The notes beneath the pieces are model-generated. The model searched no databases, had not been told where the DNA came from, and worked only from the letters and a program-made list of their open reading frames with translations. A stretch of 64,000 nucleotides of DNA, from IMG/VR virus record IMGVR_UViG_3300035126_000903, positions 1 to 64,000 of that record, one strand, 5' to 3'. Source of the DNA: a virus. Positions 1 through 64,000 of this stretch are shown here, one piece after another (the stretch's first letter is position 1; every line of letters starts with the position of its first letter). The position numbers were made by a program, and so were the translations under genes.

Positions 1-2
1 GT

Positions 3-326
3 TTAGTGTTTAGTTTCTTCAATTAGTTCTCCGTCTTTCCAATGACGGGTTTTGGTAATGTTTCCCTGTTCATCAAATTCCTCCTCAATTCCATCCGCCT
101 TACCTTCTTTGTATGGGGTTCTCCAATGGATTTTTCCGTTTTCATAGAACATTTCCTCAATTCCATCCTTCTTATCCTCTTTGTATGAGGTTCTCCATCG
201 AATGTTTCCGTCCGCATAGAACCACTCCCAAATACCTTCTTGTTGCTCTTTTGAGTTTAGTTGTCCTTTGACCCATATATTTCCGTTGTCATAGTATTCA
301 ATGTAGGGTGTGAGTTTGTTTTTCAT
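3..326 (-). CDS. MORN-variant repeat protein (YwqK-like)
   Basis: About 107 residues made of repeated units of the form NGNIxxRTPYKEGKxDGIEExF. This is the MORN-variant pattern often annotated as YwqK-family antitoxin; the biochemical role is not known. The ATG at 326 follows CTAAACCT, the same leader seen before other members of this family. A longer reading needs a TTG start inside the upstream gene. The DNA is almost identical to the copy at 23395-23718, which suggests recent duplication or gene conversion. It starts just past the stop of the next MORN gene, so the two probably share an mRNA. Confidence 0.8.
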   Translation of the reverse strand: MKNKLTPYIEYYDNGNIWVKGQLNSKEQQEGIWEWFYADGNIRWRTSYKEDKKDGIEEMFYENGKIHWRTPYKEGKADGIEEEFDEQGNITKTRHWKDGELIEETKH

Positions 327-330
327 AGGT

Positions 331-1125
331 TTAGTGTTCAGTTGTTTCAATTAGTTCTCCATTTTTCCATAGAGTGGTTTCTACGATGTTTCCTTGTTCA
401 TCAAATTCCTCCACAATTCCATCTATCTTACCCTCTTTGTAAGGGGTTCTCCATTTGATATTTCCGTTTTCACCAAAAACCTCCTCAATGCCATCCTCCT
501 TATCCTCTTTGAATGGGATTCTCAATCTGATGTTTCCGTTAAAATCGAACAACTCCCAAAGACCTTCTTCTTGTCCTTTGGAGTTCTTTTGTCCTTTGAT
601 ATACACATTCCCGTTGCGGTGATATTCAATGTGGGGTGTGAGTTCGGGTTCAGTTGTTTCAATTATTTCTCCATCTTTCCATAGATAGGTTTCGATGATG
701 TACCCTTGTTCATCAAACCACTCCTCAATACCATCTATCTTACCCCGTTTGTATGGGGTTCTCCGTTGGATGTTTCCGTATTTATAGAAGAACTCCTGAA
801 TTCCATCCTCCTTACCTCCTTTGTAAGGGGTTCTCCAATGGATGTTTCCGTTTGTATAGAAATACTCCCAAAGACCTTCTTCTTGTCCACTGGAGTTCTT
901 TTGACCTTTAACCTGTACATTTCCGTTGGGGTGGTATTTAATGTGGGGTGTGAGTTCTGCATTTTCCGACTTGGATTGAATGTTTGTGTAAATATCGAAA
1001 ATCTCGTCTATGGTGTATAGTTTGTTTTTGTAAAAACGACAAACACCTGCTGTGTGCTTTGCTTCGTCTGTGTGGATTAATACCCACCTTGCGAATTTAA
1101 CTTGCTCGTTCATTTTGTTTTTCAT
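331..1125 (-). CDS. two-module MORN-variant protein with unique N-terminal domain
   Basis: 264 residues. The first 50 or so contain no MORN repeats. Two MORN-variant modules follow, each opening with ELTPHIxYHxNGNV and closing with a WKDGE/WKNGELIE segment. The same module occurs as a single unit in the gene at 3-326, so this gene arose by in-frame tandem duplication of it. A membrane- or protein-binding scaffold role is known for MORN proteins in general, but nothing in the sequence fixes it here. Confidence 0.8.
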   Translation of the reverse strand: MKNKMNEQVKFARWVLIHTDEAKHTAGVCRFYKNKLYTIDEIFDIYTNIQSKSENAELTPHIKYHPNGNVQVKGQKNSSGQEEGLWEYFYTNGNIHWRTPYKGGKEDGIQEFFYKYGNIQRRTPYKRGKIDGIEEWFDEQGYIIETYLWKDGEIIETTEPELTPHIEYHRNGNVYIKGQKNSKGQEEGLWELFDFNGNIRLRIPFKEDKEDGIEEVFGENGNIKWRTPYKEGKIDGIVEEFDEQGNIVETTLWKNGELIETTEH

Positions 1126-1135
1126 AGTGTAAAGT

Positions 1136-1786
1136 TTAGTAAATGTATTGACCGACCCATTGTGTTAGGCCATCTGAGGTGGTGGTCTTTCTTTTAAAAA
1201 TTCTAACCGCGTTGTCTCCAAATTGCTCATAACTATCTATTGCAGTGCACTCAAAAGCAACAGGTGTCTTTGGTTGTTGGAGGGATTGGATTAACTCTCC
1301 ATAAAACTTATAAAACTTTACTGCATACTCACCTGAAGTTATTTTTCTATTTTCTTCTGAAAAAATGATAGCTTTGTGTATGGCAGTTTTAAGTTGTTCC
1401 TCTGTGTACTTGTACTTCTCTTTGGCTTTGTTGTAGCCTACAATAAATGATGAAACCTCATAATCAGTAACTCCAACTTTTTTATATGAACTTTTAAATT
1501 CCTCAGCCAACTTCACAACATCATCTTCAAGTGGTGGTAGTAAGTCAACACCTTCAAGAACAGGTGAGTTGTTGAGTGGTAAATGGGATATGATTTTCTT
1601 ACAATAGTCCATGTGTATTTGGCCGTTGCCTTCAAATAGGAATTGTTCGTTGTAGTAATCATTGACTTTCCTTATGTCTAACACTTCCAATTCAGAGCAG
1701 TCAACAAGCACTGTGTCTCCAATAGCAATCTCTGAATCATCTACCACCAATAGGTAGTTGTCTGTTTTAATGATGCTGTGTGTCAT
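1136..1786 (-). CDS. hypothetical phage protein
   Basis: 216 residues, soluble, no signal peptide or membrane segment. The N-terminal 70 residues are beta-rich (IAIGDTVLVDCSELEVLDI). The middle is helical and charged (AHKAIIFSEENRKITSGEY-like). I recall this general organisation from proteins of large phages of Bacteroidota but cannot name a function. It sits 10 nt downstream of the gene at 1792, in the operon led by the promoter near 3550. Confidence 0.75.
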   Translation of the reverse strand: MTHSIIKTDNYLLVVDDSEIAIGDTVLVDCSELEVLDIRKVNDYYNEQFLFEGNGQIHMDYCKKIISHLPLNNSPVLEGVDLLPPLEDDVVKLAEEFKSSYKKVGVTDYEVSSFIVGYNKAKEKYKYTEEQLKTAIHKAIIFSEENRKITSGEYAVKFYKFYGELIQSLQQPKTPVAFECTAIDSYEQFGDNAVRIFKRKTTTSDGLTQWVGQYIY

Positions 1787-1791
1787 AACTT

Positions 1792-2217
1792 TTATTTTTT
1801 AAGTTCCAAACTTTTTTGATAATAATAATTATAAAGTTCTTCTAAATTCATTGGCTCTTCATTCATCATTTCATTCCACATATCAATCCCAAACTTTTTT
1901 TGTAGTTCATTCCTAAGAGAATTCAATATACGCATTTCATCTAACTCACCCTCAAACTCAAGCTTTAAAGCACGAACCCTATCCATTCTACTCGCATCCC
2001 GTGCTATTTCTAATCTATCTGAATTAGAATCACCCCCATATTTTTTATAGGCGAGCTCGTAAGCACGATTTGCTTTTTTTCTGGCTTCAAATGCTTGAAG
2101 AAAAAATTCCGATAAATCGAAATCACCATTTTGTATTTTATCAAAAAGATGGGAGTTAAAAGAAAGGGGCCGTTTTTTCGGCCCCCGTCTCCACCACTTA
2201 AACTTATTATAACCCAT
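1792..2217 (-). CDS. hypothetical basic/charged protein
   Basis: 141 residues starting MGYNKFKWW at 2217, eight bases after the stop of the AAA ATPase gene. A longer frame to 2280 would overlap that gene by 56 nt and is less likely. The start is strongly basic (WWRRGPKKRP), followed by a helical, probably coiled, segment rich in E, R and K. Function unknown. A strong GC hairpin lies inside its first 20 codons and may attenuate its expression. Confidence 0.7.
   Translation of the reverse strand: MGYNKFKWWRRGPKKRPLSFNSHLFDKIQNGDFDLSEFFLQAFEARKKANRAYELAYKKYGGDSNSDRLEIARDASRMDRVRALKLEFEGELDEMRILNSLRNELQKKFGIDMWNEMMNEEPMNLEELYNYYYQKSLELKK
2164..2190 (-). terminator. terminator-like hairpin inside a coding region
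   Basis: On the minus strand GGGGCCG, AAAAAA, CGGCCCC form a near-perfect stem, followed by TTTCTTTT. It lies 30-50 nt inside the gene at 1792-2217, just after the AAA ATPase stop codon. It could partially end transcription of the AAA operon or act as an attenuator. Confidence 0.45.
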
Positions 2218-2224
2218 ACTAATT

Positions 2225-3508
2225 TTAGAAAGGGTTTTGTACCGGAGTAGCTTCTTCAGTATTAAAGAGGTTTTCTTCACCTACCTTAATAAACTTTTGA
2301 ACATACTGCTTCATAAACACACGCTCCGATTGAGCACCACCCGTATTATCAAAGAAGGGATAGATAGCAATTTCAGCAGCCTCCTGCAAATTAAACCCAT
2401 CATACAACAGCGAACCAATCTCCACCGCAGTTCGGGTAGATAATGAGTTGGTCAACTTCGGCGATTCGGATTTAACCTCATCACGAGTCATTGAAGTAAT
2501 TTCGGCTACACTATCAATCAAAGATTTTGATACAGATGGATACATCATAGAGAGCAATTCAGCCTCTTCATCTTTTGTGAGAGATTCCATCTCAATCACC
2601 GTAAATCGGTCAAGTATCGCACGGTCAAGCAATCGTGTCGCTGTATATTCATTACCAATATTAGCGGAAGCGATAAACGAAACACCATCAGCCACATTGA
2701 TAGTGGGTGAATCAGCGGCTTCATCAAGTCGGAGATAGCGTTGACCCGGATCGAGAACAGTCATTAGAATGTTCCATGCTTCGGGGTGAGCCCTCGTAAT
2801 CTCGTCAAGTACCACCACAGTGTTTGGTGTTTGGATTGCTTTTACAAATGGTGATTGATTAAACACCGTACCTTTAGTGGTATCAAATTGAGTATTACCA
2901 ATCAAAGTGCTGCGAGGGTCTTGGGTAGCTCCCAAGTTGATGATAAAGGTATTGTAACCATCAATAGAACTAGCCGCTGCTTTAGCCGCCATAGTCTTAC
3001 CACAACCAGCCGCACCTGTCATCATAATGTTCTTACCACGAAGAATATTTCGAACCAAATATTTCCACTTTAATTCCGGCATAAACAACATCTTTGGTTT
3101 TAAGGATGCCGCCTCATTGTGGATGAAGTTCAAAACATTTTCAGGCATAACAACCGGCGCAACTGCTGCCGGAGTATTAACCACCGGAGGAGCGGTAGAT
3201 ACAACATCCATAGAATATTGGGCCAACCCACCATTTGGTTTATTGAAATTTAAGACCGGAGAATTATCGGTAACTTTTGAAGCGGGAACACGCCCAAAAC
3301 AAAGTTGACCGGATGTAAACGAACCCTTTACCCTAACTTTGAAACGAAATTTATCAGGGTTTTTAGCGGCCTGTTTTGCCCTACGATTGAGCGAACTGCC
3401 TGGCTCATTAAGAGCAGGGATGTTGAACATGACCCCAGCGGAGTCTTTGAACAATAGTACACCATTGCTTTCAACGATAGTACCGAAAACGAATCTTTGA
3501 TTTTTCAT
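2225..3508 (-). CDS. AAA+ ATPase, MoxR/CobS-like
   Basis: 427 residues. Residues about 130-400 hold a AAA+ core: Walker A GAAGCGKT, Walker B VVVLDEITRAH, a sensor-1 like FIASANIGNEY and an arginine-bearing LLDRAILDRF. The N-terminal 110 residues are a unique beta-rich domain. MoxR/CobS-type ATPases act as chaperones with VWA-domain partners, and the VWA gene lies immediately upstream (3637-5778), so the two products probably form one complex. A Bacteroidota-type promoter lies at 3548-3580, giving this gene its own start in addition to any read-through. Confidence 0.92.
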   Translation of the reverse strand: MKNQRFVFGTIVESNGVLLFKDSAGVMFNIPALNEPGSSLNRRAKQAAKNPDKFRFKVRVKGSFTSGQLCFGRVPASKVTDNSPVLNFNKPNGGLAQYSMDVVSTAPPVVNTPAAVAPVVMPENVLNFIHNEAASLKPKMLFMPELKWKYLVRNILRGKNIMMTGAAGCGKTMAAKAAASSIDGYNTFIINLGATQDPRSTLIGNTQFDTTKGTVFNQSPFVKAIQTPNTVVVLDEITRAHPEAWNILMTVLDPGQRYLRLDEAADSPTINVADGVSFIASANIGNEYTATRLLDRAILDRFTVIEMESLTKDEEAELLSMMYPSVSKSLIDSVAEITSMTRDEVKSESPKLTNSLSTRTAVEIGSLLYDGFNLQEAAEIAIYPFFDNTGGAQSERVFMKQYVQKFIKVGEENLFNTEEATPVQNPF

Positions 3509-3547
3509 AATAATTTGATTTGGGGGTTAAGGGGTTTAAGTTACAAA

Positions 3548-3580
3548 GTAAAGATAAGGAAGAAATAGCAAATATCCAAG
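3548..3580 (-). promoter_or_regulatory. promoter, Bacteroidota type (TTGGATAT / TATCTTTAC)
   Basis: Read on the minus strand, TTG then 20 nt then TATCTTTAC, 40 nt before the AAA ATPase start. Part of the genome-wide stop/terminator/promoter repeat. Confidence 0.7.
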
Positions 3581-3628
3581 CTTTTTATGTTAAATTATCG
3601 TTAAATTTATCCACATTTTGGGGTAAAG

Positions 3629-3647
3629 TGTCCATTTTATTGGACAC
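3629..3647 (-). terminator. GTGTCCA/TGGACAC hairpin
   Basis: Inverted repeat GTGTCCA-N5-TGGACAC. The stop codon of the VWA gene (CAA TAA) lies inside it. The same palindrome recurs at 6103, 18339, 25901, 29734 and 41684, always between a 3' end and the next promoter. Confidence 0.55.
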
Positions 3648-5778
3648 CTACCTCAAATTTAGCATTCAGGGTTTTGGCCAGGTCAATTACTTCGGTCACA
3701 TTCACGAACCTGGCATCCTTACCATACATTTCAGAAAACACATCCATATTATAATCACCACCGCCCGAAGATACATAGTAGGATAAAACACTAACACCAC
3801 CCATCTTCATTTTATTTATTTGGGCGGCGGTATGTTTAATAGCATCATTACCACCGTAATTTATATCTTTATTATGGAACTGAGGCATCCCGTCGGAAAA
3901 GTTAATCAGATATTTTTCTGAGCCATCTTTGGTGTTCATAATCTCATTCATAATAGCCTCATAACACAACCCTTCGGGAGTAGTACCATTTGGAACAATG
4001 TGGCCGAATAAATTCTTAATCTTTGAAAAATTATCTACACGACTATCATACGCAATTACGATAAGTGGTATATCATGATTTGATTCATAAGTGCTTCGGT
4101 AACTAATAACCACATTAATGTTTGAGGTCATTGAAGCCGCCTTAGCGATAGCAACCACAGCAGTTTGTGTTTTATTCCATTTAGAACCACCCATAGAACC
4201 ACTAGCATCAATTGAAATATGAAGGGTAACGGGTTTTACCGAATTGGATTGAATTTTATCAAAAATATTAAAATTACCAAACCCAATCTCATGCAACATT
4301 CGGGAGGATATTTTACCCGATTTAAGGCGGGGAGTAACCAAACTACGATTCTCATCACGCGTCTTTAGCTTTTTACCAAGCAACATACCCAAAGAAATAC
4401 CATCATTAATATTTTTCTGAAGGTAACTAATGTTACCCTCATAATTTGTGGTAATACCAAACACAGAGGATTCAATTAATTGTTTTGTAAGTTTTTTAAC
4501 AACATAACAATTTGTTTTCATAACCCTACCATAACCATCTAAAGCGGAAACACTCTTTAAGTCAATGTTTGATTCCTCCAAAGCGTTTACATTATTGGAA
4601 TCACCTTTACTCATTTTCTTTTTAGAGATATCACCTCGTATAAAATCTTTTTGCTTTTTGATAGCCTTATCAAGCTTATTTTTATTGGTAGGAGTAAGTT
4701 TATCATCACCACCCGAAGTAGGTTTACCACCATCCGGTGAATGGTCTAAATTACCATCACCACTATCAATATCTGAATCACTATTTTCAGTAGAATCGGT
4801 ATCACCATCACTATTAGAATCACCACTATCAGAATCACCACCACCAGCGGAAGAATTCATACTATCATCACCCGTTTGAGGAGAGTCAAAATCACCACTC
4901 ATTGGCGATTGGCCCGATGATGAACCATCACCACTATCAGTATTTTCTGAAGCATCATTAGAAGAACCACCATTACCACCACTTTGTTTTTCAGCGGTAA
5001 CAGCATCATAGATAGTTAAGAAAATATCCACCGCCAAATCCATACTATCTTCGGTCGTTTTCAACCTACCAATATTATTCAAGTCTAACAAATTCCAAAT
5101 GATAGGAAAGGCTTTTAAAGCATCCATCCTACGATTTTTATTGGTAATATTAATCAGGCGGAACATATAAGATTCCCAATCTTCTGAAGTGTATTCATCC
5201 GATTTTAGACCCTTATCAATAATACTATCATTAAAGTATTTGTCATACATAGTGTGATAATAACCACGATAACCGGGCGCCGAGTTATAAACATAACTAT
5301 CAATCCGCCTATCCTCAACAATATTGAGAATATCTTTTAGGTAACTATCTTTAGCACGAACAATATCCTGTTCAATATCAGGATTACTATTAATCCTATT
5401 TTGGATTTTGGTTGGATTCGAAGAATTACTACTGAAATATTTTTGTAGTAATGTAAAGTCGGTCAACTTAATATGCGAACCTTCATGAAGAGCCAAACCA
5501 ACCGCTGGGTCAAATTCGGCATCATCAAGTTTGGATGAAATTACCACCGTAGTACCATCGGTATAGGATTGGTCGCCGTTTGAAAATTTGACAGGAATAT
5601 GTTTACCCGTTACAATATTAACAAAATTACCAATAGCCCGTTTGTAGGAAGCCAACTTAATAAGGTCATTTTTATTATCAATAGCCTCACCACGAGCATT
5701 CACACGAACAGGTGCGAACAAAGATTTATCCAACCAGAAGTCGGAATAATAAGATTTATGATTTTTGTAGTGTTTCAT
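3637..5778 (-). CDS. VWA-domain protein with HExxH motif, CobT-like
   Basis: 713 residues. Residues near 95-105 carry HEGSH, a zinc-protease-like HExxH motif. Residues about 260-370 are a low-complexity linker rich in S, D, G and N. The C-terminal third is a von Willebrand A domain with the MIDAS motif DASGSMGG. This layout (metalloprotease-like N-terminus, acidic linker, VWA) resembles CobT-type partners of CobS/MoxR ATPases. With the adjacent AAA gene it forms an ATPase-VWA pair; in phages such pairs are known, but their target is not. Confidence 0.88.
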   Translation of the reverse strand: MKHYKNHKSYYSDFWLDKSLFAPVRVNARGEAIDNKNDLIKLASYKRAIGNFVNIVTGKHIPVKFSNGDQSYTDGTTVVISSKLDDAEFDPAVGLALHEGSHIKLTDFTLLQKYFSSNSSNPTKIQNRINSNPDIEQDIVRAKDSYLKDILNIVEDRRIDSYVYNSAPGYRGYYHTMYDKYFNDSIIDKGLKSDEYTSEDWESYMFRLINITNKNRRMDALKAFPIIWNLLDLNNIGRLKTTEDSMDLAVDIFLTIYDAVTAEKQSGGNGGSSNDASENTDSGDGSSSGQSPMSGDFDSPQTGDDSMNSSAGGGDSDSGDSNSDGDTDSTENSDSDIDSGDGNLDHSPDGGKPTSGGDDKLTPTNKNKLDKAIKKQKDFIRGDISKKKMSKGDSNNVNALEESNIDLKSVSALDGYGRVMKTNCYVVKKLTKQLIESSVFGITTNYEGNISYLQKNINDGISLGMLLGKKLKTRDENRSLVTPRLKSGKISSRMLHEIGFGNFNIFDKIQSNSVKPVTLHISIDASGSMGGSKWNKTQTAVVAIAKAASMTSNINVVISYRSTYESNHDIPLIVIAYDSRVDNFSKIKNLFGHIVPNGTTPEGLCYEAIMNEIMNTKDGSEKYLINFSDGMPQFHNKDINYGGNDAIKHTAAQINKMKMGGVSVLSYYVSSGGGDYNMDVFSEMYGKDARFVNVTEVIDLAKTLNAKFEVGVQ

Positions 5779-5800
5779 ATATTAGGGATTAACTTACAAT

Positions 5801-5832
5801 GTAAAGATAAGAAAGAAATAGTAAATATCCAA
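5801..5832 (-). promoter_or_regulatory. promoter, Bacteroidota type
   Basis: TTGGATAT on the minus strand, about 20 nt, then TATCTTTAC, 25-55 nt before the VWA gene start. Confidence 0.7.
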
Positions 5833-5842
5833 GCTTTCTATG

Positions 5843-6010
5843 TTAAATTTGCGTTAAATCTTTTTTCCAAGATTTATCCTTTCTTGAATACGCCTTTAAT
5901 GATGGGACAACCTGTTCTGTCATTTTTTTACCAATATGGTGTGCAGCATCCCCAGAAGTCCAATTTCCGTTGAAATCAAGTACTTTTTTATCTCTTTTGG
6001 TTTTACTCAT
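5843..6010 (-). CDS. small hypothetical protein
   Basis: 55 residues, MSKTKRDKKVLDFNGNW to KKDLTQI. Start ATG at 6010, own promoter at 6031-6061. Its last codons (LTQI, stop) are encoded by the repeat that carries the next promoter, as in the gene at 29427. Basic and soluble; function unknown. Confidence 0.65.
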   Translation of the reverse strand: MSKTKRDKKVLDFNGNWTSGDAAHHIGKKMTEQVVPSLKAYSRKDKSWKKDLTQI

Positions 6011-6030
6011 ATCAATAATTATTTAATACT

Positions 6031-6061
6031 TAAAGATAGTAATAAAAAAGCAAAATTCCAA
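6031..6061 (-). promoter_or_regulatory. promoter, Bacteroidota type
   Basis: TTGGAATTT then TATCTTTAA on the minus strand, with about 20 nt between, 20 nt before the gene at 5843-6010. Confidence 0.6.
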
Positions 6062-6102
6062 GCTTTTTCCCTAAAAGTTATCCACATTTTAGGGTTAAAA
6101 AG

Positions 6103-6120
6103 TGTCCAATATATTGGACA
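6103..6120 (-). terminator. TGTCCAAT/ATTGGACA hairpin
   Basis: Palindrome TGTCCAATATATTGGACA, followed on the minus strand by a T-rich run, just after the thioesterase gene. Confidence 0.6.
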
Positions 6121-6129
6121 GTTTGTAAA

Positions 6130-6573
6130 TTATCCGTTATAGATATCAAATCCACCCGAAGAATCGGGCGTTTGTTTTGGTGGGATTTTAAACCCATATT
6201 TAATTTTAACCCGCTCTGATATGGGTATAGGATTCCCCTCTTCATCAATTCTTACAAAGGTAATGTAGGTAGATACTACGGTGGTTTGCTTTCCAGTGTA
6301 AACATTATGGGCTCGGGCCTCAATATATAATTTAACTGATGTATTGCCTATATTATGGACTTTACCATAAACCTTTAATAACTGCCCTTCTTTTGCAGGT
6401 TTTTTAAATAGACATTCTTCTATTTTAATAGTAACCACACGGGGTGTATCGCATACCTGCATTGCATAGGCTGCGGCAGAAGCATCAATCCATGCCAATG
6501 CTTTTCCACCAAATAGATTTCCGTGAAATCCTAAATCTGATTTTTTGACGGGATATGTATTAATTAACTCCAT
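6130..6573 (-). CDS. acyl-CoA thioesterase, hotdog fold (YciA/BFIT type)
   Basis: 147 residues. The hotdog signature GNLFGGKALAWIDASA near residues 18-34 matches the acyl-CoA hydrolase family, in which it carries the catalytic region. The strand pattern around VVTIKIEECLFKKP and VSTYITFVRIDEEGNP also fits. Family members hydrolyse acyl-CoA to free acid and CoA, usually as hexamers. It is unusual in a phage and may be an auxiliary metabolic gene affecting lipids. It overlaps the upstream small gene by 14 nt. Confidence 0.85.
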   Translation of the reverse strand: MELINTYPVKKSDLGFHGNLFGGKALAWIDASAAAYAMQVCDTPRVVTIKIEECLFKKPAKEGQLLKVYGKVHNIGNTSVKLYIEARAHNVYTGKQTTVVSTYITFVRIDEEGNPIPISERVKIKYGFKIPPKQTPDSSGGFDIYNG

Positions 6574-6760
6574 CTGTTATTTCTTCAAATGGTATAGATA
6601 CTATTTCTCTACAAAAATACAACATTCCATCTTTTTTAAATGCGTGAGAGCAGTTCCAATATTGCTTCACCCCATCCACATTCAACACACCATCCTCTCG
6701 TACGGCTCTATAAACTTGAAACATTGAATCATTAACATATATAACCTGTCCAATATTCAT
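6560..6760 (-). CDS. hypothetical protein
   Basis: 66 residues from MNIGQVIYVNDSMFQVYR at 6760. A longer frame would read into the tRNA-like gene at 6775-6845 and is rejected. Beta-rich, ending CREIVSIPFEEITDGVN; resembles small phage proteins describing a display or interaction beta-barrel, but I do not recognise it. Confidence 0.6.
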   Translation of the reverse strand: MNIGQVIYVNDSMFQVYRAVREDGVLNVDGVKQYWNCSHAFKKDGMLYFCREIVSIPFEEITDGVN

Positions 6761-6774
6761 TTTAAAAATTTTTG

Positions 6775-6845
6775 AGCGGGTAGATGGAATCGAACCACCT
6801 TCATAGGCTTGGAAAGCGAATGTAATACCAATATACGATACCCGC
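6775..6845 (-). tRNA. tRNA-Gly(UCC), degenerate anticodon stem
   Basis: Acceptor GCGGGTA/TACCCGC, discriminator U as in tRNA-Gly, T-arm with GTTCGATTC and loop TTTCCAA giving anticodon UCC. The anticodon stem pairs poorly (only the two pairs next to the loop plus one outer pair). A better tRNA-Gly(UCC) exists at 13256, so this copy may be decaying or modified. Confidence 0.65.
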
Positions 6846-6873
6846 AAGTTCCCCCAATTAAGGGGGGATTTGA

Positions 6874-7044
6874 TTACTGAGCAGCTTGAGTAGTGCTATC
6901 TACTGCAGGATACAACTCTTGAGTTGAATCAATTACAGAAGAATCTACTGGTTCAGCGGTTTGTTCGACCTGTTCAGCGTTATTGCTACATGATGTAAGT
7001 GATACAATCATAGCAATCATTGTTGAAAAAAAGATGTTTTTCAT
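6874..7044 (-). CDS. small lipoprotein
   Basis: 56 residues. N-terminal hydrophobic segment then lipobox LTSC (Cys 19), then a short acidic tail rich in S, T, E and Q. Likely lipid-anchored and exported. A GC hairpin (CCCCC-TTAATT-GGGGG, 6851-6868) follows its stop. Confidence 0.7.
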   Translation of the reverse strand: MKNIFFSTMIAMIVSLTSCSNNAEQVEQTAEPVDSSVIDSTQELYPAVDSTTQAAQ

Positions 7045-7068
7045 AATTAAATTGGTTTAAATTTTACA

Positions 7069-7099
7069 CAATATACGAAACTATTTTGATATTTCCAAA
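7069..7099 (-). promoter_or_regulatory. promoter, Bacteroidota type
   Basis: TTTGGAAATATC on the minus strand, 20 nt, then TATATTGTG, 25 nt before the lipoprotein gene. Confidence 0.65.
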
Positions 7100-7119
7100 T
7101 TTTTTACAAATAAATACAA

Positions 7120-7503
7120 TTATTTTTTTAATAAAATCTCTTTAAGCATGTTTACCTCATTTCGAAACAACTCGTTTTCCATTTTCCACCTTACCTTTTC
7201 AATTGCTTTTTGAACCAATAAAATTAATTCATTTGATAAATGTGAACCAATTGTGAACTCAAATGTATAGTAATGGTTTGATACTTTTACCATATTATTT
7301 TGAAGTATTAGTGTAAACTCTTTATCCCAAGTTTGAACATAATACCTACCTGAAGGTGTCATTAAATAATGAGTGTTTGGGTTGGCTAATAATTTAATTA
7401 AAACCCTTTTAGTAAGAATTTCTCTTTCAGTATATGGTTCATGTTTATTTGCTTTTAACTTAAACCAAACATAAACCTTTTTTAATTTATATGTTAAATT
7501 CAT
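7120..7503 (-). CDS. hypothetical protein
   Basis: 127 residues. N-terminus basic (YKLKKVYVWFKLKANKHEPY), middle beta-rich with several aromatic residues, C-terminus helical (KMENELFRNEVNMLKEIL). No family recognised. It lies between a promoter at 7069 and the tRNA cluster at 7518. Confidence 0.65.
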   Translation of the reverse strand: MNLTYKLKKVYVWFKLKANKHEPYTEREILTKRVLIKLLANPNTHYLMTPSGRYYVQTWDKEFTLILQNNMVKVSNHYYTFEFTIGSHLSNELILLVQKAIEKVRWKMENELFRNEVNMLKEILLKK

Positions 7504-7517
7504 ACTTTTTGTTTTTG

Positions 7518-7590
7518 TGATCCCGACTGGGGTCGAACCAGTAACCTACTGCTTAGAAGGCAGTTGCTCTATCCATTGAGCTACGGGACC
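7518..7590 (-). tRNA. tRNA-Arg(UCU)
   Basis: Complete cloverleaf: acceptor GGTCCCG/CGGGATC, anticodon arm ACTGC-CTTCTAA-GCAGT, T-loop TTCGACC, discriminator A. Confidence 0.95.
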
Positions 7591-7600
7591 AATGTAATGG

Positions 7601-7674
7601 TGGGCCCTGCTGGGTTCGAACCAGCGACCACCTGATTATGAGTCAGACGCTCTGACCTGCTGAGCTAAGGGCCC
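7601..7674 (-). tRNA. tRNA-Met/Ile(CAU)
   Basis: Acceptor GGGCCCT/AGGGCCC, anticodon loop CTCATAA, T-arm GCTGGTTCGAACCCAGC. CAU could be elongator Met or lysidine-modified Ile2; not decidable by eye. Confidence 0.93.
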
Positions 7675-7683
7675 TTATTGTTG

Positions 7684-7755
7684 AGCGGAGGGGTGTTACC
7701 GCCCCACCATCTCCGAGCTGGTAGCCCGGCGAGTTTCTTCCAACTCTTCCTCCAC
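7684..7755 (-). ncRNA. initiator-like tRNA mimic with ACC loop
   Basis: Folds as a cloverleaf: acceptor GTGGAGG/CCTCCGC, D-arm GAGT...ACTC, anticodon arm CCGGG-CTACCAG-CTCGG. The D/anticodon junction ACTCGCCGGGCT matches bacterial initiator tRNA, including the GGG side of the anticodon stem. The loop reads ACC instead of CAU, and the T-loop (GGCGGTA) lacks TTC. GC-rich compared with surroundings. Probably a real RNA but not a normal tRNA. Confidence 0.55.
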
Positions 7756-7763
7756 GTTTTATG

Positions 7764-7795
7764 TAAATATACGAAACTATTTTGATATTTCCAAA
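7764..7795 (-). promoter_or_regulatory. promoter for the tRNA cluster at 7.5-7.75 kb
   Basis: TTTG, 20 nt, TATATTTAC on the minus strand, 10 nt before the initiator-like RNA. Near-perfect match to the Bacteroidota consensus. Confidence 0.75.
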
Positions 7796-7796
7796 T

Positions 7797-8246
7797 TTAA
7801 CAACAGTGATAATCTGCTGCTTTTGTTGCTATTTGTGAATGTGGTTTTATATTTACTTTATATCCCAATGAACTTGCCCACCCACGTGTGGCTGAAACTA
7901 AACGATTAGATGGCCAATATTCATCTTCATTGTAATCCATATCCAATTCAACCTTTATGTTTATTTGCTGAGTAAACCATTCTGCTAATTCAATAGTACG
8001 AGAGCATTCCTCAAATAATCGTTTGAACAAATCCTTTATTATAGGTATTCTTTCTTTACTATAAATATAATGAACACCCCTCACACCAAATCGGTATGCT
8101 ATTACAGTTACATACACCGTTTCAATACCCACATTCTGCGAATCAGTTCCAATGTATATTTTTGTAGATGGGTATTTTTTTAATACTTCCAATGTATGTT
8201 GAATCGGGTCTACATACCCATTATCAACTGAACGAAATTTTTTCAT
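7797..8246 (-). CDS. RNase H-like YkuK-family protein (DUF458)
   Basis: 149 residues. The strand KIYIGTDSQNVG is the family hallmark near residues 28-40, and the C-terminal PHSQIATKAADYHC carries the conserved H and D. DUF458/YkuK proteins have an RNase H-like fold; the substrate is not established. Full family length. Confidence 0.8.
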   Translation of the reverse strand: MKKFRSVDNGYVDPIQHTLEVLKKYPSTKIYIGTDSQNVGIETVYVTVIAYRFGVRGVHYIYSKERIPIIKDLFKRLFEECSRTIELAEWFTQQINIKVELDMDYNEDEYWPSNRLVSATRGWASSLGYKVNIKPHSQIATKAADYHCC

Positions 8247-8259
8247 TTTTTAATAATTG

Positions 8260-8344
8260 TACCAGAGATGGGACTCGAACCCACACGAGCGCTTAGCTCA
8301 ATTAATTTTAAGTCAATCTTGTCTACCTGTTTCAACACTCTGGC
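8260..8344 (-). tRNA. tRNA-Leu(UAA)
   Basis: Type II tRNA: acceptor GCCAGAG/CTCTGGT, anticodon loop CTTAAAA, long variable arm GAGCTAAGCGCTC. Confidence 0.95.
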
Positions 8345-8351
8345 GTTTAGG

Positions 8352-8516
8352 CTATTTTTTTATTTTTTCAACCACAAATAACTTATTAAATTCATCTAAA
8401 CTTATTTGTTTTGTTTTTGCAAAAAATTCCAATGCTTCCTCAATAGAACCTGCTTTGGTTTTAGAAATTGCTTCCTTTTTAATGTCGGTGGTGCTGTAAA
8501 AAAAATATTCATTCAT
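8352..8516 (-). CDS. small hypothetical protein
   Basis: 54 residues, MNEYFFYSTTDIKKEA to FVVEKIKK, charged helix. Lies between tRNA-Leu and the promoter at 8535. Function unknown. Confidence 0.6.
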   Translation of the reverse strand: MNEYFFYSTTDIKKEAISKTKAGSIEEALEFFAKTKQISLDEFNKLFVVEKIKK

Positions 8517-8534
8517 AGTAATCCTTATTTTTTA

Positions 8535-8566
8535 TAAATATACGAAAGAAAGTTTAACTTTCCAAA
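8535..8566 (-). promoter_or_regulatory. promoter, Bacteroidota type
   Basis: TTTGGAAAG, 20 nt spacer, TATATTTA on the minus strand. It overlaps the last codons of the dCMP deaminase gene. Confidence 0.7.
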
Positions 8567-9000
8567 TAATAATTTATTTTAATTCCCGCTTCATTAAACA
8601 TCTGAATACTTCTTTGAGCACTCTCTACCCACTTTTGTTCTTTAGAGCCACCACCATCCTTAATCCATATTTCGGTAATACCTGCATTTATAATTGCTCT
8701 TGCACAATCTGTGCATGGTATTCCACATGTCATATACATTTTAGAACCATTTGTAGATACACCAATTCTTGCTGCATTATAGATAGAATTTCTTTCGGCG
8801 TGTTCAAACCAAAAATACTTTTCAGGTCTTTCCTGTCTTTCATCCACATTATCATCAATACCCCGCGGAAATGAATTATAACCTGTGGAAATTATTTCAT
8901 TACCCCTTCCTACAAGAACTACACCTATTTGAGTATATTTATCTTTTGATTTTAACTTAACTTGTTCCGCTATGTTAAAAAAATATTCATCCCAATTCAT
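8554..9000 (-). CDS. deoxycytidylate (dCMP) deaminase
   Basis: 148 residues. Zinc motif HAERN near residue 68 and PCTDCARAI near residue 94 supply the His/Cys/Cys ligands and catalytic Glu of the cytidine/deoxycytidylate deaminase family. Produces dUMP from dCMP, feeding the split thymidylate synthase at 48.6-50.7 kb. Length is typical. Confidence 0.93.
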   Translation of the reverse strand: MNWDEYFFNIAEQVKLKSKDKYTQIGVVLVGRGNEIISTGYNSFPRGIDDNVDERQERPEKYFWFEHAERNSIYNAARIGVSTNGSKMYMTCGIPCTDCARAIINAGITEIWIKDGGGSKEQKWVESAQRSIQMFNEAGIKINYYLES

Positions 9001-9006
9001 ATTTTA

Positions 9007-9291
9007 TTAATTTTGAATTGTTAGTTTATATTCTTTTTTATCATCCGTTTTAAAATTAAAAGATTTTTCTGATTGGTTATAATTTATTTCCGATATTCTA
9101 TCAGACTGAAATGCGGAAAATGTGCCCCAAGAATCACTCCACTCAAAATCCAAAAGTAAAATGTTCCCAGCATGCGGACCACCATCTTCCCAATTTTTAA
9201 CCCTACCAAACCTATCAGTATTACCCCATCTAATGGAATCCGATTCTATAGTAAGGTTTCCGCCGATTTCTTCTAATTTATATTTTTTCAT
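9007..9291 (-). CDS. hypothetical beta-rich protein
   Basis: 94 residues from MKKYKLEEIGG at 9291. Alternating beta pattern with many aromatic and acidic residues (DFEWSDSWGTFSAF). No family recognised; tightly spaced with its neighbours. Confidence 0.65.
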   Translation of the reverse strand: MKKYKLEEIGGNLTIESDSIRWGNTDRFGRVKNWEDGGPHAGNILLLDFEWSDSWGTFSAFQSDRISEINYNQSEKSFNFKTDDKKEYKLTIQN

Positions 9292-9312
9292 AACCAATAA
9301 TTTACACTTCCA

Positions 9313-10869
9313 TTAATTTTTAAAAATACGTTTTGTATTAGTATCAACTGATAGTATATACATTCCCATTGGAATTTGATGTGTGGTAATCATTGCCTTT
9401 TTACCATCAACAAAAATCTCAACAACCATCTTTCTACCACTCATATCATAAAGTGAGATATTCTTTATTAATTTATCACTTTCTACATTGATTAAATCAC
9501 AAAAAGGATTAGGATAAATACCTACATTTGGATTAGAAATGGATTGTAGTGAACTGTTTAATGTATCGGGTCTGAAATTAGACCAACCTGCTGTCCAGTC
9601 AATTGTTCCAAACGCACCCCTATGATTTACAACTGAGAAAAAGGTATCAGTTAGTCGTGGATTCAAAAATGAAGCGCCATTTAGAAGGGGACTTGTGGAA
9701 TCAGGCAATAAATTTGGATTAGTCAAATTATTATATCCTACACCAAATCCTAAAAGATGAATACTATCAGTTTGATTATTACGAGAACTATCTCTAAAAT
9801 ATGTTTCCATCCCCGGCCAACTATTAGCACCAGATGTCTGCTCAAAGTTATTTGTCATATTAGCAAATACAACATTTTCAAACTGAAGTAAGTTATTAGT
9901 AGCATTTAATTGAGCCGCTGAACCATCAATATGTAACCCAGTTGGGTATCCAACAAAAACCGAATTATATATTGAGGTTCGGGTATTTCTACGAAGATGT
10001 AATGCCCTACGATAAAGTGAAGCAGTCGTTCCATTTTCTTTTGGACCGATAATAGTTACATTTGAAAAAATGGGAGATGTAATAGGTGTATTAGCAGTTC
10101 CCGTTCCATCATTATCGGATTCAAACCCATTTGATTGAGATTGGTCTGCAATATTCGGGTCACGCATTGAAAGAGTAAATTGAACTTTACCTGAATACCC
10201 AAAATCAGTATCAAAATCATCATCCCACCCACGATGGGCAATTAAGTATTTACAATTTACATTTCCACCAAACCACTCATAACTATCATCACCGGAATAA
10301 CTGACTTGGATATTTTCAATAATGGTTTTTCTTCCAACCCCACCCATCGTTAAACCATTAATCTCATTGTTGGGTTGATAAGCAATTCCACCATATTCAA
10401 TTCGAACATACCGAAATACCCCCGATGAATCATCTTCGTTTGTTCCACCATATGTAGCATCATTACCCAAAAGACCGCCTTCTACAATAGCAGTTCCGCC
10501 TGGTACATTGATTGGGGCATTTCCAAGAATAAGAACACCACCCCAGTCACCATATGTGCGTTGACCCGCAGGTTCGTTGGAAGTGAATACTATTGGATTT
10601 GTTGAAGTACCTGATGCATGGATTTTACCTGTTTTAGTAACAATAAGGGTTGCTTTACTTGCCCTATCACCACGAATAATTGTGCCAGGTTCAATAGTTA
10701 GGGTAGCACCATCCTTTACAAATCTATATCCATTTAGAAGATAGATTCGATTAGAACTCCATGTTGTGTTTGTTGTAATATCAGTATTAACTGTATCAAC
10801 GATTGTTTGACCAAAAGATGCAATGGTCATAAGTAAGCTCGTTAGAGCAAATAGAAAAAGTTTTTTCAT
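9313..10869 (-). CDS. secreted parallel beta-helix protein with T9SS-type C-terminal sorting domain
   Basis: 518 residues. Signal peptide (MKKLFLFALTSLLMTIASFGQ) then a long region of parallel beta-helix-like repeats with TLTIEPGTIIRG near residue 56. The last 75 residues contain VGIYPNPF, an SLYDMSGRK motif and end GMYILSVDTNTKRIFKN. This matches the type A sorting domain that T9SS uses to export and anchor proteins. T9SS is confined to the Bacteroidota and close relatives, so the phage protein would be exported by the host system to the cell surface. A role in biofilm binding, surface masking or superinfection block is inference. Confidence 0.88.
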   Translation of the reverse strand: MKKLFLFALTSLLMTIASFGQTIVDTVNTDITTNTTWSSNRIYLLNGYRFVKDGATLTIEPGTIIRGDRASKATLIVTKTGKIHASGTSTNPIVFTSNEPAGQRTYGDWGGVLILGNAPINVPGGTAIVEGGLLGNDATYGGTNEDDSSGVFRYVRIEYGGIAYQPNNEINGLTMGGVGRKTIIENIQVSYSGDDSYEWFGGNVNCKYLIAHRGWDDDFDTDFGYSGKVQFTLSMRDPNIADQSQSNGFESDNDGTGTANTPITSPIFSNVTIIGPKENGTTASLYRRALHLRRNTRTSIYNSVFVGYPTGLHIDGSAAQLNATNNLLQFENVVFANMTNNFEQTSGANSWPGMETYFRDSSRNNQTDSIHLLGFGVGYNNLTNPNLLPDSTSPLLNGASFLNPRLTDTFFSVVNHRGAFGTIDWTAGWSNFRPDTLNSSLQSISNPNVGIYPNPFCDLINVESDKLIKNISLYDMSGRKMVVEIFVDGKKAMITTHQIPMGMYILSVDTNTKRIFKN

Positions 10870-10900
10870 AGGTTAAATTGTTTTGTTTAAAGTTTAAAAT

Positions 10901-11239
10901 TTATTTCCAAAATAGTTGAATTAGTATAAGTATGGTAGCCACCCCTAATGATACTGTGGTTTTCGTATTAAGTGTTTCTCCAAACATGGAATTTGCCATT
11001 ACTGCGAAAACAATAACCCCAATACCAAAACCAATAATTCGGCCAGGCCAAAGTAATCCACCATAATAAATAATTATTTGGCGTATTGATTCCATATACA
11101 TCATTGATATTGGAATACCCATTAAAACTACTAACCAATAGTTTTCTTTGAACGATTGATATTTTAAGTGCCCTTGTACTTGTAAAAATGTAAGTATTTG
11201 GGCTACAAACATCAAAACCATTCCTATAACTAATCTCAT
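10901..11239 (-). CDS. small four-helix membrane protein, SMR/EamA-like
   Basis: 112 residues with four hydrophobic helices and short loops, similar in size and layout to small multidrug-resistance/DMT-type proteins. The conserved Glu lies at MYMESIRQ, within or next to the second helix. Function in the phage unknown; exclusion or transport are possibilities. Confidence 0.6.
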   Translation of the reverse strand: MRLVIGMVLMFVAQILTFLQVQGHLKYQSFKENYWLVVLMGIPISMMYMESIRQIIIYYGGLLWPGRIIGFGIGVIVFAVMANSMFGETLNTKTTVSLGVATILILIQLFWK

Positions 11240-11294
11240 ATATAATAAGTATTACATTAATATTATTGAAGTGTTAATAAATTGTTAATGTTTG

Positions 11295-11368
11295 TAGGGG
11301 AAGCGGGACTCGAACCCACAACCTCGTGCTCCCAAAGCACGTAATCTAACCAATTGATATATTCCCCT
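11295..11368 (-). tRNA. tRNA-Pro(UGG)
   Basis: Acceptor AGGGGAA/TTCCCCT, anticodon arm CGTGC-TTTGGGA-GCACG. Confidence 0.94.
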
Positions 11369-11377
11369 GTGTTTAAG

Positions 11378-11500
11378 TAGTCAGGACAGGATTCGAACCT
11401 GTATGTGGTATATTTCTCTGTTTATTTTCTCTCATCCATTAGGATATTGAGCCACATCGTTAAACAATAAATCGTGCGTCTACCATTCCGCCACCTGACT
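11378..11500 (-). ncRNA. tRNA-like RNA, AGTCAGG family, member 1
   Basis: Acceptor AGTCAGG/CCTGACT, D-arm GCG...CGC and T-arm ACAGG-TTCGAAT-CCTGT are intact. The 75-nt middle has no canonical anticodon arm; TGTGG/CCACA can close a long hairpin and ATCC-TAAT-GGAT a small one. Confidence 0.6.
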
Positions 11501-11642
11501 AATTTAGTAATTCATCTGTTGAGTATCCAGTCAACATTAAACACTTAATTTCCGTTTTTAGCATTCTAAAAAATATCAAAAATGCTCTTCTACTAGGTCT
11601 TTTCCAAAACAATTTCCAAATATAATTTAATGTTCTAAACAT
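11499..11642 (-). CDS. small basic protein
   Basis: 47 residues, MFRTLNYIWKLFWKRPSRRA..., very basic and amphipathic. Its TAG stop is formed at the first bases of the flanking tRNA-like RNA. Possibly real; function unknown. Confidence 0.45.
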   Translation of the reverse strand: MFRTLNYIWKLFWKRPSRRAFLIFFRMLKTEIKCLMLTGYSTDELLN

Positions 11643-11655
11643 ATCTTTAATTTTG

Positions 11656-11769
11656 TAGTCAGGACAGGACTCGAACCTGCATGTGGACCTTGTGTGTATT
11701 TCAACTATATTGCGGTTTGTTCCACTCCGTTTCACTATTCGGGGCGTCTACCAATTTCGCCACCTGACT
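11656..11769 (-). ncRNA. tRNA-like RNA, AGTCAGG family, member 2
   Basis: Same acceptor, D-arm and T-arm scaffold as at 11378. Middle has GTGGA/TCCAC stem; no 5+7+5 anticodon arm. Confidence 0.6.
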
Positions 11770-11770
11770 A

Positions 11771-12328
11771 TTATTTTTCTATCTCTTTGTTATATTTTAT
11801 TTTAAGTCCTAATTCTTCTAAACCTTTATCATGACAATCTTTTACTGCTTTCATTCCATGCTTGGTAGCAATTGTTTCAAGTACCCTAGCATGATAAGCT
11901 TCTTCTGGTTCAATAACCTTAAACAACTCAACCAAATCCTTTGGTGTATTAGGATCGTTTATGATAACTCTCATGCGTTTAAGTGATAGAGTTTCAGCAT
12001 AAGCACCAATAGCAGCAGCGGTGCTACAATCAATTACACACGGAAGTGTGTTTCGCCAATACCTTCCATCTTTGGTAGATTTGATAAATAAAGTAATGTT
12101 TCTATCCTTTAGGATTTTTTCAACCAATACCGAATGTTGTGCTTCTTGTTCAGCTATTCTCCTAAAGATAACATACGCTTGCATATCATTTTTACAATAG
12201 GTGTCAGCAAAATTGATGAAACGTTCTTCAGCATCTTTCTCATTGTTATATAAACCAACAAGCCAGTGTTCAAGTTTTTCTTTATTATTTAAACAATCAT
12301 TCCACCACTTTTTTGTTATTTTTAACAT
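11771..12328 (-). CDS. ferritin-like di-iron helical protein
   Basis: 185 residues from MLKITKKWWNDCL at 12328. All-helical, with EExxH-like motifs spaced as in ferritin-like/rubrerythrin proteins: EKDAEERF near residue 31, AEQEAQHS near 62, and EPEEAYHARVLE near 148. These could bind a di-iron centre. Such proteins protect from oxidative stress or act as oxygenases. It is flanked by tRNA-like RNAs on both sides. Confidence 0.65.
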   Translation of the reverse strand: MLKITKKWWNDCLNNKEKLEHWLVGLYNNEKDAEERFINFADTYCKNDMQAYVIFRRIAEQEAQHSVLVEKILKDRNITLFIKSTKDGRYWRNTLPCVIDCSTAAAIGAYAETLSLKRMRVIINDPNTPKDLVELFKVIEPEEAYHARVLETIATKHGMKAVKDCHDKGLEELGLKIKYNKEIEK

Positions 12329-12345
12329 AACATTATTTTTTTTAG

Positions 12346-12467
12346 TAGTCAGGACAGGATTCGAACCTGTACGATGCATTTCTCTTGCACCTCGGAATTA
12401 ATGGCCTCACGAAATTAATTATTTCGTTAGCTTACTTGCTGCGTCTATCCAATTTCGCCACCTGACT
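12346..12467 (-). ncRNA. tRNA-like RNA, AGTCAGG family, member 3
   Basis: Conserved scaffold around a 78-nt middle containing ACGAAAT-N5-ATTTCGT and a GGTGCA-AGAGAAA-TGCATC hairpin. No normal anticodon arm. Confidence 0.6.
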
Positions 12468-12473
12468 GTTTGT

Positions 12474-12584
12474 TTACATCTCTAAATCAAACACATACGC
12501 TATAATAATATAGGAGATAAGGAAAATACCTATAATTGTTAATATAATTGGTCTCAATATTTTTACACTTACTAATTTTTCCAT
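12474..12584 (-). CDS. single-span membrane peptide
   Basis: 36 residues, MEKLVSVKILRP then one hydrophobic helix ending AYVFDLEM. Lies between two tRNA-like RNAs. Confidence 0.5.
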   Translation of the reverse strand: MEKLVSVKILRPIILTIIGIFLISYIIIAYVFDLEM

Positions 12585-12600
12585 ATTTTTTAATTTTTAG

Positions 12601-12697
12601 TAGTCAGGACAGGATTCGAACCTGCGTATGAGAGACTCATCTATACCTTTTTACCGATGCAGACTAACCCTTTGCGTTACCAATTCGCCACCTGACT
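12601..12697 (-). ncRNA. tRNA-like RNA, AGTCAGG family, member 4
   Basis: Scaffold intact. Middle contains ATGAG-TCT-CTCAT next to the T-arm, like a variable arm, and CATC/GATG; no clear anticodon loop. Confidence 0.6.
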
Positions 12698-12979
12698 ATG
12701 TTTCCCTATCCTGAGATTCCAGACGGGTAGATTTTAACGGGTTTCTCTCACTGTTCGAGAACCATATCTCCCTCTATTATTTGGCAACCTAAAAGATTAA
12801 CCATTCAAAAAGTGGGCCTTTTTCATTAGTGTCTTACCACATAAAAACCTGTCAACACTACTGGGAGGAGGTGTGTCGCTCTCCTTTATTCCCATGCCGT
12901 CCCACTCACGCTGACTGACGGTCTGCGGGTCTATTGTTTAAGTCTTAGACCAAAGACTCTGAGCACCTCTTACTCATTG
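12698..12979 (-). ncRNA. structured RNA region, probably two divergent tRNA-like RNAs
   Basis: No ORF. Minus-strand hairpins include AGTCTT-TGGTCT-AAGACT, CCGTC...GACGG, and AAAAA-GGCCCAC-TTTTT (5 bp stem, 7-nt loop like an anticodon arm). GAGGTG/CACCTC could be an acceptor. Local GC is higher than background. Exact gene ends cannot be set by eye. Confidence 0.35.
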
Positions 12980-13084
12980 TCCATTCTGTTGGATTCGAAC
13001 CAACTTACTCGTCTTACATTCGGATTAGCGCTAACCAGGCGATGTAAGAGTCAAAGTGTTTTAACCACATAACACTAAGAATGG
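12980..13084 (-). ncRNA. tRNA-like RNA with long central hairpin
   Basis: Acceptor CCATTCT/AGAATGG, D-arm GTGTT/AACAC and T-arm GTTGG-TTCGAAT-CCAAC are good. The middle is one long arm, ACTC then TTACAT...ATGTAA then GAGT, in place of anticodon plus variable arms. Confidence 0.55.
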
Positions 13085-13088
13085 AGGA

Positions 13089-13172
13089 TTAGAAGCTTGG
13101 GATTTTCACCCTCGAACATCTTCATTGATACGTCTATCAATTAGATTGAAACGCGTATTGCGACACTTCTAA
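13089..13172 (-). ncRNA. tRNA-like RNA with altered T-loop
   Basis: Ends TTAGAAG/CTTCTAA pair as an acceptor. The T-arm equivalent is GGG-TGAAAAT-CCC. ATTGATA-GACG-TATCAAT forms a 7 bp arm. No standard anticodon arm. Confidence 0.45.
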
Positions 13173-13176
13173 TTTG

Positions 13177-13250
13177 CGGTTCGTATGGGAATCGAACCCA
13201 TGACCTTCGCAGTGACAGTGCGATATTGTAACCAACTCTACTAACGAACC
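13177..13250 (-). tRNA. tRNA-Asp(GUC)
   Basis: Acceptor GGTTCGT/ACGAACC, discriminator G, anticodon arm TCGCA-CTGTCAC-TGCGA. Confidence 0.94.
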
Positions 13251-13255
13251 ATTTG

Positions 13256-13328
13256 AGCGATAAACAGGACTCGAACCTGCAACCTCCGACTTGGAAGGAC
13301 GATGCTCTACCAATTGAGCTATTATCGC
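13256..13328 (-). tRNA. tRNA-Gly(UCC)
   Basis: Acceptor GCGATAA/TTATCGC, discriminator U, loop CTTCCAA. One U-U mismatch in the anticodon stem. Confidence 0.9.
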
Positions 13329-13334
13329 GAATTG

Positions 13335-13407
13335 AGCGGCAAACTGGATTCGAACCAGCGACCCTAACCTTGGCAAGGTTATGCTCTACCAACTGAGCTA
13401 CTGCCGC
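13335..13407 (-). tRNA. tRNA-Gly(GCC)
   Basis: Anticodon arm TAACC-TTGCCAA-GGTTA, acceptor GCGGCAG/TTTGCCGC region, discriminator U. Confidence 0.94.
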
Positions 13408-13412
13408 GTTTG

Positions 13413-13485
13413 AGCTCCCTGTCGGATTCGAACCAACGACCATCCGCTTACAAGGCGGGAGCTCTACCAACTGAGCTAAGGAAGC
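13413..13485 (-). tRNA. tRNA-Thr(UGU)
   Basis: Acceptor GCTTCCT/AGGGAGC, anticodon loop CTTGTAA. Confidence 0.94.
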
Positions 13486-13493
13486 ATTTTTTG

Positions 13494-13567
13494 TGGACCG
13501 TACCGGAGTCGAACCGATGACCTTCTGAATGCAAATCAGACGTTCTAGCCAACTGAACTAACAGCCC
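13494..13567 (-). tRNA. tRNA-Ala(UGC)
   Basis: Anticodon arm TCTGA-TTTGCAT-TCAGA; acceptor GGGCTGT/ACGGTCC with two G-U pairs. Confidence 0.93.
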
Positions 13568-13572
13568 TTTGG

Positions 13573-13647
13573 TTGCGGGGGAGGGAATCGAACCCTCGTA
13601 GTTGGGCTTATGAGACCCAGCTGGTGCCATCTCCAGTCTACCCCGCG
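13573..13647 (-). tRNA. initiator tRNA-fMet(CAU)
   Basis: 5' C1 opposite A72 mismatch (CGCGGGG / CCCCGCA), the hallmark of initiator tRNA. Anticodon loop CTCATAA on a GC-rich stem. The CCA tail is encoded (TGGTT on the plus strand at 13570). Confidence 0.93.
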
Positions 13648-13658
13648 ATATACTTTTG

Positions 13659-13733
13659 TACTCCGTACGGGACTCGAACCCGTAAGCTTTCCCGTGAAAG
13701 GGGAATGTCCTAAACCAATTAGACGAACGGAGC
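13659..13733 (-). tRNA. tRNA-Glu(UUC)
   Basis: Anticodon arm TTCCC-CTTTCAC-GGGAA; acceptor GCTCCGT/ACGGAGT. Confidence 0.94.
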
Positions 13734-13742
13734 GTCTTTTTG

Positions 13743-13814
13743 CGTCCTGAGAAGGATTCGAACCTACGGCCTAGCGGTTAACAGCCGCTTGCTCTACCTC
13801 TGAGCTATCAAGAC
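13743..13814 (-). tRNA. tRNA-Asn(GUU)
   Basis: Anticodon arm AGCGG-CTGTTAA-CCGCT; discriminator G. Confidence 0.95.
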
Positions 13815-13822
13815 AAATAATG

Positions 13823-13905
13823 TATCGAAGGTGGGACTCGAACCCACATTGCTATTTAGCGCTGGTTTCTAAAACCAGTATGTCTACCAATTCCATCACT
13901 TCGAT
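13823..13905 (-). tRNA. tRNA-Leu(UAG)
   Basis: Type II: anticodon arm CTGGT-TTTAGAA-ACCAG, variable arm GCGCTAAATAGCA, acceptor ATCGAAG/CTTCGAT. Confidence 0.94.
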
Positions 13906-13906
13906 A

Positions 13907-13938
13907 TAAATATACGAAATATTTTTTATATTTCCAAA
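13907..13938 (-). promoter_or_regulatory. promoter inside the tRNA array
   Basis: TTTGGAAATATAAAA, then TATATTTA on the minus strand, between tRNA-Ser(GCU) and tRNA-Leu(UAG). Confidence 0.7.
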
Positions 13939-13943
13939 TTTTG

Positions 13944-14032
13944 CGGAAGATATTGGATTCGAACCAATGAACCGGGATTACCGATTAACACCTTAGCAGG
14001 GTGCCGCTTTAGACCAGCTCAGCCAATCTTCC
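13944..14032 (-). tRNA. tRNA-Ser(GCU)
   Basis: Type II: anticodon arm GCACC-CTGCTAA-GGTGT, long variable arm, acceptor GGAAGAT/ATCTTCC. Confidence 0.94.
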
Positions 14033-14037
14033 TTTGG

Positions 14038-14109
14038 GGTGATTAATGGGTTTCGAACCCATACTAACAGAACCACAATCTGTCGTGCTACCATTACACT
14101 ATAAACACC
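14038..14109 (-). tRNA. tRNA-His(GUG)
   Basis: Anticodon arm ACAGA-TTGTGGT-TCTGT. Extra 5' G opposite C73 as in tRNA-His. Confidence 0.94.
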
Positions 14110-14122
14110 ATAAATAATAGAG

Positions 14123-14196
14123 TAGCGAGAAGCAGAATCGAACTGCTGGCCTTAGGTTTATGAATCCTACGCTCTAACCATCTGAGCTATCTCGCC
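14123..14196 (-). tRNA. tRNA-Met/Ile2(CAU)
   Basis: Loop TTCATAA, acceptor GGCGAGA/TCTCGCT. Third CAU tRNA in the window; one of the two non-initiators may be Ile2 with lysidine. Confidence 0.9.
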
Positions 14197-14205
14197 ATTT
14201 TGGCG

Positions 14206-14272
14206 CGGGTGCAAGGATTCGAACCTCGAACTGCGGTGTTGGAGACCGTAATGATACCATTTCAACACACCC
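14206..14272 (-). tRNA. tRNA-Trp(CCA)
   Basis: Anticodon arm ACGGT-CTCCAAC-ACCGC; discriminator G; acceptor with two G-U pairs. Confidence 0.9.
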
Positions 14273-14282
14273 ACTTTTTTTG

Positions 14283-14353
14283 AGGTACTGGTTGGATTTG
14301 AACCAACATAAGAGCTTTTGCAGAGCTCCACCTTGCCAATCGGACACAGTACC
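14283..14353 (-). tRNA. tRNA-Cys(GCA)
   Basis: Anticodon arm GAGCT-CTGCAAA-AGCTC; discriminator U as usual for Cys. Confidence 0.93.
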
Positions 14354-14359
14354 AAAATG

Positions 14360-14431
14360 TGGTTCTTAAACGATTCGAACGTTTAATTCTTCGTCCGTAG
14401 CGAAGTGGTTTATCCGTTAGCCTAAAGAACC
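14360..14431 (-). tRNA. tRNA-Arg(ACG)
   Basis: Anticodon arm CTTCG-CTACGGA-CGAAG; acceptor GGTTCTT/AAGAACC. Confidence 0.93.
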
Positions 14432-14436
14432 AAATG

Positions 14437-14510
14437 TTGGAATAGCCGGATTCGAACCAGCGACCTTTTGAATATCAGTCAAATGCTCTAACCTACTGAG
14501 CTATATTCCA
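14437..14510 (-). tRNA. tRNA-Ile(GAU)
   Basis: Anticodon arm TTTGA-CTGATAT-TCAAA; acceptor TGGAATA/TATTCCA. Confidence 0.94.
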
Positions 14511-14515
14511 ATGTG

Positions 14516-14597
14516 TGCCTGCAGAAGGACTCGAACCTCCGAACTCAAACGAGAACTGATTTACAGTCAGTTGCAATTGCCGCTATGCGATACAGGC
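14516..14597 (-). tRNA. tRNA-Tyr(GUA)
   Basis: Type II: anticodon arm ACTGA-CTGTAAA-TCAGT; acceptor GCCTGTA/TGCAGGC. Confidence 0.94.
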
Positions 14598-14605
14598 GTA
14601 TTGTG

Positions 14606-14678
14606 TGGTGATGGACGGAATCGAACCGCCGACACAAGGATTTTCAGTCCTTTGCTCTACCAACTGAGCTACATCACC
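14606..14678 (-). tRNA. tRNA-Phe(GAA)
   Basis: Anticodon arm AAGGA-CTGAAAA-TCCTT; acceptor GGTGATG/CATCACC. Confidence 0.95.
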
Positions 14679-14687
14679 AAATAACAC

Positions 14688-14803
14688 GAAGTTAGGATAC
14701 CCGTCTCGTCCTAATCTTAACTGCTTAATCGTAGTTTTACGAGGCCTCGGCAGAGGGTGCTAACTCCATATGGAGACCTGCGCTGGTCTTTTACCCATAC
14801 TTC
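14688..14803 (-). ncRNA. tRNA-like structured RNA
   Basis: Closing stem GAAGT/ACTTC, then GACC-AGCGCA-GGTC (D-arm-like), CTCC-ATAT-GGAG, TCGTA-AAAC-TACGA, and TTAGGA...TCCTAA beside the 3' end in the T-arm position. No standard anticodon or T-loop. Fills the gap between tRNA-Val and tRNA-Phe. Confidence 0.4.
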
Positions 14804-14819
14804 TGTTCTTCATGTTTGG

Positions 14820-14894
14820 TACATCATGATGGATTCGAACCACCGACCCTTTGCTTGTAAGGCAAATGCTCTGAACCAACTGAGCTAATGATGT
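14820..14894 (-). tRNA. tRNA-Val(UAC)
   Basis: Anticodon arm TTTGC-CTTACAA-GCAAA; acceptor ACATCAT/ATGATGT. Confidence 0.94.
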
Positions 14895-14899
14895 GTATG

Positions 14900-14972
14900 T
14901 GACCCCGAGCAGGATCGAACTGCTACTCCCCTGATTAAAAGTCAGGTGCTTTACCAATTAAGCTACGAGGTC
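14900..14972 (-). tRNA. tRNA-Lys(UUU), invaded by an HNH gene
   Basis: Anticodon arm CCTGA-CTTTTAA-TCAGG; acceptor GACCTCG/CGGGGTC. Its 5' end overlaps the last codons of the HNH gene, and a displaced second 5' fragment lies at 15638-15660. Confidence 0.93.
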
Positions 14973-15575
14973 ATATTCTTTTTTCAATCTATGACATCTA
15001 TTATAGTTTCCACCTTTGGGAGTTAATCCAACAAAAATCAAAGATTGTCTGAAATTCCATTTATTAATCAACAATGATTCTAACAAAGTTTCATCGGTAA
15101 CTTTCATTTTTCTTTCTTTTTTATTTCTACCTCTCCATGTAGAAGTAATTGAATGGCAGTTAGGACATAACATTTCTAAATTATCTCTATTGTTGTTAAA
15201 GTGATTACCATCTTTATGCTCTAATTCTAAAACTAAAGTGGTGTTTAACCACTCACTCAATCCACATTTATTACATTTTTCTTCCTGTTCATAAAGTATT
15301 CTAAACCTGAGAGATTGAAAACTAAGTTCAGAGTATTCTGATTGTAATATTTGGTTTTTATGATTTTCTTTTCTTATATTTCCAATCTTAATCCAAAAAC
15401 TACTAGGTCTATTGGAGTTTGATTTTTTAACTTTTTCAGAGTTTTTTGCAGATTTAGATTTTTTTAACTTATCAGATTCTGTCCAATTTCTACTATTTCT
15501 GCAAGATAACGAGCAATAATTAACTAAACCTCTAGATGGTTCAAATTCATTTCCACATTTTTTACATTTTTTCAT
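14958..15575 (-). CDS. HNH homing endonuclease
   Basis: 205 residues. N-terminal zinc finger CKKCGNEF...CSLSC, then a zinc-bound HNH core CNKCG...LELEHKDGNHFNN...NLEMLCPNCHS. The gene ends inside tRNA-Lys, so its insertion rebuilt the tRNA 5' half. HNH enzymes of this kind nick or cut a target site to spread their own gene, and a tRNA target is plausible here. Confidence 0.9.
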   Translation of the reverse strand: MKKCKKCGNEFEPSRGLVNYCSLSCRNSRNWTESDKLKKSKSAKNSEKVKKSNSNRPSSFWIKIGNIRKENHKNQILQSEYSELSFQSLRFRILYEQEEKCNKCGLSEWLNTTLVLELEHKDGNHFNNNRDNLEMLCPNCHSITSTWRGRNKKERKMKVTDETLLESLLINKWNFRQSLIFVGLTPKGGNYNRCHRLKKEYDLVA

Positions 15576-15637
15576 AATTTCCCATTTTATGTAAATATTA
15601 AGTTGAACTCAGAAACATTAAAAAATTAAAAAATAAA

Positions 15638-15660
15638 TTAACCAATTGAGCTACGAGGTC
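15638..15660 (-). repeat. orphan 5' fragment of tRNA-Lys
   Basis: GACCTCGTAGCTCAATTGG on the minus strand, close to the 5' end of tRNA-Lys (14972) with a few changes, then unrelated AT-rich DNA. It is the displaced original 5' end upstream of the HNH gene. Confidence 0.8.
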
Positions 15661-15665
15661 TTTTG

Positions 15666-15738
15666 TACTCCCGACAGGATTTGAACCTGTAACCTCGATG
15701 GTATAAGCATCTTGCGCTAACCGTTGCGCCACGAGAGC
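15666..15738 (-). tRNA. tRNA-Ile(UAU)
   Basis: Anticodon loop CTTATAC on a GATG/CATC stem; acceptor GCTCTCG/CGGGAGT. Confidence 0.88.
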
Positions 15739-15746
15739 ATAATGTG

Positions 15747-15832
15747 AGGAAGGAGTGAGATTCGAACTCACGGAGCTTTTACACCCTTCAGTTTTCAAGA
15801 CTGATGCAATAGACCCACTCTGCCATCCTTCC
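15747..15832 (-). tRNA. tRNA-Ser(UGA)
   Basis: Type II: anticodon arm TCAGT-CTTGAAA-ACTGA; acceptor GGAAGGA/TCCTTCC. Confidence 0.93.
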
Positions 15833-15842
15833 ATTACACCGT

Positions 15843-15938
15843 TCGTTGGTACTTCGCCGTTATCTGCAGATTCGGTGTTTTCCCCGTTCTTGTTTTATTT
15901 AAGTGTACTACCCTACTCGGTGCTTGTAGCCAACACTG
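15843..15938 (-). ncRNA. structured region, possible tRNA-like RNA
   Basis: No ORF. GTTGG near 15932 can pair with CCAAC near 15850 as a closing stem, with several short GC pairings inside. Position between two RNA genes suggests another divergent tRNA-like RNA; weak. Confidence 0.25.
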
Positions 15939-15940
15939 TG

Positions 15941-16036
15941 TAGTCAGGACAGGATTCGAACCTGTAATTAGGATTATTTAATCGGGCTCCATACCGTACC
16001 TACCTTTCGATGCGTCTACCATTTCGCCACCTGACT
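15941..16036 (-). ncRNA. tRNA-like RNA, AGTCAGG family, member 5
   Basis: Scaffold intact. ATCG/CGAT in the anticodon-stem position encloses 23 nt instead of 7. Confidence 0.6.
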
Positions 16037-16241
16037 ATTTCGGGACGGGAGTAAGCCGCTCCCATTTGTCCCTACTGAATTATAGTTGGTTTGTTGTTAT
16101 AAAGAACTCAAACCCATCTATCAAAAAAAAACTTCTACCTTCGTCTAGTGAACCTGTATCCTGCCGTTCCCTAATCAATCGATTGTTACTTTTACGTCTC
16201 AACAATCCACGTCCACGGCGGACAAGAAAAAAAGACGGCTT
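16037..16241 (-). ncRNA. structured non-coding stretch
   Basis: No ORF. Minus-strand GGGAC-AAAT-GGGAG-CGGCTTA-CTCCC-GTCCC is a strong nested hairpin (16038-16075). GCCGT...ACGGC encloses GTCC-GCCGT-GGAC and GATTGTT...AACAATC, an arrangement like a tRNA lacking its T-arm. Confidence 0.35.
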
Positions 16242-16343
16242 GTTGACTAATATGGATTCGAACCATAATCCCCCGCCCCAGATTTCAGCCTCAGATATTT
16301 ACCTACTTTCAAGGGGCAGTGTGCTCCATTACACCATAGCCAA
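16242..16343 (-). ncRNA. tRNA-Gln-like RNA with 33-nt anticodon loop
   Basis: Acceptor TTGGCTA/TAGTCAA, D-arm GTG-TAATGGAG-CAC as in Bacteroidota tRNA-Gln, T-arm TATGG-TTCGAAT-CCATA. Perfect 5 bp anticodon stem GCCCC/GGGGC closes a 33-nt loop that begins TTGAAAG. It could be an intron-containing or expanded-loop tRNA. Confidence 0.55.
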
Positions 16344-16392
16344 TCGAGAGTTTCGAACCTCTCAGTCTTAGGTTAATTACTCCTAAGATTTG
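16344..16392 (-). ncRNA. half tRNA (anticodon-like hairpin plus T-arm)
   Basis: TCTTAGG-N9-CCTAAGA hairpin followed by GAGAG-GTTCGAAA-CTCTC. No acceptor 5' strand or D-arm. Sits between two tRNA-like RNAs. Confidence 0.4.
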
Positions 16393-16492
16393 TAGTCAGG
16401 ACAGGATTCGAACCTGTATGTGGTAATCCTTTCAGATATTTCTCACTTACGTTTTTGCCGTATTAGCGTCTAACCAATTCCGCCACCTGACT
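16393..16492 (-). ncRNA. tRNA-like RNA, AGTCAGG family, member 6
   Basis: Scaffold intact. The 100-nt body is the same as that of the RNA at 37100-37199. TAAT/ATTA in the anticodon-stem position encloses about 36 nt; TACG-GCAAAAA-CGTA is an alternative arm. Confidence 0.6.
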
Positions 16493-16507
16493 GATTAAAA
16501 AAAAAAA

Positions 16508-16590
16508 GAAACAGAGGTCATCCAGTATACAGTGTGCGCCTCACCTGATGCATCAAGGGACTGTGCGTTTGCGTTTTACTTGTTTCTTTG
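16508..16590 (-). ncRNA. tRNA-sized structured RNA
   Basis: AAAGAAAC/GTTTCTTT closes about 80 nt containing ACAGT...ACTGT and CCTTGATG-CATCAGG. GC-rich inside, followed by a T-run, so it could also be a terminator. Confidence 0.35.
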
Positions 16591-16591
16591 G

Positions 16592-16705
16592 TAGTCAGGA
16601 CAGGATTCGAACCTGTATGAAATCATCTTTGGGTACATAAATGTATTTCTACATTCAAGCTGACTTCTCACTTTGTTAGCGTCTAACCAATTCCGCCACC
16701 TGACT
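16592..16705 (-). ncRNA. tRNA-like RNA, AGTCAGG family, member 7
   Basis: Scaffold intact. Middle holds a perfect AATGTA-GAAA-TACATT hairpin with a GAAA tetraloop. Confidence 0.6.
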
Positions 16706-16717
16706 ATTTTTTTATGT

Positions 16718-16796
16718 TGTCCCCCAAGGATTCGAACCTCGATAAGCAGAATCAAAGTCTGCTGTCCTGCCGTTAGACGAGGGGACAATGGCTTTT
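16718..16796 (-). tRNA. tRNA-Gln(UUG)
   Basis: Anticodon arm GCAGA-CTTTGAT-TCTGC; acceptor GTCCCCT/GGGGGAC. First tRNA after the array promoter. Confidence 0.92.
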
Positions 16797-16849
16797 CCAA
16801 TATGTCAAAGAACGATGGTTTTTTAATGAGAACCAACTCAAGAACAAAA

Positions 16850-16881
16850 CAAATATACTAAACAATTTTCAATTTTCCAAA
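16850..16881 (-). promoter_or_regulatory. main promoter of the tRNA array
   Basis: TTTG, 20 nt, TATATTTG on the minus strand, an exact match to the Bacteroidota consensus, 54 nt before tRNA-Gln. Confidence 0.8.
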
Positions 16882-16905
16882 TTTTTAATATTATCTTTTT
16901 GTTAA

Positions 16906-16945
16906 GAAAAAAAAAGCCCGAATTTTATTGTTCGGGCTTGCTCTT
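16906..16945 (-). terminator. intrinsic terminator upstream of the tRNA array
   Basis: AAGCCCGAA-N8-TTCGGGCTT followed on the minus strand by TTTTTTTTC; flanked by A/T runs on both sides so it could work in both directions. Confidence 0.85.
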
Positions 16946-16960
16946 TTAGATTTGTATTTG

Positions 16961-17053
16961 TTATATACACATCCACGGCACAACCCTACCGCCAATATAG
17001 TTTACTGGTGTAAACCATATTTTATCTGATTGGAGTTGATTGTTTGAATGCAT
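16961..17053 (-). CDS. small hypothetical protein
   Basis: 30 residues, MHSNNQLQSDKIWFTP to VPWMCI, between the terminator and a tRNA-like RNA. Unrecognised. Confidence 0.4.
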   Translation of the reverse strand: MHSNNQLQSDKIWFTPVNYIGGRVVPWMCI

Positions 17054-17121
17054 AGTATTTATGTTTTTATTCTTACAATAAGTATATAAAAAAATTTTAA
17101 AAATATGATAATGGTTTTTAG

Positions 17122-17207
17122 TAGTCAGTACAGGATTCGAACCTGCAATTTGCAACCTTAATGATGGTAAAGGATTCGGCTAGCCATGCCTCATTACACT
17201 ACTGACT
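17122..17207 (-). ncRNA. tRNA-like RNA, AGTCAGT variant, member 8
   Basis: Acceptor AGTCAGT/ACTGACT and T-arm intact. D-arm is of the GTGTAATG type as in tRNA-Gln. CCTT/AAGG encloses TACCATCATT. Carries GGCTAGCC before the anticodon region. Confidence 0.55.
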
Positions 17208-17224
17208 ATATTATTAGATTTAAT

Positions 17225-17404
17225 TTAATTACTATTTTCTTTTTTACGTTTTTGTTCTCGCTCCCAAAGTAAGTTTCCCACAATCACACCACATCCAATT
17301 GATGAAACGATTCGTAATACCATATTTGGTGCAAGTATTGAATAGGTTAATAATGCTGCTGATAGTAGCCACCATAAAGGGAATGGTTTAAAAAAGTTTT
17401 TCAT
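17225..17404 (-). CDS. small membrane protein
   Basis: 59 residues with two hydrophobic helices and a basic tail (WEREQKRKKENSN). The frame is open further upstream (MYLFMMWM at about 17455), so the start is uncertain. Confidence 0.55.
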   Translation of the reverse strand: MKNFFKPFPLWWLLSAALLTYSILAPNMVLRIVSSIGCGVIVGNLLWEREQKRKKENSN

Positions 17405-17484
17405 ATTATTGTTTTTTAATTTGTTTGTTTATCATCCACATCATAAATAAATACATTGCGAATACTATAAGTACAACTAACGCG

Positions 17485-17835
17485 TTATAGGCCTAATCTT
17501 TTTAAATAAGCGGGACCATATACATCATAGGTACATCCTTCAACAACATTACCACGCGGAATAGGAGCGGGAGCACGCCACGATGCAGCTTTCATCAAAT
17601 CCGCCCTACGATATGGTTTACCATTTAGTTCACCATCCTTTCGGGCGATAAATCCCCATACACTACCATTCACATCAATTTTGTAAAACTTAGAACCCTT
17701 TGTTAATTTGATTACAGGCTCATTTAAGGATTGAAACCTTTCTTTATAATATCCCTTTAATTGTCCAGTCAAAATTTCCATAAAATCTTCAATAGTTTGA
17801 CATGGGGGGGATGTTAATTGCGTAACTGATGTCAT
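17485..17835 (-). CDS. hypothetical protein
   Basis: 116 residues. Beta-rich middle (KFYKIDVNGSVWGFIARKDG) followed by a proline-rich segment APAPIPRGN. I recall similar proteins from large phages; function unknown. Confidence 0.7.
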   Translation of the reverse strand: MTSVTQLTSPPCQTIEDFMEILTGQLKGYYKERFQSLNEPVIKLTKGSKFYKIDVNGSVWGFIARKDGELNGKPYRRADLMKAASWRAPAPIPRGNVVEGCTYDVYGPAYLKRLGL

Positions 17836-17847
17836 ATTTTTTTAGGA

Positions 17848-18231
17848 TTATTTGTTATACATTTTAACCATATTAACACTCACTTTATAAGTCTTACCAC
17901 CACGAGTAACCAATACAGGTGATTTGGTAGATTTAGGTTTCCAACCCGAAATCACATACTCATTACCCTGTAAGATGATTGTTTGACCAAGATTAAAGCC
18001 TGGTAATTGATATTTACCATAAGTATTAAAAGCGGATGCCTCTTTAGTCATAACCACCCCATTAGAAGCTTTAACAGCAGCTTGAACCTTATAAGTTACA
18101 TTGTTTGAGGTAAAGGTAGCATTACCAACGGAAAGCTGAATACCATATTTGGATGATACGGCGCTTAGGGCTGCGTTAATATCATCACGAAGATTCTTAA
18201 CGGCGGCCCTGTCAAAAGATGTAATTTTCAT
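17848..18231 (-). CDS. hypothetical phage protein
   Basis: 127 residues, MKITSFDRAAVKNLRDDI then beta-rich. The N-terminal helix followed by GIQLSVGNATFTSN is a pattern common in uncharacterised large-phage proteins. Promoter at 18257. Confidence 0.72.
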   Translation of the reverse strand: MKITSFDRAAVKNLRDDINAALSAVSSKYGIQLSVGNATFTSNNVTYKVQAAVKASNGVVMTKEASAFNTYGKYQLPGFNLGQTIILQGNEYVISGWKPKSTKSPVLVTRGGKTYKVSVNMVKMYNK

Positions 18232-18256
18232 AGTGTTTGTTTTTTTAACTTACATA

Positions 18257-18288
18257 GTAAAGATAAGGAAGAAATAGCAAATATCCAA
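18257..18288 (-). promoter_or_regulatory. promoter, Bacteroidota type
   Basis: TTGGATATTTGC, then TATCTTTAC, 25-55 nt before the gene at 17848. Confidence 0.7.
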
Positions 18289-18338
18289 GCTTTTTATGTT
18301 AAATTATCGTTAAATTTATCCACATTTTGGGTTAAAAC

Positions 18339-18356
18339 TGTCCAATAAATTGGACA
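18339..18356 (-). terminator. TGTCCAAT/ATTGGACA hairpin
   Basis: Palindrome at the left edge of the cassette region. It probably ends transcription of the cassette string. Confidence 0.55.
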
Positions 18357-18432
18357 CTTATTCAATATTTCATTTCATTTTGGTTAGGGTTTAACATTTT
18401 GGTGGTGTCAACGAAATGGTATAAAGGCTGAC

Positions 18433-18462
18433 GATGAGTTCATAAATAAGGTAGTTAGTAGC
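18433..18462 (-). repeat. cassette-end repeat, class 3
   Basis: Plus-strand GGCTGACG...GTTAGTAGC. The GTTAGTAGC at 18454-18462 matches the core inside the next gene at 18676-18684. Confidence 0.55.
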
Positions 18463-18464
18463 AA

Positions 18465-18737
18465 TTATTTTTTGCTACTGTTACACCAACAATGACCAGC
18501 GTGTGTTAAAGCAATTCCATCTCTAACATTACAGCTAATATATGTATGTCCTTTATATTCAAATTCGTTTAATTCTGTCACCCGTGTAAATATTCCGCTT
18601 TCAGTTCTTACTTCACCACCTTTTGATGTAGGTTTAGCTGTAATGTTTTCGTCTTCGCAACCGCAAAAAACAACAGCTACTAACAGCAAATAAGCAAAAG
18701 CAAAGGTGCGGTGGTAAATTGATGTTCTCGTTTTCAT
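18465..18737 (-). CDS. cassette gene: small lipoprotein
   Basis: 90 residues. Signal peptide with lipobox VFCGC (Cys near 28), then a short Cys/His-containing domain ending HAGHCWCNSSKK. The cassette core GTTAGTAGC (18676-18684) lies inside the signal peptide coding region, so the start and first half of the signal peptide come from the flanking site. Here the core is read in a different phase from most cassette genes. Confidence 0.7.
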   Translation of the reverse strand: MKTRTSIYHRTFAFAYLLLVAVVFCGCEDENITAKPTSKGGEVRTESGIFTRVTELNEFEYKGHTYISCNVRDGIALTHAGHCWCNSSKK

Positions 18738-18803
18738 ATTATGTTCTGTTTTTAAGTTAAAGTTTTCGTTTCTAAATCTTTGCCTTAGCTTATCTGCGAA
18801 CCG

Positions 18804-19001
18804 TTAGCGGAAATACCTTTTGTGCATCTCAACGCATCCACAGTTAATACAAGCGTGTAATTCCTGTTCAATCTCATCTTCACTCACAGAACTTGTAAGA
18901 TTAGGAGAATTACACTCATTACATACCCATTCAAAATCTCGTTTAGGTACGCCTGTGCGATATATGTCTTTTGGGTCGTGTTGATGGTCAGGTAGTTTCA
19001 T
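18804..19001 (-). CDS. cassette gene: zinc-ribbon-like protein
   Basis: 65 residues with paired cysteines (WVCNECNSP and ACINCGCVE), a likely zinc ribbon. A degenerate cassette core may be the GTGAGTGAA reading VSE. Promoterless, within the cassette string. Confidence 0.65.
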   Translation of the reverse strand: MKLPDHQHDPKDIYRTGVPKRDFEWVCNECNSPNLTSSVSEDEIEQELHACINCGCVEMHKRYFR

Positions 19002-19021
19002 AGGTTTGGGTATTTTATGTC

Positions 19022-19100
19022 AGGTTATAGGCTGACGCTGGGGGGCTTTTGGTAAGAGCAGAGGCTGACGATTTGTTCACGAATGAGCGAGTTATCGGCA
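19022..19100 (-). repeat. cassette-end repeat, class 3
   Basis: Plus strand GTTATAGGCTGACGCTGGGG...GCGAGTTATCGGCAA. Copies recur after the genes at 19884, 20520, 20850, 21156 and 21541. Confidence 0.6.
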
Positions 19101-19101
19101 A

Positions 19102-19344
19102 TTATGTGGCTTTCGGGTGTTCCCATTTTTCACGTCCGCATTTACATTTTGTGGCTGATGAAGTTTTATTGTCCGCTTCAAAAAAGTCACATAACAGTCC
19201 GCTTCGCCCACTAACATCGGCTTGTAGCAATTCTTGGTTCAGTTCTTCGAGTAACTCTTGGAAATTAGTTTCTCCTGTTAATTGAAAGTTTATGCCACAT
19301 TCAAATGCTCGTTTCATTTCATTGTATGAGTAATACATTTTCAT
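19102..19344 (-). CDS. cassette fusion gene (leader + Cys-rich tail)
   Basis: 80 residues from MKMYYSYNEMKRAFE at 19344. The first 46 residues (to QADVSG) come from the upstream site region. The core GTTAGTGGG (19207-19215) reads Val-Ser-Gly in frame. The tail carries KCKCGREKWEH, a possible metal site. Confidence 0.6.
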   Translation of the reverse strand: MKMYYSYNEMKRAFECGINFQLTGETNFQELLEELNQELLQADVSGRSGLLCDFFEADNKTSSATKCKCGREKWEHPKAT

Positions 19345-19376
19345 CTTCGTATCAAATTTAGTTGTTAATAATTCGC

Positions 19377-19577
19377 TTAAACGTAGGTTCGTGTTTCCGA
19401 ATCCCAAATCTCAGTCCATTTGAAATACTTCCAGCTATCCCTCCATCTAAGTTTAAACTTTTCTATGATTTTTGCTTCAAAACTTCTTGCCTCTTCCAAG
19501 GTGTCAAAGTCCTCCTGAAAATCATTCATCCTATCGGGATAATAGCAATCACCTGCAAATACTAAGAATCGTTTCAT
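19377..19577 (-). CDS. hypothetical protein, DFDTLEEA family
   Basis: 66 residues. MKRFLVFAGDCYYPDRMNDF then DFDTLEEARSFEAKI, a small beta-alpha protein also seen at 53493 (DFDTLEEAEDFARRA). Function unknown. Confidence 0.65.
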   Translation of the reverse strand: MKRFLVFAGDCYYPDRMNDFQEDFDTLEEARSFEAKIIEKFKLRWRDSWKYFKWTEIWDSETRTYV

Positions 19578-19828
19578 TATTGAGTGTTATTTGTGTTTGT
19601 ATCCAACAGGCGATTTTTTTCTGCATTTAACCAGTCTTTAGCCGACATACCGCTATTGGCAAAATTTTTTGAATTAAGCATATCCAATGCTATTTCAATT
19701 GCGTGTAATTGATACTTTTTATCAGCAATCAATCCATCTAAATACTCATAAAAAGCCATTTGAGCCTCATACTCTGCTTCTGCTTGTGCAGCGCATCCTG
19801 CTTCGTATTCCCATTGTTCTTGTGTCAT
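19577..19828 (-). CDS. hypothetical protein, acidic helical
   Basis: 83 residues, N-terminus rich in A, E and Q (EYEAGCAAQAEAEYEAQMAF), predicted helical. The segment NFANSGMS may be a mutated cassette core. Overlaps the next start by a few bases. Confidence 0.6.
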   Translation of the reverse strand: MTQEQWEYEAGCAAQAEAEYEAQMAFYEYLDGLIADKKYQLHAIEIALDMLNSKNFANSGMSAKDWLNAEKNRLLDTNTNNTQ

Positions 19829-19850
19829 TTTATTTAGGTTTTAAGGTTTG

Positions 19851-19881
19851 GTTGGGTTCACGAATGAGCGAGTTAGGGGCA
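19851..19881 (-). repeat. cassette-end repeat, class 3 (short)
   Basis: Plus strand TTCACGAATGAGCGAGTTAGGGG, directly after the exonuclease gene stop. Confidence 0.5.
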
Positions 19882-19883
19882 AC

Positions 19884-20459
<576 letters not shown>

Positions 20460-20474
20460 TTAAGGTTTGGTTGG

Positions 20475-20519
20475 TCAGTTTATAGGCTGACGATTTGTTC
20501 ACGAATGAGCGAGTTATAG
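20475..20519 (-). repeat. cassette-end repeat, class 3
   Basis: Plus strand GTCAGTTTATAGGCTGAC...GCGAGTTATAG, after the gene at 20520. Confidence 0.55.
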
Positions 20520-20732
20520 TTAATTTAAAAGACTATCAATATCAGCCGTTGGTAGTGGCTTCAAATCGTAACTTTCATTTCTAATTCCGCTTGCTTCCAA
20601 TCTATATAAGTTTCCGTCTTTGTCTTTCAATACTTTACCATCGTGTTCCCATTGGCAACCTTGAAAAACTATCGCTAACAACAAGACGGTAAAAGCAAGG
20701 GTTAATCGGTTAATTGAAAATTTCTGTTTCAT
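20520..20732 (-). CDS. cassette gene: small lipoprotein
   Basis: 70 residues. Signal peptide with lipobox VFQGC, then a short domain KVLKDKDGNLYRLE. The core CGCTAAC on the plus strand (20673-20679) lies inside the signal-peptide coding part (Leu-Leu-Ala), as in the lipoprotein at 18465. Confidence 0.7.
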   Translation of the reverse strand: MKQKFSINRLTLAFTVLLLAIVFQGCQWEHDGKVLKDKDGNLYRLEASGIRNESYDLKPLPTADIDSLLN

Positions 20733-20804
20733 GTGTATAGTTTTTAATTGTTTTCTTTATATGTTTTTTAAATGTGTATAGGTTTTGGGTAATTTGTGAC
20801 AGGT

Positions 20805-20860
20805 TATAGGCTGACGATTTGTTGTAGGAAAACTTCACAAATAAGCGAGTTATGTGCCAT
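20805..20860 (-). repeat. cassette-end repeat, class 3
   Basis: Plus strand GGTTATAGGCTGACG...ATAAGCGAGTTATGTGCCA. The end matches the core GTTATGTTGCC inside the gene to its right. Confidence 0.6.
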
Positions 20861-21062
20861 TATGCTTTATTTCTTTTCCACAGTTGGTGCAATACCAATC
20901 AGTTAGGTTTTCCATCGGGAATGGTCTGCGTTTATCACAAACGCACAACGTACCCTTCGGCAACATAACACCGTATAAAATCAATAGCTGCTTTCGCATT
21001 TCTATCAAGTCTATTTTTCCTAAGTGAAAGTTGTTCAATATTTCATCTATTTTCTTATCCAT
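20850..21062 (-). CDS. cassette fusion gene (leader + zinc-knuckle body)
   Basis: 70 residues. Leader MDKKIDEILNNFHLGKIDLI... ends LYGV, then the core GTTATGTTGCC (20959-20969) reads Val-Met-Leu in frame. The body carries CVCDKRR...WYCTNCGKE, a likely zinc site. The leader resembles that of the gene at 30343. Confidence 0.68.
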   Translation of the reverse strand: MDKKIDEILNNFHLGKIDLIEMRKQLLILYGVMLPKGTLCVCDKRRPFPMENLTDWYCTNCGKEIKHNGT

Positions 21063-21089
21063 ACGCTACTGCTTTTATACGTGGAACGT

Positions 21090-21165
21090 TATAGGCTGAC
21101 GCCGGGGGAGGTTTGGTAAGACCAGAGGCTGACGGTGGGTTCACGAATGAGCGAGTTAGTGGTAA
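21090..21165 (-). repeat. cassette-end repeat, class 3
   Basis: Plus strand GTTATAGGCTGACGCCGGGG...GCGAGTTAGTGGTAA. Confidence 0.6.
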
Positions 21166-21437
21166 TTATTATCAACCTCCCATTTATAAACCGCATTTTG
21201 ATAATCATTATATTCAGATGAACTGCACCCTCTTGGGTCACTTGTATCATAAAAATCTTCTAATTGCGGTTTAGACTTCCCTTTATAACTACCGCTAACA
21301 AGCGGTTGGCTCAATTTCTCAAGTTCAGTTACATAATCAATTAATTTGTAAAATTCATCAAGTGCCAACCCTTTTTGGTAGAAGTCAAGCTTGACGCCTC
21401 TCATCTGTGCTTTTAGGTTTTCAATTTTTGGTTTCAT
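21156..21437 (-). CDS. cassette fusion gene
   Basis: 93 residues. Helical leader up to SQPLVSGS, where the core GTTAGCGGTAG (21289-21299) reads Val-Ser-Gly-Ser. The cassette ends GTTAGTGGTAA at 21155, nearly the same word. Body acidic and aromatic; unknown function. Confidence 0.65.
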   Translation of the reverse strand: MKPKIENLKAQMRGVKLDFYQKGLALDEFYKLIDYVTELEKLSQPLVSGSYKGKSKPQLEDFYDTSDPRGCSSSEYNDYQNAVYKWEVDNNYH

Positions 21438-21457
21438 GGGTTTGGGGTTTGGTTGGT

Positions 21458-21537
21458 CAGCTTATAGGCTGACGCTGGGGGAGGTTTGGTAAGAGCGGAG
21501 GCTGACGATTTGTTCACGAATGAGCGAGTTAGGCGAA
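21458..21537 (-). repeat. cassette-end repeat, class 3
   Basis: Plus strand GTCAGCTTATAGGCTGAC...GCGAGTTAGGCGAAA. Minus reading starts GCCTAAC, an exact RYYYAAC. Confidence 0.6.
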
Positions 21538-21540
21538 ACA

Positions 21541-21753
21541 CTAAAAGACAAATGGCTCACCATCTATTTTTGCCTCACCGACAGAAATAATGCAGTCGCT
21601 TAGTTCAATATTTAAAAGTGGATTAGCCATTCTTATGTCGCTTCTTGCTCCAAATCTGTATTCTAACCACTCCACAATATCTACATCATCAGGGTTGCCG
21701 TTAAATTCTTTTGGCATTTCAATTTTTACATCTTTTAAATTTAGTTTTGACAT
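21541..21753 (-). CDS. hypothetical protein
   Basis: 70 residues, MSKLNLKDVKIEMPKEF, with one alpha-beta unit. First gene at the right end of this cassette string. Unrecognised. Confidence 0.6.
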   Translation of the reverse strand: MSKLNLKDVKIEMPKEFNGNPDDVDIVEWLEYRFGARSDIRMANPLLNIELSDCIISVGEAKIDGEPFVF

Positions 21754-21754
21754 T

Positions 21755-21949
21755 TTAATTAGTTTTTATAGTTTCAAACAACCGATACCTCCCACACGAA
21801 TCGGTCAGGGTCTTGACTTGAGGCCCGAATCCGTTGGAGCGGGATAGCACATACTCGCAGGCGTTACCCTTGGCCCGCACCTCAATCACCTTCCAAGGGC
21901 GGTCGTTGGTGCAAGCGGTCAGCAGGAGCAGAAGTAGGAATGGTCTCAT
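21755..21949 (-). CDS. small lipoprotein, GC-rich gene
   Basis: 64 residues. MRPFLLLLLLTAC lipobox then VIEVRAKGNACEYVL...CGRYRLFE. GC content is visibly higher than in neighbouring genes, a sign of recent transfer. Confidence 0.65.
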   Translation of the reverse strand: MRPFLLLLLLTACTNDRPWKVIEVRAKGNACEYVLSRSNGFGPQVKTLTDSCGRYRLFETIKTN

Positions 21950-21982
21950 AACTTAATTTTTTAGTTTTTTAATTATTACATA

Positions 21983-22014
21983 GTAAAGATAGGGATAAAA
22001 CCCCATATTTCCAA
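21983..22014 (-). promoter_or_regulatory. promoter, Bacteroidota type
   Basis: TTGGAAATATG then TATCTTTAC on the minus strand, before the lipoprotein gene and hence the cassette string. Confidence 0.7.
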
Positions 22015-22041
22015 GCTTTCTGTATTAAATTTAGGTTAAAT

Positions 22042-22311
22042 TTATTCATTTTCCATATCAATCCAATCCACATCACCATCTTCCATCATATTATTATCTT
22101 CCAATAGTGTCCAATACCGCTCTTTCCACCTATCTAATTCAACACCATCTATGAGTTGAACTTGTCCCGTTTTTTTGGCAAGATATGCAATACCCCAATT
22201 AAGTATTTCTTCGGCCTGGTTTAGTAAACCATCTTCCAACATTACCAATACCCGTTTATAATTTTCGGTTATGGTATCTAATTTTTTTGGTTTTCTTCCT
22301 CGCTTTTTCAT
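22042..22311 (-). CDS. hypothetical protein with AT-hook-like start
   Basis: 89 residues. N-terminal KKRGRKPKK resembles an AT-hook, which binds the minor groove of AT-rich DNA. The rest is helical and acidic. Confidence 0.62.
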   Translation of the reverse strand: MKKRGRKPKKLDTITENYKRVLVMLEDGLLNQAEEILNWGIAYLAKKTGQVQLIDGVELDRWKERYWTLLEDNNMMEDGDVDWIDMENE

Positions 22312-22323
22312 ATGTATAAAATT

Positions 22324-22542
22324 TTATCGGTATAAAGTAACAATTGACCCAAAATTAGAGTCAAATACCCTAATCAAATTTTCGTAATCACCACTCATCA
22401 TTTCGTTTACGATTTCTTTGGAATTAAATCCCAATTGTTTGGAAAGATTTTGAGCAAGACCAATGAGATAAAATGCATTTCCCTGCGGCCCTGTTAAATC
22501 AACTTCAATAGCTGAATTTTTTACTTTTTGCTTAATAGCCAT
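22324..22542 (-). CDS. hypothetical phage protein
   Basis: 72 residues from MAIKQKVKNSAIEV at 22542, behind its own promoter. Contains VDLTGPQGNAFYLIGLAQ, a segment seen in large-phage proteins of unknown role. Confidence 0.65.
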   Translation of the reverse strand: MAIKQKVKNSAIEVDLTGPQGNAFYLIGLAQNLSKQLGFNSKEIVNEMMSGDYENLIRVFDSNFGSIVTLYR

Positions 22543-22575
22543 AACTTTTATTTTTAGTTTTTTAATTATTACATA

Positions 22576-22607
22576 GTAAAGATAGGTATAAAACCCCACT
22601 TTTCCAA
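22576..22607 (-). promoter_or_regulatory. promoter, Bacteroidota type
   Basis: TTGGAAAAGTG then TATCTTTAC, 35 nt before the gene at 22324. Confidence 0.7.
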
Positions 22608-22628
22608 GCTTTCTGTATTAAATTTAGG

Positions 22629-22853
22629 TTAAATTTTATGCTTTCCAAAGGTGTAATAATCTTGAGCCTCATCATCGGCACTCATTTTCATTTCATCATC
22701 AATCCTATCACTATATTTTATCTCATTAAAGATAACGGCTATCTTGTTCTTATCTTCTTGTGTGGCATGCCCACTATCTTCAAAAATAATAAGTAACTCA
22801 CAAGCACTATTTAATAATCGTTTTAAGGTTTCGCTGGTCGTTTCGCTGGTCAT
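22629..22853 (-). CDS. hypothetical protein with shared C-terminal tail
   Basis: 74 residues, mostly helical. The last 17 residues (SADDEAQDYYTFGKHKI) also end the unrelated DUF4116-like protein at 44098. Confidence 0.65.
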   Translation of the reverse strand: MTSETTSETLKRLLNSACELLIIFEDSGHATQEDKNKIAVIFNEIKYSDRIDDEMKMSADDEAQDYYTFGKHKI

Positions 22854-22895
22854 CGTCTGTTGGTTTATTGGTTGAACAAAAGTCTTTGATGGTAG

Positions 22896-23390
22896 TTATG
22901 GTATTAGTTTGTATTTACGTCCGTTGTGTTCAATGATTTCGGGGGGGCGGTTGTCAATAATTGCACCAACTGAATCCTCAAAGTAGATGACATCGCCATT
23001 TGAATCAAATTCAGATTTAAACCAATATCCACTTGAATCTTCACCATAGAAACGATAGTCATTTTTGTCCATAATTTCAAGGTTGCCATTGGCCTCAAAG
23101 TCCCAGTTCAGCCATTGGCCGATTGTTTGTCCGTCTTTCATGGTTAGGGTATTAGTTGATATTTTTTGCCGTTGTGTTCGATGATTTGAGGGGATGCGGT
23201 TGTCAACAATATTACCGCCTGAATTTTTAAAGTAGATAACATCGCCATTTGAATCAAATTCGGATTTAAACCAATATCCTTTTGAAGTTTCATGGTATAT
23301 ATCGTCGCCATTCTTGTCTTTAATTTTAAGGCTGCCATTGGTCTTGAAATTCCAGTTCAGCCATTGGCCGAGTGTTTGTCCGTCTTTCAT
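22896..23390 (-). CDS. fused tandem duplicate, MKDGQT-family repeat protein
   Basis: 164 residues from MKDGQTLGQWLNW at 23390. Two copies of a unit with MKDGQTxGQWLNWxF and GYWFKSEFDSNGDVIYF. In the first copy the reading frame shifts near 23190-23200; the other frame continues to the same ending as copy two (IIEHNGKKYQLIP). A one-base change thus fused two tandem genes. Confidence 0.7.
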   Translation of the reverse strand: MKDGQTLGQWLNWNFKTNGSLKIKDKNGDDIYHETSKGYWFKSEFDSNGDVIYFKNSGGNIVDNRIPSNHRTQRQKISTNTLTMKDGQTIGQWLNWDFEANGNLEIMDKNDYRFYGEDSSGYWFKSEFDSNGDVIYFEDSVGAIIDNRPPEIIEHNGRKYKLIP

Positions 23391-23394
23391 AGGT

Positions 23395-23718
23395 TTAGTG
23401 TTTAGTTTCTTCAATTAGTTCTCCGTCTTTCCAATGACGGGTTTTGGTAATGTTTCCCTGTTCATCAAATTCCTCCTCAATTCCATCCGCCTTACCTTCT
23501 TTGTATGGGGTTCTCCAATGGATTTTTCCGTTTTCATAGAACATCTCCTCAATTCCATCCTCCTTACCTCCTTTGTATGAGGTTCTCAAATGGATGTTTC
23601 CGTTTTCATAGAACCACTCCCAAATACCTTCTTCTTGCTCTTTTGAGTTTAGTTGTCCTTTGACCCATATATTTCCGTTGGGGTAATATTCAATGTAGGG
23701 TGTGAGTTCGTTGGTCAT
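23395..23718 (-). CDS. MORN-variant repeat protein
   Basis: 107 residues from MTNELTPYIEYYPNG at 23718 with the CTAAACCT leader. Near-identical to the gene at 3-326. Confidence 0.78.
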   Translation of the reverse strand: MTNELTPYIEYYPNGNIWVKGQLNSKEQEEGIWEWFYENGNIHLRTSYKGGKEDGIEEMFYENGKIHWRTPYKEGKADGIEEEFDEQGNITKTRHWKDGELIEETKH

Positions 23719-23749
23719 AGGTTTAGTGTTTAGATTGTTATGTGCCATT

Positions 23750-23947
23750 TTAGTGAACACAATTCCGAAGATTCCACTCTTGAAGGTCAATGTACTTATC
23801 ATAGGTACACTCTTGACCACTTTCAATCTCATAAATTTGATTATCAAAAGCGTCTATTTTATCTTGTTTTACAATCCATTCTTTATACTCGTCAAGAGTG
23901 TTGAAGCCAAACATTTGACCTTTCTGATTATTTACTACTATTATCAT
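23750..23947 (-). CDS. hypothetical protein
   Basis: 65 residues, MIIVVNNQKGQMFGFNTLDE..., an alpha-beta protein with aromatic C-terminus. Unrecognised. Confidence 0.6.
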   Translation of the reverse strand: MIIVVNNQKGQMFGFNTLDEYKEWIVKQDKIDAFDNQIYEIESGQECTYDKYIDLQEWNLRNCVH

Positions 23948-23967
23948 AATTTTTGAATTAATTTGGT

Positions 23968-24093
23968 TTATTGGTTGAACAAAAGTGCGTAAATGAATCT
24001 GCCGAAGAAAATTACACTAAGCACTACTGCTAACGTTGTAAATCCATACTCAAGTATAGTTACAACTAAATGGTTATTGGTTTTTGGTTTCAT
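23968..24093 (-). CDS. single-span membrane peptide
   Basis: 41 residues: MKPKTNNHLVVTILEYG, then one hydrophobic helix and FNQ. Phage small membrane protein. Confidence 0.55.
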   Translation of the reverse strand: MKPKTNNHLVVTILEYGFTTLAVVLSVIFFGRFIYALLFNQ

Positions 24094-24098
24094 AACTT

Positions 24099-24653
24099 TT
24101 ATTTAGAAGCGGATTGAATTATACTAAATGCTTTACTAACCACTTTTTGGTCAGATACATATTTTACAGTATCATTGAATTCCCTACCCACATTTACCAC
24201 CTCATTCACCACCCATTCAACTTTACCAAATGGAGCCCGATTATCAACAAACACATACTTAACCGAAGCTTCCAACACCATACCCGTCAAACCACAAACC
24301 GAACCTGAAGTTTCATAACTCTCATAGATATCATGCATACCATTGAATGTACCATACTCCCAAAGGTGGGCAAATTTTTCTACCTCATAAGCAATTTGTG
24401 AATCAACGGGAGCACCCATTTTAGTGTAAAGATTAACCCGAAGAGAATTACCACCAGAGAAAGAGTCCGATTTTACCGAACACATAACCCCATTATAATT
24501 CATTTTAACAAACTGCTTTACCAATGAACCTGCGATTGGTGCATTGATATGAACATATTTTACGCCGGAATTTGACCCGTAGGTTTTAGTACGGAGGGCT
24601 GTGGTGGGAACTTCAAAGTTCTGACCATTAATTTGGATTACCATTTTTTTCAT
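24099..24653 (-). CDS. hypothetical protein
   Basis: 184 residues. N-terminal MVIQINGQNFEVPTTALRT is a short beta domain; the rest mixes beta strands and one helix. Own promoter at 24679. Function unknown. Confidence 0.7.
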   Translation of the reverse strand: MKKMVIQINGQNFEVPTTALRTKTYGSNSGVKYVHINAPIAGSLVKQFVKMNYNGVMCSVKSDSFSGGNSLRVNLYTKMGAPVDSQIAYEVEKFAHLWEYGTFNGMHDIYESYETSGSVCGLTGMVLEASVKYVFVDNRAPFGKVEWVVNEVVNVGREFNDTVKYVSDQKVVSKAFSIIQSASK

Positions 24654-24678
24654 AATGTTTGTTTTTTTAACTTACATA

Positions 24679-24710
24679 GTAAAGATAGGGATAAAACCCC
24701 ATATTTCCAA
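24679..24710 (-). promoter_or_regulatory. promoter, Bacteroidota type
   Basis: TTGGAAATATG then TATCTTTAC, 30 nt before the gene at 24099. Confidence 0.7.
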
Positions 24711-24731
24711 GCTTTCAATATTAAATTTGCG

Positions 24732-25100
24732 TTAATTTTCAGTTTCTTCGATTAGTTTCCCTTCTTTCCAAAGTTGGGTTTTAATGATGTTTCCGTTTTC
24801 ATAGAACAACTCCACAATTCCATCTATCTTACCTCCTACGTGTGGGATTCTCATACTGATGTTTCCGTTTTCATAGAATATTTTCCATATGCCGTCATAT
24901 TGCCCTTTTGAGTTCTTTTGACCTTTGACCCATACATTTCCGTTGGAGTGATATTCAATGTGGGGTGTGAGTTCGTTGGTCGTTGTTGGTTCAACGTTTT
25001 TAGATACTGTCTCATACTGTTCCAAACGCTCTTTGAGCTTTGCGTTTTCTTCTTCAAGTTCTAATATGGTCTTAACCATACTGGTTATTAATTCGTTCAT
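24732..25100 (-). CDS. coiled-coil plus MORN-variant protein
   Basis: 122 residues. Residues 5-40 are a coiled coil (ILELEEENAKLKERLEQYE). A single MORN-variant module (ELTPHIEYHSNGNVWVKGQ) follows. Confidence 0.75.
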   Translation of the reverse strand: MNELITSMVKTILELEEENAKLKERLEQYETVSKNVEPTTTNELTPHIEYHSNGNVWVKGQKNSKGQYDGIWKIFYENGNISMRIPHVGGKIDGIVELFYENGNIIKTQLWKEGKLIEETEN

Positions 25101-25103
25101 CTT

Positions 25104-25370
25104 TTATTGCTCGTTCAAAGGGTTAGTTTCGATTAATAAGTTGTCAAGTACGGTCATGAAAGGAAATTCTGTGTAGTATTCAACTCCGGCAACAGTTCGA
25201 ATCGATTTTATTCCTCCTAAATACAGTACAGTTTCTAATGTCAAATGATACATAAAATATTTTTCTTCTAACTCTTTAACAACTTTGGCGATTGTGTTGG
25301 GGTAATGAACGGCTTTTTTATGCAAAGCATAAACCACTTCAGGTTTTAAACGGGAATAAAGATTTTTCAT
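25104..25370 (-). CDS. hypothetical protein
   Basis: 88 residues, helical N-terminus (PEVVYALHKKAVHYPNTIAK), own promoter at 25408. Unrecognised. Confidence 0.62.
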   Translation of the reverse strand: MKNLYSRLKPEVVYALHKKAVHYPNTIAKVVKELEEKYFMYHLTLETVLYLGGIKSIRTVAGVEYYTEFPFMTVLDNLLIETNPLNEQ

Positions 25371-25407
25371 ATATTATTTTTATTTTTAGTTTCTCAATTA
25401 TTACATA

Positions 25408-25439
25408 GTAAAGATAGGGATAAAACCCCATATTTCCAA
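25408..25439 (-). promoter_or_regulatory. promoter, Bacteroidota type
   Basis: TTGGAAATATG then TATCTTTAC on the minus strand. Confidence 0.7.
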
Positions 25440-25480
25440 GCTTTCAATATTAAATTATCGTTAAATTTTGGAGGAGGGGG

Positions 25481-25518
25481 GTATTGGTCCAAACGAAAAA
25501 AAACACCAATACCCAATC
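25481..25518. repeat. inverted repeat GGGTATTGG/CCAATACCC
   Basis: Nine-bp perfect stem with an 18-nt loop holding an A8 (T8 on minus) run, between the genes at 25104 and 25556. Not a typical terminator. Confidence 0.6.
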
Positions 25519-25555
25519 CTCAACCATCTATTATACCAATGATGCCATACACTCT

Positions 25556-25795
25556 TTAGCGTATGTGGACAAATACGGGTAATGGAGAGCAATCTTCAGC
25601 GTATGTGGAAGATGAACTCATAATCATACCATCTGTCTCTACCTCTACCATATACTCACTCCATACCCGGCGTGCCTCTTCGTGCAAATGCGCAAGTTCC
25701 TGTGAAGAGGAATATTCGAGCTGATAAGTGGTTTCGGGCTCGGTGGTGTTGGGGAAATCTCCGGTGGGGAAATAAACTCTGAAAGTAGCAATCAT
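25556..25795 (-). CDS. hypothetical protein
   Basis: 79 residues from MIATFRVYFPTGDFP at 25795. Own promoter at 25828. Acidic; no family recognised. Confidence 0.6.
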   Translation of the reverse strand: MIATFRVYFPTGDFPNTTEPETTYQLEYSSSQELAHLHEEARRVWSEYMVEVETDGMIMSSSSTYAEDCSPLPVFVHIR

Positions 25796-25827
25796 AAAAG
25801 GGGGGTTTAGTTTCTCAATCATTACAT

Positions 25828-25859
25828 AGTAAATATAGGCATAAAACCCCATATTTCCA
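25828..25859 (-). promoter_or_regulatory. promoter, Bacteroidota type
   Basis: TTGGAAATATG then TATATTTAC on the minus strand. Confidence 0.7.
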
Positions 25860-25891
25860 AGCTTTTTCCCCAAAAGTTATCCACATTTTAC

Positions 25892-25920
25892 AAAAAAAAA
25901 GTGTCCAATTTAGTGGACAC
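25892..25920 (-). terminator. intrinsic terminator
   Basis: Minus strand GTGTCCA-CTAAAT-TGGACAC followed by TTTTTTTTT. The clearest copy of the genome-wide GTGTCCA hairpin, showing that it is a terminator. Confidence 0.85.
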
Positions 25921-25946
25921 TTTCATATAGAGTATTTGGTATTGTT

Positions 25947-26435
25947 TTACTTCCAATCAATTTTAGGGCAGTATTTGTGATACTTTGCTTTCACCATCTC
26001 AACGATGATATTGTCTGTCTTTTCAGTATTACTATTCTTTGATTGCAAGTGTTCTTTTGTTTTAATAATAGCCCAAGTAATGCCAACTATGATAAGGGAA
26101 GTCCAAACACAAAAACCAAAAACTATCATTACCATAAGTAATGAATCCTCATCAGGGATGTAAAAGAAAAGACTCAATGTTGAAATCGTGCAAATAATAG
26201 CAGCGATAAAGAACCAATAAACAAACGATGTTCCGAGCATATCACCGTATGTGTCCCGACGACTACGTTTGTAGTTGATGATTTCATAAGGTAGGGTATA
26301 AATTGCAAACAAAGGTGAAAGAATCACCGCAGTAACCAGTTTCCAAAAGTAAGGACACAGGTTGGTGGGCATTGTGTCGGTTTTATAGAACCAACGATAG
26401 AGTTTTGCCGAGAGTGAGTTTTGATTTAGTTTCAT
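25947..26435 (-). CDS. membrane protein, three helices
   Basis: 162 residues. Three hydrophobic helices (near residues 32-50, 72-92, 100-122) and a long polar C-terminal tail. Looks like small phage envelope-acting proteins; function unknown. Confidence 0.65.
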   Translation of the reverse strand: MKLNQNSLSAKLYRWFYKTDTMPTNLCPYFWKLVTAVILSPLFAIYTLPYEIINYKRSRRDTYGDMLGTSFVYWFFIAAIICTISTLSLFFYIPDEDSLLMVMIVFGFCVWTSLIIVGITWAIIKTKEHLQSKNSNTEKTDNIIVEMVKAKYHKYCPKIDWK

Positions 26436-26444
26436 TTGTTTTTA

Positions 26445-26663
26445 TTATTTTATTTTCACGGTAGACCTAATGGTTCCATTTATCTCTACCCTAATATCTA
26501 GCACATTTGTAGAATCCACCACTATGTATCGACATCCGTCAACACTATACACAATGCCTTTTGGGTATTTCTTTTGAAGCATCTCCTTATCTTGAGAAAC
26601 AGTGGTGGCATTACAACTTACCAATAATACACCGATGCTGAAAATTGCAATTAACTTTTTCAT
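26445..26663 (-). CDS. small lipoprotein
   Basis: 72 residues. Signal peptide with lipobox LLVSC (Cys 17), then a beta-rich domain (GIVYSVDGCRYIVVDSTN). Confidence 0.7.
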   Translation of the reverse strand: MKKLIAIFSIGVLLVSCNATTVSQDKEMLQKKYPKGIVYSVDGCRYIVVDSTNVLDIRVEINGTIRSTVKIK

Positions 26664-26705
26664 GTCTTTTGTTTAGTTTGTTTAGTTTTGTTTTAAATTG
26701 TTTAG

Positions 26706-26813
26706 TAGTCAGTACAGGATTCGAACCTGTAAGGAAGGAGGATTACTATTAAATCTAACAAATGTTACCAAGTTTAGATTCCTCAATGCGTCTACCAATT
26801 CCGCCACCTGACT
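26706..26813 (-). ncRNA. tRNA-like RNA, AGTCAGG family, member 9
   Basis: Scaffold intact. A perfect 5 bp stem GAGGA/TCCTC in the anticodon-stem position closes about 36 nt that itself folds (AATCTAA/TTAGATT). Variable loop 7 nt (CTTCCTT). A clear example of the expanded-loop type. Confidence 0.65.
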
Positions 26814-26819
26814 GTTTGA

Positions 26820-27002
26820 TTATTCAATGTACGACCATTTAATAATATGTTTCTCTTCACATACATCATTATACGAAGGTATGTACCATTCATCATTTTC
26901 ATAATAGCAAACCTCATATTTCGGTACGTTCTTCAAAGAACTTTGAATTAGTACCCAACTACCATCTTTTGGTTTTCCATTTTTAATTTCAACCCATTCC
27001 AT
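26820..27002 (-). CDS. DUF551-like small protein
   Basis: 60 residues. WVEIKNGKPKDGSWVLIQ...CYYENDEWYIP...IIKWSYIE follows the DUF551 pattern of small phage proteins (WI-x-G-x-VL...YY...W...HW). Confidence 0.65.
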   Translation of the reverse strand: MEWVEIKNGKPKDGSWVLIQSSLKNVPKYEVCYYENDEWYIPSYNDVCEEKHIIKWSYIE

Positions 27003-27018
27003 ATTCTTTAATTTTTAG

Positions 27019-27101
27019 TTGTCAGTACAGGATTCGAACCTATATGAACTTTCATTCTCGGGAAGGTTTCCCTAGCGTCTATCCAATTCCGCCACCTGAC
27101 T
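27019..27101 (-). ncRNA. tRNA-like RNA, AGTCAGG family, member 10
   Basis: Scaffold present with weaker acceptor pairing. Middle has GGGAA-ACC-TTCCC and GAAT-GAAA-GTTC hairpins. Confidence 0.55.
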
Positions 27102-27128
27102 GTGTTTCATATCTCTTTATCTTACATA

Positions 27129-27160
27129 GTAAATATAAGGATAAAACCCCACATTTCCAA
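27129..27160 (-). promoter_or_regulatory. promoter, Bacteroidota type
   Basis: TTGGAAATGTG then TATATTTAC before the tRNA-like RNA at 27019. Confidence 0.65.
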
Positions 27161-27192
27161 TCTTTTTATGTTAAATTATCGTTAAATTAATT

Positions 27193-28380
27193 TCACGACT
27201 TCTTGGTTGGGATTAGCACCGTTGCGTTATCGTCTTTCACGAGTTCCCAGTTGTAAGTGGGTGAAAGGTAGAACGAGCGTTTATCTAGTTCCTGATTGTC
27301 TGAATTTCTGATTTGTATAAAATCATTCTTAAGTCCCAAAGATTTACAAACATCCGCTGAAACAACTCTTTGCCCGGGTTTATTGGCGTGCTCAGAGAAG
27401 TCAAAATACTTGCTATCCTCAGGGAAGCAGTTGGGGTGGTTCTTCTTGATTTTTGGTTTCCATCCTCCACAAGCCATATCGTGCAGTCCACGGATGGCTT
27501 CTACAGTAGTAGTTCCATCCAACTTGAAGTGTTCTGTAAGGTATTCCTTTTGTGGGGTAGTGGCTGCGTTGTAGTACTCGTTGAGTAACTCACGGGAGAT
27601 TCGAATTGATTTTGACATGGTTGTTTGGGTTGGGTTTGTGATTTGACGGAATTGTTCAAGGGAGATTTCTACAAATTGAGGATAATCGGCAATACAATTT
27701 TTGATGTCTCCAGCATAGTACTTGCTTTCGTCCTTCGGATGCTCGGACATTAGAGTGTATCCAACCTGAAAATGGAAATCTGTGTCTGCATTTTCCTCCC
27801 ACCATGCTTTGAGTTCTTTAAAGTTTTCTTCCGTGGCTTCAATGCACCAGTGTTCAGGGTGTTTCATGGGTTGTGAGTTTGTGATTTCACGGAATTGTTC
27901 GAGGGTGATTTCTTGGTAGTGACATTTTAGAAAGTTTCCAAAGTCCGAAAAAAAGTAAGTACCGTCGTATGGGTGTTCAGACACAAGGAATGAGCCTGGT
28001 ACAAACTTGTCGTCCCATTTTGACGCTTTACTCGTTCTTTTGCTCAACCTCCAACGATTGAGTTCTGCGTGGTTTTCTTTGGTTACGGGGATGTACCATT
28101 TTTCGGGGTGTTTCATAGGTTTTGGGTTTGTGATTTCACGGAATTGTTCAAGGGTTATTTTTTGGTAGGATGGATACCTTGCGGTAAAACCTTTTTCGGA
28201 GCCACACCAATAATAACTTGAGTCTGTTGGGTGCTCTGAAAGTAGGAAGGCGCCTTCTCTTAGGCGGGTGTCTGGGTCCTTTGTCCATCTGCTTTTTAAG
28301 GCTTGCTTTCGCCACCACGTTTGGAGTTCTGCGCGGTTCTCTTGGGTAACAGGTATGTACCATTTTTTTAGGTGTGTCAT
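27193..28380 (-). CDS. three-repeat WYIPVT domain protein
   Basis: 395 residues. Three repeats of about 85 residues, each with W(Y/C)I(P/E)(V/A)T(Q/K/E)EN, LSEHP.D.(S/T)YY and ITLEQFREITN. The unique C-terminal 130 residues begin at MSKSIRISRELLNEYY. Each repeat is preceded by NPKPMKHPE, so it looks like in-frame fusion of tandem small genes. Function unknown; the repeats could be binding modules. Confidence 0.72.
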   Translation of the reverse strand: MTHLKKWYIPVTQENRAELQTWWRKQALKSRWTKDPDTRLREGAFLLSEHPTDSSYYWCGSEKGFTARYPSYQKITLEQFREITNPKPMKHPEKWYIPVTKENHAELNRWRLSKRTSKASKWDDKFVPGSFLVSEHPYDGTYFFSDFGNFLKCHYQEITLEQFREITNSQPMKHPEHWCIEATEENFKELKAWWEENADTDFHFQVGYTLMSEHPKDESKYYAGDIKNCIADYPQFVEISLEQFRQITNPTQTTMSKSIRISRELLNEYYNAATTPQKEYLTEHFKLDGTTTVEAIRGLHDMACGGWKPKIKKNHPNCFPEDSKYFDFSEHANKPGQRVVSADVCKSLGLKNDFIQIRNSDNQELDKRSFYLSPTYNWELVKDDNATVLIPTKKS

Positions 28381-28399
28381 TCGTTTTTTAGTTTTATAT

Positions 28400-28654
28400 T
28401 CAAAAAGGATTGGTGATTTGACGTGTTAGAATTTTTGAATCTTTTTCTGGACGAGATTCGATGTCCAATGAAATGGACTTGCCGTAGCATTTAGCAACGA
28501 TGATGTCATCGCCGTAGCTGTCTTTTTCAACGGCAAACCTTACAAACCCAGCGCCTTCGCATTTTTCATTATAACCAACCATGTCTTTGTGTTGGATTGC
28601 CGCGGAAAAGATGATTCCACTCCCTTCAACGATTACGTATTTTGCTTCGTACAT
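28400..28654 (-). CDS. hypothetical protein
   Basis: 84 residues, MYEAKYVIVEGSGIIFSAA, beta-rich; small phage protein, unrecognised. Confidence 0.65.
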   Translation of the reverse strand: MYEAKYVIVEGSGIIFSAAIQHKDMVGYNEKCEGAGFVRFAVEKDSYGDDIIVAKCYGKSISLDIESRPEKDSKILTRQITNPF

Positions 28655-28663
28655 TTTTATATA

Positions 28664-28867
28664 CTATTTAACTCCAACCATCAAAGTATATACATCACAT
28701 TCCATCAACCTAAACATATCTTTAGGGAACACACTTTTCAAATCGGTAGTATCAAAGTACTCATTTTCGTAAATGGGTAATGATAGTTTGGTGTCTTTAC
28801 GCATGGTGTGTCTTTCGACCCACTCATTAACATCGACTACCAACATGTAATTTCCGTTTCTTAACAT
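28664..28867 (-). CDS. hypothetical protein
   Basis: 67 residues. Ends MECDVYTLMVGVK; the gene at 39779 contains a similar MECKVSTLMVGP, so the two may be diverged relatives. Confidence 0.6.
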   Translation of the reverse strand: MLRNGNYMLVVDVNEWVERHTMRKDTKLSLPIYENEYFDTTDLKSVFPKDMFRLMECDVYTLMVGVK

Positions 28868-28906
28868 AGCTTTTATTTTTAATATGATTAAATATACGAA
28901 CGAATT

Positions 28907-29014
28907 TTATGGTGTTAAGATTGAAATGATCAAAACTAACAAGATTGAATAAAGTATAAAAGTTATACCAAACCCTACTATAATTCCATCAAAATATGTT
29001 TTTTCTTTTTTCAT
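28907..29014 (-). CDS. single-span membrane peptide
   Basis: 35 residues: MKKEKTYFDG then one long hydrophobic helix to the C-terminus. Confidence 0.5.
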   Translation of the reverse strand: MKKEKTYFDGIIVGFGITFILYSILLVLIISILTP

Positions 29015-29028
29015 GTTTTGTTATTTTA

Positions 29029-29178
29029 TTAAACTTTAAATTTCCAATTCGCCAACCACCACTTATTATAGGCAAGGGTGGTGATATATACCAACCCAAA
29101 TAATGCCAATACGGTAATGGTTTTCAATACTACAATATAGATTGCGAGTAAATTGAGGATATCTGATAGAATTTCCAT
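29029..29178 (-). CDS. small membrane protein
   Basis: 49 residues from MEILSDILNLLAIY at 29178; one or two hydrophobic helices and basic C-terminus WKFKV. Confidence 0.5.
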   Translation of the reverse strand: MEILSDILNLLAIYIVVLKTITVLALFGLVYITTLAYNKWWLANWKFKV

Positions 29179-29179
29179 A

Positions 29180-29359
29180 TTATTTACAGTTTTGTTCTTT
29201 GGTGGAGTAAAGGTTGACAAGATAATTAAACTTTTCAACAGCCTCAAATACCGAGCAGGTAACTGCTTTAAGGAGCATGGATGATTTTAGTTCGCTGAAC
29301 ATAATGGTATCATTTGATAGTTCAATCGAGAGGTTCAATTTTGGGAAGGTTTTTTTCAT
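29180..29359 (-). CDS. small hypothetical protein
   Basis: 59 residues, MKKTFPKLNLSIELSND..., soluble alpha-beta, behind the promoter at 29385. Confidence 0.6.
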   Translation of the reverse strand: MKKTFPKLNLSIELSNDTIMFSELKSSMLLKAVTCSVFEAVEKFNYLVNLYSTKEQNCK

Positions 29360-29384
29360 ACTGTTTGTTTTTTTAACTTACATA

Positions 29385-29416
29385 GTAAAGATAAGGATAA
29401 AACCCCATATTTCCAA
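29385..29416 (-). promoter_or_regulatory. promoter, Bacteroidota type
   Basis: TTGGAAATATG then TATCTTTAC on the minus strand. Confidence 0.7.
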
Positions 29417-29426
29417 GCTTTCAATA

Positions 29427-29642
29427 TTAAATTTGCGTTAAGTTTTTCTCAATAATGAGACGAACCCGTTCCCTATCAACGGAATCAAATTCAATGTCGC
29501 TTAATGGTATGCTTTCCAAATACTCATTACAGGCGGCAATAATCCCCTTTTTTGTAGTAAGTGGGTAAATACCATTACGCAACTCATAAAAAGTTATACA
29601 ATATTTGTAAAACTCTTTGATTAAAACTGAATATTTTTTCAT
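29427..29642 (-). CDS. hypothetical protein
   Basis: 71 residues; ends IEKNLTQI, the same repeat-encoded C-terminus as the gene at 5843. Unrecognised helical protein. Confidence 0.62.
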   Translation of the reverse strand: MKKYSVLIKEFYKYCITFYELRNGIYPLTTKKGIIAACNEYLESIPLSDIEFDSVDRERVRLIIEKNLTQI

Positions 29643-29660
29643 ATCTCTTTTTGTTACATA

Positions 29661-29692
29661 ATAAAGATACTACAAAAACCCCATATTTCCAA
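29661..29692 (-). promoter_or_regulatory. promoter, Bacteroidota type
   Basis: TTGGAAATATG then TATCTTTAT on the minus strand. Confidence 0.65.
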
Positions 29693-29724
29693 GCTTTTTC
29701 CCCAAAAGTTATCCACATTTTACA

Positions 29725-29751
29725 AAAAAAAAGTGTCCAATTTAGTGGACA
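29725..29751 (-). terminator. intrinsic terminator
   Basis: TGTCCA-CTAAAT-TGGACA followed by a T9 run on the minus strand, a duplicate of that at 25892. Confidence 0.8.
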
Positions 29752-29838
29752 GTTCTTATTGACCTTGGGTTTGCAAATCTATAATCCCCAAAGCCTCACT
29801 TATAACGGAAACAATTCGATATGGAATTATTTTATTTA

Positions 29839-30234
29839 TTATCTACTCAAAAATGATAGTTGAACTTCTTTTAAAAGTTTCCTACCCAATTTTTTATCAT
29901 TACGAAAGGTATATTTGTTTTTTACACTCATAAGTGTATTAGCCCTCACCAACTTTTCGATTTCAGTTTCGTTATAGCCAATACTTTCCCATGTCGCAAT
30001 TAATTTACTTTCAACCCTCTGAAGTTGTTCACTAATATCATTTTCGATATGAGATTGGTTTATCTTAAAAAAGATATTACCACGTCTTATTTTATCCCGA
30101 AAAGAATTACCCATCCCAAATATACAAAAGTTTTGGTAAATCTGCCTACGTTGGTTATAATCCATACCTACCATTTCTTTTTCCATAATTTCTAATGTTT
30201 CTTCGAAACTGTACCTTTTATTATTTGCACACAT
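29839..30234 (-). CDS. hypothetical helical protein
   Basis: 131 residues, MCANNKRYSFEETLEIMEKEM..., all-helical and basic at the end. Promoter at 30274. Unrecognised. Confidence 0.65.
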   Translation of the reverse strand: MCANNKRYSFEETLEIMEKEMVGMDYNQRRQIYQNFCIFGMGNSFRDKIRRGNIFFKINQSHIENDISEQLQRVESKLIATWESIGYNETEIEKLVRANTLMSVKNKYTFRNDKKLGRKLLKEVQLSFLSR

Positions 30235-30273
30235 AATTTTATTGTTTAATATTTTTTATTTAGTTAGTTATTA

Positions 30274-30305
30274 CAAATATACGAAGTAAATTTTGTTTTT
30301 CCAAA
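30274..30305 (-). promoter_or_regulatory. promoter, Bacteroidota type
   Basis: TTTG, 20 nt, TATATTTG on the minus strand; exact consensus, 40 nt before the gene at 29839. Confidence 0.75.
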
Positions 30306-30342
30306 TCCTTATAGAAAAATTTACTACTCATATTTGAGGACG

Positions 30343-30747
30343 TTAGTCCCAATTCATAGGAAGACAGTCATGAGAAGGTACATCATAGAATTTTTCACCT
30401 GTTTCAATATTTTGTAGTGTATAGTATCGTGTACCTATCCTATAAGGTGCATAAGTTGACAAAATTTTATGAACCTTATGCCTATATCGTATTAAATCAT
30501 CACTAACATCAGATATATGTAATTTTTCATTACTATTATCCAAGTTTTGTTCTAAATTTTTATCTTCTTCTGTATCACCATCTACCGTTCCTTGTAAAAA
30601 GGATAAGTATTTTATCTTTTCAATTTCTTTATCAGTATAAAACCTACCACTAACACCAAATAAACCCAATAAAAGGTTTTGTGCTTGGTTTTCAGTTATC
30701 AGTTCTAACCTAAGTTTTTCTGCTATTTCTAAAATTTGTTCTTTCAT
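30343..30747 (-). CDS. cassette fusion gene with two in-frame cores
   Basis: 134 residues from MKEQILEIAEKLRL at 30747. Leader ends LLLGLFGVSG, where the core GTTAGTGGTAG reads Val-Ser-Gly. A second leader-like stretch (EDKNLEQNLDNSNEKL then HISDVSDD) lies at mid-protein with a second core GTTAGTGATG. Two cassettes thus appear joined into one reading frame. The C-terminal body is basic and tyrosine-rich. Confidence 0.65.
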   Translation of the reverse strand: MKEQILEIAEKLRLELITENQAQNLLLGLFGVSGRFYTDKEIEKIKYLSFLQGTVDGDTEEDKNLEQNLDNSNEKLHISDVSDDLIRYRHKVHKILSTYAPYRIGTRYYTLQNIETGEKFYDVPSHDCLPMNWD

Positions 30748-30785
30748 ATCTTTTACTGTGTTTATTTGTGAACCGTTAGCGGTAA
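30648..30785 (-). repeat. attC-like site enclosing a leader ORF
   Basis: Plus-strand CTAACACCAAATAAAC at the left pairs with GTTTATTTGTG...GTTAGC at the right, with extra unpaired bases on one side as in integron attC sites. The 100-nt centre holds the ATG and leader of the gene at 30343. Confidence 0.65.
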
Positions 30786-30787
30786 TA

Positions 30788-30970
30788 CTAATAACCCAAC
30801 AAATACATCTTTCTACCCCAAGCTTTTTTTGCTTCTTGTTCATTACCACCATAAACAATCTGATACCAATCCACCCACATTTGAGGCTGGGCAACTGGAT
30901 TTGGTTCAGATGAAGCACTACCGCTAACAGCAGGTTGCTTCAATGGCTTAGTTTCTTTCTTTTTTGACAT
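30788..30970 (-). CDS. cassette fusion gene
   Basis: 60 residues. Basic leader MSKKKETKPLKQPA, then the core GTTAGCGGTAG (30918-30928) reads Val-Ser-Gly-Ser. The cassette ends with the same word (GTTAGCGGTAA, 30775). The body is Trp/Tyr-rich. Confidence 0.65.
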   Translation of the reverse strand: MSKKKETKPLKQPAVSGSASSEPNPVAQPQMWVDWYQIVYGGNEQEAKKAWGRKMYLLGY

Positions 30971-31002
30971 TTTATCATTTATTTAAAGTTTGTAATCCTA
31001 CA

Positions 31003-31067
31003 CAAATACAACATACTGGTGGAATATAAGTGGATGTAAACTTCACAAATAAACGAGTTAGTTGCAA
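31003..31067 (-). repeat. cassette-end repeat, class 2
   Basis: Plus strand ACACAAATACAACATACTGGT...GTAAACTTCACAAATAAACGAGTTA. Further copies at 33117, 34053, 34381 and 56500. Within it ATACTGGTGG-type hairpins are short. Confidence 0.6.
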
Positions 31068-31321
31068 TTTTTCTTACACCACATAATCTTGCTGCCTTTT
31101 CGCAAATGAACTAATCGTAATTCATAACCTTTATCCATCATTTGTTGCATTTCTTCTAATTCTTTAAGTTCTACATCATTGAAAGAGCGTTCATTTACTC
31201 CATCCTTAATCTTAATGTAGTTCTTAGCAAAATCATAAAAACTGCAACTAACATCGTGTAGTGCTTGTTTAATTTCATCACTAATTTCTTCATCTGTTTT
31301 TTTAACATTTTTCTTTTTCAT
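31058..31321 (-). CDS. cassette fusion gene
   Basis: 87 residues. Leader MKKKNVKKTDEEISDEIK to ALHDVS; the core GTTAGTTGCAG (31242-31252) reads Val-Ser-Cys. The stop codon TAA lies within the terminal core word (AAC TAA C), so the site supplies start and stop. Cassette end repeats GTTAGTTGCAA. Confidence 0.68.
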   Translation of the reverse strand: MKKKNVKKTDEEISDEIKQALHDVSCSFYDFAKNYIKIKDGVNERSFNDVELKELEEMQQMMDKGYELRLVHLRKGSKIMWCKKNCN

Positions 31322-31364
31322 ATTCTATATTTTTTAATTTGTAAAACAATAATTTAACTAAACC

Positions 31365-31414
31365 TAACAAATGATAAACAACATTAAAACGATTGTTTAT
31401 CATCGGACGTTATG
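31365..31414 (-). repeat. attC-like site, perfect 11-bp arm
   Basis: CTAACAA, ATGATAAACAA, 11 nt, TTGTTTATCAT, CGGACGTTATG. On the minus strand the far end is GTTAGGT, an exact GTTRRRY. A near-identical copy lies at 56939-56990. Confidence 0.78.
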
Positions 31415-31420
31415 TGTAAT

Positions 31421-31636
31421 TTAATCAACTTTGTATTTCCTACCACCTAAGTGATGTTCGTGTATAAACTTTGATTTACATCTTGAACATTCATACTTAC
31501 TATGATAATTACTTTTCCAAATCAAAGTTTTCTTATGTATTCCAATTAAACACAATAAACTACACATAACATCAGATATATGTAATTTTTCATTACTCTT
31601 ATCCAAGTTTTGTTCTAAATTTTTATATTTTTCCAT
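31421..31636 (-). CDS. cassette fusion gene with zinc-ribbon body
   Basis: 71 residues. Leader MEKYKNLEQNLDKSNEKL-HISDV is shared with the genes at 30343 and 32043. The core GTTATGTGTAG (31561-31570) reads Val-Met-Cys. The body has CSLLC...YECSRCKSKF, a zinc ribbon. Cassette end GTTATGTGTAA matches. Confidence 0.7.
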   Translation of the reverse strand: MEKYKNLEQNLDKSNEKLHISDVMCSLLCLIGIHKKTLIWKSNYHSKYECSRCKSKFIHEHHLGGRKYKVD

Positions 31637-31640
31637 CTTA

Positions 31641-31922
31641 TTAATTTTTTACCTTGTGTTCTATATATATTTCTCTGTACATCTTATATTGTTTCCCGTA
31701 AAAATCAACCAAGAAAAAATTCCAATTATCATTACCATTTCTACCTATTAACATTGCGTGTATATTTTGTAGTTTATAATACATCATAGCCACCTTACCA
31801 TAATTGTCGGGATTATTTTTTAATTCATCAATCTCGTCCAATCTTTTTTCTAATTCAGTTTTAGGTATAATCAACCTCATAAACTTTAAAAAATAATCCC
31901 TAATTTTTTCTTTTGTTTTCAT
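31641..31922 (-). CDS. cassette gene, hypothetical
   Basis: 93 residues, MKTKEKIRDYFLKFMRL..., helix then beta strands. The whole ORF lies inside its cassette (start after GTTATAT at 31944). Confidence 0.65.
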   Translation of the reverse strand: MKTKEKIRDYFLKFMRLIIPKTELEKRLDEIDELKNNPDNYGKVAMMYYKLQNIHAMLIGRNGNDNWNFFLVDFYGKQYKMYREIYIEHKVKN

Positions 31923-31943
31923 AATTCAAAAATTAATACTAAA

Positions 31944-32036
31944 ATATAACAAGGTATATGTGAAATACCTCATAAAGTTTCTACTAATTATTTAAGTTCT
32001 GTGGTAAGGTACTTCACATATACCCAACCGTTAGTG
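31944..32036 (-). repeat. attC-like site
   Basis: ATAACAAGGTATATGTGAAATACCT pairs with AGGTACTTCACATATACC, then CAACCGTTAG. One mismatch in 18 bp plus an asymmetric spacer, as in attC sites. Confidence 0.78.
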
Positions 32037-32042
32037 GTAATT

Positions 32043-32306
32043 TTAATCTTTGTATCTTCTCCATACCGCAGAACCATCAATACCATCTTTCCACATTCCT
32101 TCGTCATTTTCCTTAACAGTTTTGAAGAATTCTTTAACTAAATCCAACACTTCTTTTTTATCCATTTTTACACCTTCGTAATATACATCATCTCTTTGAT
32201 TTCTGAAGAATTCTTCAAAACGATTAAAACTACCACTAACATCAGATATATGTAATTTTTTATTACTTTTATCTAAGTTTTGTTCTAATTTTTTATCTTC
32301 TTCCAT
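32043..32306 (-). CDS. cassette fusion gene
   Basis: 87 residues. Leader MEEDKKLEQNLDKSNKKL-HISDVSG is encoded inside the attC-like site. The core GTTAGTGGTAG (32231-32240) reads Val-Ser-Gly-Ser and the cassette ends with GTTAGTGGTAA. Body acidic/aromatic, unknown. Confidence 0.7.
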   Translation of the reverse strand: MEEDKKLEQNLDKSNKKLHISDVSGSFNRFEEFFRNQRDDVYYEGVKMDKKEVLDLVKEFFKTVKENDEGMWKDGIDGSAVWRRYKD

Positions 32307-32354
32307 TTTGTTGAATTTTATGTTAAAACTACATATATCTGAGTATCGTTATAA
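32236..32354 (-). repeat. attC-like site enclosing a start codon
   Basis: CTAACATCAGATATATGTA at the left pairs with TACATATATCTGA...GTTATA at the right with five unpaired bases on one side. The ATG of the gene at 32043 and 20 codons lie in the loop. Confidence 0.72.
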
Positions 32355-32367
32355 ACAATAAAAAACC

Positions 32368-32727
32368 TTAAAGTGGTGGTTCTAAATTGTCTTTTATCTT
32401 ATCATAAGATTCTTTAATCGCTTCGGATAATACTTGTTCGATAGGTTTTTTACTATTTATAACAACGGATATATGAAATAAAAAATTAATAGATTCTACA
32501 AACTTTCTAATTTCTTCTTCTGATTTACATTCTCGTTGAACAACACAAAATTCACCCCTAACTACTTTACAAGTTTGGGTTTCTATGTTGTAATAAAGTA
32601 TTGGTAATCTACAAGGGTTTCCACATATCTCTGTATCTTCTTCACCTAAAACCCAAACTTGTTTTCCAGTGAATACATCAAGTATCTCACTAAAACCTAA
32701 TTCTGTTAAATTTTGTGTTGTTATCAT
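32368..32727 (-). CDS. cassette fusion gene with long leader
   Basis: 119 residues. The first 88 residues (beta-rich, with CGNPCRLP) lie in the centre of a 300-nt attC-like site. The core GTTATAAATAG (32453-32463) then reads Val-Ile-Asn and the cassette ends GTTATAAACAA. Only the last 30 residues belong to the cassette. Confidence 0.65.
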   Translation of the reverse strand: MITTQNLTELGFSEILDVFTGKQVWVLGEEDTEICGNPCRLPILYYNIETQTCKVVRGEFCVVQRECKSEEEIRKFVESINFLFHISVVINSKKPIEQVLSEAIKESYDKIKDNLEPPL

Positions 32728-32775
32728 CGTTCTGATTATTAATTTTTTACATTCATATATCCGCAGCCGTTATGT
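32453..32775 (-). repeat. long attC-like site with coding centre
   Basis: GGATATATGAA (32467-32477) pairs with TTCATATATCC (32752-32762), flanked by TATAAC and GTTATG. The 270-nt centre is coding. Confidence 0.62.
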
Positions 32776-32784
32776 GTAATTTAT

Positions 32785-33036
32785 TCAAAAATAATCACGT
32801 TTAAGTTGTTCCTCTTTAATTAGAATCTCCCTTTGTTCTTTCATTTGACCAATTACTTCATCGAAATTTTTACTCATTTGTCTTTCAAACTGATTTTCAT
32901 TTTGGTAATCTAATGACACTTCGTGTTTAACATCAAATCCGTTTTCTCGTAAAAATTTCTTCAATAAGAAAATTAAACGTGATTTTCCACTCATTGCTCT
33001 ACCAGATACGGTAATAATTAATTTTTCCTTTTCCAT
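32785..33036 (-). CDS. P-loop NTPase-like small protein
   Basis: 83 residues. ITVSGRAMSGKSRLIFLLKKFL is a Walker A motif with following helix. Too short for a full kinase, but a Walker A alone is clear. Driven by the promoter at 33065; the only cassette-region gene here with its own promoter. Confidence 0.65.
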   Translation of the reverse strand: MEKEKLIITVSGRAMSGKSRLIFLLKKFLRENGFDVKHEVSLDYQNENQFERQMSKNFDEVIGQMKEQREILIKEEQLKRDYF

Positions 33037-33064
33037 TTTATATTTGTTTTGAGTTTAATATAAT

Positions 33065-33096
33065 TAAATATAAGAAATAAATTTTGATTTTCCAAA
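33065..33096 (-). promoter_or_regulatory. promoter, Bacteroidota type
   Basis: TTTGGAAAATC, 20 nt, TATATTTAA on the minus strand. Confidence 0.7.
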
Positions 33097-33116
33097 TTTT
33101 TTATCAGGTTAACTTA

Positions 33117-33182
33117 AACCTACACAAATACAACATACTGGTGGGATATAAGTGGGTGTAAACTTCACAAATAAACGAGTTA
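33117..33182 (-). repeat. cassette-end repeat, class 2
   Basis: Same repeat as at 31003, ending GAGTTATAAGTAA. Confidence 0.6.
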
Positions 33183-33191
33183 TAAGTAATA

Positions 33192-33341
33192 TTATTTTTT
33201 AATTGGTTTCTTCTTGTTCTTTTTAGGTTTTTTACATTCATCAAGTTTAGTCCCAGCCACATATTCAGCCATTTCGGGTTCATTATTAAGAAACCAATTT
33301 ATTCGGTTTATTTTTTGTTCTTGTGTTAATTCTATATTCAT
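33192..33341 (-). CDS. cassette gene, small basic-tailed protein
   Basis: 49 residues from MNIELTQEQKINRI at 33341; ends in a lysine-rich tail (KKPKKNKKKPIKK), possibly nucleic-acid binding. Confidence 0.6.
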   Translation of the reverse strand: MNIELTQEQKINRINWFLNNEPEMAEYVAGTKLDECKKPKKNKKKPIKK

Positions 33342-33380
33342 TTTTATTAAATTTATTTTGTTAAAAAAATAATACATACA

Positions 33381-33437
33381 CATAACAAAGTGTATAAGTA
33401 ATGTGGCTAATAAAGTTTATCTGTAAGTTATGTGTAA
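33381..33437 (-). repeat. attC-like core pair CACATAAC/GTTATGTG
   Basis: CACATAAC and GTTATGTG lie 40 nt apart around AGTGTATAAGTAATGTGG...; inner arms weak. Confidence 0.45.
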
Positions 33438-33439
33438 TG

Positions 33440-33739
33440 TTACTCACCATTATACTTAAATTCAAACAACTTTGGTTTTAATGTATTACCAATTGGTTGA
33501 ACGATTGATAAATCACTTGATGTTTCTCCGTGAATAACTTTCATTAAACCAGGTATTCCATAATTCTCAAATGTTATTTCATACAAATCGCCAAAAAATG
33601 ATGTATCATTATTACTAATTGTATGTGTTACTTCTATAACATACTTTTTTGTAGTTATCAATGATTGTTGTAAATTAATAAACCAAAGTTGTGTTCCACT
33701 TGGTATCACATACTTATCTCCAATTTTTACTTTTTTCAT
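33440..33739 (-). CDS. cassette gene, beta-rich hypothetical
   Basis: 99 residues, MKKVKIGDKYVIPSGTQLWF..., beta-barrel-like. KYVIEVTH may contain a core (GTTATAG). Unknown function. Confidence 0.62.
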   Translation of the reverse strand: MKKVKIGDKYVIPSGTQLWFINLQQSLITTKKYVIEVTHTISNNDTSFFGDLYEITFENYGIPGLMKVIHGETSSDLSIVQPIGNTLKPKLFEFKYNGE

Positions 33740-33830
33740 ATTTCATTTCTTTAATTTTAACTTTTTAAAATTTGTGAGTTCATTACTCCATCAATATCCA
33801 AGAAAATAACTTTTTGCACAGGTTTTGGAT

Positions 33831-34025
33831 TTAACTAATGGTTCTTTCAAAAACAATGAGATAACCTCCTCTTAGATGACTGCCACCACCTGTTGATATA
33901 TGTCGTGCTGTTACAGATACAATCAACCAACCATCTTCCAAGATTTTATCTATTTTGTCTTGAACATCTTTGTAAGATTCATCATCAGGAGTCACCAATA
34001 CTTTTTGTTCTTTAAGTGCTATCAT
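33831..34025 (-). CDS. cassette gene, DUF4177-like
   Basis: 64 residues. ILEDGWLIVSVTA...GGGSHLRGGYLIVFERTI matches the DUF4177 pattern (GWELVSV...Y.I.F.R). Function unknown. Confidence 0.6.
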   Translation of the reverse strand: MIALKEQKVLVTPDDESYKDVQDKIDKILEDGWLIVSVTARHISTGGGSHLRGGYLIVFERTIS

Positions 34026-34052
34026 ATTATTTTTAATTTAATCGTTCAAAGA

Positions 34053-34132
34053 TATGACCTACAAACTCACCCCTCTGATACTGGTAGAGTATAAGTGGGT
34101 GTAAACTTCACAAATAAGCGAGTTAGCAGCAA
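34053..34132 (-). repeat. cassette-end repeat, class 2
   Basis: ATACTGGTAGAGTATAAGTGGGTGTAAACTTCACAAATAAGCGAGTTAGCAGCAA, with an altered left half. Confidence 0.6.
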
Positions 34133-34134
34133 TG

Positions 34135-34338
34135 CTATGACTGCAAGCCAACACCATATCGTTTAAACCCATATTTCGTAAGTGTATAGTATTCTCCGTG
34201 TTCATTCACCCATTGATTAGGTCTTACTTCAATTAATCCTATTAGCCTTGCAAGTGCATCATATAAAGCACTGCTGCTAACATCGTATTGCTGAACATTG
34301 CCAGCTTCATCGGTAATTTCAACTTTTACTTTCATATC
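34135..34338 (-). CDS. cassette fusion gene
   Basis: 67 residues from MKVKVEITDEAGNVQQ at 34338 (an upstream in-frame ATG is at 34371). The core GTTAGCAGCAG (34271-34281) reads Val-Ser-Ser in YDVSSS. The cassette ends GTTAGCAGCAA at 34122, an 11-base near-identity. Confidence 0.65.
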   Translation of the reverse strand, partial: DMKVKVEITDEAGNVQQYDVSSSALYDALARLIGLIEVRPNQWVNEHGEYYTLTKYGFKRYGVGLQS

Positions 34339-34380
34339 AATATTTATTTTTATTAAACATTTGTCTTTCAATTTAACTTA

Positions 34381-34452
34381 ATACTACACAAATACAACAT
34401 ACTGGTAGCGTATAAGTGGGTGCAAACTTCACAAATAAGCGAGTTAGCAGCC
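34381..34452 (-). repeat. cassette-end repeat, class 2
   Basis: Same repeat, ending GAGTTAGCAGCCA. Confidence 0.6.
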
Positions 34453-34650
34453 ATAATCAGAACAGACCGTTTCAAAGTCGTTCATAACAGCATCTAACAA
34501 TTCCCATTTATCAGGATTACAACTTGTTGAACCTACCAGCAAAAATTGAATTGCTATATCGTGTTCAGTTGTATGTTGACCTTTTTCGGCAAATCTTAAT
34601 CTTTCTGATTTAAGTGCCTCAATCAATTTTTGTTTTCTTTCTTCGTTCAT
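34444..34650 (-). CDS. cassette gene, hypothetical
   Basis: 68 residues from MNEERKQKLIEALKSERL at 34650. The whole ORF lies in its cassette, which runs from GTTAGCAGCCG (34680-34689) to GTTAGCAGCCA (34443-34452). Confidence 0.65.
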   Translation of the reverse strand: MNEERKQKLIEALKSERLRFAEKGQHTTEHDIAIQFLLVGSTSCNPDKWELLDAVMNDFETVCSDYGC

Positions 34651-34679
34651 ATTTTTAGTATTAAATTTTACAAAATTAC

Positions 34680-34813
34680 GGCTGCTAACACACGTTTGGC
34701 GAAAGTGGCGGTTCAGTGCTCCGCAGACACATTTGTGGTTAATCAAACATTGGTTCTCCGCATCGGCTTTTGTGGTGAAAATCGCCACCTTCGCCGAGCG
34801 TGGGAACATTATG
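34680..34813 (-). repeat. GC-rich attC-like site
   Basis: CTAACACACGTTTGGCGAAAG TGGCGG at the left pairs with CGCCACCTTCGCCGAGCG...ATTATG at the right, unpaired extra bases on one side. About 130 nt and much richer in GC than surroundings, so imported. Confidence 0.75.
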
Positions 34814-34820
34814 TGCAAGG

Positions 34821-35021
34821 CTACAATTCGTACTTTGAATAAAAGGCAACCTCACCATCATTTACCCATTGGTCAATTAAGTCGCTAACATCATTAATGT
34901 ATTGTTCATTTTTACCTGCTAATTTAGTTGCTTTTAGATTTTCCCAAAATTCACCACTAAATTCATCCATATTATTCATGTAGTGAACAACAATTTCAAG
35001 TTTCTCTTTTAAGTTTTCCAT
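34821..35021 (-). CDS. cassette fusion gene
   Basis: 66 residues. Acidic helical leader to QYINDVS; core GTTAGCGAC (34881-34889) reads Val-Ser-Asp. The end word does not match the core, so this may be a hybrid after recombination. Confidence 0.62.
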   Translation of the reverse strand: MENLKEKLEIVVHYMNNMDEFSGEFWENLKATKLAGKNEQYINDVSDLIDQWVNDGEVAFYSKYEL

Positions 35022-35097
35022 TTCGTATTTAAATTAAATTTTGTGGTTAATGAAAAGTCAGTGCATTTAAGCCTCCACTGACAGCAAGCGGCAAAAC

Positions 35098-35108
35098 GTT
35101 AGTGATAA
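35098..35108 (-). repeat. cassette end core GTTAGTGATAA
   Basis: Matches the core GTTAGTGATAG inside the gene at 35115. Left of it GTCAGTG...CACTGAC forms a hairpin. Confidence 0.5.
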
Positions 35109-35114
35109 TAAAAA

Positions 35115-35360
35115 TTAAATCAATCCTTGTTTCTTTAACATATTTACGATTGCCTTTGCTGCTGCCTTAACTGAATCAGGGTCTGTTTCCATATCACCCT
35201 CTTTCATAGAATAAGGCACATATCGTAAATATACTTCACTATCAATTATATCTTTAATCATATCAATAAGTTCTTGCTCATTTTTACTATCACTAACATC
35301 AGATATATTCAAGTTTTCTTGATGTTCATTGAGACTTTGTATGTGTTTTAAATCTTTCAT
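35115..35360 (-). CDS. cassette fusion gene
   Basis: 81 residues. Leader MKDLKHIQSLNEHQENL-NISDVSD, a variant of the KLHISDVS leaders. Core GTTAGTGATAG (35287-35297) reads Val-Ser-Asp. Body acidic helical. Confidence 0.65.
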   Translation of the reverse strand: MKDLKHIQSLNEHQENLNISDVSDSKNEQELIDMIKDIIDSEVYLRYVPYSMKEGDMETDPDSVKAAAKAIVNMLKKQGLI

Positions 35361-35369
35361 CTTCGTAAA

Positions 35370-35555
35370 TTAGTTTTTAGCTAAACTAAGAATATAATCA
35401 GCATCATTTTGTGTTGATATTTTCCCCTTTATTAGTAATTTATCATAACCTGTATAAAGTTCCCATTTATCATCATACAACAAAACATAATGTTCTCCGT
35501 TTGATTTATAACCCCCAACATATGCCCCCTTTTTTAATACGATTAATTTTTTCAT
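35370..35555 (-). CDS. hypothetical protein
   Basis: 61 residues from MKKLIVLKKGAYVGG at 35555 behind its own promoter. KSNGEHYVLLYDDKWELY is beta-rich. Unrecognised. Confidence 0.6.
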   Translation of the reverse strand: MKKLIVLKKGAYVGGYKSNGEHYVLLYDDKWELYTGYDKLLIKGKISTQNDADYILSLAKN

Positions 35556-35577
35556 ATTCATTTTTTTAACTTACATA

Positions 35578-35609
35578 GTAAAGATACAACAGAAAACCCA
35601 TATTTCCAA
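35578..35609 (-). promoter_or_regulatory. promoter, Bacteroidota type
   Basis: TTGGAAATATG then TATCTTTAC; reads into 35370 and then the cassette string to its left. Confidence 0.7.
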
Positions 35610-35646
35610 GCTTTCAATATTAAATTATCGTTAAATTTATCCACAT

Positions 35647-36147
35647 TTATTTACACACCAAATGCCTCTTTACCTTTTTCTTTACTACACCCCCCACAAT
35701 AATATCATAATCCTTATTATCCATCACCCAGTCCAAATCAATCGTTGTAGCATAGTACGAACCCGAAGATGAAGATTTCCAATCCCCCTTCAGTAAACTC
35801 GTCCACATAAAAAACCACTTTATCCCACCACCACTATCATCGTATGATACTAAAAGATAATCCGAAGCACGCTTTGAATACTCACCACCCCTCCAAATAT
35901 GGGTAGTTTTTGAGGTCTTAATCTCCAATGGAATACCACCAACCACCAAATCCGGTTCGGAATCCAGACGGGGCGAAACGCATTGCGGAACAACTTTGGC
36001 AAACGAAGCCTCCAATATATTCGATATCAACTCCGATTTTAATTTCGTTGATAGTGAATCGTAATCCACTAACCCCCTAAATGTATAAAACCGATTGGTG
36101 GCCTCCCCCACCACATCATTAATCCATAATCGTATCGTTTCGTTCAT
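35647..36147 (-). CDS. PD-(D/E)XK nuclease, orphan restriction-enzyme-like
   Basis: 166 residues. SEPDLVVGGIPLEIKTSKT (near residues 63-81) carries PD-x-E-x-K, the metal-binding signature of type II restriction enzymes, preceded by a conserved helix Glu (LEASFAKV). No methyltransferase lies nearby. It may attack host or rival DNA, or act in DNA processing. Confidence 0.75.
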   Translation of the reverse strand: MNETIRLWINDVVGEATNRFYTFRGLVDYDSLSTKLKSELISNILEASFAKVVPQCVSPRLDSEPDLVVGGIPLEIKTSKTTHIWRGGEYSKRASDYLLVSYDDSGGGIKWFFMWTSLLKGDWKSSSSGSYYATTIDLDWVMDNKDYDIIVGGVVKKKVKRHLVCK

Positions 36148-36149
36148 TC

Positions 36150-36459
36150 TTTACTAAATATTATTTGTTTTGATTATTATGAGTGCGATTATCATAGGTG
36201 CGCTTATCAAGGGAAAATAGTGCTTATCGTATGTTCAAGGGGAGAAGCTATGGTCGAAAACCTGACCTCTCGATGGGGATGAGTCCCCTCCCATAACACA
36301 ACATAAATTATTTTCGTGCTTACACTAAAATGCCTGCCCCCCCCTGTCTTATAACATAACCCTTCTCACTAACACCATTCGGATTTTTTTTACCAAACTA
36401 GCCTCCTTCAGGCCTACCACTTTTTGGGTTGTGTTATATTTGAGTTGAGCTATATTTGG
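36150..36459. other. non-coding region with inverted repeats
   Basis: Plus strand has hairpins GGTC-GAAAACCT-GACC and GGGG-ATGAGT-CCCC (about 36252-36296). ATAACACAA (36293) and TTGTGTTAT (36430) form a 9 bp inverted repeat 140 nt apart, the geometry of a long attC-like site. No ORF seen. Confidence 0.5.
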
Positions 36460-36684
36460 TTACAGCCCTTTCCACTTTTTGGAATTCGCAACTGCTCCCA
36501 TCCTCATATACTCCATTCTACACCATTCCGTTGGTGATATATCGGATTGTGTGATACGCATGATATTTGGGTTGTGTTCTAACCCTAATACTTTTGGGTT
36601 ACTATCTACAGGTTTATAGATAAAGTCATGTGGGGAGAATGCTTTTTTACTATTTTGCGTTTTTTTGTTGAAAAGGTTTAACAT
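36460..36684 (-). CDS. hypothetical protein
   Basis: 74 residues, MLNLFNKKTQNSKKAF..., ends GAVANSKKWKGL. Unrecognised. Confidence 0.6.
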   Translation of the reverse strand: MLNLFNKKTQNSKKAFSPHDFIYKPVDSNPKVLGLEHNPNIMRITQSDISPTEWCRMEYMRMGAVANSKKWKGL

Positions 36685-36777
36685 AGGTGTTATTTTTTAT
36701 TGCTGATATTTTTTTTGTTTATTTCATCCAAAATCCGGACTGCTTCATCCTCATACACCCAACCGTTAGGCACAATA

Positions 36778-37083
36778 CTAAGACTGTACCCATTCACAAT
36801 CAAATTCTTGACAAAGATTTATAAATGCTTGTTTTTCACTTCCACATTCGTTGATGTATTTTTCAGAAACACAACCAAAATCACCACCATTTCTTGTCCA
36901 CTCAATACCATACTTAGTTCTTTCAATCCAACAAATGTGTTTCCCTCTTTTATCAGCATCATCAATAAAACAGATAGGTTTCTGTTTGTCAAGAATTAAA
37001 CTATAAAGTTGTTCGTAATCTTTAGATAATTTATACATACTATCGTATTGCTTCAAATCGCTTAATTTAATTTCGTTTTTCAT
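36778..37083 (-). CDS. cassette-type hypothetical protein
   Basis: 101 residues with CFIDDADKRGKHICWIERTKYGIEW. Ends with GTTAGGCACAA (minus GCCTAAC, exact RYYYAAC) at 36768, so it is probably a cassette gene outside the main string. Confidence 0.62.
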   Translation of the reverse strand: MKNEIKLSDLKQYDSMYKLSKDYEQLYSLILDKQKPICFIDDADKRGKHICWIERTKYGIEWTRNGGDFGCVSEKYINECGSEKQAFINLCQEFDCEWVQS

Positions 37084-37099
37084 ATTATTTAATTTTTTG

Positions 37100-37199
37100 C
37101 AGTCAGGACAGGATTCGAACCTGTATGTGGTAATCCTTTCAGATATTTCTCACTTACGTTTTTGCCGTATTAGCGTCTAACCAATTCCGCCACCTGACT
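37100..37199 (-). ncRNA. tRNA-like RNA, AGTCAGG family, member 11
   Basis: Same as the RNA at 16393-16492 apart from the discriminator base. A long-distance duplication. Confidence 0.6.
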
Positions 37200-37207
37200 A
37201 AAATTTG

Positions 37208-37396
37208 TTAAGGCCATTTTAAATCGGGTGACTTATTGTCATCTTGAAACTCCCAATAAGTATCACCAAGTATTTGATCCACCTCGTCTGATGTATTTTC
37301 AAATGCGTCAAAAATAACTTGCATCACTTCCTTTTCGGTTACATTTAGAATTTTAGCAATTCCAATAATGTGGTCTTCTAATGGTAAATCTCTCAT
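37208..37396 (-). CDS. hypothetical acidic protein
   Basis: 62 residues, MRDLPLEDHIIGIAKILNV..., between two tRNA-like RNAs. Unrecognised. Confidence 0.6.
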   Translation of the reverse strand: MRDLPLEDHIIGIAKILNVTEKEVMQVIFDAFENTSDEVDQILGDTYWEFQDDNKSPDLKWP

Positions 37397-37432
37397 TTCG
37401 TTTTAAAATTAATCCGGTTTATAATTGTTTTG

Positions 37433-37535
37433 CAGTCAGGACAGGATTCGAACCTGCAAAGTATGGTGAGTTCATCCGTTGTACCCATACCTTTAACATT
37501 ACTACTCAAGCGTCTAACCATTCCGCCACCTGACT
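37433..37535 (-). ncRNA. tRNA-like RNA, AGTCAGG family, member 12
   Basis: Perfect 5 bp stem TGAGT/ACTCA in the anticodon-stem position closes a 32-nt loop; scaffold intact. Confidence 0.62.
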
Positions 37536-37590
37536 ATAAATGAAGGTTCCATACTTAGTCTTTGCGGGAAGTCACCTCCAACCCACCTCG

Positions 37591-37688
37591 TAGTCAGGAC
37601 AGGATTCGAACCTGTAAGTACCGACTGGGCTTATTTCTGTTTTAAATGCATCGCCTGTCCAGTGCGTCTACCATAACGCCACCTGACT
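37591..37688 (-). ncRNA. tRNA-like RNA, AGTCAGG family, member 13
   Basis: Perfect 5 bp stem ACTGG/CCAGT closes a 30-nt loop, then an 8-nt variable region; scaffold intact. Confidence 0.62.
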
Positions 37689-37692
37689 ATGT

Positions 37693-37884
37693 TTACTCTT
37701 TAATCAATTTTTTATACGCCTTATCAGTTCCAAGACCCATCATATCAATATTTTTTCCTTGGTCGTACCATTCAGTTTTAATCCAGTTGTCATCATGATA
37801 CCAAGTTTCCCAACCATTTTCACGAAGTAATTTAGATTTTTCTTCGTAGTTTTCAATTTCGTGTTTTTGTTTTAATAGTGCCAT
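37693..37884 (-). CDS. hypothetical protein
   Basis: 63 residues, Trp- and Glu-rich (GWETWYHDDNWIKTEWYD). Unrecognised. Confidence 0.6.
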   Translation of the reverse strand: MALLKQKHEIENYEEKSKLLRENGWETWYHDDNWIKTEWYDQGKNIDMMGLGTDKAYKKLIKE

Positions 37885-37887
37885 GTA

Positions 37888-37945
37888 TTTTATATTTGTA
37901 GTCAGTATTCGATTAACTTTTTACGTAATTCATCATTTCAACCAT
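37888..37945 (-). pseudogene. recombination scar: tRNA-like 3' end plus gene tail
   Basis: Plus-strand GTAGTCAGTATTCG (a truncated tRNA-like 3' end) runs straight into the last codons of the gene at 38341 (VEMMNYVKS). The same junction occurs intact at 38320-38360. Confidence 0.6.
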
Positions 37946-37971
37946 TTCACAACAAATAAATGAAATAATTT

Positions 37972-38280
37972 TTAATAATGAACAAAGTTGAACTCGTCAT
38001 TCAAATCAACAAAATATCCATTATCCTGTGCATTTTTAACTATTTCCATAATATCCTTTGTTTGTGCATACCATCTTTCATAAGAATTAATATCACCATT
38101 CAATACTTTATCTGTTCCTGGAATCATAACTGCCTCATCATTATCAATTGTGTTTGCAGTTTCTCCATCAATTAAAAATGCACAAATATCACCATCAGCA
38201 TCAGTTAGTTTAACTAAATATGCATTCTTATTTTGTTGATTTTCATTCACTTTTTCGTTAAAATTAAGTATGGGTTTCAT
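37972..38280 (-). CDS. hypothetical acidic protein
   Basis: 102 residues. KLTDADGDICAFLIDGETANT suggests a small beta domain. Unrecognised. Confidence 0.62.
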   Translation of the reverse strand: MKPILNFNEKVNENQQNKNAYLVKLTDADGDICAFLIDGETANTIDNDEAVMIPGTDKVLNGDINSYERWYAQTKDIMEIVKNAQDNGYFVDLNDEFNFVHY

Positions 38281-38320
38281 AGTCGTTTTTTATTTGTTTT
38301 GCTTTTAGTTGATTTGATTT

Positions 38321-38339
38321 GCAGTCAGGACAGGAATCG
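38321..38339 (-). repeat. truncated tRNA-like 3' end
   Basis: Plus strand GCAGTCAGGACAGGAATCGA; only the 3' acceptor/T-arm half of an AGTCAGG-family RNA remains. Confidence 0.6.
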
Positions 38340-38340
38340 A

Positions 38341-38547
38341 TTAACTTTTTACGTAATTCATCATTTCCACCATTTTCTGAATCAACAATTCCATTTCATC
38401 TTTGTTAAGATACAACTTACCATTCAATGTTTTATCGTCCAACTCTTTTGTTTCAACTATAATGCCATCAAACTCATCTGTCGGATAAATGCTTACGTTT
38501 TGTTCTTCAGTTGCAATAACTGTTTTGTTCCAAACTTTGTTTTTCAT
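38341..38547 (-). CDS. hypothetical protein
   Basis: 68 residues, MKNKVWNKTVIATEEQNV..., acidic. Its 3' end is duplicated at 37910. Confidence 0.6.
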   Translation of the reverse strand: MKNKVWNKTVIATEEQNVSIYPTDEFDGIIVETKELDDKTLNGKLYLNKDEMELLIQKMVEMMNYVKS

Positions 38548-38578
38548 TTGTTTTGTTTTTAATTTGTTAATTTGTTTG

Positions 38579-38658
38579 TAGTCAGTACAGGATTCGAACC
38601 CGTAATATCAGCTTGCTTATTAGGCTTGCTTCTGCGCTACCAATTCCGCCACCTGACT
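38579..38658 (-). ncRNA. tRNA-like RNA, AGTCAGG family, member 14
   Basis: Shortest member, scaffold intact; middle has two direct GCAAGC repeats and no clear anticodon arm. Confidence 0.55.
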
Positions 38659-38664
38659 GTTTTG

Positions 38665-38802
38665 TTATTTTAAAGTTTGGATTATGCTCAGTATTCCACT
38701 AACTATTAACATTGAAATCAAAATATAACCCAATGTAAGTGGAATGGATATCCCCGGGTCAATCCAAAAATCATGCCAAATTGTTTTTAACTTATTTTTC
38801 AT
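38665..38802 (-). CDS. single-span membrane peptide
   Basis: 45 residues: MKNKLKTIWHDFWIDPGIS then a hydrophobic helix ending ILSIIQTLK. Confidence 0.5.
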   Translation of the reverse strand: MKNKLKTIWHDFWIDPGISIPLTLGYILISMLIVSGILSIIQTLK

Positions 38803-38814
38803 TTGTTTTTAATT

Positions 38815-39051
38815 TTAAAATCCCATTTCTCTTTGTAAATCGTACCTCTCCTTTTCCACCTCAGAATAAACATTAAGATTTAAATAAGTGTTGTGCCAAG
38901 AATTATGAATTAGGTTTTTAGCCTCTTCGGCATCCCATGCTTTACAAAACTCATACTCTTCTTGAGTAAGAACTTCTTTGTTAAACATCAACTGATTAAA
39001 AAGTGCCAAATTTTGTACTGCCTGGTGTATTTCTTTCTGATTCATATCCAT
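38815..39051 (-). CDS. hypothetical protein
   Basis: 78 residues, helical, MDMNQKEIHQAVQNLALFNQ. Promoter at 39068. Confidence 0.6.
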   Translation of the reverse strand: MDMNQKEIHQAVQNLALFNQLMFNKEVLTQEEYEFCKAWDAEEAKNLIHNSWHNTYLNLNVYSEVEKERYDLQREMGF

Positions 39052-39067
39052 TTCTTTATCTTACATA

Positions 39068-39099
39068 GTAAAGATAGGTATAAATCCCCATATTTCCAA
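39068..39099 (-). promoter_or_regulatory. promoter, Bacteroidota type
   Basis: TTGGAAATATG then TATCTTTAC on the minus strand. Confidence 0.7.
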
Positions 39100-39104
39100 G
39101 CTTT

Positions 39105-39443
39105 CTATATTAAATTTGCGTTAATTTTTAGTTCTTCAATTAGTTTTCCGTTTTTCCATAGATAGGTTTCGATGATGTTTCCTTGTTTATCAAACAACTC
39201 CTCAATTCCATCCTCCTTACCCTCTTTGAACGGAATTCTCATACGGATGTTTCCGTTTGGATAGAACCACTCAGCAATTCCATCTTCCTTACCACCTTTG
39301 AATGGGGTTCTATATTTGATGTTACCGTCCTCATAGAACACCTCCCAAATACCTTCTTCTTGTCCTTTGGAATTCCGTTGTCCTTTGACATACACATTCC
39401 CGTTGGGGTGATATTCAATGTGGGGTGTGAGTTCGTTGGTCAT
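39105..39443 (-). CDS. MORN-variant repeat protein
   Basis: 112 residues with the usual ELTPHIEYHPNGNV start and TPFKGGKEDGIAEWFYPNGNI units. The C-terminal KINANLI is encoded by the downstream promoter repeat. Confidence 0.78.
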   Translation of the reverse strand: MTNELTPHIEYHPNGNVYVKGQRNSKGQEEGIWEVFYEDGNIKYRTPFKGGKEDGIAEWFYPNGNIRMRIPFKEGKEDGIEELFDKQGNIIETYLWKNGKLIEELKINANLI

Positions 39444-39448
39444 AACTT

Positions 39449-39757
39449 TTATTCATTAATAATTGTGTATTCTGAGGCTTCTAATAAATCCAGTATATGT
39501 GCTATCTCATAAAGGTCTAATGTTTCTAATGAAATTTCATCTTCATCAATCCCAGGAACACCCAACAGCGTTCCATCGGATGATAAACCCCCAACCGAAT
39601 ATGGTATTCTTGACTCATCATCATAAATATCCTCTGTTACCCATATTCTAAATGGGGTTTTGAATTGAATGGCTTCAATTTTATTCTCCTCCAATATTCT
39701 TTTAATTTCAGCAATAAAACCTCGGTATATTAACTGTACTGTATCCGTATTTGTCAT
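39449..39757 (-). CDS. hypothetical acidic protein
   Basis: 102 residues; PGIDEDEISLETLDLYEIAHILDLLE is an acidic helical tail. Unrecognised. Confidence 0.65.
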   Translation of the reverse strand: MTNTDTVQLIYRGFIAEIKRILEENKIEAIQFKTPFRIWVTEDIYDDESRIPYSVGGLSSDGTLLGVPGIDEDEISLETLDLYEIAHILDLLEASEYTIINE

Positions 39758-39778
39758 AACTTTTATTTTAGTAGTTTA

Positions 39779-40048
39779 TTATTTAATTCCAGCCCATGCG
39801 TGTGTCCTATAAATGGTCATCGGTCCAACCATTAAAGTAGAAACCTTACATTCCATTTCCTTATATAACTGAGAGTAGATATAAGAACGGAGTTGTTCAC
39901 ACGAATAGTATGTACCACTACCCACAGTATGGGGTTTACAAAAGGTTTCGATTATCGAACTGAGCGTTGGTTTACAAACAGTTATGGAAAGATAATCAAG
40001 AACATCATTACGCAACATCCAGTCGCCGGGAGGAAGGGAATTTTTCAT
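39779..40048 (-). CDS. hypothetical protein
   Basis: 89 residues from MKNSLPPGDWMLRNDVL at 40048. Contains MECKVSTLMVGP, shared with the gene at 28664. Promoter at 40072. Confidence 0.62.
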   Translation of the reverse strand: MKNSLPPGDWMLRNDVLDYLSITVCKPTLSSIIETFCKPHTVGSGTYYSCEQLRSYIYSQLYKEMECKVSTLMVGPMTIYRTHAWAGIK

Positions 40049-40071
40049 ATTTCTCATTTTGTCTTACATAG

Positions 40072-40103
40072 TAAAGATACTACAAAAAACCCATATTTCC
40101 AAG
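40072..40103 (-). promoter_or_regulatory. promoter, Bacteroidota type
   Basis: TTGGAAATATG then TATCTTTAC on the minus strand. Confidence 0.7.
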
Positions 40104-40144
40104 CTTTCTATATTAAATTTAGGTTAAATTTTATTAAAATACGA

Positions 40145-40375
40145 TTAATAGAATACTGCCATGGCTGACCTGAGCTCTTGCTCGTTGGTCACACGGAAGG
40201 TCTTTTCATCAATCGTTAGATTAGGGATGTTCTTCCATCGTTCTCGGGCCTGTGCGATGGCTTCTTCCACCGTATATGCCATTTCGGTATTCCATCCACC
40301 CAATTTGAAGTTGTACATATACTCACACTTGCTTTTGGTGGCATTTGAGGTCGGCCGGATTGATTTGTTTTTCAT
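40145..40375 (-). CDS. hypothetical protein
   Basis: 76 residues from MKNKSIRPTSNATKSK at 40375 with the AAACCT leader. A helical segment AYTVEEAIAQARERWKN. Unrecognised. Confidence 0.6.
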   Translation of the reverse strand: MKNKSIRPTSNATKSKCEYMYNFKLGGWNTEMAYTVEEAIAQARERWKNIPNLTIDEKTFRVTNEQELRSAMAVFY

Positions 40376-40392
40376 AGGTTTGGGGTTTATCA

Positions 40393-40674
40393 TTACAAAG
40401 ACTGCAACTCCGACTTGACATTATTCCAAAATTCAAGTGCCTCATCTTTTTGTGCTTCATACCAATACTGGTGAGTTGCTCCACAATCATCCCAATCAAC
40501 ATGGTTTGGGTCTAATGGTCTTGCGCTTAGTATTTCTTCAACCGCTATCAATGCGGATTCCTTAGCAAGTCTAATTCTAATACCATCTACAAGGTCATTT
40601 ACTTGTGATAAAGATATCCCTACAAATTTTGAAATCAACTCGTATGCTTTTTCTTTTGGTGTCATGGTTTTCAT
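40393..40674 (-). CDS. hypothetical helical protein
   Basis: 93 residues, MKTMTPKEKAYELISKF...; helical first half, aromatic second half. Unrecognised. Confidence 0.62.
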   Translation of the reverse strand: MKTMTPKEKAYELISKFVGISLSQVNDLVDGIRIRLAKESALIAVEEILSARPLDPNHVDWDDCGATHQYWYEAQKDEALEFWNNVKSELQSL

Positions 40675-40690
40675 GGGTTTAGGTTAAATT

Positions 40691-40984
40691 TTATTCATTA
40701 CACCATTCGGGGTGAAGATAATGATACTCTTCTCTTAAATAAATGATTTGAAATTGCTGTGATTTGGGGATACCCCAAGCTTCAGTTTCCTGAACCCATA
40801 TCAACCCCTTTTTAACCAACGAACCAACCCCACCACGAACGGATTTAATATCAATACCAATCTCTGATGCAATATCTTTTGCATCAACATCCGAAAACCC
40901 AGGTTCAGCATACAACCCATCAATCAAACAACTCAAAATGGTTTCTTCCAATTTCGTTAATCCTAAATCTTTGATTGTTTTCAT
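40691..40984 (-). CDS. winged-helix DNA-binding protein
   Basis: 97 residues from MKTIKDLGLTKLEETIL at 40984. Helix-turn-helix DAKDIASEIGIDIKSVRGGVGSLVKKGLI followed by a wing, as in MarR/replication-regulator families. A likely transcription regulator with its own promoter (41005). Confidence 0.72.
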   Translation of the reverse strand: MKTIKDLGLTKLEETILSCLIDGLYAEPGFSDVDAKDIASEIGIDIKSVRGGVGSLVKKGLIWVQETEAWGIPKSQQFQIIYLREEYHYLHPEWCNE

Positions 40985-41004
40985 ATCTCTCATTGTCTTA
41001 CATA

Positions 41005-41036
41005 GTAAAGATAGGGATAAATCCCTACTTTTCCAA
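41005..41036 (-). promoter_or_regulatory. promoter, Bacteroidota type
   Basis: TTGGAAAAGT then TATCTTTAC on the minus strand. Confidence 0.7.
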
Positions 41037-41057
41037 GCTTTCTATATTAAATTTAGG

Positions 41058-41447
41058 TTAATTTTTATTGATTATAAACCCATTCTTATAAGTAATGGTT
41101 TTATTTAAATTTCCACGCAAATCTAACCACTCTGCGATACCATCCAATACACCATTTGTATAAGGATACCTTACTCGAACCTTTCCATTTGGATAAAACT
41201 CTTTACTATACCCATCTTCCTTTCCCTTCTTGTATGGGGTTCGCTCACGGATATTTCCGTTTTCGTAATACGATTCCCAAACACCATCCAGTTTCCCTTC
41301 CTTCAAAAAACCTTTTGTCCATAGCTGACCGTTTTTGTGATACGATTCCCAAACACCAACCTGTTCTCCTTTTGAGTTGAATTGTCCTTTGGACAGCACA
41401 TTTCCGTTGGGGTAGTATAAAATGTGGGGTGTGAGTTTGTTTTTCAT
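41058..41447 (-). CDS. MORN-variant repeat protein
   Basis: 129 residues, five MORN-like units (YHKNGQLWTKG, YYENGNIRERTPY, FYPNGKVRVRYPY). More diverged than the other copies. Confidence 0.78.
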   Translation of the reverse strand: MKNKLTPHILYYPNGNVLSKGQFNSKGEQVGVWESYHKNGQLWTKGFLKEGKLDGVWESYYENGNIRERTPYKKGKEDGYSKEFYPNGKVRVRYPYTNGVLDGIAEWLDLRGNLNKTITYKNGFIINKN

Positions 41448-41494
41448 TGTCTGTTGGTTTGGTTGTTAAAGATTGTCTTAAATTACGCTAAAAA

Positions 41495-41602
41495 TCAACA
41501 CCCAAACATCAAACCCACTATCGAACCCATTAGGAAAAACACAACCGCGAGTATGATTAAAGAGATGTAGTATTCGGTGTGGGGGTTAATTTCGTTTTTC
41601 AT
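41495..41602 (-). CDS. single-span membrane peptide
   Basis: 35 residues: MKNEINPHTEYY then one hydrophobic helix ending GLMFGC. Confidence 0.5.
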   Translation of the reverse strand: MKNEINPHTEYYISLIILAVVFFLMGSIVGLMFGC

Positions 41603-41620
41603 ATTTCTTTATCTTACATA

Positions 41621-41652
41621 GTAAAGATAGGTATAAAACCCCAAACTTCCAA
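41621..41652 (-). promoter_or_regulatory. promoter, Bacteroidota type
   Basis: TTGGAAGTTT then TATCTTTAC on the minus strand. Confidence 0.7.
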
Positions 41653-41683
41653 GCTTTTTCCCAAAAAGTTATCCACATTCTAC

Positions 41684-41701
41684 TGTCCAATATATTAGAC
41701 A
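41684..41701 (-). terminator. TGTCCA/TAGACA hairpin
   Basis: Degenerate copy of the GTGTCCA hairpin, at the left edge of the repeat region. Confidence 0.45.
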
Positions 41702-42270
41702 CTATATAGTAGTAGTAGAGGAGCGCTGGTGGGGGAGGTGTATCTCTCTCTATATATATAAGGACACACCCCTGCGGAGTAAAGATACAACAGAAAATCC
41801 ATATTTCCAAGCTTTTTTAAGATTATTTTTTCGTTTATTTCCCCCATACTATATAGTAGTAGAGAGAGGAGCGCTGGATATGTATCCTTATATACTATAT
41901 AGTAGTAGTAGTACAGCGCCGGTCCTTACCGCAGAAACGGTGGGTGAGGTATGATTTAAAATATGTTAGGCGTGATGTAGAATATGTTAGCTATGACGCT
42001 TCCCCTATACTATATAGTAGTAGTATATATAGTGTTATATATGAAACGAGATATGTTATATACTATATAGTAGTAGTAGAGAGAAGCGCTGAAGATTGCT
42101 TGTGTATTATATACTATATAGTAGTAGAGAGAAGGTACGCACACACAGCGCTGTGTTATATTGTAAGTGCTTATTGTTATATACTATATAGTAGTAGAGA
42201 GAAGCGCTGAAGATTGTTTATGTGTTATATTGTGTGTGGGGAGTGTTATAGGGGATGTTTTTAGTGTTAT
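41694..42270. repeat. ACTATATAGTAGTAG / AGCGCTG repeats
   Basis: At least seven copies (near 41699, 41851, 41903, 42009, 42063, 42115, 42183) of the palindrome ACTATATAGT followed by TAGTAG and often GAGAGAAGCGCTG. Non-coding; ORFs here are chance. Confidence 0.8.
41779..41810 (-). promoter_or_regulatory. promoter inside the repeat region
   Basis: TTGGAAATATG then TATCTTTAC on the minus strand, with no gene close downstream. Confidence 0.55.
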
Positions 42271-42806
42271 AAAATTTTCCCCAATATTTATGGAAGCTAA
42301 ATTGCTCTCCCGTCTCTCATGCCCCTCTTTCCCCGCTTTTCTTCGCAATTGAGGTATCATTATTAGTTTTGCTCCCCCCTTCCCTTCCCTCTCTCCTCCT
42401 TTCCCTTTCCTGTCTTGCTCCCTTTCTATTTTTGACAGGGTTTTTTTTGAAGGTTCATTTTAATACAATTTCGGTGTCAAATGGTATATAGTGGGGAAAA
42501 GTGGGGAAAAGTGGGAATTTTTACGATTATTACTCCATTTCTTCCTCTTTTCTTCTTCTTCTTCTGCTTTCGTTACTTATTTTTAGGTTATTTAGGTTAT
42601 TTGGTTATGGGGTATCCTATATAGTGTATTGTTATTCTATATTAGTTATATATATATATATTCTTGTTCTTTTATACTCTCTCTCTCTATATATAGTATT
42701 GTTATTATTATTTGTCTTAGTACTGCTACTATTACTACTATATAGTGCTATTATATTTTTTGTGTTTATTTCCCACTCACTCACTGCGTTCATTCGTTTC
42801 GGCGCA
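42271..42806. other. low-complexity non-coding stretch
   Basis: Pyrimidine-rich tract (CCCCCTTCCCTTCCCTCTCTCC near 42375), three tandem GTGGGGAAAA units (42491), TTC repeats and TATATATA runs. No ORF supported. An origin or replication-terminus role is possible but unproven. Confidence 0.6.
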
Positions 42807-42807
42807 T

Positions 42808-42838
42808 AAAAAAACCCCAGCCTTTTGGGTTGGGGTCT
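42808..42838 (-). terminator. intrinsic terminator
   Basis: Minus strand ACCCCAACC-CAAAA-GGCTGGGGT followed by TTTTTT, directly after the gene at 42860. Confidence 0.88.
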
Positions 42839-42859
42839 TACACTACTTTAAAAGTGTTT

Positions 42860-43174
42860 TTATCTGAATCTATCTAACCGGCTTTGTAATTTATCGTTCC
42901 ACTCCGGCCCACCTTTTAACCTGACCACTAATGCGTTCCCCGGTACTTTTAACGCATTACCTGTCAATGCCGATTGTACAATATATGAACTACCTTCTTT
43001 TCTATATATACCTACCACATCCCTAACAAATATAGGTTCTTTCTCCCTACTATCTAAATCCAATACATTCATGCTTTTCTTTACTACACCTAAGCCAATG
43101 AAATTATTGCTTTCTGTCAGTAATACACTTTTTATTGCCTCTCTAATTAGCTGTCTTAATTGCGATACTTTCAT
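42860..43174 (-). CDS. leader-helix family protein 1
   Basis: 104 residues. N-terminal MKVSQLRQLIREAIKSVL then LTE|SNN, an amphipathic helix ending in an LxE site. The remainder is a small beta domain (VVGIYRKEGSSYIVQSALTG). The shared leader suggests a common fate such as packaging into the head and protease trimming, by analogy with T4 internal proteins (inference). Confidence 0.72.
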   Translation of the reverse strand: MKVSQLRQLIREAIKSVLLTESNNFIGLGVVKKSMNVLDLDSREKEPIFVRDVVGIYRKEGSSYIVQSALTGNALKVPGNALVVRLKGGPEWNDKLQSRLDRFR

Positions 43175-43202
43175 ACTTTAATCCTTTTTTGATATTAATA
43201 TA

Positions 43203-43541
43203 CTATTTGTGAATTTTTACTCTATGGAGAGATTTTATCAATTTAAATAATTTATCAAATTCCATTTGAGTAGTATTGTGCGTATCCCTAATACCTAACA
43301 TATCCGGTGTTTTATTACCATACCCGCCAATTTTCTCAACTGCAGCATAATTACTTAATTTTGTTCTTTGACCATTATTCATCCTTACAAATACAGGATT
43401 TATTGGTTCATGTGTTTTATCATCTTCTCTACTATATTCAGGTTTAAAGTGGACTTTATATAGAATTGTATCGGCAGTTGCTTCTCTCAATACTTGTTTT
43501 ATTGCTTCTCTAATTAGCTGTCTTAATTGCGATACTTTCAT
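43203..43541 (-). CDS. leader-helix family protein 2
   Basis: 112 residues from MKVSQLRQLIREAIKQVL at 43541, followed by REA. Body beta-rich with KVHFKPEYSRED. A longer frame to 43583 is less likely because all relatives start at MKVSQL. Confidence 0.72.
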   Translation of the reverse strand: MKVSQLRQLIREAIKQVLREATADTILYKVHFKPEYSREDDKTHEPINPVFVRMNNGQRTKLSNYAAVEKIGGYGNKTPDMLGIRDTHNTTQMEFDKLFKLIKSLHRVKIHK

Positions 43542-43591
43542 ACTTTGTTTCCTTATTAAGCATCTCTTTTTCTTCTCGACCACACCATATG

Positions 43592-43774
43592 TTACATGTC
43601 ATAGTCTTTCAAACTTTCCAAAAGATTTTCTATACCTTCTTTGATAAGTCCGTTATATAATCCAACCTTTTTTAAGTTATATTTATTTTGTAGTAAATCT
43701 TTTTTTAGTTTTTCCAAAAATAGATCACTTTTTACTGCTTCTCTAATAAGCTTTTTTAATTCTAATGTTTTCAT
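43592..43774 (-). CDS. leader-helix family protein 3
   Basis: 60 residues from MKTLELKKLIREAVKS at 43774. Mostly the leader plus a helical tail. Confidence 0.62.
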   Translation of the reverse strand: MKTLELKKLIREAVKSDLFLEKLKKDLLQNKYNLKKVGLYNGLIKEGIENLLESLKDYDM

Positions 43775-43787
43775 TGTGTGTTTCCTT

Positions 43788-44072
43788 TTAAGCATCTCTT
43801 TTTCTTCTCGACCACACCAAAGACCATTCCTTAGATACTTTATCAAACTCTCTTTGTACTTCTGGCCCTTTTTTCTTTACATAATCTTCAGCTTGTTCGG
43901 CGTAATCATCTAAATGAGTAGTACTACGATATAACCTCGCCGCATCCAATATTTTTCCGTTATCAATTAATCTCTTAAACTCTCTAAATGCTCCTAATTG
44001 ACTAAAACTTTCTTTTAGTAATACATTTTTTACTGCTTCTCTAATAAGCTTTTTTAATTGTGATACTTTCAT
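43788..44072 (-). CDS. leader-helix family protein 4
   Basis: 94 residues. MKVSQLKKLIREAVKNVL then LKESF, followed by a helical, basic body ending WSRRKRDA. Confidence 0.72.
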   Translation of the reverse strand: MKVSQLKKLIREAVKNVLLKESFSQLGAFREFKRLIDNGKILDAARLYRSTTHLDDYAEQAEDYVKKKGPEVQREFDKVSKEWSLVWSRRKRDA

Positions 44073-44097
44073 ACTTTATTTCCTTTTTTACTGTATT

Positions 44098-44406
44098 TTA
44101 AATTTTATGCTTTCCAAAGGTGTAATAATCTTGAGCTTCATCATCAGCACTCCATTTTGATTTGGCCAATTGTTTTACCTTTTCGGTTGGATTTTGGATG
44201 TATTGGATTGAATATGGATCTTTTTCAACCGCTGCTAACTGAACCCTTTCTGATGGATTTTCTATGAATTCTATTGCCCATGCATACTGTTTAACCGCCG
44301 CTAACTGAATTAATTCACCATTATTATACACCTGTTTATCCAAAGTATATTTTGGATTCACTTCACCGATTTTGGTTAGGATATTTTTGAGTTGATTGTT
44401 TTCCAT
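44098..44406 (-). CDS. DUF4116-like repeat protein
   Basis: 102 residues with units of the form IxYIxNPSExVQLAAVxxxP. Ends SADDEAQDYYTFGKHKI, a tail shared with the gene at 22629. DUF4116 units are helical repeats of unknown role. Confidence 0.75.
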   Translation of the reverse strand: MENNQLKNILTKIGEVNPKYTLDKQVYNNGELIQLAAVKQYAWAIEFIENPSERVQLAAVEKDPYSIQYIQNPTEKVKQLAKSKWSADDEAQDYYTFGKHKI

Positions 44407-44410
44407 AATA

Positions 44411-45085
44411 TTAATATCCTTTTGATTTGGCCAATTGTTTTACTTTCTCTGTTGGATTTTCGATGAATTGGATTAAATATGGATTCTTTCTAACCGCCGC
44501 TAACTGAACCGCTTCTGATGGGTTTTTGATGTATTGGATTGAACCACCAACTTGTTCGACAGCTGCTAACTGAACTTTTTCTGATGGATTTTTGATGTAT
44601 TCGATTGTCCAGGGGCCCATTGGTTTCTCTTTAACCGCAACTAACTGAACCTTTTCTGATGGGTTTTTGATATATTTGATTGACTTTGGATCCTCTTTAA
44701 TCGCAGCTAACTGAACCGCTTCTGATGGGTTTTTAATGAATTGGATTGCAGGACCGTCCCTTTTAACAGCAGCTAACTGAACCGCTTCTGATGGATTTTC
44801 GATGTATTGGATTGAAAGACTATTCTTTTCAACCGCTGCTATTTGGTCTTTTTCGGATAATTTGTTTGATGGTTCAATATAAGGTTCGACATCAGATTTT
44901 TGTATTCTTACTTGCCTCCAGCCATTTACGTTTTTTGCAAGGTAATATGTTGGATTGATTTTGTCTACCGTAAAGACATCACCTGAAGGGATATGTTTCA
45001 CTTTTGAGCCTATCTTGATTTCTGTCTCCAGCAATACACTTTTTACTGCTTCTCTAATAAGCTTTTTTAATTGTGATACTTTCAT
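44411..45085 (-). CDS. leader-helix plus DUF4116-like repeat protein
   Basis: 224 residues. Leader MKVSQLKKLIREAVKSVL then ETE. A short SH3-like part (KIGSKVKHIPSGDVF) follows, then seven DUF4116-like units of about 23 residues (IQYIKNPSEAVQLAAVK). It combines both families found in this cluster. Confidence 0.8.
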   Translation of the reverse strand: MKVSQLKKLIREAVKSVLLETEIKIGSKVKHIPSGDVFTVDKINPTYYLAKNVNGWRQVRIQKSDVEPYIEPSNKLSEKDQIAAVEKNSLSIQYIENPSEAVQLAAVKRDGPAIQFIKNPSEAVQLAAIKEDPKSIKYIKNPSEKVQLVAVKEKPMGPWTIEYIKNPSEKVQLAAVEQVGGSIQYIKNPSEAVQLAAVRKNPYLIQFIENPTEKVKQLAKSKGY

Positions 45086-45102
45086 ACTTTGATGCCTTTT
45101 TA

Positions 45103-45633
45103 CTAATAAATATATGTTTTTAATTTGTTTAATGTATTTTGTAAATTACTATTTTTGTGCAATATCCCAATACCCCCAGCGGCCTCCCACTTCGTTATAA
45201 AATCTTTTCTATCATCAATTAAGATAGATGTTGGAGTTGCCCAGTTCTGCTTTTGATAGTTTATTATTGTGGGTGGGTTTCCCAAAAACCTTTTTATCCA
45301 AATCAACTTACCCTTCTTTGACTCTGATATATTATACGATGGTGCTGATAATATAATAGGTTTATATTTTTTTATTTCTCGCCATAATAACATACCATTT
45401 TTTAATGGTGGTAATCCCGCCCAATATTGGTGTTCCTTCATCCCCTTCTCTACCAACTTTTCATTAAAATTATCCCAAAATTGCTTTCTCTCTTCGGGGG
45501 TTTTATATAATGGGCCGGGTGGATTTCCCATAAATTTGGCGTATCCACTCACAAAATCTACCAATACACCATCCATATCACAGTATATAGTATAGGTTAT
45601 GTTTTCTTTTACAAGCGGTAATAGTTTTATCAT
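45103..45633 (-). CDS. HAD-family 5'(3')-deoxyribonucleotidase-like
   Basis: 176 residues. Motif I CDMDGVLVDF near residue 18, serine motif near IILSAP and late IDDRKDF. Matches small HAD nucleotidases of phages that dephosphorylate deoxynucleotides. Residues 1-10 (MIKLLPLVKE) resemble the LxE leader ending. Confidence 0.82.
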   Translation of the reverse strand: MIKLLPLVKENITYTIYCDMDGVLVDFVSGYAKFMGNPPGPLYKTPEERKQFWDNFNEKLVEKGMKEHQYWAGLPPLKNGMLLWREIKKYKPIILSAPSYNISESKKGKLIWIKRFLGNPPTIINYQKQNWATPTSILIDDRKDFITKWEAAGGIGILHKNSNLQNTLNKLKTYIY

Positions 45634-45649
45634 AATTATAAATATAGAA

Positions 45650-45829
45650 CTATTTTTTATTACTAAAATTAGTTATGTAATTATAATCCGTTTCAAATCC
45701 ACCTTTACCCTCTACAGTATTTGATGGCGCTAATTTAGTTTTTCCAGATTGATTTATACTATTAATTATTTTTTTACGAATAATATTACTCTGATTTACA
45801 ATTCTGTTATTAAAATCGTTTATATTCAT
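45650..45829 (-). CDS. small hypothetical protein
   Basis: 59 residues, MNINDFNNRIVNQSNII..., Asn-rich and basic. ATGA overlap with the rpiB stop shows translational coupling. Confidence 0.62.
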   Translation of the reverse strand: MNINDFNNRIVNQSNIIRKKIINSINQSGKTKLAPSNTVEGKGGFETDYNYITNFSNKK

Positions 45830-46266
45830 ATTTTTTCAATAGTTTTAACTCTATCCTCGTGTCTACCACCTTCAAACGGGGTAAATAAAAATGTATTTAC
45901 AGAATCAATAGCATCATCAATGGATATAAACCTTGCAGGTAAACAAATAATATTTGCATCATTGTGCAACCTCATAAGTTCTGCTATTTCTACATCCCAA
46001 CAAACACCTGCCCTCACACCTCTCGTTTTATTTGCTGTAATACACATCCCAACACCACTACCACATATAAGAATACCAACGCAATCTTCATTAATAACTA
46101 CTTTTTCTGCTACCAAATGAGCATATTCTGCATAGTTTGATTTTTCAGGCCCACTACCAAGATCTAGAACCAAATAATCGTTTTTATGTAGATATGAAAT
46201 AATTTCTTTTTTTAATTCATACCCAGCGTGGTCAGAAGCTATAAAAATTGTTTTATTGTTTTTCAT
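45826..46266 (-). CDS. rpiB: ribose-5-phosphate isomerase B
   Basis: 146 residues. SDHAGYELK near residue 11, CGSGVGMCITANK with the catalytic-site loop near residue 68, and HNDANIICLPAR. These are RpiB signatures; the enzyme interconverts ribose-5-P and ribulose-5-P. In a phage it would divert carbon to nucleotide synthesis. Genes before and after overlap by ATGA. Confidence 0.93.
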   Translation of the reverse strand: MKNNKTIFIASDHAGYELKKEIISYLHKNDYLVLDLGSGPEKSNYAEYAHLVAEKVVINEDCVGILICGSGVGMCITANKTRGVRAGVCWDVEIAELMRLHNDANIICLPARFISIDDAIDSVNTFLFTPFEGGRHEDRVKTIEKI

Positions 46267-46523
46267 CCGTTATATATAGTATGATTGCTATTTGTTAATT
46301 TAATAAAAACACCAGCTTTTCCAACCGATACCTCATATCCGCAAAACCTATTATCTAATTTAATACCATATTTTTTTAAATCAAAAATACATTTTTCGTT
46401 TTTTTCTCCATCAAATACAGCATAAAGGCAATTATCAGCATAGTCTACATTTACACTTCTAATTGAACTTATTCTCCAATACGGAACTATAACCAATTCT
46501 TCAGCAGGGATGTGTATCAGCAT
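46263..46523 (-). CDS. hypothetical protein
   Basis: 86 residues, beta-rich (IVPYWRISSIRSVNVDYADN), overlapping rpiB by 4 nt. Unrecognised. Confidence 0.65.
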   Translation of the reverse strand: MLIHIPAEELVIVPYWRISSIRSVNVDYADNCLYAVFDGEKNEKCIFDLKKYGIKLDNRFCGYEVSVGKAGVFIKLTNSNHTIYNG

Positions 46524-46843
46524 ACCTTATCAAAAAAACGTATAATTTCAACTAACGGCGTTCTACTATCAACACCATTTTCAGACCAAACCCACTCTTT
46601 ACCCTTACTGTCAATTATTTTTTTACGACCATCTATCCAATTTATCACATCAATTGGGTGGATGGTTTCTAATACAACATCATATTGGTCGATAATGTTA
46701 AATTCCATCGTAGTGGGGGGTTTTTCAATTCTTAAATTAGGCCCCTCATTGTTTATTAAATCTAATTTTTTCATAACAAATATATTTTTTTTAAATATGT
46801 TTTCTAAATCAACGCCATCGTATATAAATTCAATTTCTTTCAT
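46517..46843 (-). CDS. hypothetical protein
   Basis: 108 residues, MKEIEFIYDGVDLENIF..., with SKGKEWVWSENGVDSRTP. Overlaps its downstream neighbour. Unrecognised. Confidence 0.65.
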   Translation of the reverse strand: MKEIEFIYDGVDLENIFKKNIFVMKKLDLINNEGPNLRIEKPPTTMEFNIIDQYDVVLETIHPIDVINWIDGRKKIIDSKGKEWVWSENGVDSRTPLVEIIRFFDKVC

Positions 46844-46848
46844 TCAAA

Positions 46849-46968
46849 CTAATTTACATGTACTCTATCCTCTTCATCAAATAAATCTTTACCCCAATAA
46901 TCAATATCCCCTATCCAAACGATGGAAATGGGTATTGTTATTAGGAGTATAATTAAGAAAGTTATCAT
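46849..46968 (-). CDS. small membrane peptide
   Basis: 39 residues: one hydrophobic N-terminal helix (MITFLIILLITIPIS) and an acidic tail. Confidence 0.55.
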   Translation of the reverse strand: MITFLIILLITIPISIVWIGDIDYWGKDLFDEEDRVHVN

Positions 46969-47025
46969 AGGTAAAGTTATTTAATTGTTGGGTGTGATTG
47001 ATAGTTACTTAATTGTAGGTATTAT

Positions 47026-47226
47026 TTACAACGACTTACGTATATAAGCAGTGTGTTTTTTTACTATATTAGCTAATTCAACAACATCACCTGTTGGATT
47101 TTTGATAGCCATATCTGCTACTTTATCTAAAATATTAAGACTTCTACTAATTATATCTAAGTTACCTTCATTCATCACCCCAGAGATTTCTTCTCTAATA
47201 ATTTGCTGTAATTCTGATTTTTTCAT
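47026..47226 (-). CDS. leader-helix family protein 5
   Basis: 66 residues. MKKSELQQIIREEISGVM then NEG; the rest is helical and basic at the end. Diverged member of the MKVSQL family. Confidence 0.68.
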   Translation of the reverse strand: MKKSELQQIIREEISGVMNEGNLDIISRSLNILDKVADMAIKNPTGDVVELANIVKKHTAYIRKSL

Positions 47227-47253
47227 GTTTACCTTTTTTATTATAAATATTAA

Positions 47254-47490
47254 TCAATTCAAAATGCGTACATCAGATTCAGTTTCAATAACCACTCTTG
47301 CCCCACAAGAAATTAAAGGTTTTACATCATCCCCAGCACCACAGTAAGTTATTTTACTTGGTCCCAATATCTCCACTTCATTACAATAGGTGTTTTTTCT
47401 ACCCTGTTTAACTGTAATAACAGGTAAATCAGTTCCTTTAGTTTTGTTGGAACGAATGTGGTGTTGGTTGACGTGTATTTTAGTAATCAT
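47254..47490 (-). CDS. conserved phage protein of unknown function
   Basis: 78 residues. MITKIHVNQHHIRSN...LPVITVKQGRKNTYCNEVEI...SCGARVVIETES follows a pattern I recall from many phages; no function known. Confidence 0.75.
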   Translation of the reverse strand: MITKIHVNQHHIRSNKTKGTDLPVITVKQGRKNTYCNEVEILGPSKITYCGAGDDVKPLISCGARVVIETESDVRILN

Positions 47491-47495
47491 ATCTA

Positions 47496-48068
47496 TTAAT
47501 CCTTATCATAATACTCCCACACCTCTTCCAATTGTGATGGGTCAACAACAAATGATTCCCAATCATCTTTTCCTACCTCAACATCCTTAACATCAATGTA
47601 AAATGTTTTAGGAACAAAAGGAAATGATTTAACATACCCCTTCTTTCCAACCATTTTACTTCTATCGCCTGATTTGTAATCTTCTTCATTTAACCACGCC
47701 ATCCCACTCCAACAAATCCCATTTTGGTCTCTTTTAATAATTGCGTCTATGTAGTAGGGTTTTTCATCCTTTCCATCTTTAAATAAAGCAGAACATCTCC
47801 TGTTTTGATACCAAGATCTTCCATCCCCGAAATCATTAACATCACCCCATTCTTCATCTTTACCTGTAATAGGTAGTAAAGGTTCAAAGTTGGCAAGTTT
47901 GTTAAAGATTGAAGCAACATATGGAGCAGACATACCCGAGTGTCCTTGTTTAGAGAACACTTCAATAAGTTCCATTACAGCCTCTCCAATTAAACCTCCG
48001 TAATCGGAATCTTCATCAAAGTAACCGGCTGCCTGTAATTCTGTTTTTGCGTAATTTGTTAAACTCAT
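47496..48068 (-). CDS. hypothetical phage protein
   Basis: 190 residues. Helical first 70 residues (GHSGMSAPYVASIFNKL), then WGDVNDFGDGRSWYQNRRCSALF and a beta-rich end. Similar proteins occur in large phages; function unknown. Confidence 0.72.
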   Translation of the reverse strand: MSLTNYAKTELQAAGYFDEDSDYGGLIGEAVMELIEVFSKQGHSGMSAPYVASIFNKLANFEPLLPITGKDEEWGDVNDFGDGRSWYQNRRCSALFKDGKDEKPYYIDAIIKRDQNGICWSGMAWLNEEDYKSGDRSKMVGKKGYVKSFPFVPKTFYIDVKDVEVGKDDWESFVVDPSQLEEVWEYYDKD

Positions 48069-48087
48069 ATTTTTTTAATTTTAATTT

Positions 48088-48303
48088 TTAAATCAACCCG
48101 TGTGATTTTAATCTTTCCAACGCCCGGTTAAAATTCTCTTCGGCGGTTGATTCTATATCTTGATAGTCAGATGATGAATCTGCGTAAAGAATCGTCCACC
48201 CATTTTTTCCCGATTCGATTGTAATACCCATCCCGGTCTTGTCTTTTATCCTCTTGATGATTTCTACTTCATTTGAAGGCATCATTCCCATAAATCTTTT
48301 CAT
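48088..48303 (-). CDS. hypothetical protein
   Basis: 71 residues, MKRFMGMMPSNEVEIIKRIKD..., small alpha-beta. Unrecognised. Confidence 0.65.
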   Translation of the reverse strand: MKRFMGMMPSNEVEIIKRIKDKTGMGITIESGKNGWTILYADSSSDYQDIESTAEENFNRALERLKSHGLI

Positions 48304-48331
48304 ATTTTTTTAATTTTAATTTTTAAATATA

Positions 48332-48601
48332 TTACTCCCCTATCCAATGGTCATCTAGTTCATCTATGCCTGAGTCAACTTGACTTTTAAATTTTTCTAA
48401 TTCAAAGTTGTCAATTATATTGTTGTCTGTTTCAAGAGTTTCAAATCGTAGCTGACCTGACCCATCCCCATCAACAACGACCGGAATTGTGCGGGTCGCA
48501 CCGACATTTCCAAGATACTGTATCTTAGCAAAAAGATTTAGAATTTCACTAATTTCTGATTTTCCGCCAGAAATTTTAACATTGATGTAATATTTTTCCA
48601 T
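48332..48601 (-). CDS. hypothetical protein
   Basis: 89 residues; VPVVVDGDGSGQLRFE at mid-protein. Unrecognised; follows a common phage pattern. Confidence 0.65.
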   Translation of the reverse strand: MEKYYINVKISGGKSEISEILNLFAKIQYLGNVGATRTIPVVVDGDGSGQLRFETLETDNNIIDNFELEKFKSQVDSGIDELDDHWIGE

Positions 48602-48603
48602 TT

Positions 48604-49416
48604 TTAATTTGAAAGCGGTAATTTAATTGTTGGGTGTGATTGATAATTTTCTAATGTAAAATCATTAGGTGAATAATAAGGTAAGCAATCACCTTCTTTC
48701 CACTTTACTTCATCCTCAATTTTTAATGTAGGTAAATCAAATGGTTCTCTTGTCAATTGTTCTTTAATACCTTCAATTTGATTTAAGTAGATGTGTGTAT
48801 CTCCCAAATTTCCTATAAGTTCATCAGGCACCATATTAACCTCTTTTGCGATGATTTCTAATAGTAACCCGTAACTTGCGATGTTAAATGGTAATCCAAG
48901 TGGGGTATCTACTGAACGTTGATTCCACATTAAAGAGATTGCTCTGGTTGGGATGTTATACATTTCAAATTCAGGATTATAAACTCTACTATTAACACCC
49001 AATGTTTGACGTCGTCCACCTCCTGCTTTATTAAGTAATTCTATCCGTTCTCCTTTACTCAACTCTCTTGTATAAACTTGAAATCCATAATGACAAGGTG
49101 GAAGAACCATATTCGGTAAATCGTGTACTGCCCAAGCACTCACAACCATACGCCTAGAATCAGGGTTTTCTTTTAATAACCTAATCAACTCAGATATTTG
49201 GTCTACACCTTTTTTAAAGTTAATTATATCTTGACTTCCATCTCTTTCTAAACCAATATGTAATGAAAATTCACCTCCCCAATCTCTCCATTGCTTACCA
49301 TACACGGGCCCGAGTGACCCCCACTTCCTAGCAAACTTATCATCGGTTTTGATTTTGTTGATGAATTCTTCTTGTGTAAAAGGTCTTCCATCTGGATGTA
49401 AATGTTCTTTATTCAT
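48604..49416 (-). CDS. thyA: thymidylate synthase, C-terminal part
   Basis: 270 residues. LGPVYGKQWRDW, SRRMVVSAW, catalytic Cys in LPPCHYGFQ, RAISLMWNQRS (dUMP binding), LPFNIASY and GDTHIYLNQ are thymidylate synthase motifs. It lacks the N-terminal 100 residues, which are encoded at 50426. The break lies in the variable insert before the LGPVYG motif. Together the two parts would make dTMP from dUMP supplied by the dCMP deaminase. The start ATG overlaps the HNH stop (ATGAATAA). Confidence 0.9.
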   Translation of the reverse strand: MNKEHLHPDGRPFTQEEFINKIKTDDKFARKWGSLGPVYGKQWRDWGGEFSLHIGLERDGSQDIINFKKGVDQISELIRLLKENPDSRRMVVSAWAVHDLPNMVLPPCHYGFQVYTRELSKGERIELLNKAGGGRRQTLGVNSRVYNPEFEMYNIPTRAISLMWNQRSVDTPLGLPFNIASYGLLLEIIAKEVNMVPDELIGNLGDTHIYLNQIEGIKEQLTREPFDLPTLKIEDEVKWKEGDCLPYYSPNDFTLENYQSHPTIKLPLSN

Positions 49417-50380
49417 AACTTTTTATTTTGTTTTTTAATTGTTCTAAATCAATATGACATTTTTTACTTTTAACTCTATTATCATACCATTCTAACATTT
49501 GTAAATTACACTGATGACTGATAATTTCAGGTTCTACATTATTCAAAAACCCTTCAACAATTGAATATTTATGGTCTAGTTGAAATCCATTTTTACCATT
49601 TGTCACTCTTTCTAAATTATTAGGATTTATGATATTTTTGTATTTATTATAAGTTGATTCCGTTAATTTTTTTACCTTCTTTCTATAAATTTGGTAATCA
49701 GATAGAAATTCGTCTGGTATTACCCACCCTCTTTCTATTTTTGTTTTCATAACATTATCAATTCTCATTTCAGGGTTTATATTGGCACTATTATCAACAC
49801 CATATTTTTCTTTTAACACTTCTTTTATTTTTTCTTTAATTTCTTCTGACTTAAATGGATTATCTACACCATACTTTTTAATCCAAGTGTTTAATGCTTT
49901 TTGTTTTATTGCTTGATTGTGAAACGAATGTTCAACCCCATACCTTAAAATCATAGTAGATTTCATTTTATTTTTCAATTCAGAACTTTGTAGTGTGTAA
50001 CCACCATATTTGGTGTTAACCGTTTCAGTTCTTTTTTTATTTCTCACTATTTTTTCTACTTCGGATAAGTTATCGTATTTTTCTCTTAATTTATTTTTCG
50101 TTTGTTCAGAGTTGTTATTACATTTTGCTGAGCAAAACATTCGGGTTAAATCAATTATTGGTTTATTACAGTTTATACATACGTTGATTGATTTTTTTTC
50201 TTTTAGTACGTACCTAACCCTATCTACCAATTTTGGATTATGCAAATCCAAAAATTTAGTGTTATCAATTATTTCTTGTTCCAGCGAATCATCAATTACT
50301 CTCAACTTTTGAGATAATATTTTATATTCGTTATTTCTCAATATACAAAGTGTTGACTGAATTTTACTTTTTATACACAT
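49409..50380 (-). CDS. HNH homing endonuclease splitting thyA
   Basis: 323 residues from MCIKSKIQSTLCIL at 50380. Zinc finger CINCNKP...CSAKCNNN near residue 75-95. Several KYGVDNPFKSEEI-type DNA-binding repeats in the middle. HNH core FQLDHKYSI...CNLQMLEWYDNR near the C-terminus. It lies exactly between two parts of thymidylate synthase. Confidence 0.9.
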   Translation of the reverse strand: MCIKSKIQSTLCILRNNEYKILSQKLRVIDDSLEQEIIDNTKFLDLHNPKLVDRVRYVLKEKKSINVCINCNKPIIDLTRMFCSAKCNNNSEQTKNKLREKYDNLSEVEKIVRNKKRTETVNTKYGGYTLQSSELKNKMKSTMILRYGVEHSFHNQAIKQKALNTWIKKYGVDNPFKSEEIKEKIKEVLKEKYGVDNSANINPEMRIDNVMKTKIERGWVIPDEFLSDYQIYRKKVKKLTESTYNKYKNIINPNNLERVTNGKNGFQLDHKYSIVEGFLNNVEPEIISHQCNLQMLEWYDNRVKSKKCHIDLEQLKNKIKSYE

Positions 50381-50425
50381 TTTGGTTTCTTTTATAATAA
50401 ATATATGAGAAACCAAAAAAAGTCA

Positions 50426-50743
50426 TTATTCTTCATTATTTTTTTCCAACCTTTCACACTCTTTCAAATAAGAACGGTAAGCGTCTCCTACCCAAATGTT
50501 ACAATCGTTGTCTAAGAGATACTTTATTGATGTATCACCCCGTAAGAACCAAAGTAACTCTACCACAATTCCTTTGAAATACATCTTCTTTGTAGTTAAT
50601 AGTGGGAAACCATCTTTCATAGAATGACGGATTTGTCTACCGAATACTGATAGAGTCCCCGTACCTGTCCTGTCTTTCTTTTCAACTCCATTACCAAGAA
50701 TGTATTCTAGGAGCATTTGATATTCTTTATCTAATTTATTCAT
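50426..50743 (-). CDS. thyA: thymidylate synthase, N-terminal part
   Basis: 105 residues. [18 protein letters not shown] contains the dUMP-phosphate-binding Arg, and FPLLTTKK and [11 protein letters not shown] are typical. Ends LEKNNEE, stop, in the variable insert. No remnant of an intron start was seen, so it looks like a split protein rather than a spliced one. Confidence 0.9.
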
Positions 50744-51023
50744 AACTTTCTATTATTTTATAACTATCAAATTTTAACCATACCTCATCTTCATTTAGGT
50801 TTAGTGTTGGGGAACAATTATTTAAAATACCAGACTCGCAAATTCTTTTATATTCAACATCTTTCACATAATCTGATTTAGGTATTTGTCCATATCCAAG
50901 ATTACATTTTTTTTGCCATTTATAAAAAAAAATCACATCTTGTTCTTCAGATAGAGGTATAATAAATTTTCTTTCATCATTATATCTACCCTCAAACCAT
51001 TTTTCATTAATTTTAACTTTCAT
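50736..51023 (-). CDS. hypothetical protein, ESYE-tail family
   Basis: 95 residues, [19 protein letters not shown]..., overlapping thyA N-part by ATGA-type overlap. Ends KIIESYE like its paralogues upstream. Confidence 0.65.
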
Positions 51024-51417
51024 AACTTTCTATTGTTTTATCGTTGTATGTTACTGTGATTAGTTTGGTTGGTACATTGTGTTTGTCGCACATATAATTA
51101 GCAAAATCAAATTCTTCCATATTAGGTGTTAGGTCAGCTATCTTCCATCTTTCCATCATATCTAACTCTCGTTCTTCAATCTTTAATCCCCACCTTTCAG
51201 AGAATTCTGTATCGGTTTTACATTTGTTGATGAATTCTTCTTTTGTTAGATGTCTAGTTGGGTGCGGGGATACGATAGAACGACCAATACGAATACACCA
51301 ACCTTTGTATAAATTTTGATAAAGTATGTTTGTATGATGGTCTTGTATTGTTGCTAATGGATAATTTGTGTATGTCTCATAAACCTCATCCAATAATTCT
51401 TGTTGTTCTTCATTCAT
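51013..51417 (-). CDS. EEFINKCKTD-motif paralogue 1
   Basis: 134 residues. MNEEQQELLDEVYETY helix, then TKEEFINKCKTDTEFSERWGL, then [17 protein letters not shown]. The middle motif resembles TQEEFINKIKTDDKFARKWG in the thymidylate synthase insert. Function unknown. Confidence 0.72.
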   Translation of the reverse strand: MNEEQQELLDEVYETYTNYPLATIQDHHTNILYQNLYKGWCIRIGRSIVSPHPTRHLTKEEFINKCKTDTEFSERWGLKIEERELDMMERWKIADLTPNMEEFDFANYMCDKHNVPTKLITVTYNDKTIESYES

Positions 51418-51607
51418 AACTTTCTAATTTAATCATTGCAAAATATTCAAATTCGGGTATAGTGAATTCTTCTGTCCTACCAGGCGTAGAATTTAAGTAC
51501 TCAACAATCACCTTATCTTTTGTTACATCTTTAACAATCATTGATACAGGTGCCAATGACCCTAAGTCTAAATTGAATTTTTTGCCAATTAATTGTTCTT
51601 TATTCAT
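51410..51607 (-). CDS. hypothetical protein, ESYE-tail family
   Basis: 65 residues, small beta-barrel-like (SMIVKDVTKDKVIVEYLN); ends MIKLESYE. Confidence 0.65.
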   Translation of the reverse strand: MNKEQLIGKKFNLDLGSLAPVSMIVKDVTKDKVIVEYLNSTPGRTEEFTIPEFEYFAMIKLESYE

Positions 51608-51956
51608 AACTTTCTACTATTTTATCGTTGTATGTTATTGTGATTAGTTTACGTGGCACTCCTCTTTTATCTAAAGTTTCATGATGATCAGGGTATTCAC
51701 CAAATAAATCATCAAAATGTATATCGTATTTTTTTCTTTCTCTAACAGTTGTCAAATCTCGTTCTTCAATCTTTAATCCCCACCTTTCAGAGAATTCTGT
51801 ATCGGTTTTACACTTGTTGATGAATTCTTCTTTTGTTAGTAATTGTCCTTTACTATTAATATAGTCTTTCGGTGGGTTAGATTTTTTCATCGGGAAATTA
51901 TTCTTGAAATTCTTATAAGCATCATCAATAATCCGATTGTATCTTTCGTTATTCAT
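51600..51956 (-). CDS. EEFINKCKTD-motif paralogue 2
   Basis: 118 residues with the same TKEEFINKCKTDTEFSERWGLKI motif and IVESYE end; the flanks differ. Confidence 0.72.
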   Translation of the reverse strand: MNNERYNRIIDDAYKNFKNNFPMKKSNPPKDYINSKGQLLTKEEFINKCKTDTEFSERWGLKIEERDLTTVRERKKYDIHFDDLFGEYPDHHETLDKRGVPRKLITITYNDKIVESYE

Positions 51957-52299
51957 AACTTTCTATTGTTTTATCGTTGTATGTTATTGTGATTAGTTTA
52001 CGTGGATATAATGCTGTACTTCCTTTCAACATTGGATTATTTTGATCTACTTGTTCCAAAATTGTTTGTTCTTCAATCTTTAATCCCCACTTTTGGGAGA
52101 ACTCACTATCGGTTTTACATTTATTGATGAATTCTTTTGGTGCGTATTGTCTATATACTTTCTTTATTTCACCTGTACCTAAACACATTCCATCTAATTC
52201 CTCTAGTGATACTAAATCATCTGTACGGAACATAGTTTGAGATTGATATTTTTTATACACCTCATCCAATAATTCTTGTTGTTCTTTATTCACCCTCAT
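51949..52299 (-). CDS. EEFINKCKTD-motif paralogue 3
   Basis: 116 residues with KEFINKCKTDSEFSQKWGL and KTIESYE end. Overlaps the upstream gene by a few bases. Confidence 0.72.
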   Translation of the reverse strand: MRVNKEQQELLDEVYKKYQSQTMFRTDDLVSLEELDGMCLGTGEIKKVYRQYAPKEFINKCKTDSEFSQKWGLKIEEQTILEQVDQNNPMLKGSTALYPRKLITITYNDKTIESYE

Positions 52300-52528
52300 T
52301 GTCTCTTAAATTTTTAAGTTCTTCAATCACATTATTATTCATATCAGTAACAAAATCTCTTTCTAACATGTTCCTCAATGCTTGTTCGGCGTCTAAACCA
52401 TATTCATTTGTTGCTAATTCAATACACTCATCATCTGATTTGTTATGCCAAAATGATAGATGTTCGAAAAATGCTTTAGCATCAATAATAATTGTTTTTC
52501 CTCCTTCGTTATTCATCGCGGTGTTCAT
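52286..52528 (-). CDS. hypothetical protein
   Basis: 80 residues; start ATG overlaps the upstream stop (ATGA). KTIIIDAKAFFEHLSFWHNK then helical. Unrecognised. Confidence 0.65.
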   Translation of the reverse strand: MNTAMNNEGGKTIIIDAKAFFEHLSFWHNKSDDECIELATNEYGLDAEQALRNMLERDFVTDMNNNVIEELKNLRDNEGE

Positions 52529-52692
52529 TTTCGTGGTTCATTTTCATAGAATTCTTTGATGAAACTAACCACTTCATCGGGGACTGGTATCATACCACCG
52601 TAACTTGTCTCATGTTCCATTAGACCTCTGACCAATAAATCTGCTATCCAACCTGAATATTCAGGTGATATGTTCAATTCTAACTTATTCAT
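52525..52692 (-). CDS. small hypothetical protein
   Basis: 55 residues, MNKLELNISPEYSGWIADL... Coupled by ATGA overlaps on both sides. Confidence 0.62.
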   Translation of the reverse strand: MNKLELNISPEYSGWIADLLVRGLMEHETSYGGMIPVPDEVVSFIKEFYENEPRK

Positions 52693-52805
52693 AACTTTTT
52701 ATTTTTTAATAAATTTGACCATATTTTTATTACCATATCTCTTCTTGGGGATTGTTTTAACATTTTCCATCTGTTAATCCAATGTTCTATTTCTTCTTTA
52801 TTCAT
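52689..52805 (-). CDS. small basic helical protein
   Basis: 38 residues, MNKEEIEHWINRWKML...LLKNKKL. Overlaps the methylglyoxal synthase stop by 4 nt, using the same TTATGAATAA junction. Confidence 0.6.
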   Translation of the reverse strand: MNKEEIEHWINRWKMLKQSPRRDMVIKIWSNLLKNKKL

Positions 52806-53176
52806 AACTTTTTATTTTTAAATCCTTCAATTAACAGGGAAGCTGTTGCGTAATTTGTGGCAAGAGGTATGTTGTAAACATTACAAACCCTCAGTAACAT
52901 ATTCACATCTACAATGTGTGGATGAACAGCAAGTGGGTCTATAAAGAAAACAACACCATCTATCTCACCTTCTGCTATCATACTTGCTATTTGAGCATCA
53001 CCACCCAAAGGACCTGATTTCTTTTTAATGACTTGAATACCGGCGTGCTCTATGTGGGTGCCGGTAGTTCCGGTGGCAATGATTTGGTTATTTTTGAAAA
53101 AGTCTAACCTCTTCATAATAAAAGCAACCATGTCTGCTTTCTTACCATCGTGTGCTATAACTGCTATCTTCAACAT
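52802..53176 (-). CDS. mgsA: methylglyoxal synthase
   Basis: 124 residues. AHDGKK near residue 8, TGTTG near 37, SGPLGGDAQI near 54 with the catalytic Asp, FIDPLAVHPH and IPLATNYATA match methylglyoxal synthase throughout. The enzyme turns dihydroxyacetone phosphate into methylglyoxal, releasing phosphate. In a phage it may free phosphate for nucleotide synthesis or weaken host metabolism. Own promoter at 53180. Confidence 0.93.
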   Translation of the reverse strand: MLKIAVIAHDGKKADMVAFIMKRLDFFKNNQIIATGTTGTHIEHAGIQVIKKKSGPLGGDAQIASMIAEGEIDGVVFFIDPLAVHPHIVDVNMLLRVCNVYNIPLATNYATASLLIEGFKNKKL

Positions 53177-53179
53177 ATG

Positions 53180-53210
53180 TAAATATACGAAATTTATTTC
53201 ATATTTACAA
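53180..53210 (-). promoter_or_regulatory. promoter, Bacteroidota type
   Basis: TTG, 20 nt, TATATTTAC on the minus strand, just before mgsA. Confidence 0.65.
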
Positions 53211-53370
53211 TATTTTCTATCATTTTTTTTAAATTTTTACTTTGAATTTTTACTTTTATTACCCCGTCCCCCTCTACACTAACCCCGTCTGATATAATAC
53301 TTTTTAATAAAGATAATTCAGTTTCGCTTATTTTATTTTCCACAGGTACTAATTCTATGTTTATTTCCAT
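53194..53370 (-). CDS. small hypothetical protein
   Basis: 58 residues from MEINIELVPVENKISE at 53370, beta then helix. Overlaps the mgsA promoter. Unrecognised. Confidence 0.6.
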   Translation of the reverse strand: MEINIELVPVENKISETELSLLKSIISDGVSVEGDGVIKVKIQSKNLKKMIENIVNMK

Positions 53371-53425
53371 AACCTTTTCCTTTTGATAAAAATAATATTT
53401 GGAGGTATTAAACCTTATAATTTTA

Positions 53426-53491
53426 TCATAATTTAACAAATTCCTCACAGATTGAATCAATTTTACGAGGTTCATAACTACAGTACTCCAT
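53426..53491 (-). CDS. very small ORF
   Basis: 21 residues, MEYCSYEPRKIDSICEEF... Could be real given the dense packing, but support is weak. Confidence 0.3.
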   Translation of the reverse strand: MEYCSYEPRKIDSICEEFVKL

Positions 53492-53492
53492 A

Positions 53493-53684
53493 CTATACAA
53501 CCTCAATCTCACCAACTCTATATTTTCTACCAGTTGTATCTGCTTCAGCAGCCCGTCTTGCAAAATCCTCTGCTTCTTCCAATGTATCAAAATCATCCAC
53601 CAAATCATTTTCATCTAATTTGGATACCCACATTTTTGGACTTTCCAATAATAATTGCTTATAAACTCTGTATTTAATTGCCAT
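53493..53684 (-). CDS. hypothetical protein, DFDTLEEA family
   Basis: 63 residues. DDFDTLEEAEDFARRAAEAD is the same unit as in the gene at 19377. Confidence 0.65.
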   Translation of the reverse strand: MAIKYRVYKQLLLESPKMWVSKLDENDLVDDFDTLEEAEDFARRAAEADTTGRKYRVGEIEVV

Positions 53685-53693
53685 AATATTTCC

Positions 53694-54446
53694 TTATTTT
53701 ATTTGCCCTGCTTTTTTCAGCATTCTTGCAGTTTCAATCCATTTTTTACCTATTGGGTTATATATAGGCCTTCTAATAAATTCATTTACAGCTTTTTGAA
53801 CTGCGTTTGGTGGTGGACCATATGTGGTATTATCAATAATTCTATAATCCTTTGCACCAAAAAGAGTTTGAAACTTACCCATATTCTCTTGGCAATCTTT
53901 CCAAATAGAAGTAACCAAATTTTCAGGTAATGTTCTATCTCTCCCAGCATTTCTTTCCTTTGCTACTTCTAACGATGTATTAACAAAAACCATCATACAA
54001 TCATACCCTAATGATTCAGCATGTTGTTTTTGCTTTTTTATTTTAGCAAAATCATCCCCCGTACCATCTATTATCATACCCAATCTACCCTCTTCATAAA
54101 ATGCCCTTTGGGCTTGTGTTATTTTCTTTGCCCTATCTCTAATTCCACCAGGAACAGCAGTTATTGTAGCCCATAATTCGGGTTCTTCTCTTTCAATTCT
54201 ACCCAAATCTTTTGGGTTTATACCATTCTTTTTTAATTGAGATTCAAAAGCAGTATCAGAATTAATTACTTTTAAACCTGATTGAGCAAAGGATGCTTTA
54301 TATTTTCTATCTATACCAAATATTTCTTCGGATGTAAAAGATTTTCCTGAACCAGGCCCACCTGCCATGAATACGCATTTTAATATTCCTGGATCATCAA
54401 CTCCCTCTGTAAGGATAATTCTTTTTAGTATTTCTCTCAATTTCAT
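53694..54446 (-). CDS. P-loop kinase, zeta-toxin/polynucleotide-kinase-like
   Basis: 250 residues. Begins MKLREILKRIILTEG, the leader-helix type with LTE, then Walker A GGPGSGKSFT near residue 31. MIIDGTGDD is the likely Walker B, and RNAGRDRTLP a lid. Similar kinases occur in T4-like and large phages; substrate unknown (nucleotide-sugar for zeta toxins, polynucleotide for Pnk). Confidence 0.8.
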   Translation of the reverse strand: MKLREILKRIILTEGVDDPGILKCVFMAGGPGSGKSFTSEEIFGIDRKYKASFAQSGLKVINSDTAFESQLKKNGINPKDLGRIEREEPELWATITAVPGGIRDRAKKITQAQRAFYEEGRLGMIIDGTGDDFAKIKKQKQHAESLGYDCMMVFVNTSLEVAKERNAGRDRTLPENLVTSIWKDCQENMGKFQTLFGAKDYRIIDNTTYGPPPNAVQKAVNEFIRRPIYNPIGKKWIETARMLKKAGQIK

Positions 54447-54476
54447 AGTAAAACTCCCATAATAAATAGTTATTTT

Positions 54477-54701
54477 TTACTTTTTAAACATATTTACTAT
54501 TGAAGAAATAACCCCATAAATAATACCCAATATAAAAGCAGAAGTAAAAATTGGCGCGGTAATAAACCACAATAAAGACCAAATAAGTATGGTGGTATCC
54601 GATAATTTAACGCTCTTATTAGTAATTTGGAATAAGTGTAAAAAAAATGCCATTACTAAAGACCCACCTAAATATAATTCTAAATGAAATAAATTAAGCA
54701 T
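54477..54701 (-). CDS. membrane protein, two to three helices
   Basis: 74 residues, MLNLFHLELYLGGSLVMAFFL..., mostly hydrophobic. Overlaps the upstream gene's stop by 8 nt. Confidence 0.62.
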   Translation of the reverse strand: MLNLFHLELYLGGSLVMAFFLHLFQITNKSVKLSDTTILIWSLLWFITAPIFTSAFILGIIYGVISSIVNMFKK

Positions 54702-54954
54702 TGGTATTGATATGTATTTTGTTAAATAAATTTACTAAGTCTACTAAATCAGTTTCGTTTGTTATTTTGAACGAATCTTCTTCAAACAAATAACAATACC
54801 AATTATCATCCTTTATTTCATCGCTCGATGATGTTACTAAAGCTATTCCACCAATATCTAAAACATAGTAATACCAATCTTGTGGACTTCCCGATTGTTC
54901 AGCTGGAACGATAATCTTTTCAAATCCTAATTCACTAAATATTTGTTCTTTCAT
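54694..54954 (-). CDS. hypothetical protein
   Basis: 86 residues. LGFEKIIVPAEQSGSPQDWYYYVLDIG is a pattern of small phage proteins; unrecognised. Confidence 0.65.
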   Translation of the reverse strand: MKEQIFSELGFEKIIVPAEQSGSPQDWYYYVLDIGGIALVTSSSDEIKDDNWYCYLFEEDSFKITNETDLVDLVNLFNKIHINTNA

Positions 54955-54955
54955 T

Positions 54956-55243
54956 TTATTCTGGGTTTTTAAATTTGGGGGAGCATCCTAATATTATTGC
55001 ATTCTTAAATAGTTGCCTTCTCCAAATTTTAATTTTATATTCTTTAATTACTTCTTGAATGATTTCTGAGAATTGGTATTCACATATTTCGTAATTGTTA
55101 TAATCTATGACCTTTTCTCCTAGCTCATTTTCGGATGCGTTTTGGATTAATTCATCAAAGTTAGCTGATGGAGTTGATGCTCTATATAACCTCCTATAAC
55201 ATTCGTGGATAGCTTGTTCTTCTTTTTTAGTTGCTAATGACAT
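54956..55243 (-). CDS. hypothetical protein
   Basis: 95 residues, helical N-terminus, ends GCSPKFKNPE. Unrecognised. Confidence 0.65.
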   Translation of the reverse strand: MSLATKKEEQAIHECYRRLYRASTPSANFDELIQNASENELGEKVIDYNNYEICEYQFSEIIQEVIKEYKIKIWRRQLFKNAIILGCSPKFKNPE

Positions 55244-55246
55244 AAC

Positions 55247-55657
55247 TTATTCAAAACTGTAGTTAAACATAAAAATATTTTTATTTTTATTGTATTCACA
55301 TTCGACTGTTAATCCTGTTTTTTTATCGTAAAATTTGTTATCACCCATATAAACAGAATTTTCTCTTACTTGGTTTAAGATAAGTAATGCCATTTCATCG
55401 TCTTGAGTTGCATTTGTGAACATTACATTTTTTGTTTCTCCATATTTGAAAACATAAAAGCTCATTAAATCAAAAGATGTGTGTTTAGTCCATAAACACC
55501 AAATTTCAGATTCATATGTCTTATCCCAAGACGCAGTACTAAATTCTATCTTGTTGTAGGTCTTTATTTCATTTTCGGTAAAGCCAACCATTGGTTTTTG
55601 TGCTAAGCAAATGGTTGTTATCCCCATTAGCATTAGAGTTGTTATTAGTTTTTTCAT
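55247..55657 (-). CDS. secreted protein
   Basis: 136 residues. Signal peptide MKKLITTLMLMGITTICLAQ with a likely cleavage after LAQ. Body beta-rich (NKIEFSTASWDKTYESEIW). Exported to the periplasm; role unknown. Confidence 0.7.
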   Translation of the reverse strand: MKKLITTLMLMGITTICLAQKPMVGFTENEIKTYNKIEFSTASWDKTYESEIWCLWTKHTSFDLMSFYVFKYGETKNVMFTNATQDDEMALLILNQVRENSVYMGDNKFYDKKTGLTVECEYNKNKNIFMFNYSFE

Positions 55658-55705
55658 TAATTATTTTTTTAGTATTTTTTTATTCTATACATACAACCCA
55701 CTTTA

Positions 55706-56425
55706 TCATACTTTCCCTACTTTAATTTCTCCATCGTAAATTAGGTATTGACGTGAATTTAAAGCATCAATCATAATGTATCTGCCACCTAAAAATTTCG
55801 CCATTCCAATCAAATCAATTTCTTTAATTTGGGTGTGTCCAAACACTTGAATGAATCGTTTTTTAATTCCATCTTTACCTCGTTTGTTATTTGAAGTTCT
55901 CAATGAATTCAACCTAATCCAAATAGGTGATTGTGTTTCATTATCCCCATATGGATTAAAACCATTGAACTTAAAAATGAATGGAGAATATTTAAATGTT
56001 TCATTCAGTTTTTCAACTAAATTATCGCAATCCCAACTACCTCTAAAATTATCATTCATAAATACTGAAGATACACCAGCATGAGTACAAAGGAAATTAT
56101 CAAATGAATATGCCATTTGTAAATGTTCCATATTTTCTTTGAGTAACTGTCCAATATCAAATTTTAGAGCAGGTTGAAATCCCCTGTACGTTTCACCCAT
56201 GTTCATATAATGATAATCGTGATTACCTACCAAAAGTACAACTTCAACGCCACTTGTTTTTTTGAAATGGATAATTTCCTTAAAATTATGAATTTGGTCA
56301 ATACCAGGAATATCAAATGAATCGAAATAATCTCCCACAAAAATAACCCTATCAGGTTTTTCCTGTTCTACAATTTCTTTCCAAATGGAACGTCCGTGAA
56401 TATCACCGATGAATACAGTTTTCAT
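55706..56425 (-). CDS. calcineurin-like metallophosphoesterase
   Basis: 239 residues. Metal motifs GDIHG (residue 8), GDYFDS, GNHDYHYM, THAG and GHTQI in order. Acts as phosphatase or phosphodiesterase; substrate unknown. Own promoter at 56443. Confidence 0.88.
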   Translation of the reverse strand: MKTVFIGDIHGRSIWKEIVEQEKPDRVIFVGDYFDSFDIPGIDQIHNFKEIIHFKKTSGVEVVLLVGNHDYHYMNMGETYRGFQPALKFDIGQLLKENMEHLQMAYSFDNFLCTHAGVSSVFMNDNFRGSWDCDNLVEKLNETFKYSPFIFKFNGFNPYGDNETQSPIWIRLNSLRTSNNKRGKDGIKKRFIQVFGHTQIKEIDLIGMAKFLGGRYIMIDALNSRQYLIYDGEIKVGKV

Positions 56426-56442
56426 GATGTTTAATTATGGTG

Positions 56443-56474
56443 TAAATATACGAAGTAAATTTTGATTTTCCAAA
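56443..56474 (-). promoter_or_regulatory. promoter, Bacteroidota type
   Basis: TTTGGAAAATC, 20 nt, TATATTTAC on the minus strand. Confidence 0.72.
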
Positions 56475-56499
56475 TTTTTTATCAGGTTAACTTGATCCT

Positions 56500-56567
56500 A
56501 CACAAATACAACATACTGGTAGAGTATAAGTGGGTGTAAACTTCACAAATAAGTAAGTTATATGAAA
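56500..56567 (-). repeat. cassette-end repeat, class 2
   Basis: Same repeat as at 31003, ending AAGTTATATGAA, which matches the start core of its cassette (56933-56943). Confidence 0.62.
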
Positions 56568-56572
56568 TAAAA

Positions 56573-56938
56573 TTAAACAATAGTCCAACTACCATTATGA
56601 AGATAACATCCTTCTATAATTTCTTGTGTTTCGTTGTTTTTAATATCATATCTTGGTTTAACCTCAGTTAGATAAATTTTTCTATCAAAATAACCTTTAA
56701 TCATAATAGTTATATTCTTAACATAATCGTAATCCATATCTTTATATTCACGATATGTTAAATAACTTTCTTTATTAGTATTACCATCATATACTAAAAT
56801 TAACGGTTCTTTTGTATCTACCCAACCATTAAATTTATCATGTTTGTTTATGATATTAAAAACACCAAAATCATTACATGATACATCTTGTCCTATTTTA
56901 AAATCTTCCATATTAAATTTGTTTAATTTTACATTCAT
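56573..56938 (-). CDS. cassette gene, hypothetical
   Basis: 121 residues from MNVKLNKFNMEDFKI at 56938 (or 112 from MEDFKIGQDV at 56911). The cassette runs from GTTATATGAA (core, overlapping the ATG) to GTTATATGAA at 56557. Beta-rich; unknown. Confidence 0.65.
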   Translation of the reverse strand: MNVKLNKFNMEDFKIGQDVSCNDFGVFNIINKHDKFNGWVDTKEPLILVYDGNTNKESYLTYREYKDMDYDYVKNITIMIKGYFDRKIYLTEVKPRYDIKNNETQEIIEGCYLHNGSWTIV

Positions 56939-56990
56939 ATAACAAATGATAAACAACATTAAAACGATTGTTTATCATCAGACGTTATAT
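56939..56990 (-). repeat. attC-like site, perfect 11-bp arm
   Basis: ATAACAA, ATGATAAACAA, 11 nt, TTGTTTATCAT, CAGACGTTATAT. The arm and loop are the same as at 31365-31414, 25 kb away. Confidence 0.78.
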
Positions 56991-56996
56991 TCAAGT

Positions 56997-57284
56997 TTAT
57001 TTTTGTTTTGATTTGTTTATGTGAAATTCTCTGACCATATTATAAATTTCATTATCTTTTGATACTAATGTTCTCATTGGATTTTTATTACCAATGTATC
57101 TCAACTGATATATTTCTTCCATATTAGAATCACTATGTAAATAGTAGTCCGCTGTTGGAAAATAAAGTGATATATCATATTGTGTTATATCAAATTCAAC
57201 ATCATCAGTATCAAATGTGTAGTAGTCATTTATTTTTGGTGTATTATTCCAAAAAACCTCATCAACTTTAAATAACCAAATCAT
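56997..57284 (-). CDS. cassette gene, hypothetical
   Basis: 95 residues, MIWLFKVDEVFWNNTP..., aromatic and acidic. Flanked by GTTATATTCAAG and a CAGATATAT half site at 57315. Confidence 0.62.
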   Translation of the reverse strand: MIWLFKVDEVFWNNTPKINDYYTFDTDDVEFDITQYDISLYFPTADYYLHSDSNMEEIYQLRYIGNKNPMRTLVSKDNEIYNMVREFHINKSKQK

Positions 57285-57352
57285 AATTTCTTTTTTAATT
57301 GTAAAACAAAAATAAACCTAAATATATCTGAGTATCGTTATGTGTAATATTT

Positions 57353-57601
57353 TTAAACTACATCGTGTGTCACTTCTAATATAGGTTTTTGAAAACAATT
57401 CGAAAACCATTCTATCCTCTTCAAACTATCCTCGTGTGTTTTTGTTGGTAGTGTCATTAATCGTGAGTCATGTACAGAATTCCATCCATGATTACACGCA
57501 TTTACATTATCACAAAACCATTCTGGATGGAATTCTGATTTGTTTTCAAATTGTTTTTCTACTACTCTAAATTTCATTGGTGATGTTGGTTCTTGATACA
57601 T
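57353..57601 (-). CDS. cassette gene, hypothetical
   Basis: 82 residues with CDNVNACNHGW and HDSRLMTLP. Ends at GTTATGTGTAA (57335). Unrecognised. Confidence 0.62.
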   Translation of the reverse strand: MYQEPTSPMKFRVVEKQFENKSEFHPEWFCDNVNACNHGWNSVHDSRLMTLPTKTHEDSLKRIEWFSNCFQKPILEVTHDVV

Positions 57602-57644
57602 TTTAAAAGATTTTGTTAAGTTTAAAAATACATATTTCTAACAG

Positions 57645-57676
57645 CAAATATAAGTAATAAATTTTAATTTTCCAAA
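57645..57676 (-). promoter_or_regulatory. promoter, Bacteroidota type
   Basis: TTTGGAAAATT, 20 nt, TATATTTG on the minus strand, driving the short cassette string to its left. Confidence 0.72.
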
Positions 57677-57679
57677 TTT

Positions 57680-58066
57680 TTATGAATTAGTAAAATTGGA
57701 ATTCAAAGAGTTCAAATCAATACGAGCAGTGTCGGTGGTTGCTGTAAACAATGTTGTTTGGTATTTTTTAGGGTTCCGCACCATTTTGTTTGCCATAATA
57801 CACCCACATATACCACTTCCGCCATTTTTGGGGTTGCAACTACAAATGCTATGGTAAGGTACTACATCGGGTTCATAGTTTGAACTTGTGATGTCAAAAG
57901 GGGTAATGTTTACTTGGTGAGGTATAGTTTTATCACCATCTATTGCTTCCAGTGTTTCCAGTTGTTTTTTGTACGCGTCGATCTTGGCTGCCAATACCAT
58001 CCTATCTTCCTCCAACTTTTGGATATGGAGTTTTGTGTCGTAAATTGCTTTTTCTATTTTATTCAT
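57680..58066 (-). CDS. coiled-coil hypothetical protein
   Basis: 128 residues. Residues 5-45 are a coiled coil (YDTKLHIQKLEEDRMVLAAK). A Cys-rich piece CSCNPKNGGSGICGC follows, maybe a metal site. Confidence 0.65.
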   Translation of the reverse strand: MNKIEKAIYDTKLHIQKLEEDRMVLAAKIDAYKKQLETLEAIDGDKTIPHQVNITPFDITSSNYEPDVVPYHSICSCNPKNGGSGICGCIMANKMVRNPKKYQTTLFTATTDTARIDLNSLNSNFTNS

Positions 58067-58072
58067 ATTTCA

Positions 58073-58723
58073 TTATTTTGATTTTGGTTTATAAAATCCA
58101 AGACCAACAACTTCTTCCCAAAGTTGTTTCATTGTTGTTCTGATGGATTCTTTGTGTTTTTCATCCAAAAACCCAAAGTCATGTTTGTATCTCATTGCCA
58201 TAGAATCAATTAGTTGTGGGTCAGGCTGTAGTTCGGGTTTAGTTTCTTCAATTAGTTTTCCGTCTTTCCATACATAAGTTTTTATGATGTTCCCTTGTTC
58301 ATCAAAACACTCCACAATTCCATCTATCTTACCCTCTTTGTGTGGGGTTCTTATACGGATGTTGCCGTCCTCATAGAACCACTCCCAAATGCCTTCTTCT
58401 TGTCCTTTTGAGTTCTTCTGTCCTTTAATCCATACATTCCCGTTGGAGTAGTATTCAATGAGGGGTGTGAGTTCGGGTTTAGTTTCTTCAATCAGTTTTC
58501 CGTCTTTCCAAAGACGGGTTTGGGTAATGTTTCCTTGTTCATTAAACCACTCCACAATTCCATCTATCTTACCCTCCTTGTATGGAACTCTCCTTTTGAT
58601 GTTTCCGTTTGGACAGAACCACTCCCAAATACCTTCTCGTTGTCCTTTGGAGTTCTTTTGTCCTTTAATCCACACATTTCCGTTAATGTAGTATTCAATG
58701 TAGGGTGTAAGTTCCTTGGTCAT
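58073..58723 (-). CDS. two-module MORN-variant protein with helical tail
   Basis: 216 residues from MTKELTPYIEYYINGN at 58723. Two MORN-variant modules joined by ETKPELTP, then a 45-residue helical tail (DSMAMRYKHDFGFLDEKHK). Confidence 0.78.
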   Translation of the reverse strand: MTKELTPYIEYYINGNVWIKGQKNSKGQREGIWEWFCPNGNIKRRVPYKEGKIDGIVEWFNEQGNITQTRLWKDGKLIEETKPELTPLIEYYSNGNVWIKGQKNSKGQEEGIWEWFYEDGNIRIRTPHKEGKIDGIVECFDEQGNIIKTYVWKDGKLIEETKPELQPDPQLIDSMAMRYKHDFGFLDEKHKESIRTTMKQLWEEVVGLGFYKPKSK

Positions 58724-58727
58724 AGGT

Positions 58728-59189
58728 TTAGTGTTTAGTTTCTTCAATTACTTCACCATTTTTCCATAGAGTGGTTTTGGTGATGTTTCCTTCTTCATCA
58801 AACCACTCCTGAATTCCATCCATATTACCATCTTTGAATGGGGTTCTAAAATCGATGTTCCCGTTTGGATAGAAAACCTCCTGAATACCGTCCACCTTAC
58901 CCTCTTTAAAAGGGATTCTCCTTTCGATGTTTCCGTTCTCCCAGAAATACTCCCAAATGCCTTCTCGTTGTCCTACGGAGTTCTCTTGTCCTTTAATCCA
59001 CACATTTCCGTTGTCGTGGTATTCAATGTAGGGTGTGAGTTCCTCATCTATCTTTTTTATCAACTCCAACACTAATGAGTTTCTACCCATTCGATAGGTT
59101 ATTTGGAATTCTGTTTCTTTCTCAACATCCTTTGGGGGGAGATAATAAAGTTTTTCCAATTCGTCTTTTGTTAATTCTAGTTTTTTCAT
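58728..59189 (-). CDS. MORN-variant protein with helical N-terminus
   Basis: 153 residues. Residues 1-45 helical (KLELTKDELEKLYYLPPKD), then one MORN-variant module. Operon with 58073 and 59193. Confidence 0.78.
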   Translation of the reverse strand: MKKLELTKDELEKLYYLPPKDVEKETEFQITYRMGRNSLVLELIKKIDEELTPYIEYHDNGNVWIKGQENSVGQREGIWEYFWENGNIERRIPFKEGKVDGIQEVFYPNGNIDFRTPFKDGNMDGIQEWFDEEGNITKTTLWKNGEVIEETKH

Positions 59190-59192
59190 ATT

Positions 59193-59423
59193 TTAGTTTT
59201 TAATTTGCCTTGTTGTAGAGTATTTACGAATATCATCCCCAATCTCAAATCGGTGTGATAAATCCGTTATCTCGTAATGATTTCCACCAATTCGATATGA
59301 AAAACGTGCCAAACTCGTATCTTCTACCATAACTGATTTTCTAGTGATTATATAACTTTTTTCTGCTACAAAATCACACGAGTAAAGTGATGCAAATAGG
59401 GTAATTAGTAAGATTTTTTTCAT
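59193..59423 (-). CDS. small lipoprotein
   Basis: 76 residues. MKKILLITLFASLYSC lipobox then a short beta domain. Confidence 0.7.
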   Translation of the reverse strand: MKKILLITLFASLYSCDFVAEKSYIITRKSVMVEDTSLARFSYRIGGNHYEITDLSHRFEIGDDIRKYSTTRQIKN

Positions 59424-59514
59424 AATTGGGTGGGGTTTAGTGTTTCCATCCTATCCCTAATTTATTGATAGGAGTTAATTGTGAAGTATAGTTCATATAA
59501 GATATTACAAAATT

Positions 59515-60054
59515 TTAGTTCCACCAATTTTTAAGTCCCGAACCATCAAATTTTCCCTCCCACTCATCTTGCTCAAAAAAATCACCTTGTCCTTTAATTA
59601 TTTCACAAAATTCTTCCCATTCCTTAACTTCAAGTTCACGAGATTTTAAAAAAACTTCGTGGTTATGATCTCTTTGTTCTTCAGTTAAACCATCTTCAAC
59701 ACTAAATAATTCAGGTCTATCTTCCAAAGGAACAAATTTAAGTTCATAATCATAACGTTTACCTAAAATGTTTTCAGCCATTGTAACATAGTTATCATCT
59801 ATGTGATTTTGTAAAATCTCACAAGCACGCCTCATTTTGGCCACTTTTTTCATTTTAGTAGACTTAATCTCATTACCTTTATTCTCAATCCCATCAGCCA
59901 TTTCATTAATGCCTGTGTTCATAAATTGAAATAAAGGCTGATAAGCCCACCAATGAAAATCGGTGAGAGCCTTTCTAAATAACCAGACATTTTTTATGAA
60001 GTTAATGAAAGATAAAATTTTATCTTTGATTAGGGTGTAATATATTTTTATCAT
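59515..60054 (-). CDS. hypothetical helical protein
   Basis: 179 residues. Short hydrophobic start (MIKIYYTLIKDKILSF), then a charged helical body. Overlaps its upstream neighbour by 4 nt. Function unknown. Confidence 0.68.
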   Translation of the reverse strand: MIKIYYTLIKDKILSFINFIKNVWLFRKALTDFHWWAYQPLFQFMNTGINEMADGIENKGNEIKSTKMKKVAKMRRACEILQNHIDDNYVTMAENILGKRYDYELKFVPLEDRPELFSVEDGLTEEQRDHNHEVFLKSRELEVKEWEEFCEIIKGQGDFFEQDEWEGKFDGSGLKNWWN

Positions 60055-60416
60055 ATGAATATTCCGTTTAAGTATCTTGTTCTTTCTTCGTCAGTCATCT
60101 GATATGGAAGATTATAATCATCAGTTTTATTTTCTTCCAACCATTGATGTAGTTCTTCTATTGTTCTACATAGTTCATTCCCATCCTTATCTGTCATTGT
60201 TAAATCGGTTCTCTCGCCCCAATTTTTATCATAACACCACCAATCAAATGTTTCTTTTCCTTCTTTCCCATAGTAAGAACCAATCAAAAGAGAAATTACT
60301 TGTTCTAAAGTATCACAAAAATTGACAAGGTCAATTTCTGCTTTGTAAGCGGCAATAGTCTTACTTTGATGTTTTTTAAGTAATTCTATTATTTTTTTAA
60401 ATACTTCTAATTTCAT
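60051..60416 (-). CDS. hypothetical protein
   Basis: 121 residues. TFDWWCYDKNWGERTDLTMTDKDGNELCRTIEELHQWLEE; I recall similar single-domain proteins in phages and plasmids. Overlaps the RNA ligase gene by 4 nt. Confidence 0.68.
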   Translation of the reverse strand: MKLEVFKKIIELLKKHQSKTIAAYKAEIDLVNFCDTLEQVISLLIGSYYGKEGKETFDWWCYDKNWGERTDLTMTDKDGNELCRTIEELHQWLEENKTDDYNLPYQMTDEERTRYLNGIFI

Positions 60417-61555
60417 TGTTCGTTTTTAAGTAAAAATTTATTGCTGATTGCCTTAAAAGAAATTGTCCCGTCTAATGACCTAACAACAACACCTTCTCTT
60501 TCTGTTTTTGGGTTAAGTGCGGACTTTCCTTCCGCATACTGTAACATCTCTTCAATTGTGTTTGGAAGAAGAAAATTAGATTCTAGAATGGGCACAGTTT
60601 GGAGACCAATCATGAAACAAATATCCTCTAAATCTTTGATTCCCAACCTGGTTCTACTATCAATTTGATAAACACTAAAAAATCTAACAGTTTGTCCTTT
60701 TATACCATAGGGATTGCCTTGAATACCTTCACCAATCAACTCTCCCTGTAAACAGATATTGTAGCCGACTGCTCCAAGCTTTGTCTTGAGATCCAGTTGA
60801 CGAGCGACTTTCCAAAAGGTGTTCTCCTGTTTCGGTCTCTCAGCTCCATCATCGCACATTACCATTCCTGGCACAAACTCTTCAGGTTCTGCGAGCTCTA
60901 AGTTTCGCGAACAGACTCCAAAGACTCCATCCTTGAAATAATAAGTTGCGCTTGCCCCATCAAGCTTCTCAGCGACATAGAACTGGTGGGCCGAAGTCAG
61001 CTTCCACTTCTCATAGTCGTCGGCTAAGTTCTGAACTCTCTCCTCATCTGTCTTGCGAATGAATGAAGGAAAAAGACCCTTAACCTTTCCTGCGAGCTCA
61101 GCTGGGATTGGCGGCTCATACTTAACGATTTCCAAATGATTACTTACATCCGTGCCTTCTTCGATTAAGAGGGCATCATCGTATGGTCCCAGTTGGAGTT
61201 GCATGCCCCAAGGTTGTTGTGAGTAGCCGATCTTCATTTCGTCTGCGTCTTCGAGAACAGAGAGCGGAAGCAAGAGTCCTTGTGAGACTTGGCCTCTGAG
61301 CCTGATTGTCTTGAGTCGGAAACCTTCTTGGTCTCCCATCTTTTTGAATGAGCTCTTGCGTAGGAACTCAAACTCTTCGCGAATCGGAAGGAATGAATCG
61401 ATCTCACAATAGATTACCAAATCACCAACCTTGTGTTGGACATCTTTTGCCACCACAACTTTCCAACCATCAACCACCGCTAGTTCAATCCTATCAGCTC
61501 CTTCGATGGGTAAAATTTCTTTTATTCTTCTGACTGTTGCAAGTTTTCTTTCCAT
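60413..61555 (-). CDS. RNA ligase, DRB0094/Rnl5 type
   Basis: 380 residues. N-terminal OB-like domain starting MERKLATVRRIKEILPIEGAD, as in DRB0094-type ligases. Motif I KLDG at VAEKLDGASATYYF near residue 196, GELIGEGIQGNPYG, and motif V REGVVVRS...SFKAIS. Seals nicked or broken RNA. The gene is clearly richer in GC than its neighbours, suggesting a separate origin. It forms an RNA repair block with the next three genes. Confidence 0.9.
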   Translation of the reverse strand: MERKLATVRRIKEILPIEGADRIELAVVDGWKVVVAKDVQHKVGDLVIYCEIDSFLPIREEFEFLRKSSFKKMGDQEGFRLKTIRLRGQVSQGLLLPLSVLEDADEMKIGYSQQPWGMQLQLGPYDDALLIEEGTDVSNHLEIVKYEPPIPAELAGKVKGLFPSFIRKTDEERVQNLADDYEKWKLTSAHQFYVAEKLDGASATYYFKDGVFGVCSRNLELAEPEEFVPGMVMCDDGAERPKQENTFWKVARQLDLKTKLGAVGYNICLQGELIGEGIQGNPYGIKGQTVRFFSVYQIDSRTRLGIKDLEDICFMIGLQTVPILESNFLLPNTIEEMLQYAEGKSALNPKTEREGVVVRSLDGTISFKAISNKFLLKNEQ

Positions 61556-61905
61556 TACAATACGTTTTTTAAATTATGCAAATATAACTCTTTTTCTTTG
61601 CTTCTCAAATAATTTTTCATTCTTTTTTCGGCCCTTCTGAATTTCCAAAAAATAGGATTGAATGGATTCAAAACAGCAAACGGTATTTTCCAAGAAAAAT
61701 GACCGTTCACCCAGGCACCAATATGATTTGAACTCCAACCAAAAGATAACCTTCCTCCATTTTCTTTTTCATAAGTTGGACTATGAAATTCTGCCCATGA
61801 CATCCCTGGTCCGGCGTAATGGTTCATTTTCCAATTTTCATAATCATTCTCCATCGAATCGATGAATCTGTCTATGTATAACTTATCAATTTGTTTTTCT
61901 TTCAT
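61555..61905 (-). CDS. hypothetical protein
   Basis: 116 residues. Trp- and aromatic-rich middle (FGWSSNHIGAWVNGHFSWKIP) and basic tail. Lies between RNA ligase and kinase; unrecognised. Confidence 0.65.
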   Translation of the reverse strand: MKEKQIDKLYIDRFIDSMENDYENWKMNHYAGPGMSWAEFHSPTYEKENGGRLSFGWSSNHIGAWVNGHFSWKIPFAVLNPFNPIFWKFRRAEKRMKNYLRSKEKELYLHNLKNVL

Positions 61906-62297
61906 AATTTTATTTCAAATCTGTTTTTCATAATTTCTAACTTATCATCAGGAACACCATGAATATTCCTTCCGCCGTGTCGGTTTTCAACAATCAATGA
62001 GAAGACTGTGTAACCGTAATCTTTGGCCAACTTATAATAAGCTTCCATCTCCCATTCTTGTGTGAATGTGTTGGAAACAACCACCGGCGTGTGTTCGAGT
62101 CTCAACAAGAACTCAACTTCTTTTTGGCACCAATTGTGCGCATCCTTGATTTTCGACGGCTCGAACTTATAGTTGCCTTCTCTGTCGACGAAAAACATAT
62201 CTGCTTCTTTATGACAGTAGTCTTTGTTGACCAACATTTTTGCGACTGTCGATTTTCCTGCACCAGGCAGGCCGCGTAATAATATTAGATTTTTCAT
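61902..62297 (-). CDS. polynucleotide kinase-like P-loop protein
   Basis: 131 residues from MKNLILLRGLPGAGKST at 62297. Walker A GLPGAGKST, then VVVSNTFTQEWEM and a C-terminal basic region NRHGGRNIHGVPDD. Matches small AAA_33/T4-Pnk-like 5'-kinases that prepare RNA ends for ligation. Overlaps both neighbours. Confidence 0.85.
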   Translation of the reverse strand: MKNLILLRGLPGAGKSTVAKMLVNKDYCHKEADMFFVDREGNYKFEPSKIKDAHNWCQKEVEFLLRLEHTPVVVSNTFTQEWEMEAYYKLAKDYGYTVFSLIVENRHGGRNIHGVPDDKLEIMKNRFEIKL

Positions 62298-62302
62298 AAT
62301 TT

Positions 62303-62959
62303 TCAAATTCTTTTTTCGTGATGATCTTGTGGCAGGTAAAGTTTTTTGATACCCCTTCCTGACATAATAACTTGTATCTCTTGCATAAGTAGAGGTTCGT
62401 ATTCATTACCATCAACACCAACATCCATAGCTCTACCTTGTGCAACCCTCAGGTGTGCTGGTAAGTGTGTGTGGCCGTGAAGGTGAATCACGCCATTGTT
62501 CATCCCATCCCAACTGGCAATAGGATAGTGCATGCAAATAAATTCAAATTTATTTACCAATCCTTTGTTGGTTGAGGAAGGTTGTCTTACATCCAAGTGA
62601 AGATAGTCGTGAGTTGAGGTAAAAAGATTCTGGACACCTCCCTTGTTTCTACGAATGTGATGATCGTGGTTTCCAAAAACAAGGTGAACATTTTTACAAA
62701 GGATTCTTTGCCGAAACTCTTCTATACTTTCAAATCCACCAAAAGACCAATCTCCTAAGTGGATTAAAACATCATCCTCACCTACTTTAGTATTGATATT
62801 ATCAACCAGAGTATTGTTCATGTGATCCAAAGATTGGAAATCACGAGTAACACCATCAGAGTCTTTCCAATTTGTAGTAGCTCTACAAATATTTGAGTGT
62901 TTGTAGTGGGTATCACTAGTAAAAAATAATCTTTGGTCTTTTTCTAAAATTAGTTTCAT
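62303..62959 (-). CDS. calcineurin-like phosphoesterase
   Basis: 218 residues from MKLILEKDQRLFFTSD at 62959. Metal motifs SDTHYKH, GDWSFGG, GNHDHH, MHYPIASW and HGHTH. In RNA repair blocks such enzymes can remove end phosphates; the substrate is inference. Confidence 0.88.
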   Translation of the reverse strand: MKLILEKDQRLFFTSDTHYKHSNICRATTNWKDSDGVTRDFQSLDHMNNTLVDNINTKVGEDDVLIHLGDWSFGGFESIEEFRQRILCKNVHLVFGNHDHHIRRNKGGVQNLFTSTHDYLHLDVRQPSSTNKGLVNKFEFICMHYPIASWDGMNNGVIHLHGHTHLPAHLRVAQGRAMDVGVDGNEYEPLLMQEIQVIMSGRGIKKLYLPQDHHEKRI

Positions 62960-63975
62960 AGTTTTTTGTATTCGGGTTGTATAATTTTCCAAATCATAGG
63001 GTCTATATTTTTACCGTCCAATAGACCAAATAAAATGGATGGGTGTTTGTATCTTTTAGCGTACTGGGCAAAGATAGCTCTATTTTCTGAAATTTCCTCG
63101 CCCCTTTCTAAGATTTTATAAATCCAATTATATTCATCTTTTATATCATCAAATTTAGAAACAAGTTCCATTTCATATTCCTTTATCTTATCAAAAAATT
63201 CATCAGGAACATCTCTGAGTACCTCTTCCATATTACCACCATTGGATAAAATCTCCCAAACAGATTTAGTCGAAACTTCAGTCATAATCTTATGCAGACG
63301 CAAGTATTCTTCTCCTTTGATTTTTACCCTATTTCCGTTTGAAAACCTTACAACGAAACCTTCTTGGTTGTTAGAAATTATACTCTTCAGTTGGGTATAG
63401 TCTTTAATTCCATCGTATTTTTTAACTAGAACGAATCCTTCGTTTTTCATTTCTGAAAAATCACACTCTTCTCCAGTTTGGGTATTGAGCACACCCAAAA
63501 CAACCAGTTCTTCTAAATCACCGTAATTTACTACTATCCGATTTTCCGGGTAAATAATCTCAAATAGGTAAGTGTAGCCAGTGTAAGTTCCACCTTGCCA
63601 ATTATACTTATCTAAAAGAGTTCTTCCTTTGATGGCTTGGTCGGAAGTGAAAGAACCTCTGGATGCAAAAACGGGTTGCTCCTGATAATAAAAGAAAATG
63701 CCGAGAGAACCGTCCATCTTTTCATATACTTTGAATTCTGAGGTTGGTGTGTGTTTTCCCTCTTCTAAATTGAAAAACTTCTTGAAAGGTCTAGCAACGA
63801 TATTTCCATTATCATCTGTAACCAAACCTCTACACATAAGGGTTATTTCATCCCACTTACCCTCATATTGGGTTGATTGGGAATAATTCCAAATAGTAAG
63901 AGGCAAAGATGGGTGGGTTTGTTTAATCAACCAACCTTCTTCAAAATATTTTTCTAAAGTTATAAATAAGTTCAT
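62956..63975 (-). CDS. T4 RNA ligase 1-like protein
   Basis: 339 residues. Motif I KMDG in YEKMDGSLGIFF near residue 87, MCRGLV before it, EGFVVRFSNGNRVKIKGEEYLRLHK as motif IV/V, and a C-terminal helical domain like Rnl1. T4 Rnl1 with Pnk mends tRNA cut by host anticodon nuclease. Overlaps the phosphoesterase by 4 nt. Confidence 0.9.
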   Translation of the reverse strand: MNLFITLEKYFEEGWLIKQTHPSLPLTIWNYSQSTQYEGKWDEITLMCRGLVTDDNGNIVARPFKKFFNLEEGKHTPTSEFKVYEKMDGSLGIFFYYQEQPVFASRGSFTSDQAIKGRTLLDKYNWQGGTYTGYTYLFEIIYPENRIVVNYGDLEELVVLGVLNTQTGEECDFSEMKNEGFVLVKKYDGIKDYTQLKSIISNNQEGFVVRFSNGNRVKIKGEEYLRLHKIMTEVSTKSVWEILSNGGNMEEVLRDVPDEFFDKIKEYEMELVSKFDDIKDEYNWIYKILERGEEISENRAIFAQYAKRYKHPSILFGLLDGKNIDPMIWKIIQPEYKKL

Positions 63976-64000
63976 CTCAATTTAATTTCACGTTCAACTT

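Follow-up and report, generated by a model that had tools for sequence, protein, structure and literature searches.

Simple tyrosine recombinases of the XerA type resolve chromosome dimers at dif sites, and to our knowledge they are not associated with cassette arrays. Phages of the CTXphi type use the host XerCD, and the whole phage is integrated. Integron integrases are thought to need the I2 insert, the reader of the bulged bases of attC; whether site or insert came first is a stated chicken-and-egg problem, a viral origin has been openly speculated, and phages that use Xer on folded sites are cited as analogous to cassettes (PMC4792948). The 17 CALINs described by Qi et al. 2023 belong to the bacterial type and were assayed with IntI1, and a term search of that text finds no mention of start codons or cores inside ORFs (PMC9892861). 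The ORF-11 peptide of attI1 has 11 aa, normally ends just past the core and acts via translational coupling, and the gcuF1-blaOXA-28 fusion is a single clinical case (PMC8876359). In Treponema, intI is flipped and read towards attI (PMC3607928).

Here we analysed a 64,000-nt stretch of viral DNA (the window; positions 1 to 64,000 of IMG/VR record IMGVR_UViG_3300035126_000903), for which a cassette array with recombination cores inside reading frames had been proposed. This observation is partly confirmed, and the interpretation that accompanied it is partly supported. Our preferred reading, to which we give a probability of about 0.8, is that integron-like cassettes spread among phages, a unit of attC, leader and body being exchanged at the stop-side core by a phage Xer-like recombinase.

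Between 18 and 36 kb of the window, bodies are bracketed by inverted cores of 8-10 bp (GTTANNNNN.../...NNNNNTAAC) whose variable letters covary. On the minus strand, GTTA plus 5-6 nt opens each body (core R') and its reverse complement closes it (R''); the core letters are the same within a cassette and vary from cassette to cassette, while the first unpaired position beyond the core is nearly always G at the start versus T at the end. Positions 18,001-36,000 hold 10 core pairs of at least 9 bp and 8 perfect pairs of at least 10 bp, compared with means of 0.9 and 0.23 (maxima 3 and 2) in 60 dinucleotide shuffles of the same segment. The original prediction of 12 cassettes bounded by identical GTTA words of 9-11 bases holds for most of those listed; three pairs are weaker, with 7 bp at 20969/20849, 8 bp at 32463/32348 and a mismatch at position 6 of 21299/21155. 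An Rfam scan of the window returned tRNAs only and no attC-like family.

Between the cores lie arms of the attC type: L'' begins 5 nt past TAAC, L' stops 1-2 nt short of GTTA, and the loop between them holds the start codon and leader. Cognate L''/L' pairing is significant in the window (permutation p=5e-5). Across 147 sites at recombinase-bearing loci of related phages, the mean L''/L' score is 29.9 for cognate versus 12.9 for non-cognate arms, with scores of at least 20 in 93% versus 6.5%, and the register of L'' is fixed at 5 nt after TAAC in 107/137. The phage sites thus have the inverted R and L boxes of an integron attC, arranged as an imperfect hairpin, and the attC-type secondary structure that had been anticipated is borne out by core pairing, cognate arm pairing and fixed register. 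Many window sites (TAAC^TCGYTYATTYGTGAA, a caret marking the junction) have no matching L' arm, and part of the array may therefore be decayed or use another platform. We also considered the constant TCGCTYATTYGTGAA as a normal L'' with a partner L' and dropped this, as 64 sites gave no clear partner and one or two weak ones.

The window cassettes are listed below; L plus a number labels a comparison phage locus.

18454-18803, minus strand: cassette with L'' 18798-18779, signal-peptide leader MKTRTSIYHRTFAFAYLL, L', R' 18684, body, and R'' ending 18454; 20-nt L''/L' match (GCAGATAAGC..AGGCAAAG); ORF 18465-18737 with R' phase xxG-TTA and a 9-bp R'/R'' pair; leader region at 91-92% in L250 and L263, both recombinase loci.
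19091-19344, minus strand: leader-body ORF (MKMYYSYNE...LLQAD^VSGRSG...); R' 19215; the R'' that ends at 19091 is degenerate and borders the constant flank TCGCTCATTCGTGAA; cores imperfectly matched.
20513-20732, minus strand: signal-peptide leader MKQKFSINRLTLAFTVL^LLAIVF; R' 20679 in phase xxG-TTA, degenerate R'' 20513; leader and core at 92% identity in L007, L037 and L190, where the body is different.
20849-21062, minus strand: leader MDKKIDEILNNF...LLILYG^V and body; R' 20969, R'' ending 20849.
21155-21437, minus strand: leader MKPKIENLK...LSQPL^VSGS and body; R' 21299, R'' ending 21155; imperfect match.
30343-30774, minus strand: double leader-body fusion; attC 30774-30655 with loop leader MKEQILEIAEKLRLELITENQAQNLLLGLFG, R' 30654 (VSG) and first body, then second leader EEDKNLEQNLDNSNEKLHISD, R' 30507 (VSD) and second body; 30343-30753 reads leader-VSG-body-leader-VSD-body, with the ORF from an ATG at about 30747; 19-nt L''/L' match; attC, leader and first body at 95.9% in L038, with another upstream body and the boundary at R'' 30775.
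30775-30970, minus strand: leader MSKKKETKPLKQPA^VSGS and body; R' 30928, R'' ending 30775, 10 bp; leader at 94.7% in L160 and L179, joined there to a different body.
31057-31321, minus strand: leader MKKKNVKKTDEEISDEIKQALHD^VSCS and body; R' 31252, R'' ending 31057, 10 bp; preceded by a classical attC hairpin (31408-31310) widespread among recombinase-bearing phages.
31409-31636, minus strand: leader MEKYKNLEQNLDKSNEKLHISD^VMCS and body; R' 31570, R'' ending 31409, 10 bp.
31943-32029, minus strand: leaderless attC hairpin of the classical kind (L'' GGTTGGGTATATGTGAAGTACC, L' GGTATTTCACATATACCTT, next core GTTATATTTTAG), at 92-99% identity in many recombinase-phage arrays.
32030-32347, minus strand: cassette with L'' TCAGATATATGTA, leader MEEDKKLEQNLDKSNKKLHISD, L' TACATATATCTGA, R' 32240, body, and R'' ending 32030; 18-nt L''/L' match; body at 99.5% in the recombinase-side array L282, with another leader and another downstream flank.
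32348-32768, minus strand: cassette whose attC loop contains an N-terminal domain of 88 aa (MITTQNLTELGF...); R' 32463 (V-I-N-S), R'' ending 32348; 27-nt L''/L' arms about 250 nt apart, with the highest L''/L' score (44); attC and domain at 95.8% in L168 and L286, homology stopping at the core, and at 96.7% in L176 with the same body.
34122-34335, minus strand: leader MKVKVEITDEAGNVQQYD^VSSS and body; R' 34281, R'' ending 34122, 10 bp; leader at about 80% in L019 and in L195 and L253, with different bodies.
34443-34835, minus strand: classical attC hairpin at 34834-34690, then a cassette with 10-bp cores at R' 34689 and R'' 34443; 23-nt L''/L' match; likely ORF (MNEERKQ...) beginning past the core.
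34821-35021, minus strand: leader MENLKEKLE...EQYIND^VSD and body; R' 34889, degenerate R''.
35098-35360, minus strand: leader MKDLKHIQSLNEHQENLNISD^VSDS and body; R' 35297, R'' ending 35098, 10 bp; leader at 84-91% in L230, L258 and L267 (all recombinase loci), with other bodies.
56557-56959, minus strand: outlying cassette; R' 56943 and R'' 56557, then the constant flank TTACTTATTTGTGAAG; likely ORF starting after the core; homology to the related phage L073 continues after R'', the body differs, and the junction is at TAAC^.

A Pfam search with ten leader-body proteins gave nothing above cut-off, and the product of 30343 had no protein match among phage isolates. At the DNA level, the only match in phage isolates was an RNase H-like gene.

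In all 12 genes for which this had been claimed, the core lies within the ORF and GTT is a codon. The accompanying statement that GTT always falls on a codon boundary is true of those genes only: the signal-peptide ORFs at 18465-18737 and 20520-20732 read the core as xxG-TTA (LLLVAV, LLLAIV), and the relatives show GTT in 56 cases, xxG-TTA in 19 and other phases in 10, the third phase of GTTAG cores being a stop (TAG). We therefore rejected a single universal reading phase, as two occur in both window and relatives. Among the relatives, 131 ORFs begin past the core versus 85 that contain it. Leaders are nevertheless common, in frame, to dozens of unrelated bodies (a leader ending in PASCQTA^V and another ending in KLHISD^V are each fused to many different ones), and pairs with homologous leaders and different bodies agree in phase in 248/254 cases; leaders and bodies have thus been recombined in frame at the core, as had been anticipated. 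In the bodies, most mismatches fall on third codon positions (147 versus 71 and 51), and therefore the bodies are coding; they presumably specify small proteins. Leader mismatches (43/34/44) show no codon-position bias and hence no sign of selection on the leader peptide.

A Xer-like tyrosine recombinase of about 266 aa is encoded on 116 viral contigs, mostly at the end of an array. Arrays upstream of it reach up to 15 core pairs, compared with 0-2 in downstream control chains, and directly after the last core a fixed, A/T-rich platform is present in 49 of the 69 loci having a pair (our own count), its flank lying 32-81 nt ahead of the recombinase match. An attI-like platform that gains cassettes beside its recombinase is thus found in the relatives, where one cassette has been gained; in the window record no platform accompanied by a recombinase was found. 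Cassette genes read towards the recombinase in 225/232 cases (225:7), opposite to host integrons; genes pointing away from attI with attC at their 3' end are not what is seen. Because the genes face the platform, attC covers the gene 5' end, lying upstream of the body in reading direction and moving with it. L' and the core letters are therefore predicted to be translated as an N-terminal leader, and leader and body would normally move together.

The enzyme itself is a simple tyrosine recombinase of the Xer/XerA-like kind, with core-binding and catalytic domains only, no arm-binding domain, and conserved GLR..E, H.LRH, GH and Y. Its best PDB profile is XerA, which also ranked first in a fold search with the recombinase model (pLDDT 82.7, pTM 0.60). 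Against the integron-integrase model TIGR02249 it scores 148-158 bits, below the cut-off of 265, with the match split in two; the IntI-specific I2 insert of about 35 residues is absent in the alignment, and a tree places the enzyme apart from the IntI clade (support 100/100). Integrons sensu stricto have an IntI with I2, and neither the relatives' recombinase nor the window record offers one. The phage system works in the manner of an integron without being an IntI integron. Around bacterial relatives of the recombinase, six regions were inspected and none carries an array. Our search of openly accessible journal articles found phage CALINs described and no description of this system; the recombinase beside the phage arrays was previously unassigned.

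The original prediction placed the exchange at the core inside the ORF: the upstream site would provide start codon and leader, the cassette body and stop, and each move would be a protein fusion. That one leader family is joined to numerous unrelated bodies and that homology then stops at the core speaks for this, as does the phase agreement described above, and so do four body-homologous pairs with different leaders, although such replacement is rarer than leader retention. It predicts that body and downstream attC are kept and the leader is lost, and the reverse is seen. In most pairs of bodies that changed context, 44-160 nt of upstream leader/attC homology are retained; downstream of the stop-codon core, homology ends within 0-5 nt in nearly all. 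This flank comparison drew partly on loci fetched by leader patterns; in the small unbiased subset, the leader was kept in 6 and lost in 0, with one wrong-strand case set aside. The sole pair that seemed to share body and downstream attC, L301/L287, was rejected because the cassette had been read on the wrong strand. Moreover, the near-identical phages L235 (empty) and L233 (filled) differ by one 797-nt unit, L''-hairpin-L'-core-body-core, inserted exactly at TAAC^TATCATATATC, with flanks identical at 118/118 and 2454/2500 positions. Together with the fixed platform, this sole clean insertion pair places the junction at the stop-side core, and the window's own lineage, compared with L073 and L038, shows the same boundary. 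Because context-moved bodies keep leader and attC and L233 gained its unit at TAAC^TATCATATATC, attC, leader and body form one cassette. Leader-body pairs are mostly inherited together, which the original prediction had named as its refutation; a leader belonging to the upstream site is not supported, and fusion at the in-ORF core is improbable and largely refuted as the main route. Two further candidates were given up: leader families do not mark attI-like first positions, since cassettes of the leader type turn up at any place in an array and the platform lies at the recombinase end, and gene-sized indels among constant-flank phages sit at shared intergenic repeats, not cores.

The same data bear on whether the inverted repeats are RNA elements, such as terminators or translational control hairpins, unrelated to recombination. 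Hairpins around start codons could influence translation, but the core letters covary cassette by cassette, homology between contigs breaks at cores, and units are cleanly gained at the recombinase-side platform, which makes this explanation very unlikely.

No recombinase is encoded in the record of the window's phage. This record has no TIGR02249 match, and a PF00589 search of its 161-kb twin and 49 related records found no recombinase; relatives encode the non-IntI recombinase by the array. With at least two attC sites and no integrase nearby, the window array is a CALIN, and since the array is present without a recombinase, recombination there is either lost or supplied in trans. One could therefore ask whether phages captured ordinary host integron cassettes that are mobilised by host IntI. 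CALINs are known in virulent phages and IntI1 recombined 5/6 tested sites (PMC9892861); The phages presumably infect Bacteroidota; IntI above cut-off occurs in 105/395 genomes of the Prevotella phylum, and host arrays contain long core pairs of the same kind. In those arrays, however, most genes diverge from IntI and have their start codon past the core (19 versus 6), compared with the 225/232 facing the recombinase in phages. The commonest site flank of the window was found in at least 80 viral stretches versus 12 in 84,980 prokaryotic genomes, and a dedicated non-IntI recombinase adjoins the phage arrays. Host-driven capture is thus unlikely.

Under our preferred reading of phage-borne exchange, a cassette in coding orientation runs L'', 5' UTR (often with start codon and leader), L', GTTA core, body and TAAC core, and the core pair and L''/L' pair would fold into an attC-type hairpin, presumably recombined as a folded single strand. 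The strands are probably exchanged in the downstream core (TAA^C), which in many cases supplies the stop codon, beside a fixed attI-like platform (TAAC^TATTATATAT...), and the exchange is probably performed by the phage-encoded Xer-like tyrosine recombinase that adjoins the arrays of relatives. In agreement with a spread among phages, window cassettes recur in recombinase-bearing arrays (99.5% with L282, for example). Over longer times, attC/leader modules would have been joined in frame to many bodies.

What is new is an integron-like phage system whose recombination site doubles as the gene start, and not a protein fusion at each move. We consider it somewhat better than an even bet that phages own a complete cassette-capture system, in which an I2-less Xer-like recombinase acts on attC-like hairpins, genes are inverted, and the site comprises 5' region, start codon and leader. 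If so, either a relative of the ancestral I2-less integron state would have survived in it or the same device would have been invented independently, and integron-type cassettes could come from phages. Arrays of attC-like sites next to an I2-less Xer-like enzyme would make the question of integron origin directly testable. Phages would gain a recombination-based route for swapping small accessory genes singly, and, as the recombination site itself would be protein-coding, genes joined in frame would come with a ready start codon.

With the integron (IntI, attI and attC), the phage system shares the R''/L''/L'/R' hairpin architecture, arrays of small genes, a recombinase at one end whose gene reads away from the array and has an attI-like platform ahead of the start codon, and exchange at a conserved AAC core beside the platform. 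It differs in that the enzyme is not IntI (no insert, below cut-off, separate clade), the genes face the recombinase, attC covers the gene 5' end and is predicted to be translated, and the system is phage-borne. The CALINs of virulent phages likewise are attC clusters without IntI whose cassettes serve as accessory genes, but lack a dedicated phage recombinase of the relatives' family (PMC9892861). In ORF-11 and gcuF1-blaOXA-28, a frame also runs from the integron site across the crossover core into the cassette (PMC8876359), whereas the phage frame is built into attC and spans the whole body in many cassettes. The 'atypical' integrons of Treponema (PMC3607928) share an unusual relative direction of integrase and cassette genes; in phages it is the cassette genes that are flipped, while the recombinase stays where it usually lies. 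By profile and by fold, the phage enzyme is matched most closely by XerA-type simple tyrosine recombinases (PDB 4a8e, 5hxy; NF040815). A Xer-like enzyme on a folded phage site is also known from CTXphi and further phages that exploit Xer, but the related phages studied here encode the enzyme themselves, and their sites bound single genes.

Cassette bodies on the minus strand of the window are 110-250 bp long; they open with a word made of GTTA and variable letters, and close with the reverse complement of that word. Between 18,001 and 36,000, we found 10 of these core pairs of at least 9 bp, compared with 0.9 in dinucleotide shuffles, and 8 of at least 10 bp, compared with 0.23. Between an end core and the next start core, two arms (L'' and L') pair in fixed register, and cognate arms outscored all partner permutations (p=5e-5).

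attC-type sites in the window (minus strand)
32348 to 32240: TAAC-gatac-TCAGATATATGTA ... TACATATATCTGA-t-GTTA; start codon and leader in the loop
30775 to 30654: same arm register; start codon and leader in the loop
18807 to 18684: same arm register; start codon and leader in the loop
34835 to 34689: same arm register; classical hairpin
32769 to 32463: 27-nt arms about 250 nt apart; start codon and leader in the loop

At all of these sites except 34835 to 34689, the L' arm and the core lie inside the ORF. The original prediction listed 12 genes with the core inside the ORF and GTT as a codon (V-S, V-M, V-I), which our analysis confirmed; that GTT always falls on a codon boundary did not hold, however, for the signal-peptide genes at 18465 and 20520 (xxG-TTA). 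Both phases are common across relatives and the third, which would give a stop codon in GTTAG cores, is rare; in other cassettes, the ORF start lies after the core. The leader PASCQTA-V stands in frame with over a dozen different bodies and KLHISD-V with over twenty. Homologous leader modules (at least 55 nt) joined to different bodies made up 254 pairs, of which 248 share a phase. Different leaders on homologous bodies were found in four pairs, one of them formed by the window body at 32240 and its 99.5% identical counterpart in the related stretch L282. Mismatches in bodies are biased to the third codon position from directly after the core; those in leaders are not, and the leader may therefore mainly serve as a translation start. 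A single ORF at 30343-30753 contains two consecutive leader-core-body junctions, the second leader (LEQNLDNSNEKLHISD) following the first body with its own start codon not in use, as if a cassette had lost its end core and was then read through.

It had further been proposed that the leader belongs to the upstream site, so that every move creates a protein fusion. This is contradicted by related phages, in which attC and leader usually move with the body. For homologous bodies in changed contexts on different contigs, downstream homology nearly always stops 0-5 nt past the stop-side core; on the upstream side, it usually extends 44-160 nt and often 111-122 nt, a whole attC. The near-identical phages L235 and L233 differ by one cassette: the L235 junction reads GGAGCATAAC followed by TATCATATATC, and exactly there L233 carries 797 inserted nt ending in TTGTACATAAC followed by TATCATATATC, with flanks identical at 118/118 and 2454/2500. 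Within the window's own lineage, homology to L073 continues after the core at 56557, and L038 shares attC, leader and body after the core at 30775; in both, the body before the core differs. These boundaries therefore place exchange at the stop-side core, leader and body forming one cassette.

The three leader patterns matched 41, 16 and 23 viral stretches, and 14 of 50 records examined among these relatives encode a tyrosine recombinase, in most cases at a distance of 0.6-4 kb from the leader. With seven of these proteins as queries, we identified 116 viral contigs that carry the recombinase. Core-pair chains comprise up to 15 pairs upstream of its gene and 0-2 downstream, and at 49 of the 69 loci that have a pair, the last core runs directly into a fixed platform rich in A/T (TATTATATATAAACAAGT and variants), 32-81 nt ahead of the matched recombinase start. 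A strong L''/L' stem is present at 93% of 147 sites in recombinase loci versus 6.5% of mismatched partners. In L160, a divergent recombinase (8160-8951; 44% identity to that of L148) still directly follows a leader-type array; therefore, the association spans a deep family.

The constant flank TAACTCGYTYATTYGTGAA occurs in at least 80 viral stretches, but a search of 84,980 prokaryotic species genomes gave just 12. In the window, TCGYTYATTYGTGAA (TACCTTATTTATGAA at 18454) immediately follows end cores without a matching L' arm; in phages without the recombinase, the constant flank behaves as a second landing platform would, in repeated copies.

Constant flank after the end core (minus strand): 18454, 19091, 19872, 20513, 20849, 21155, 21528, 31057, 33179, 34122, 34443

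Related phages among L005-L084 (e.g. L006/L052, L011/L078) also differ by indels the size of a gene, with short shared sequences from intergenic regions (e.g. AACCTTAAGCCTATGAAAC) at their borders; these are a second kind of gene turnover, separate from the cores.

The window belongs to a virus record of 135,671 bp that has the genes of a phage, among them DNA polymerase, ribonucleotide reductase, RNA ligases and thymidylate synthase, with 29 tRNAs called by ARAGORN; a terminase match lies in a near-identical 161-kb record (L013/L040). The hosts are presumably Bacteroidota. Two 104-nt tRNA-like stretches (16389-16492, 37096-37199), 99% identical and 20.7 kb apart, and further Rfam tRNA matches of 97-123 nt (11378-11500, 12601-12697, 16243-16342, 37433-37535, 37591-37688) lie on both sides of the cassettes, have enlarged middle regions and were not called by ARAGORN. 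A repeat of about 96 nt (minus strand, GCTTGGAAATATGGGGTTTTATCCCTATCTTTACTATGTAA) precedes many small window genes and resembles phage promoters of the TAnnTTTG type known from Bacteroidetes.

Copies of the ~96-nt repeat: 18222-18317, 21948-22043, 24644-24739, 29350-29445, 35543-35638, others

Small genes at 22896-25100 and 27193-28380 consist of MORN-like repeats or tandemly duplicated blocks (e.g. IEEMFYENGKIHWRTPYKEGK), with a block of about 250 nt in three copies at 27193-28380. The related stretch L001 encodes a GroEL-type chaperonin (7252-8874; phrog_5725, E 9e-152).

As a bacterial control, we used integrons of Prevotella's phylum, located via IntI above the curated cut-off in 105 of 395 genomes, more than we had expected for this phylum. 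Most of their genes are read away from IntI, with the start typically about 20-40 nt past the core, and none of their chained cassettes has a core inside the ORF; in contrast, 225 of 232 cassettes in recombinase loci have the longest ORF on the recombinase strand, towards the recombinase. The phage enzyme scores under every NCBIfam cut-off; XerA comes nearest, and the integron-integrase model matches in two pieces. The enzyme lacks the IntI-specific insert. In a tree, it groups with XerA-like proteins of bacteria (98/96) and stands apart from IntI (100/100), and XerA ranked first in both PDB profile and fold searches. CALINs in phages (PMC9892861), reading frames across attI1 (PMC8876359) and atypical Treponema integrons (PMC3607928) have been published; the literature searched contained no description of such a phage recombinase with inverted, leader-encoding attC cassettes. 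The joining of a new body to a phage attC poses the same question as cassette origin does in ordinary integrons. The system falls outside integrons sensu stricto on integrase and gene orientation; its working principle appears integron-like.
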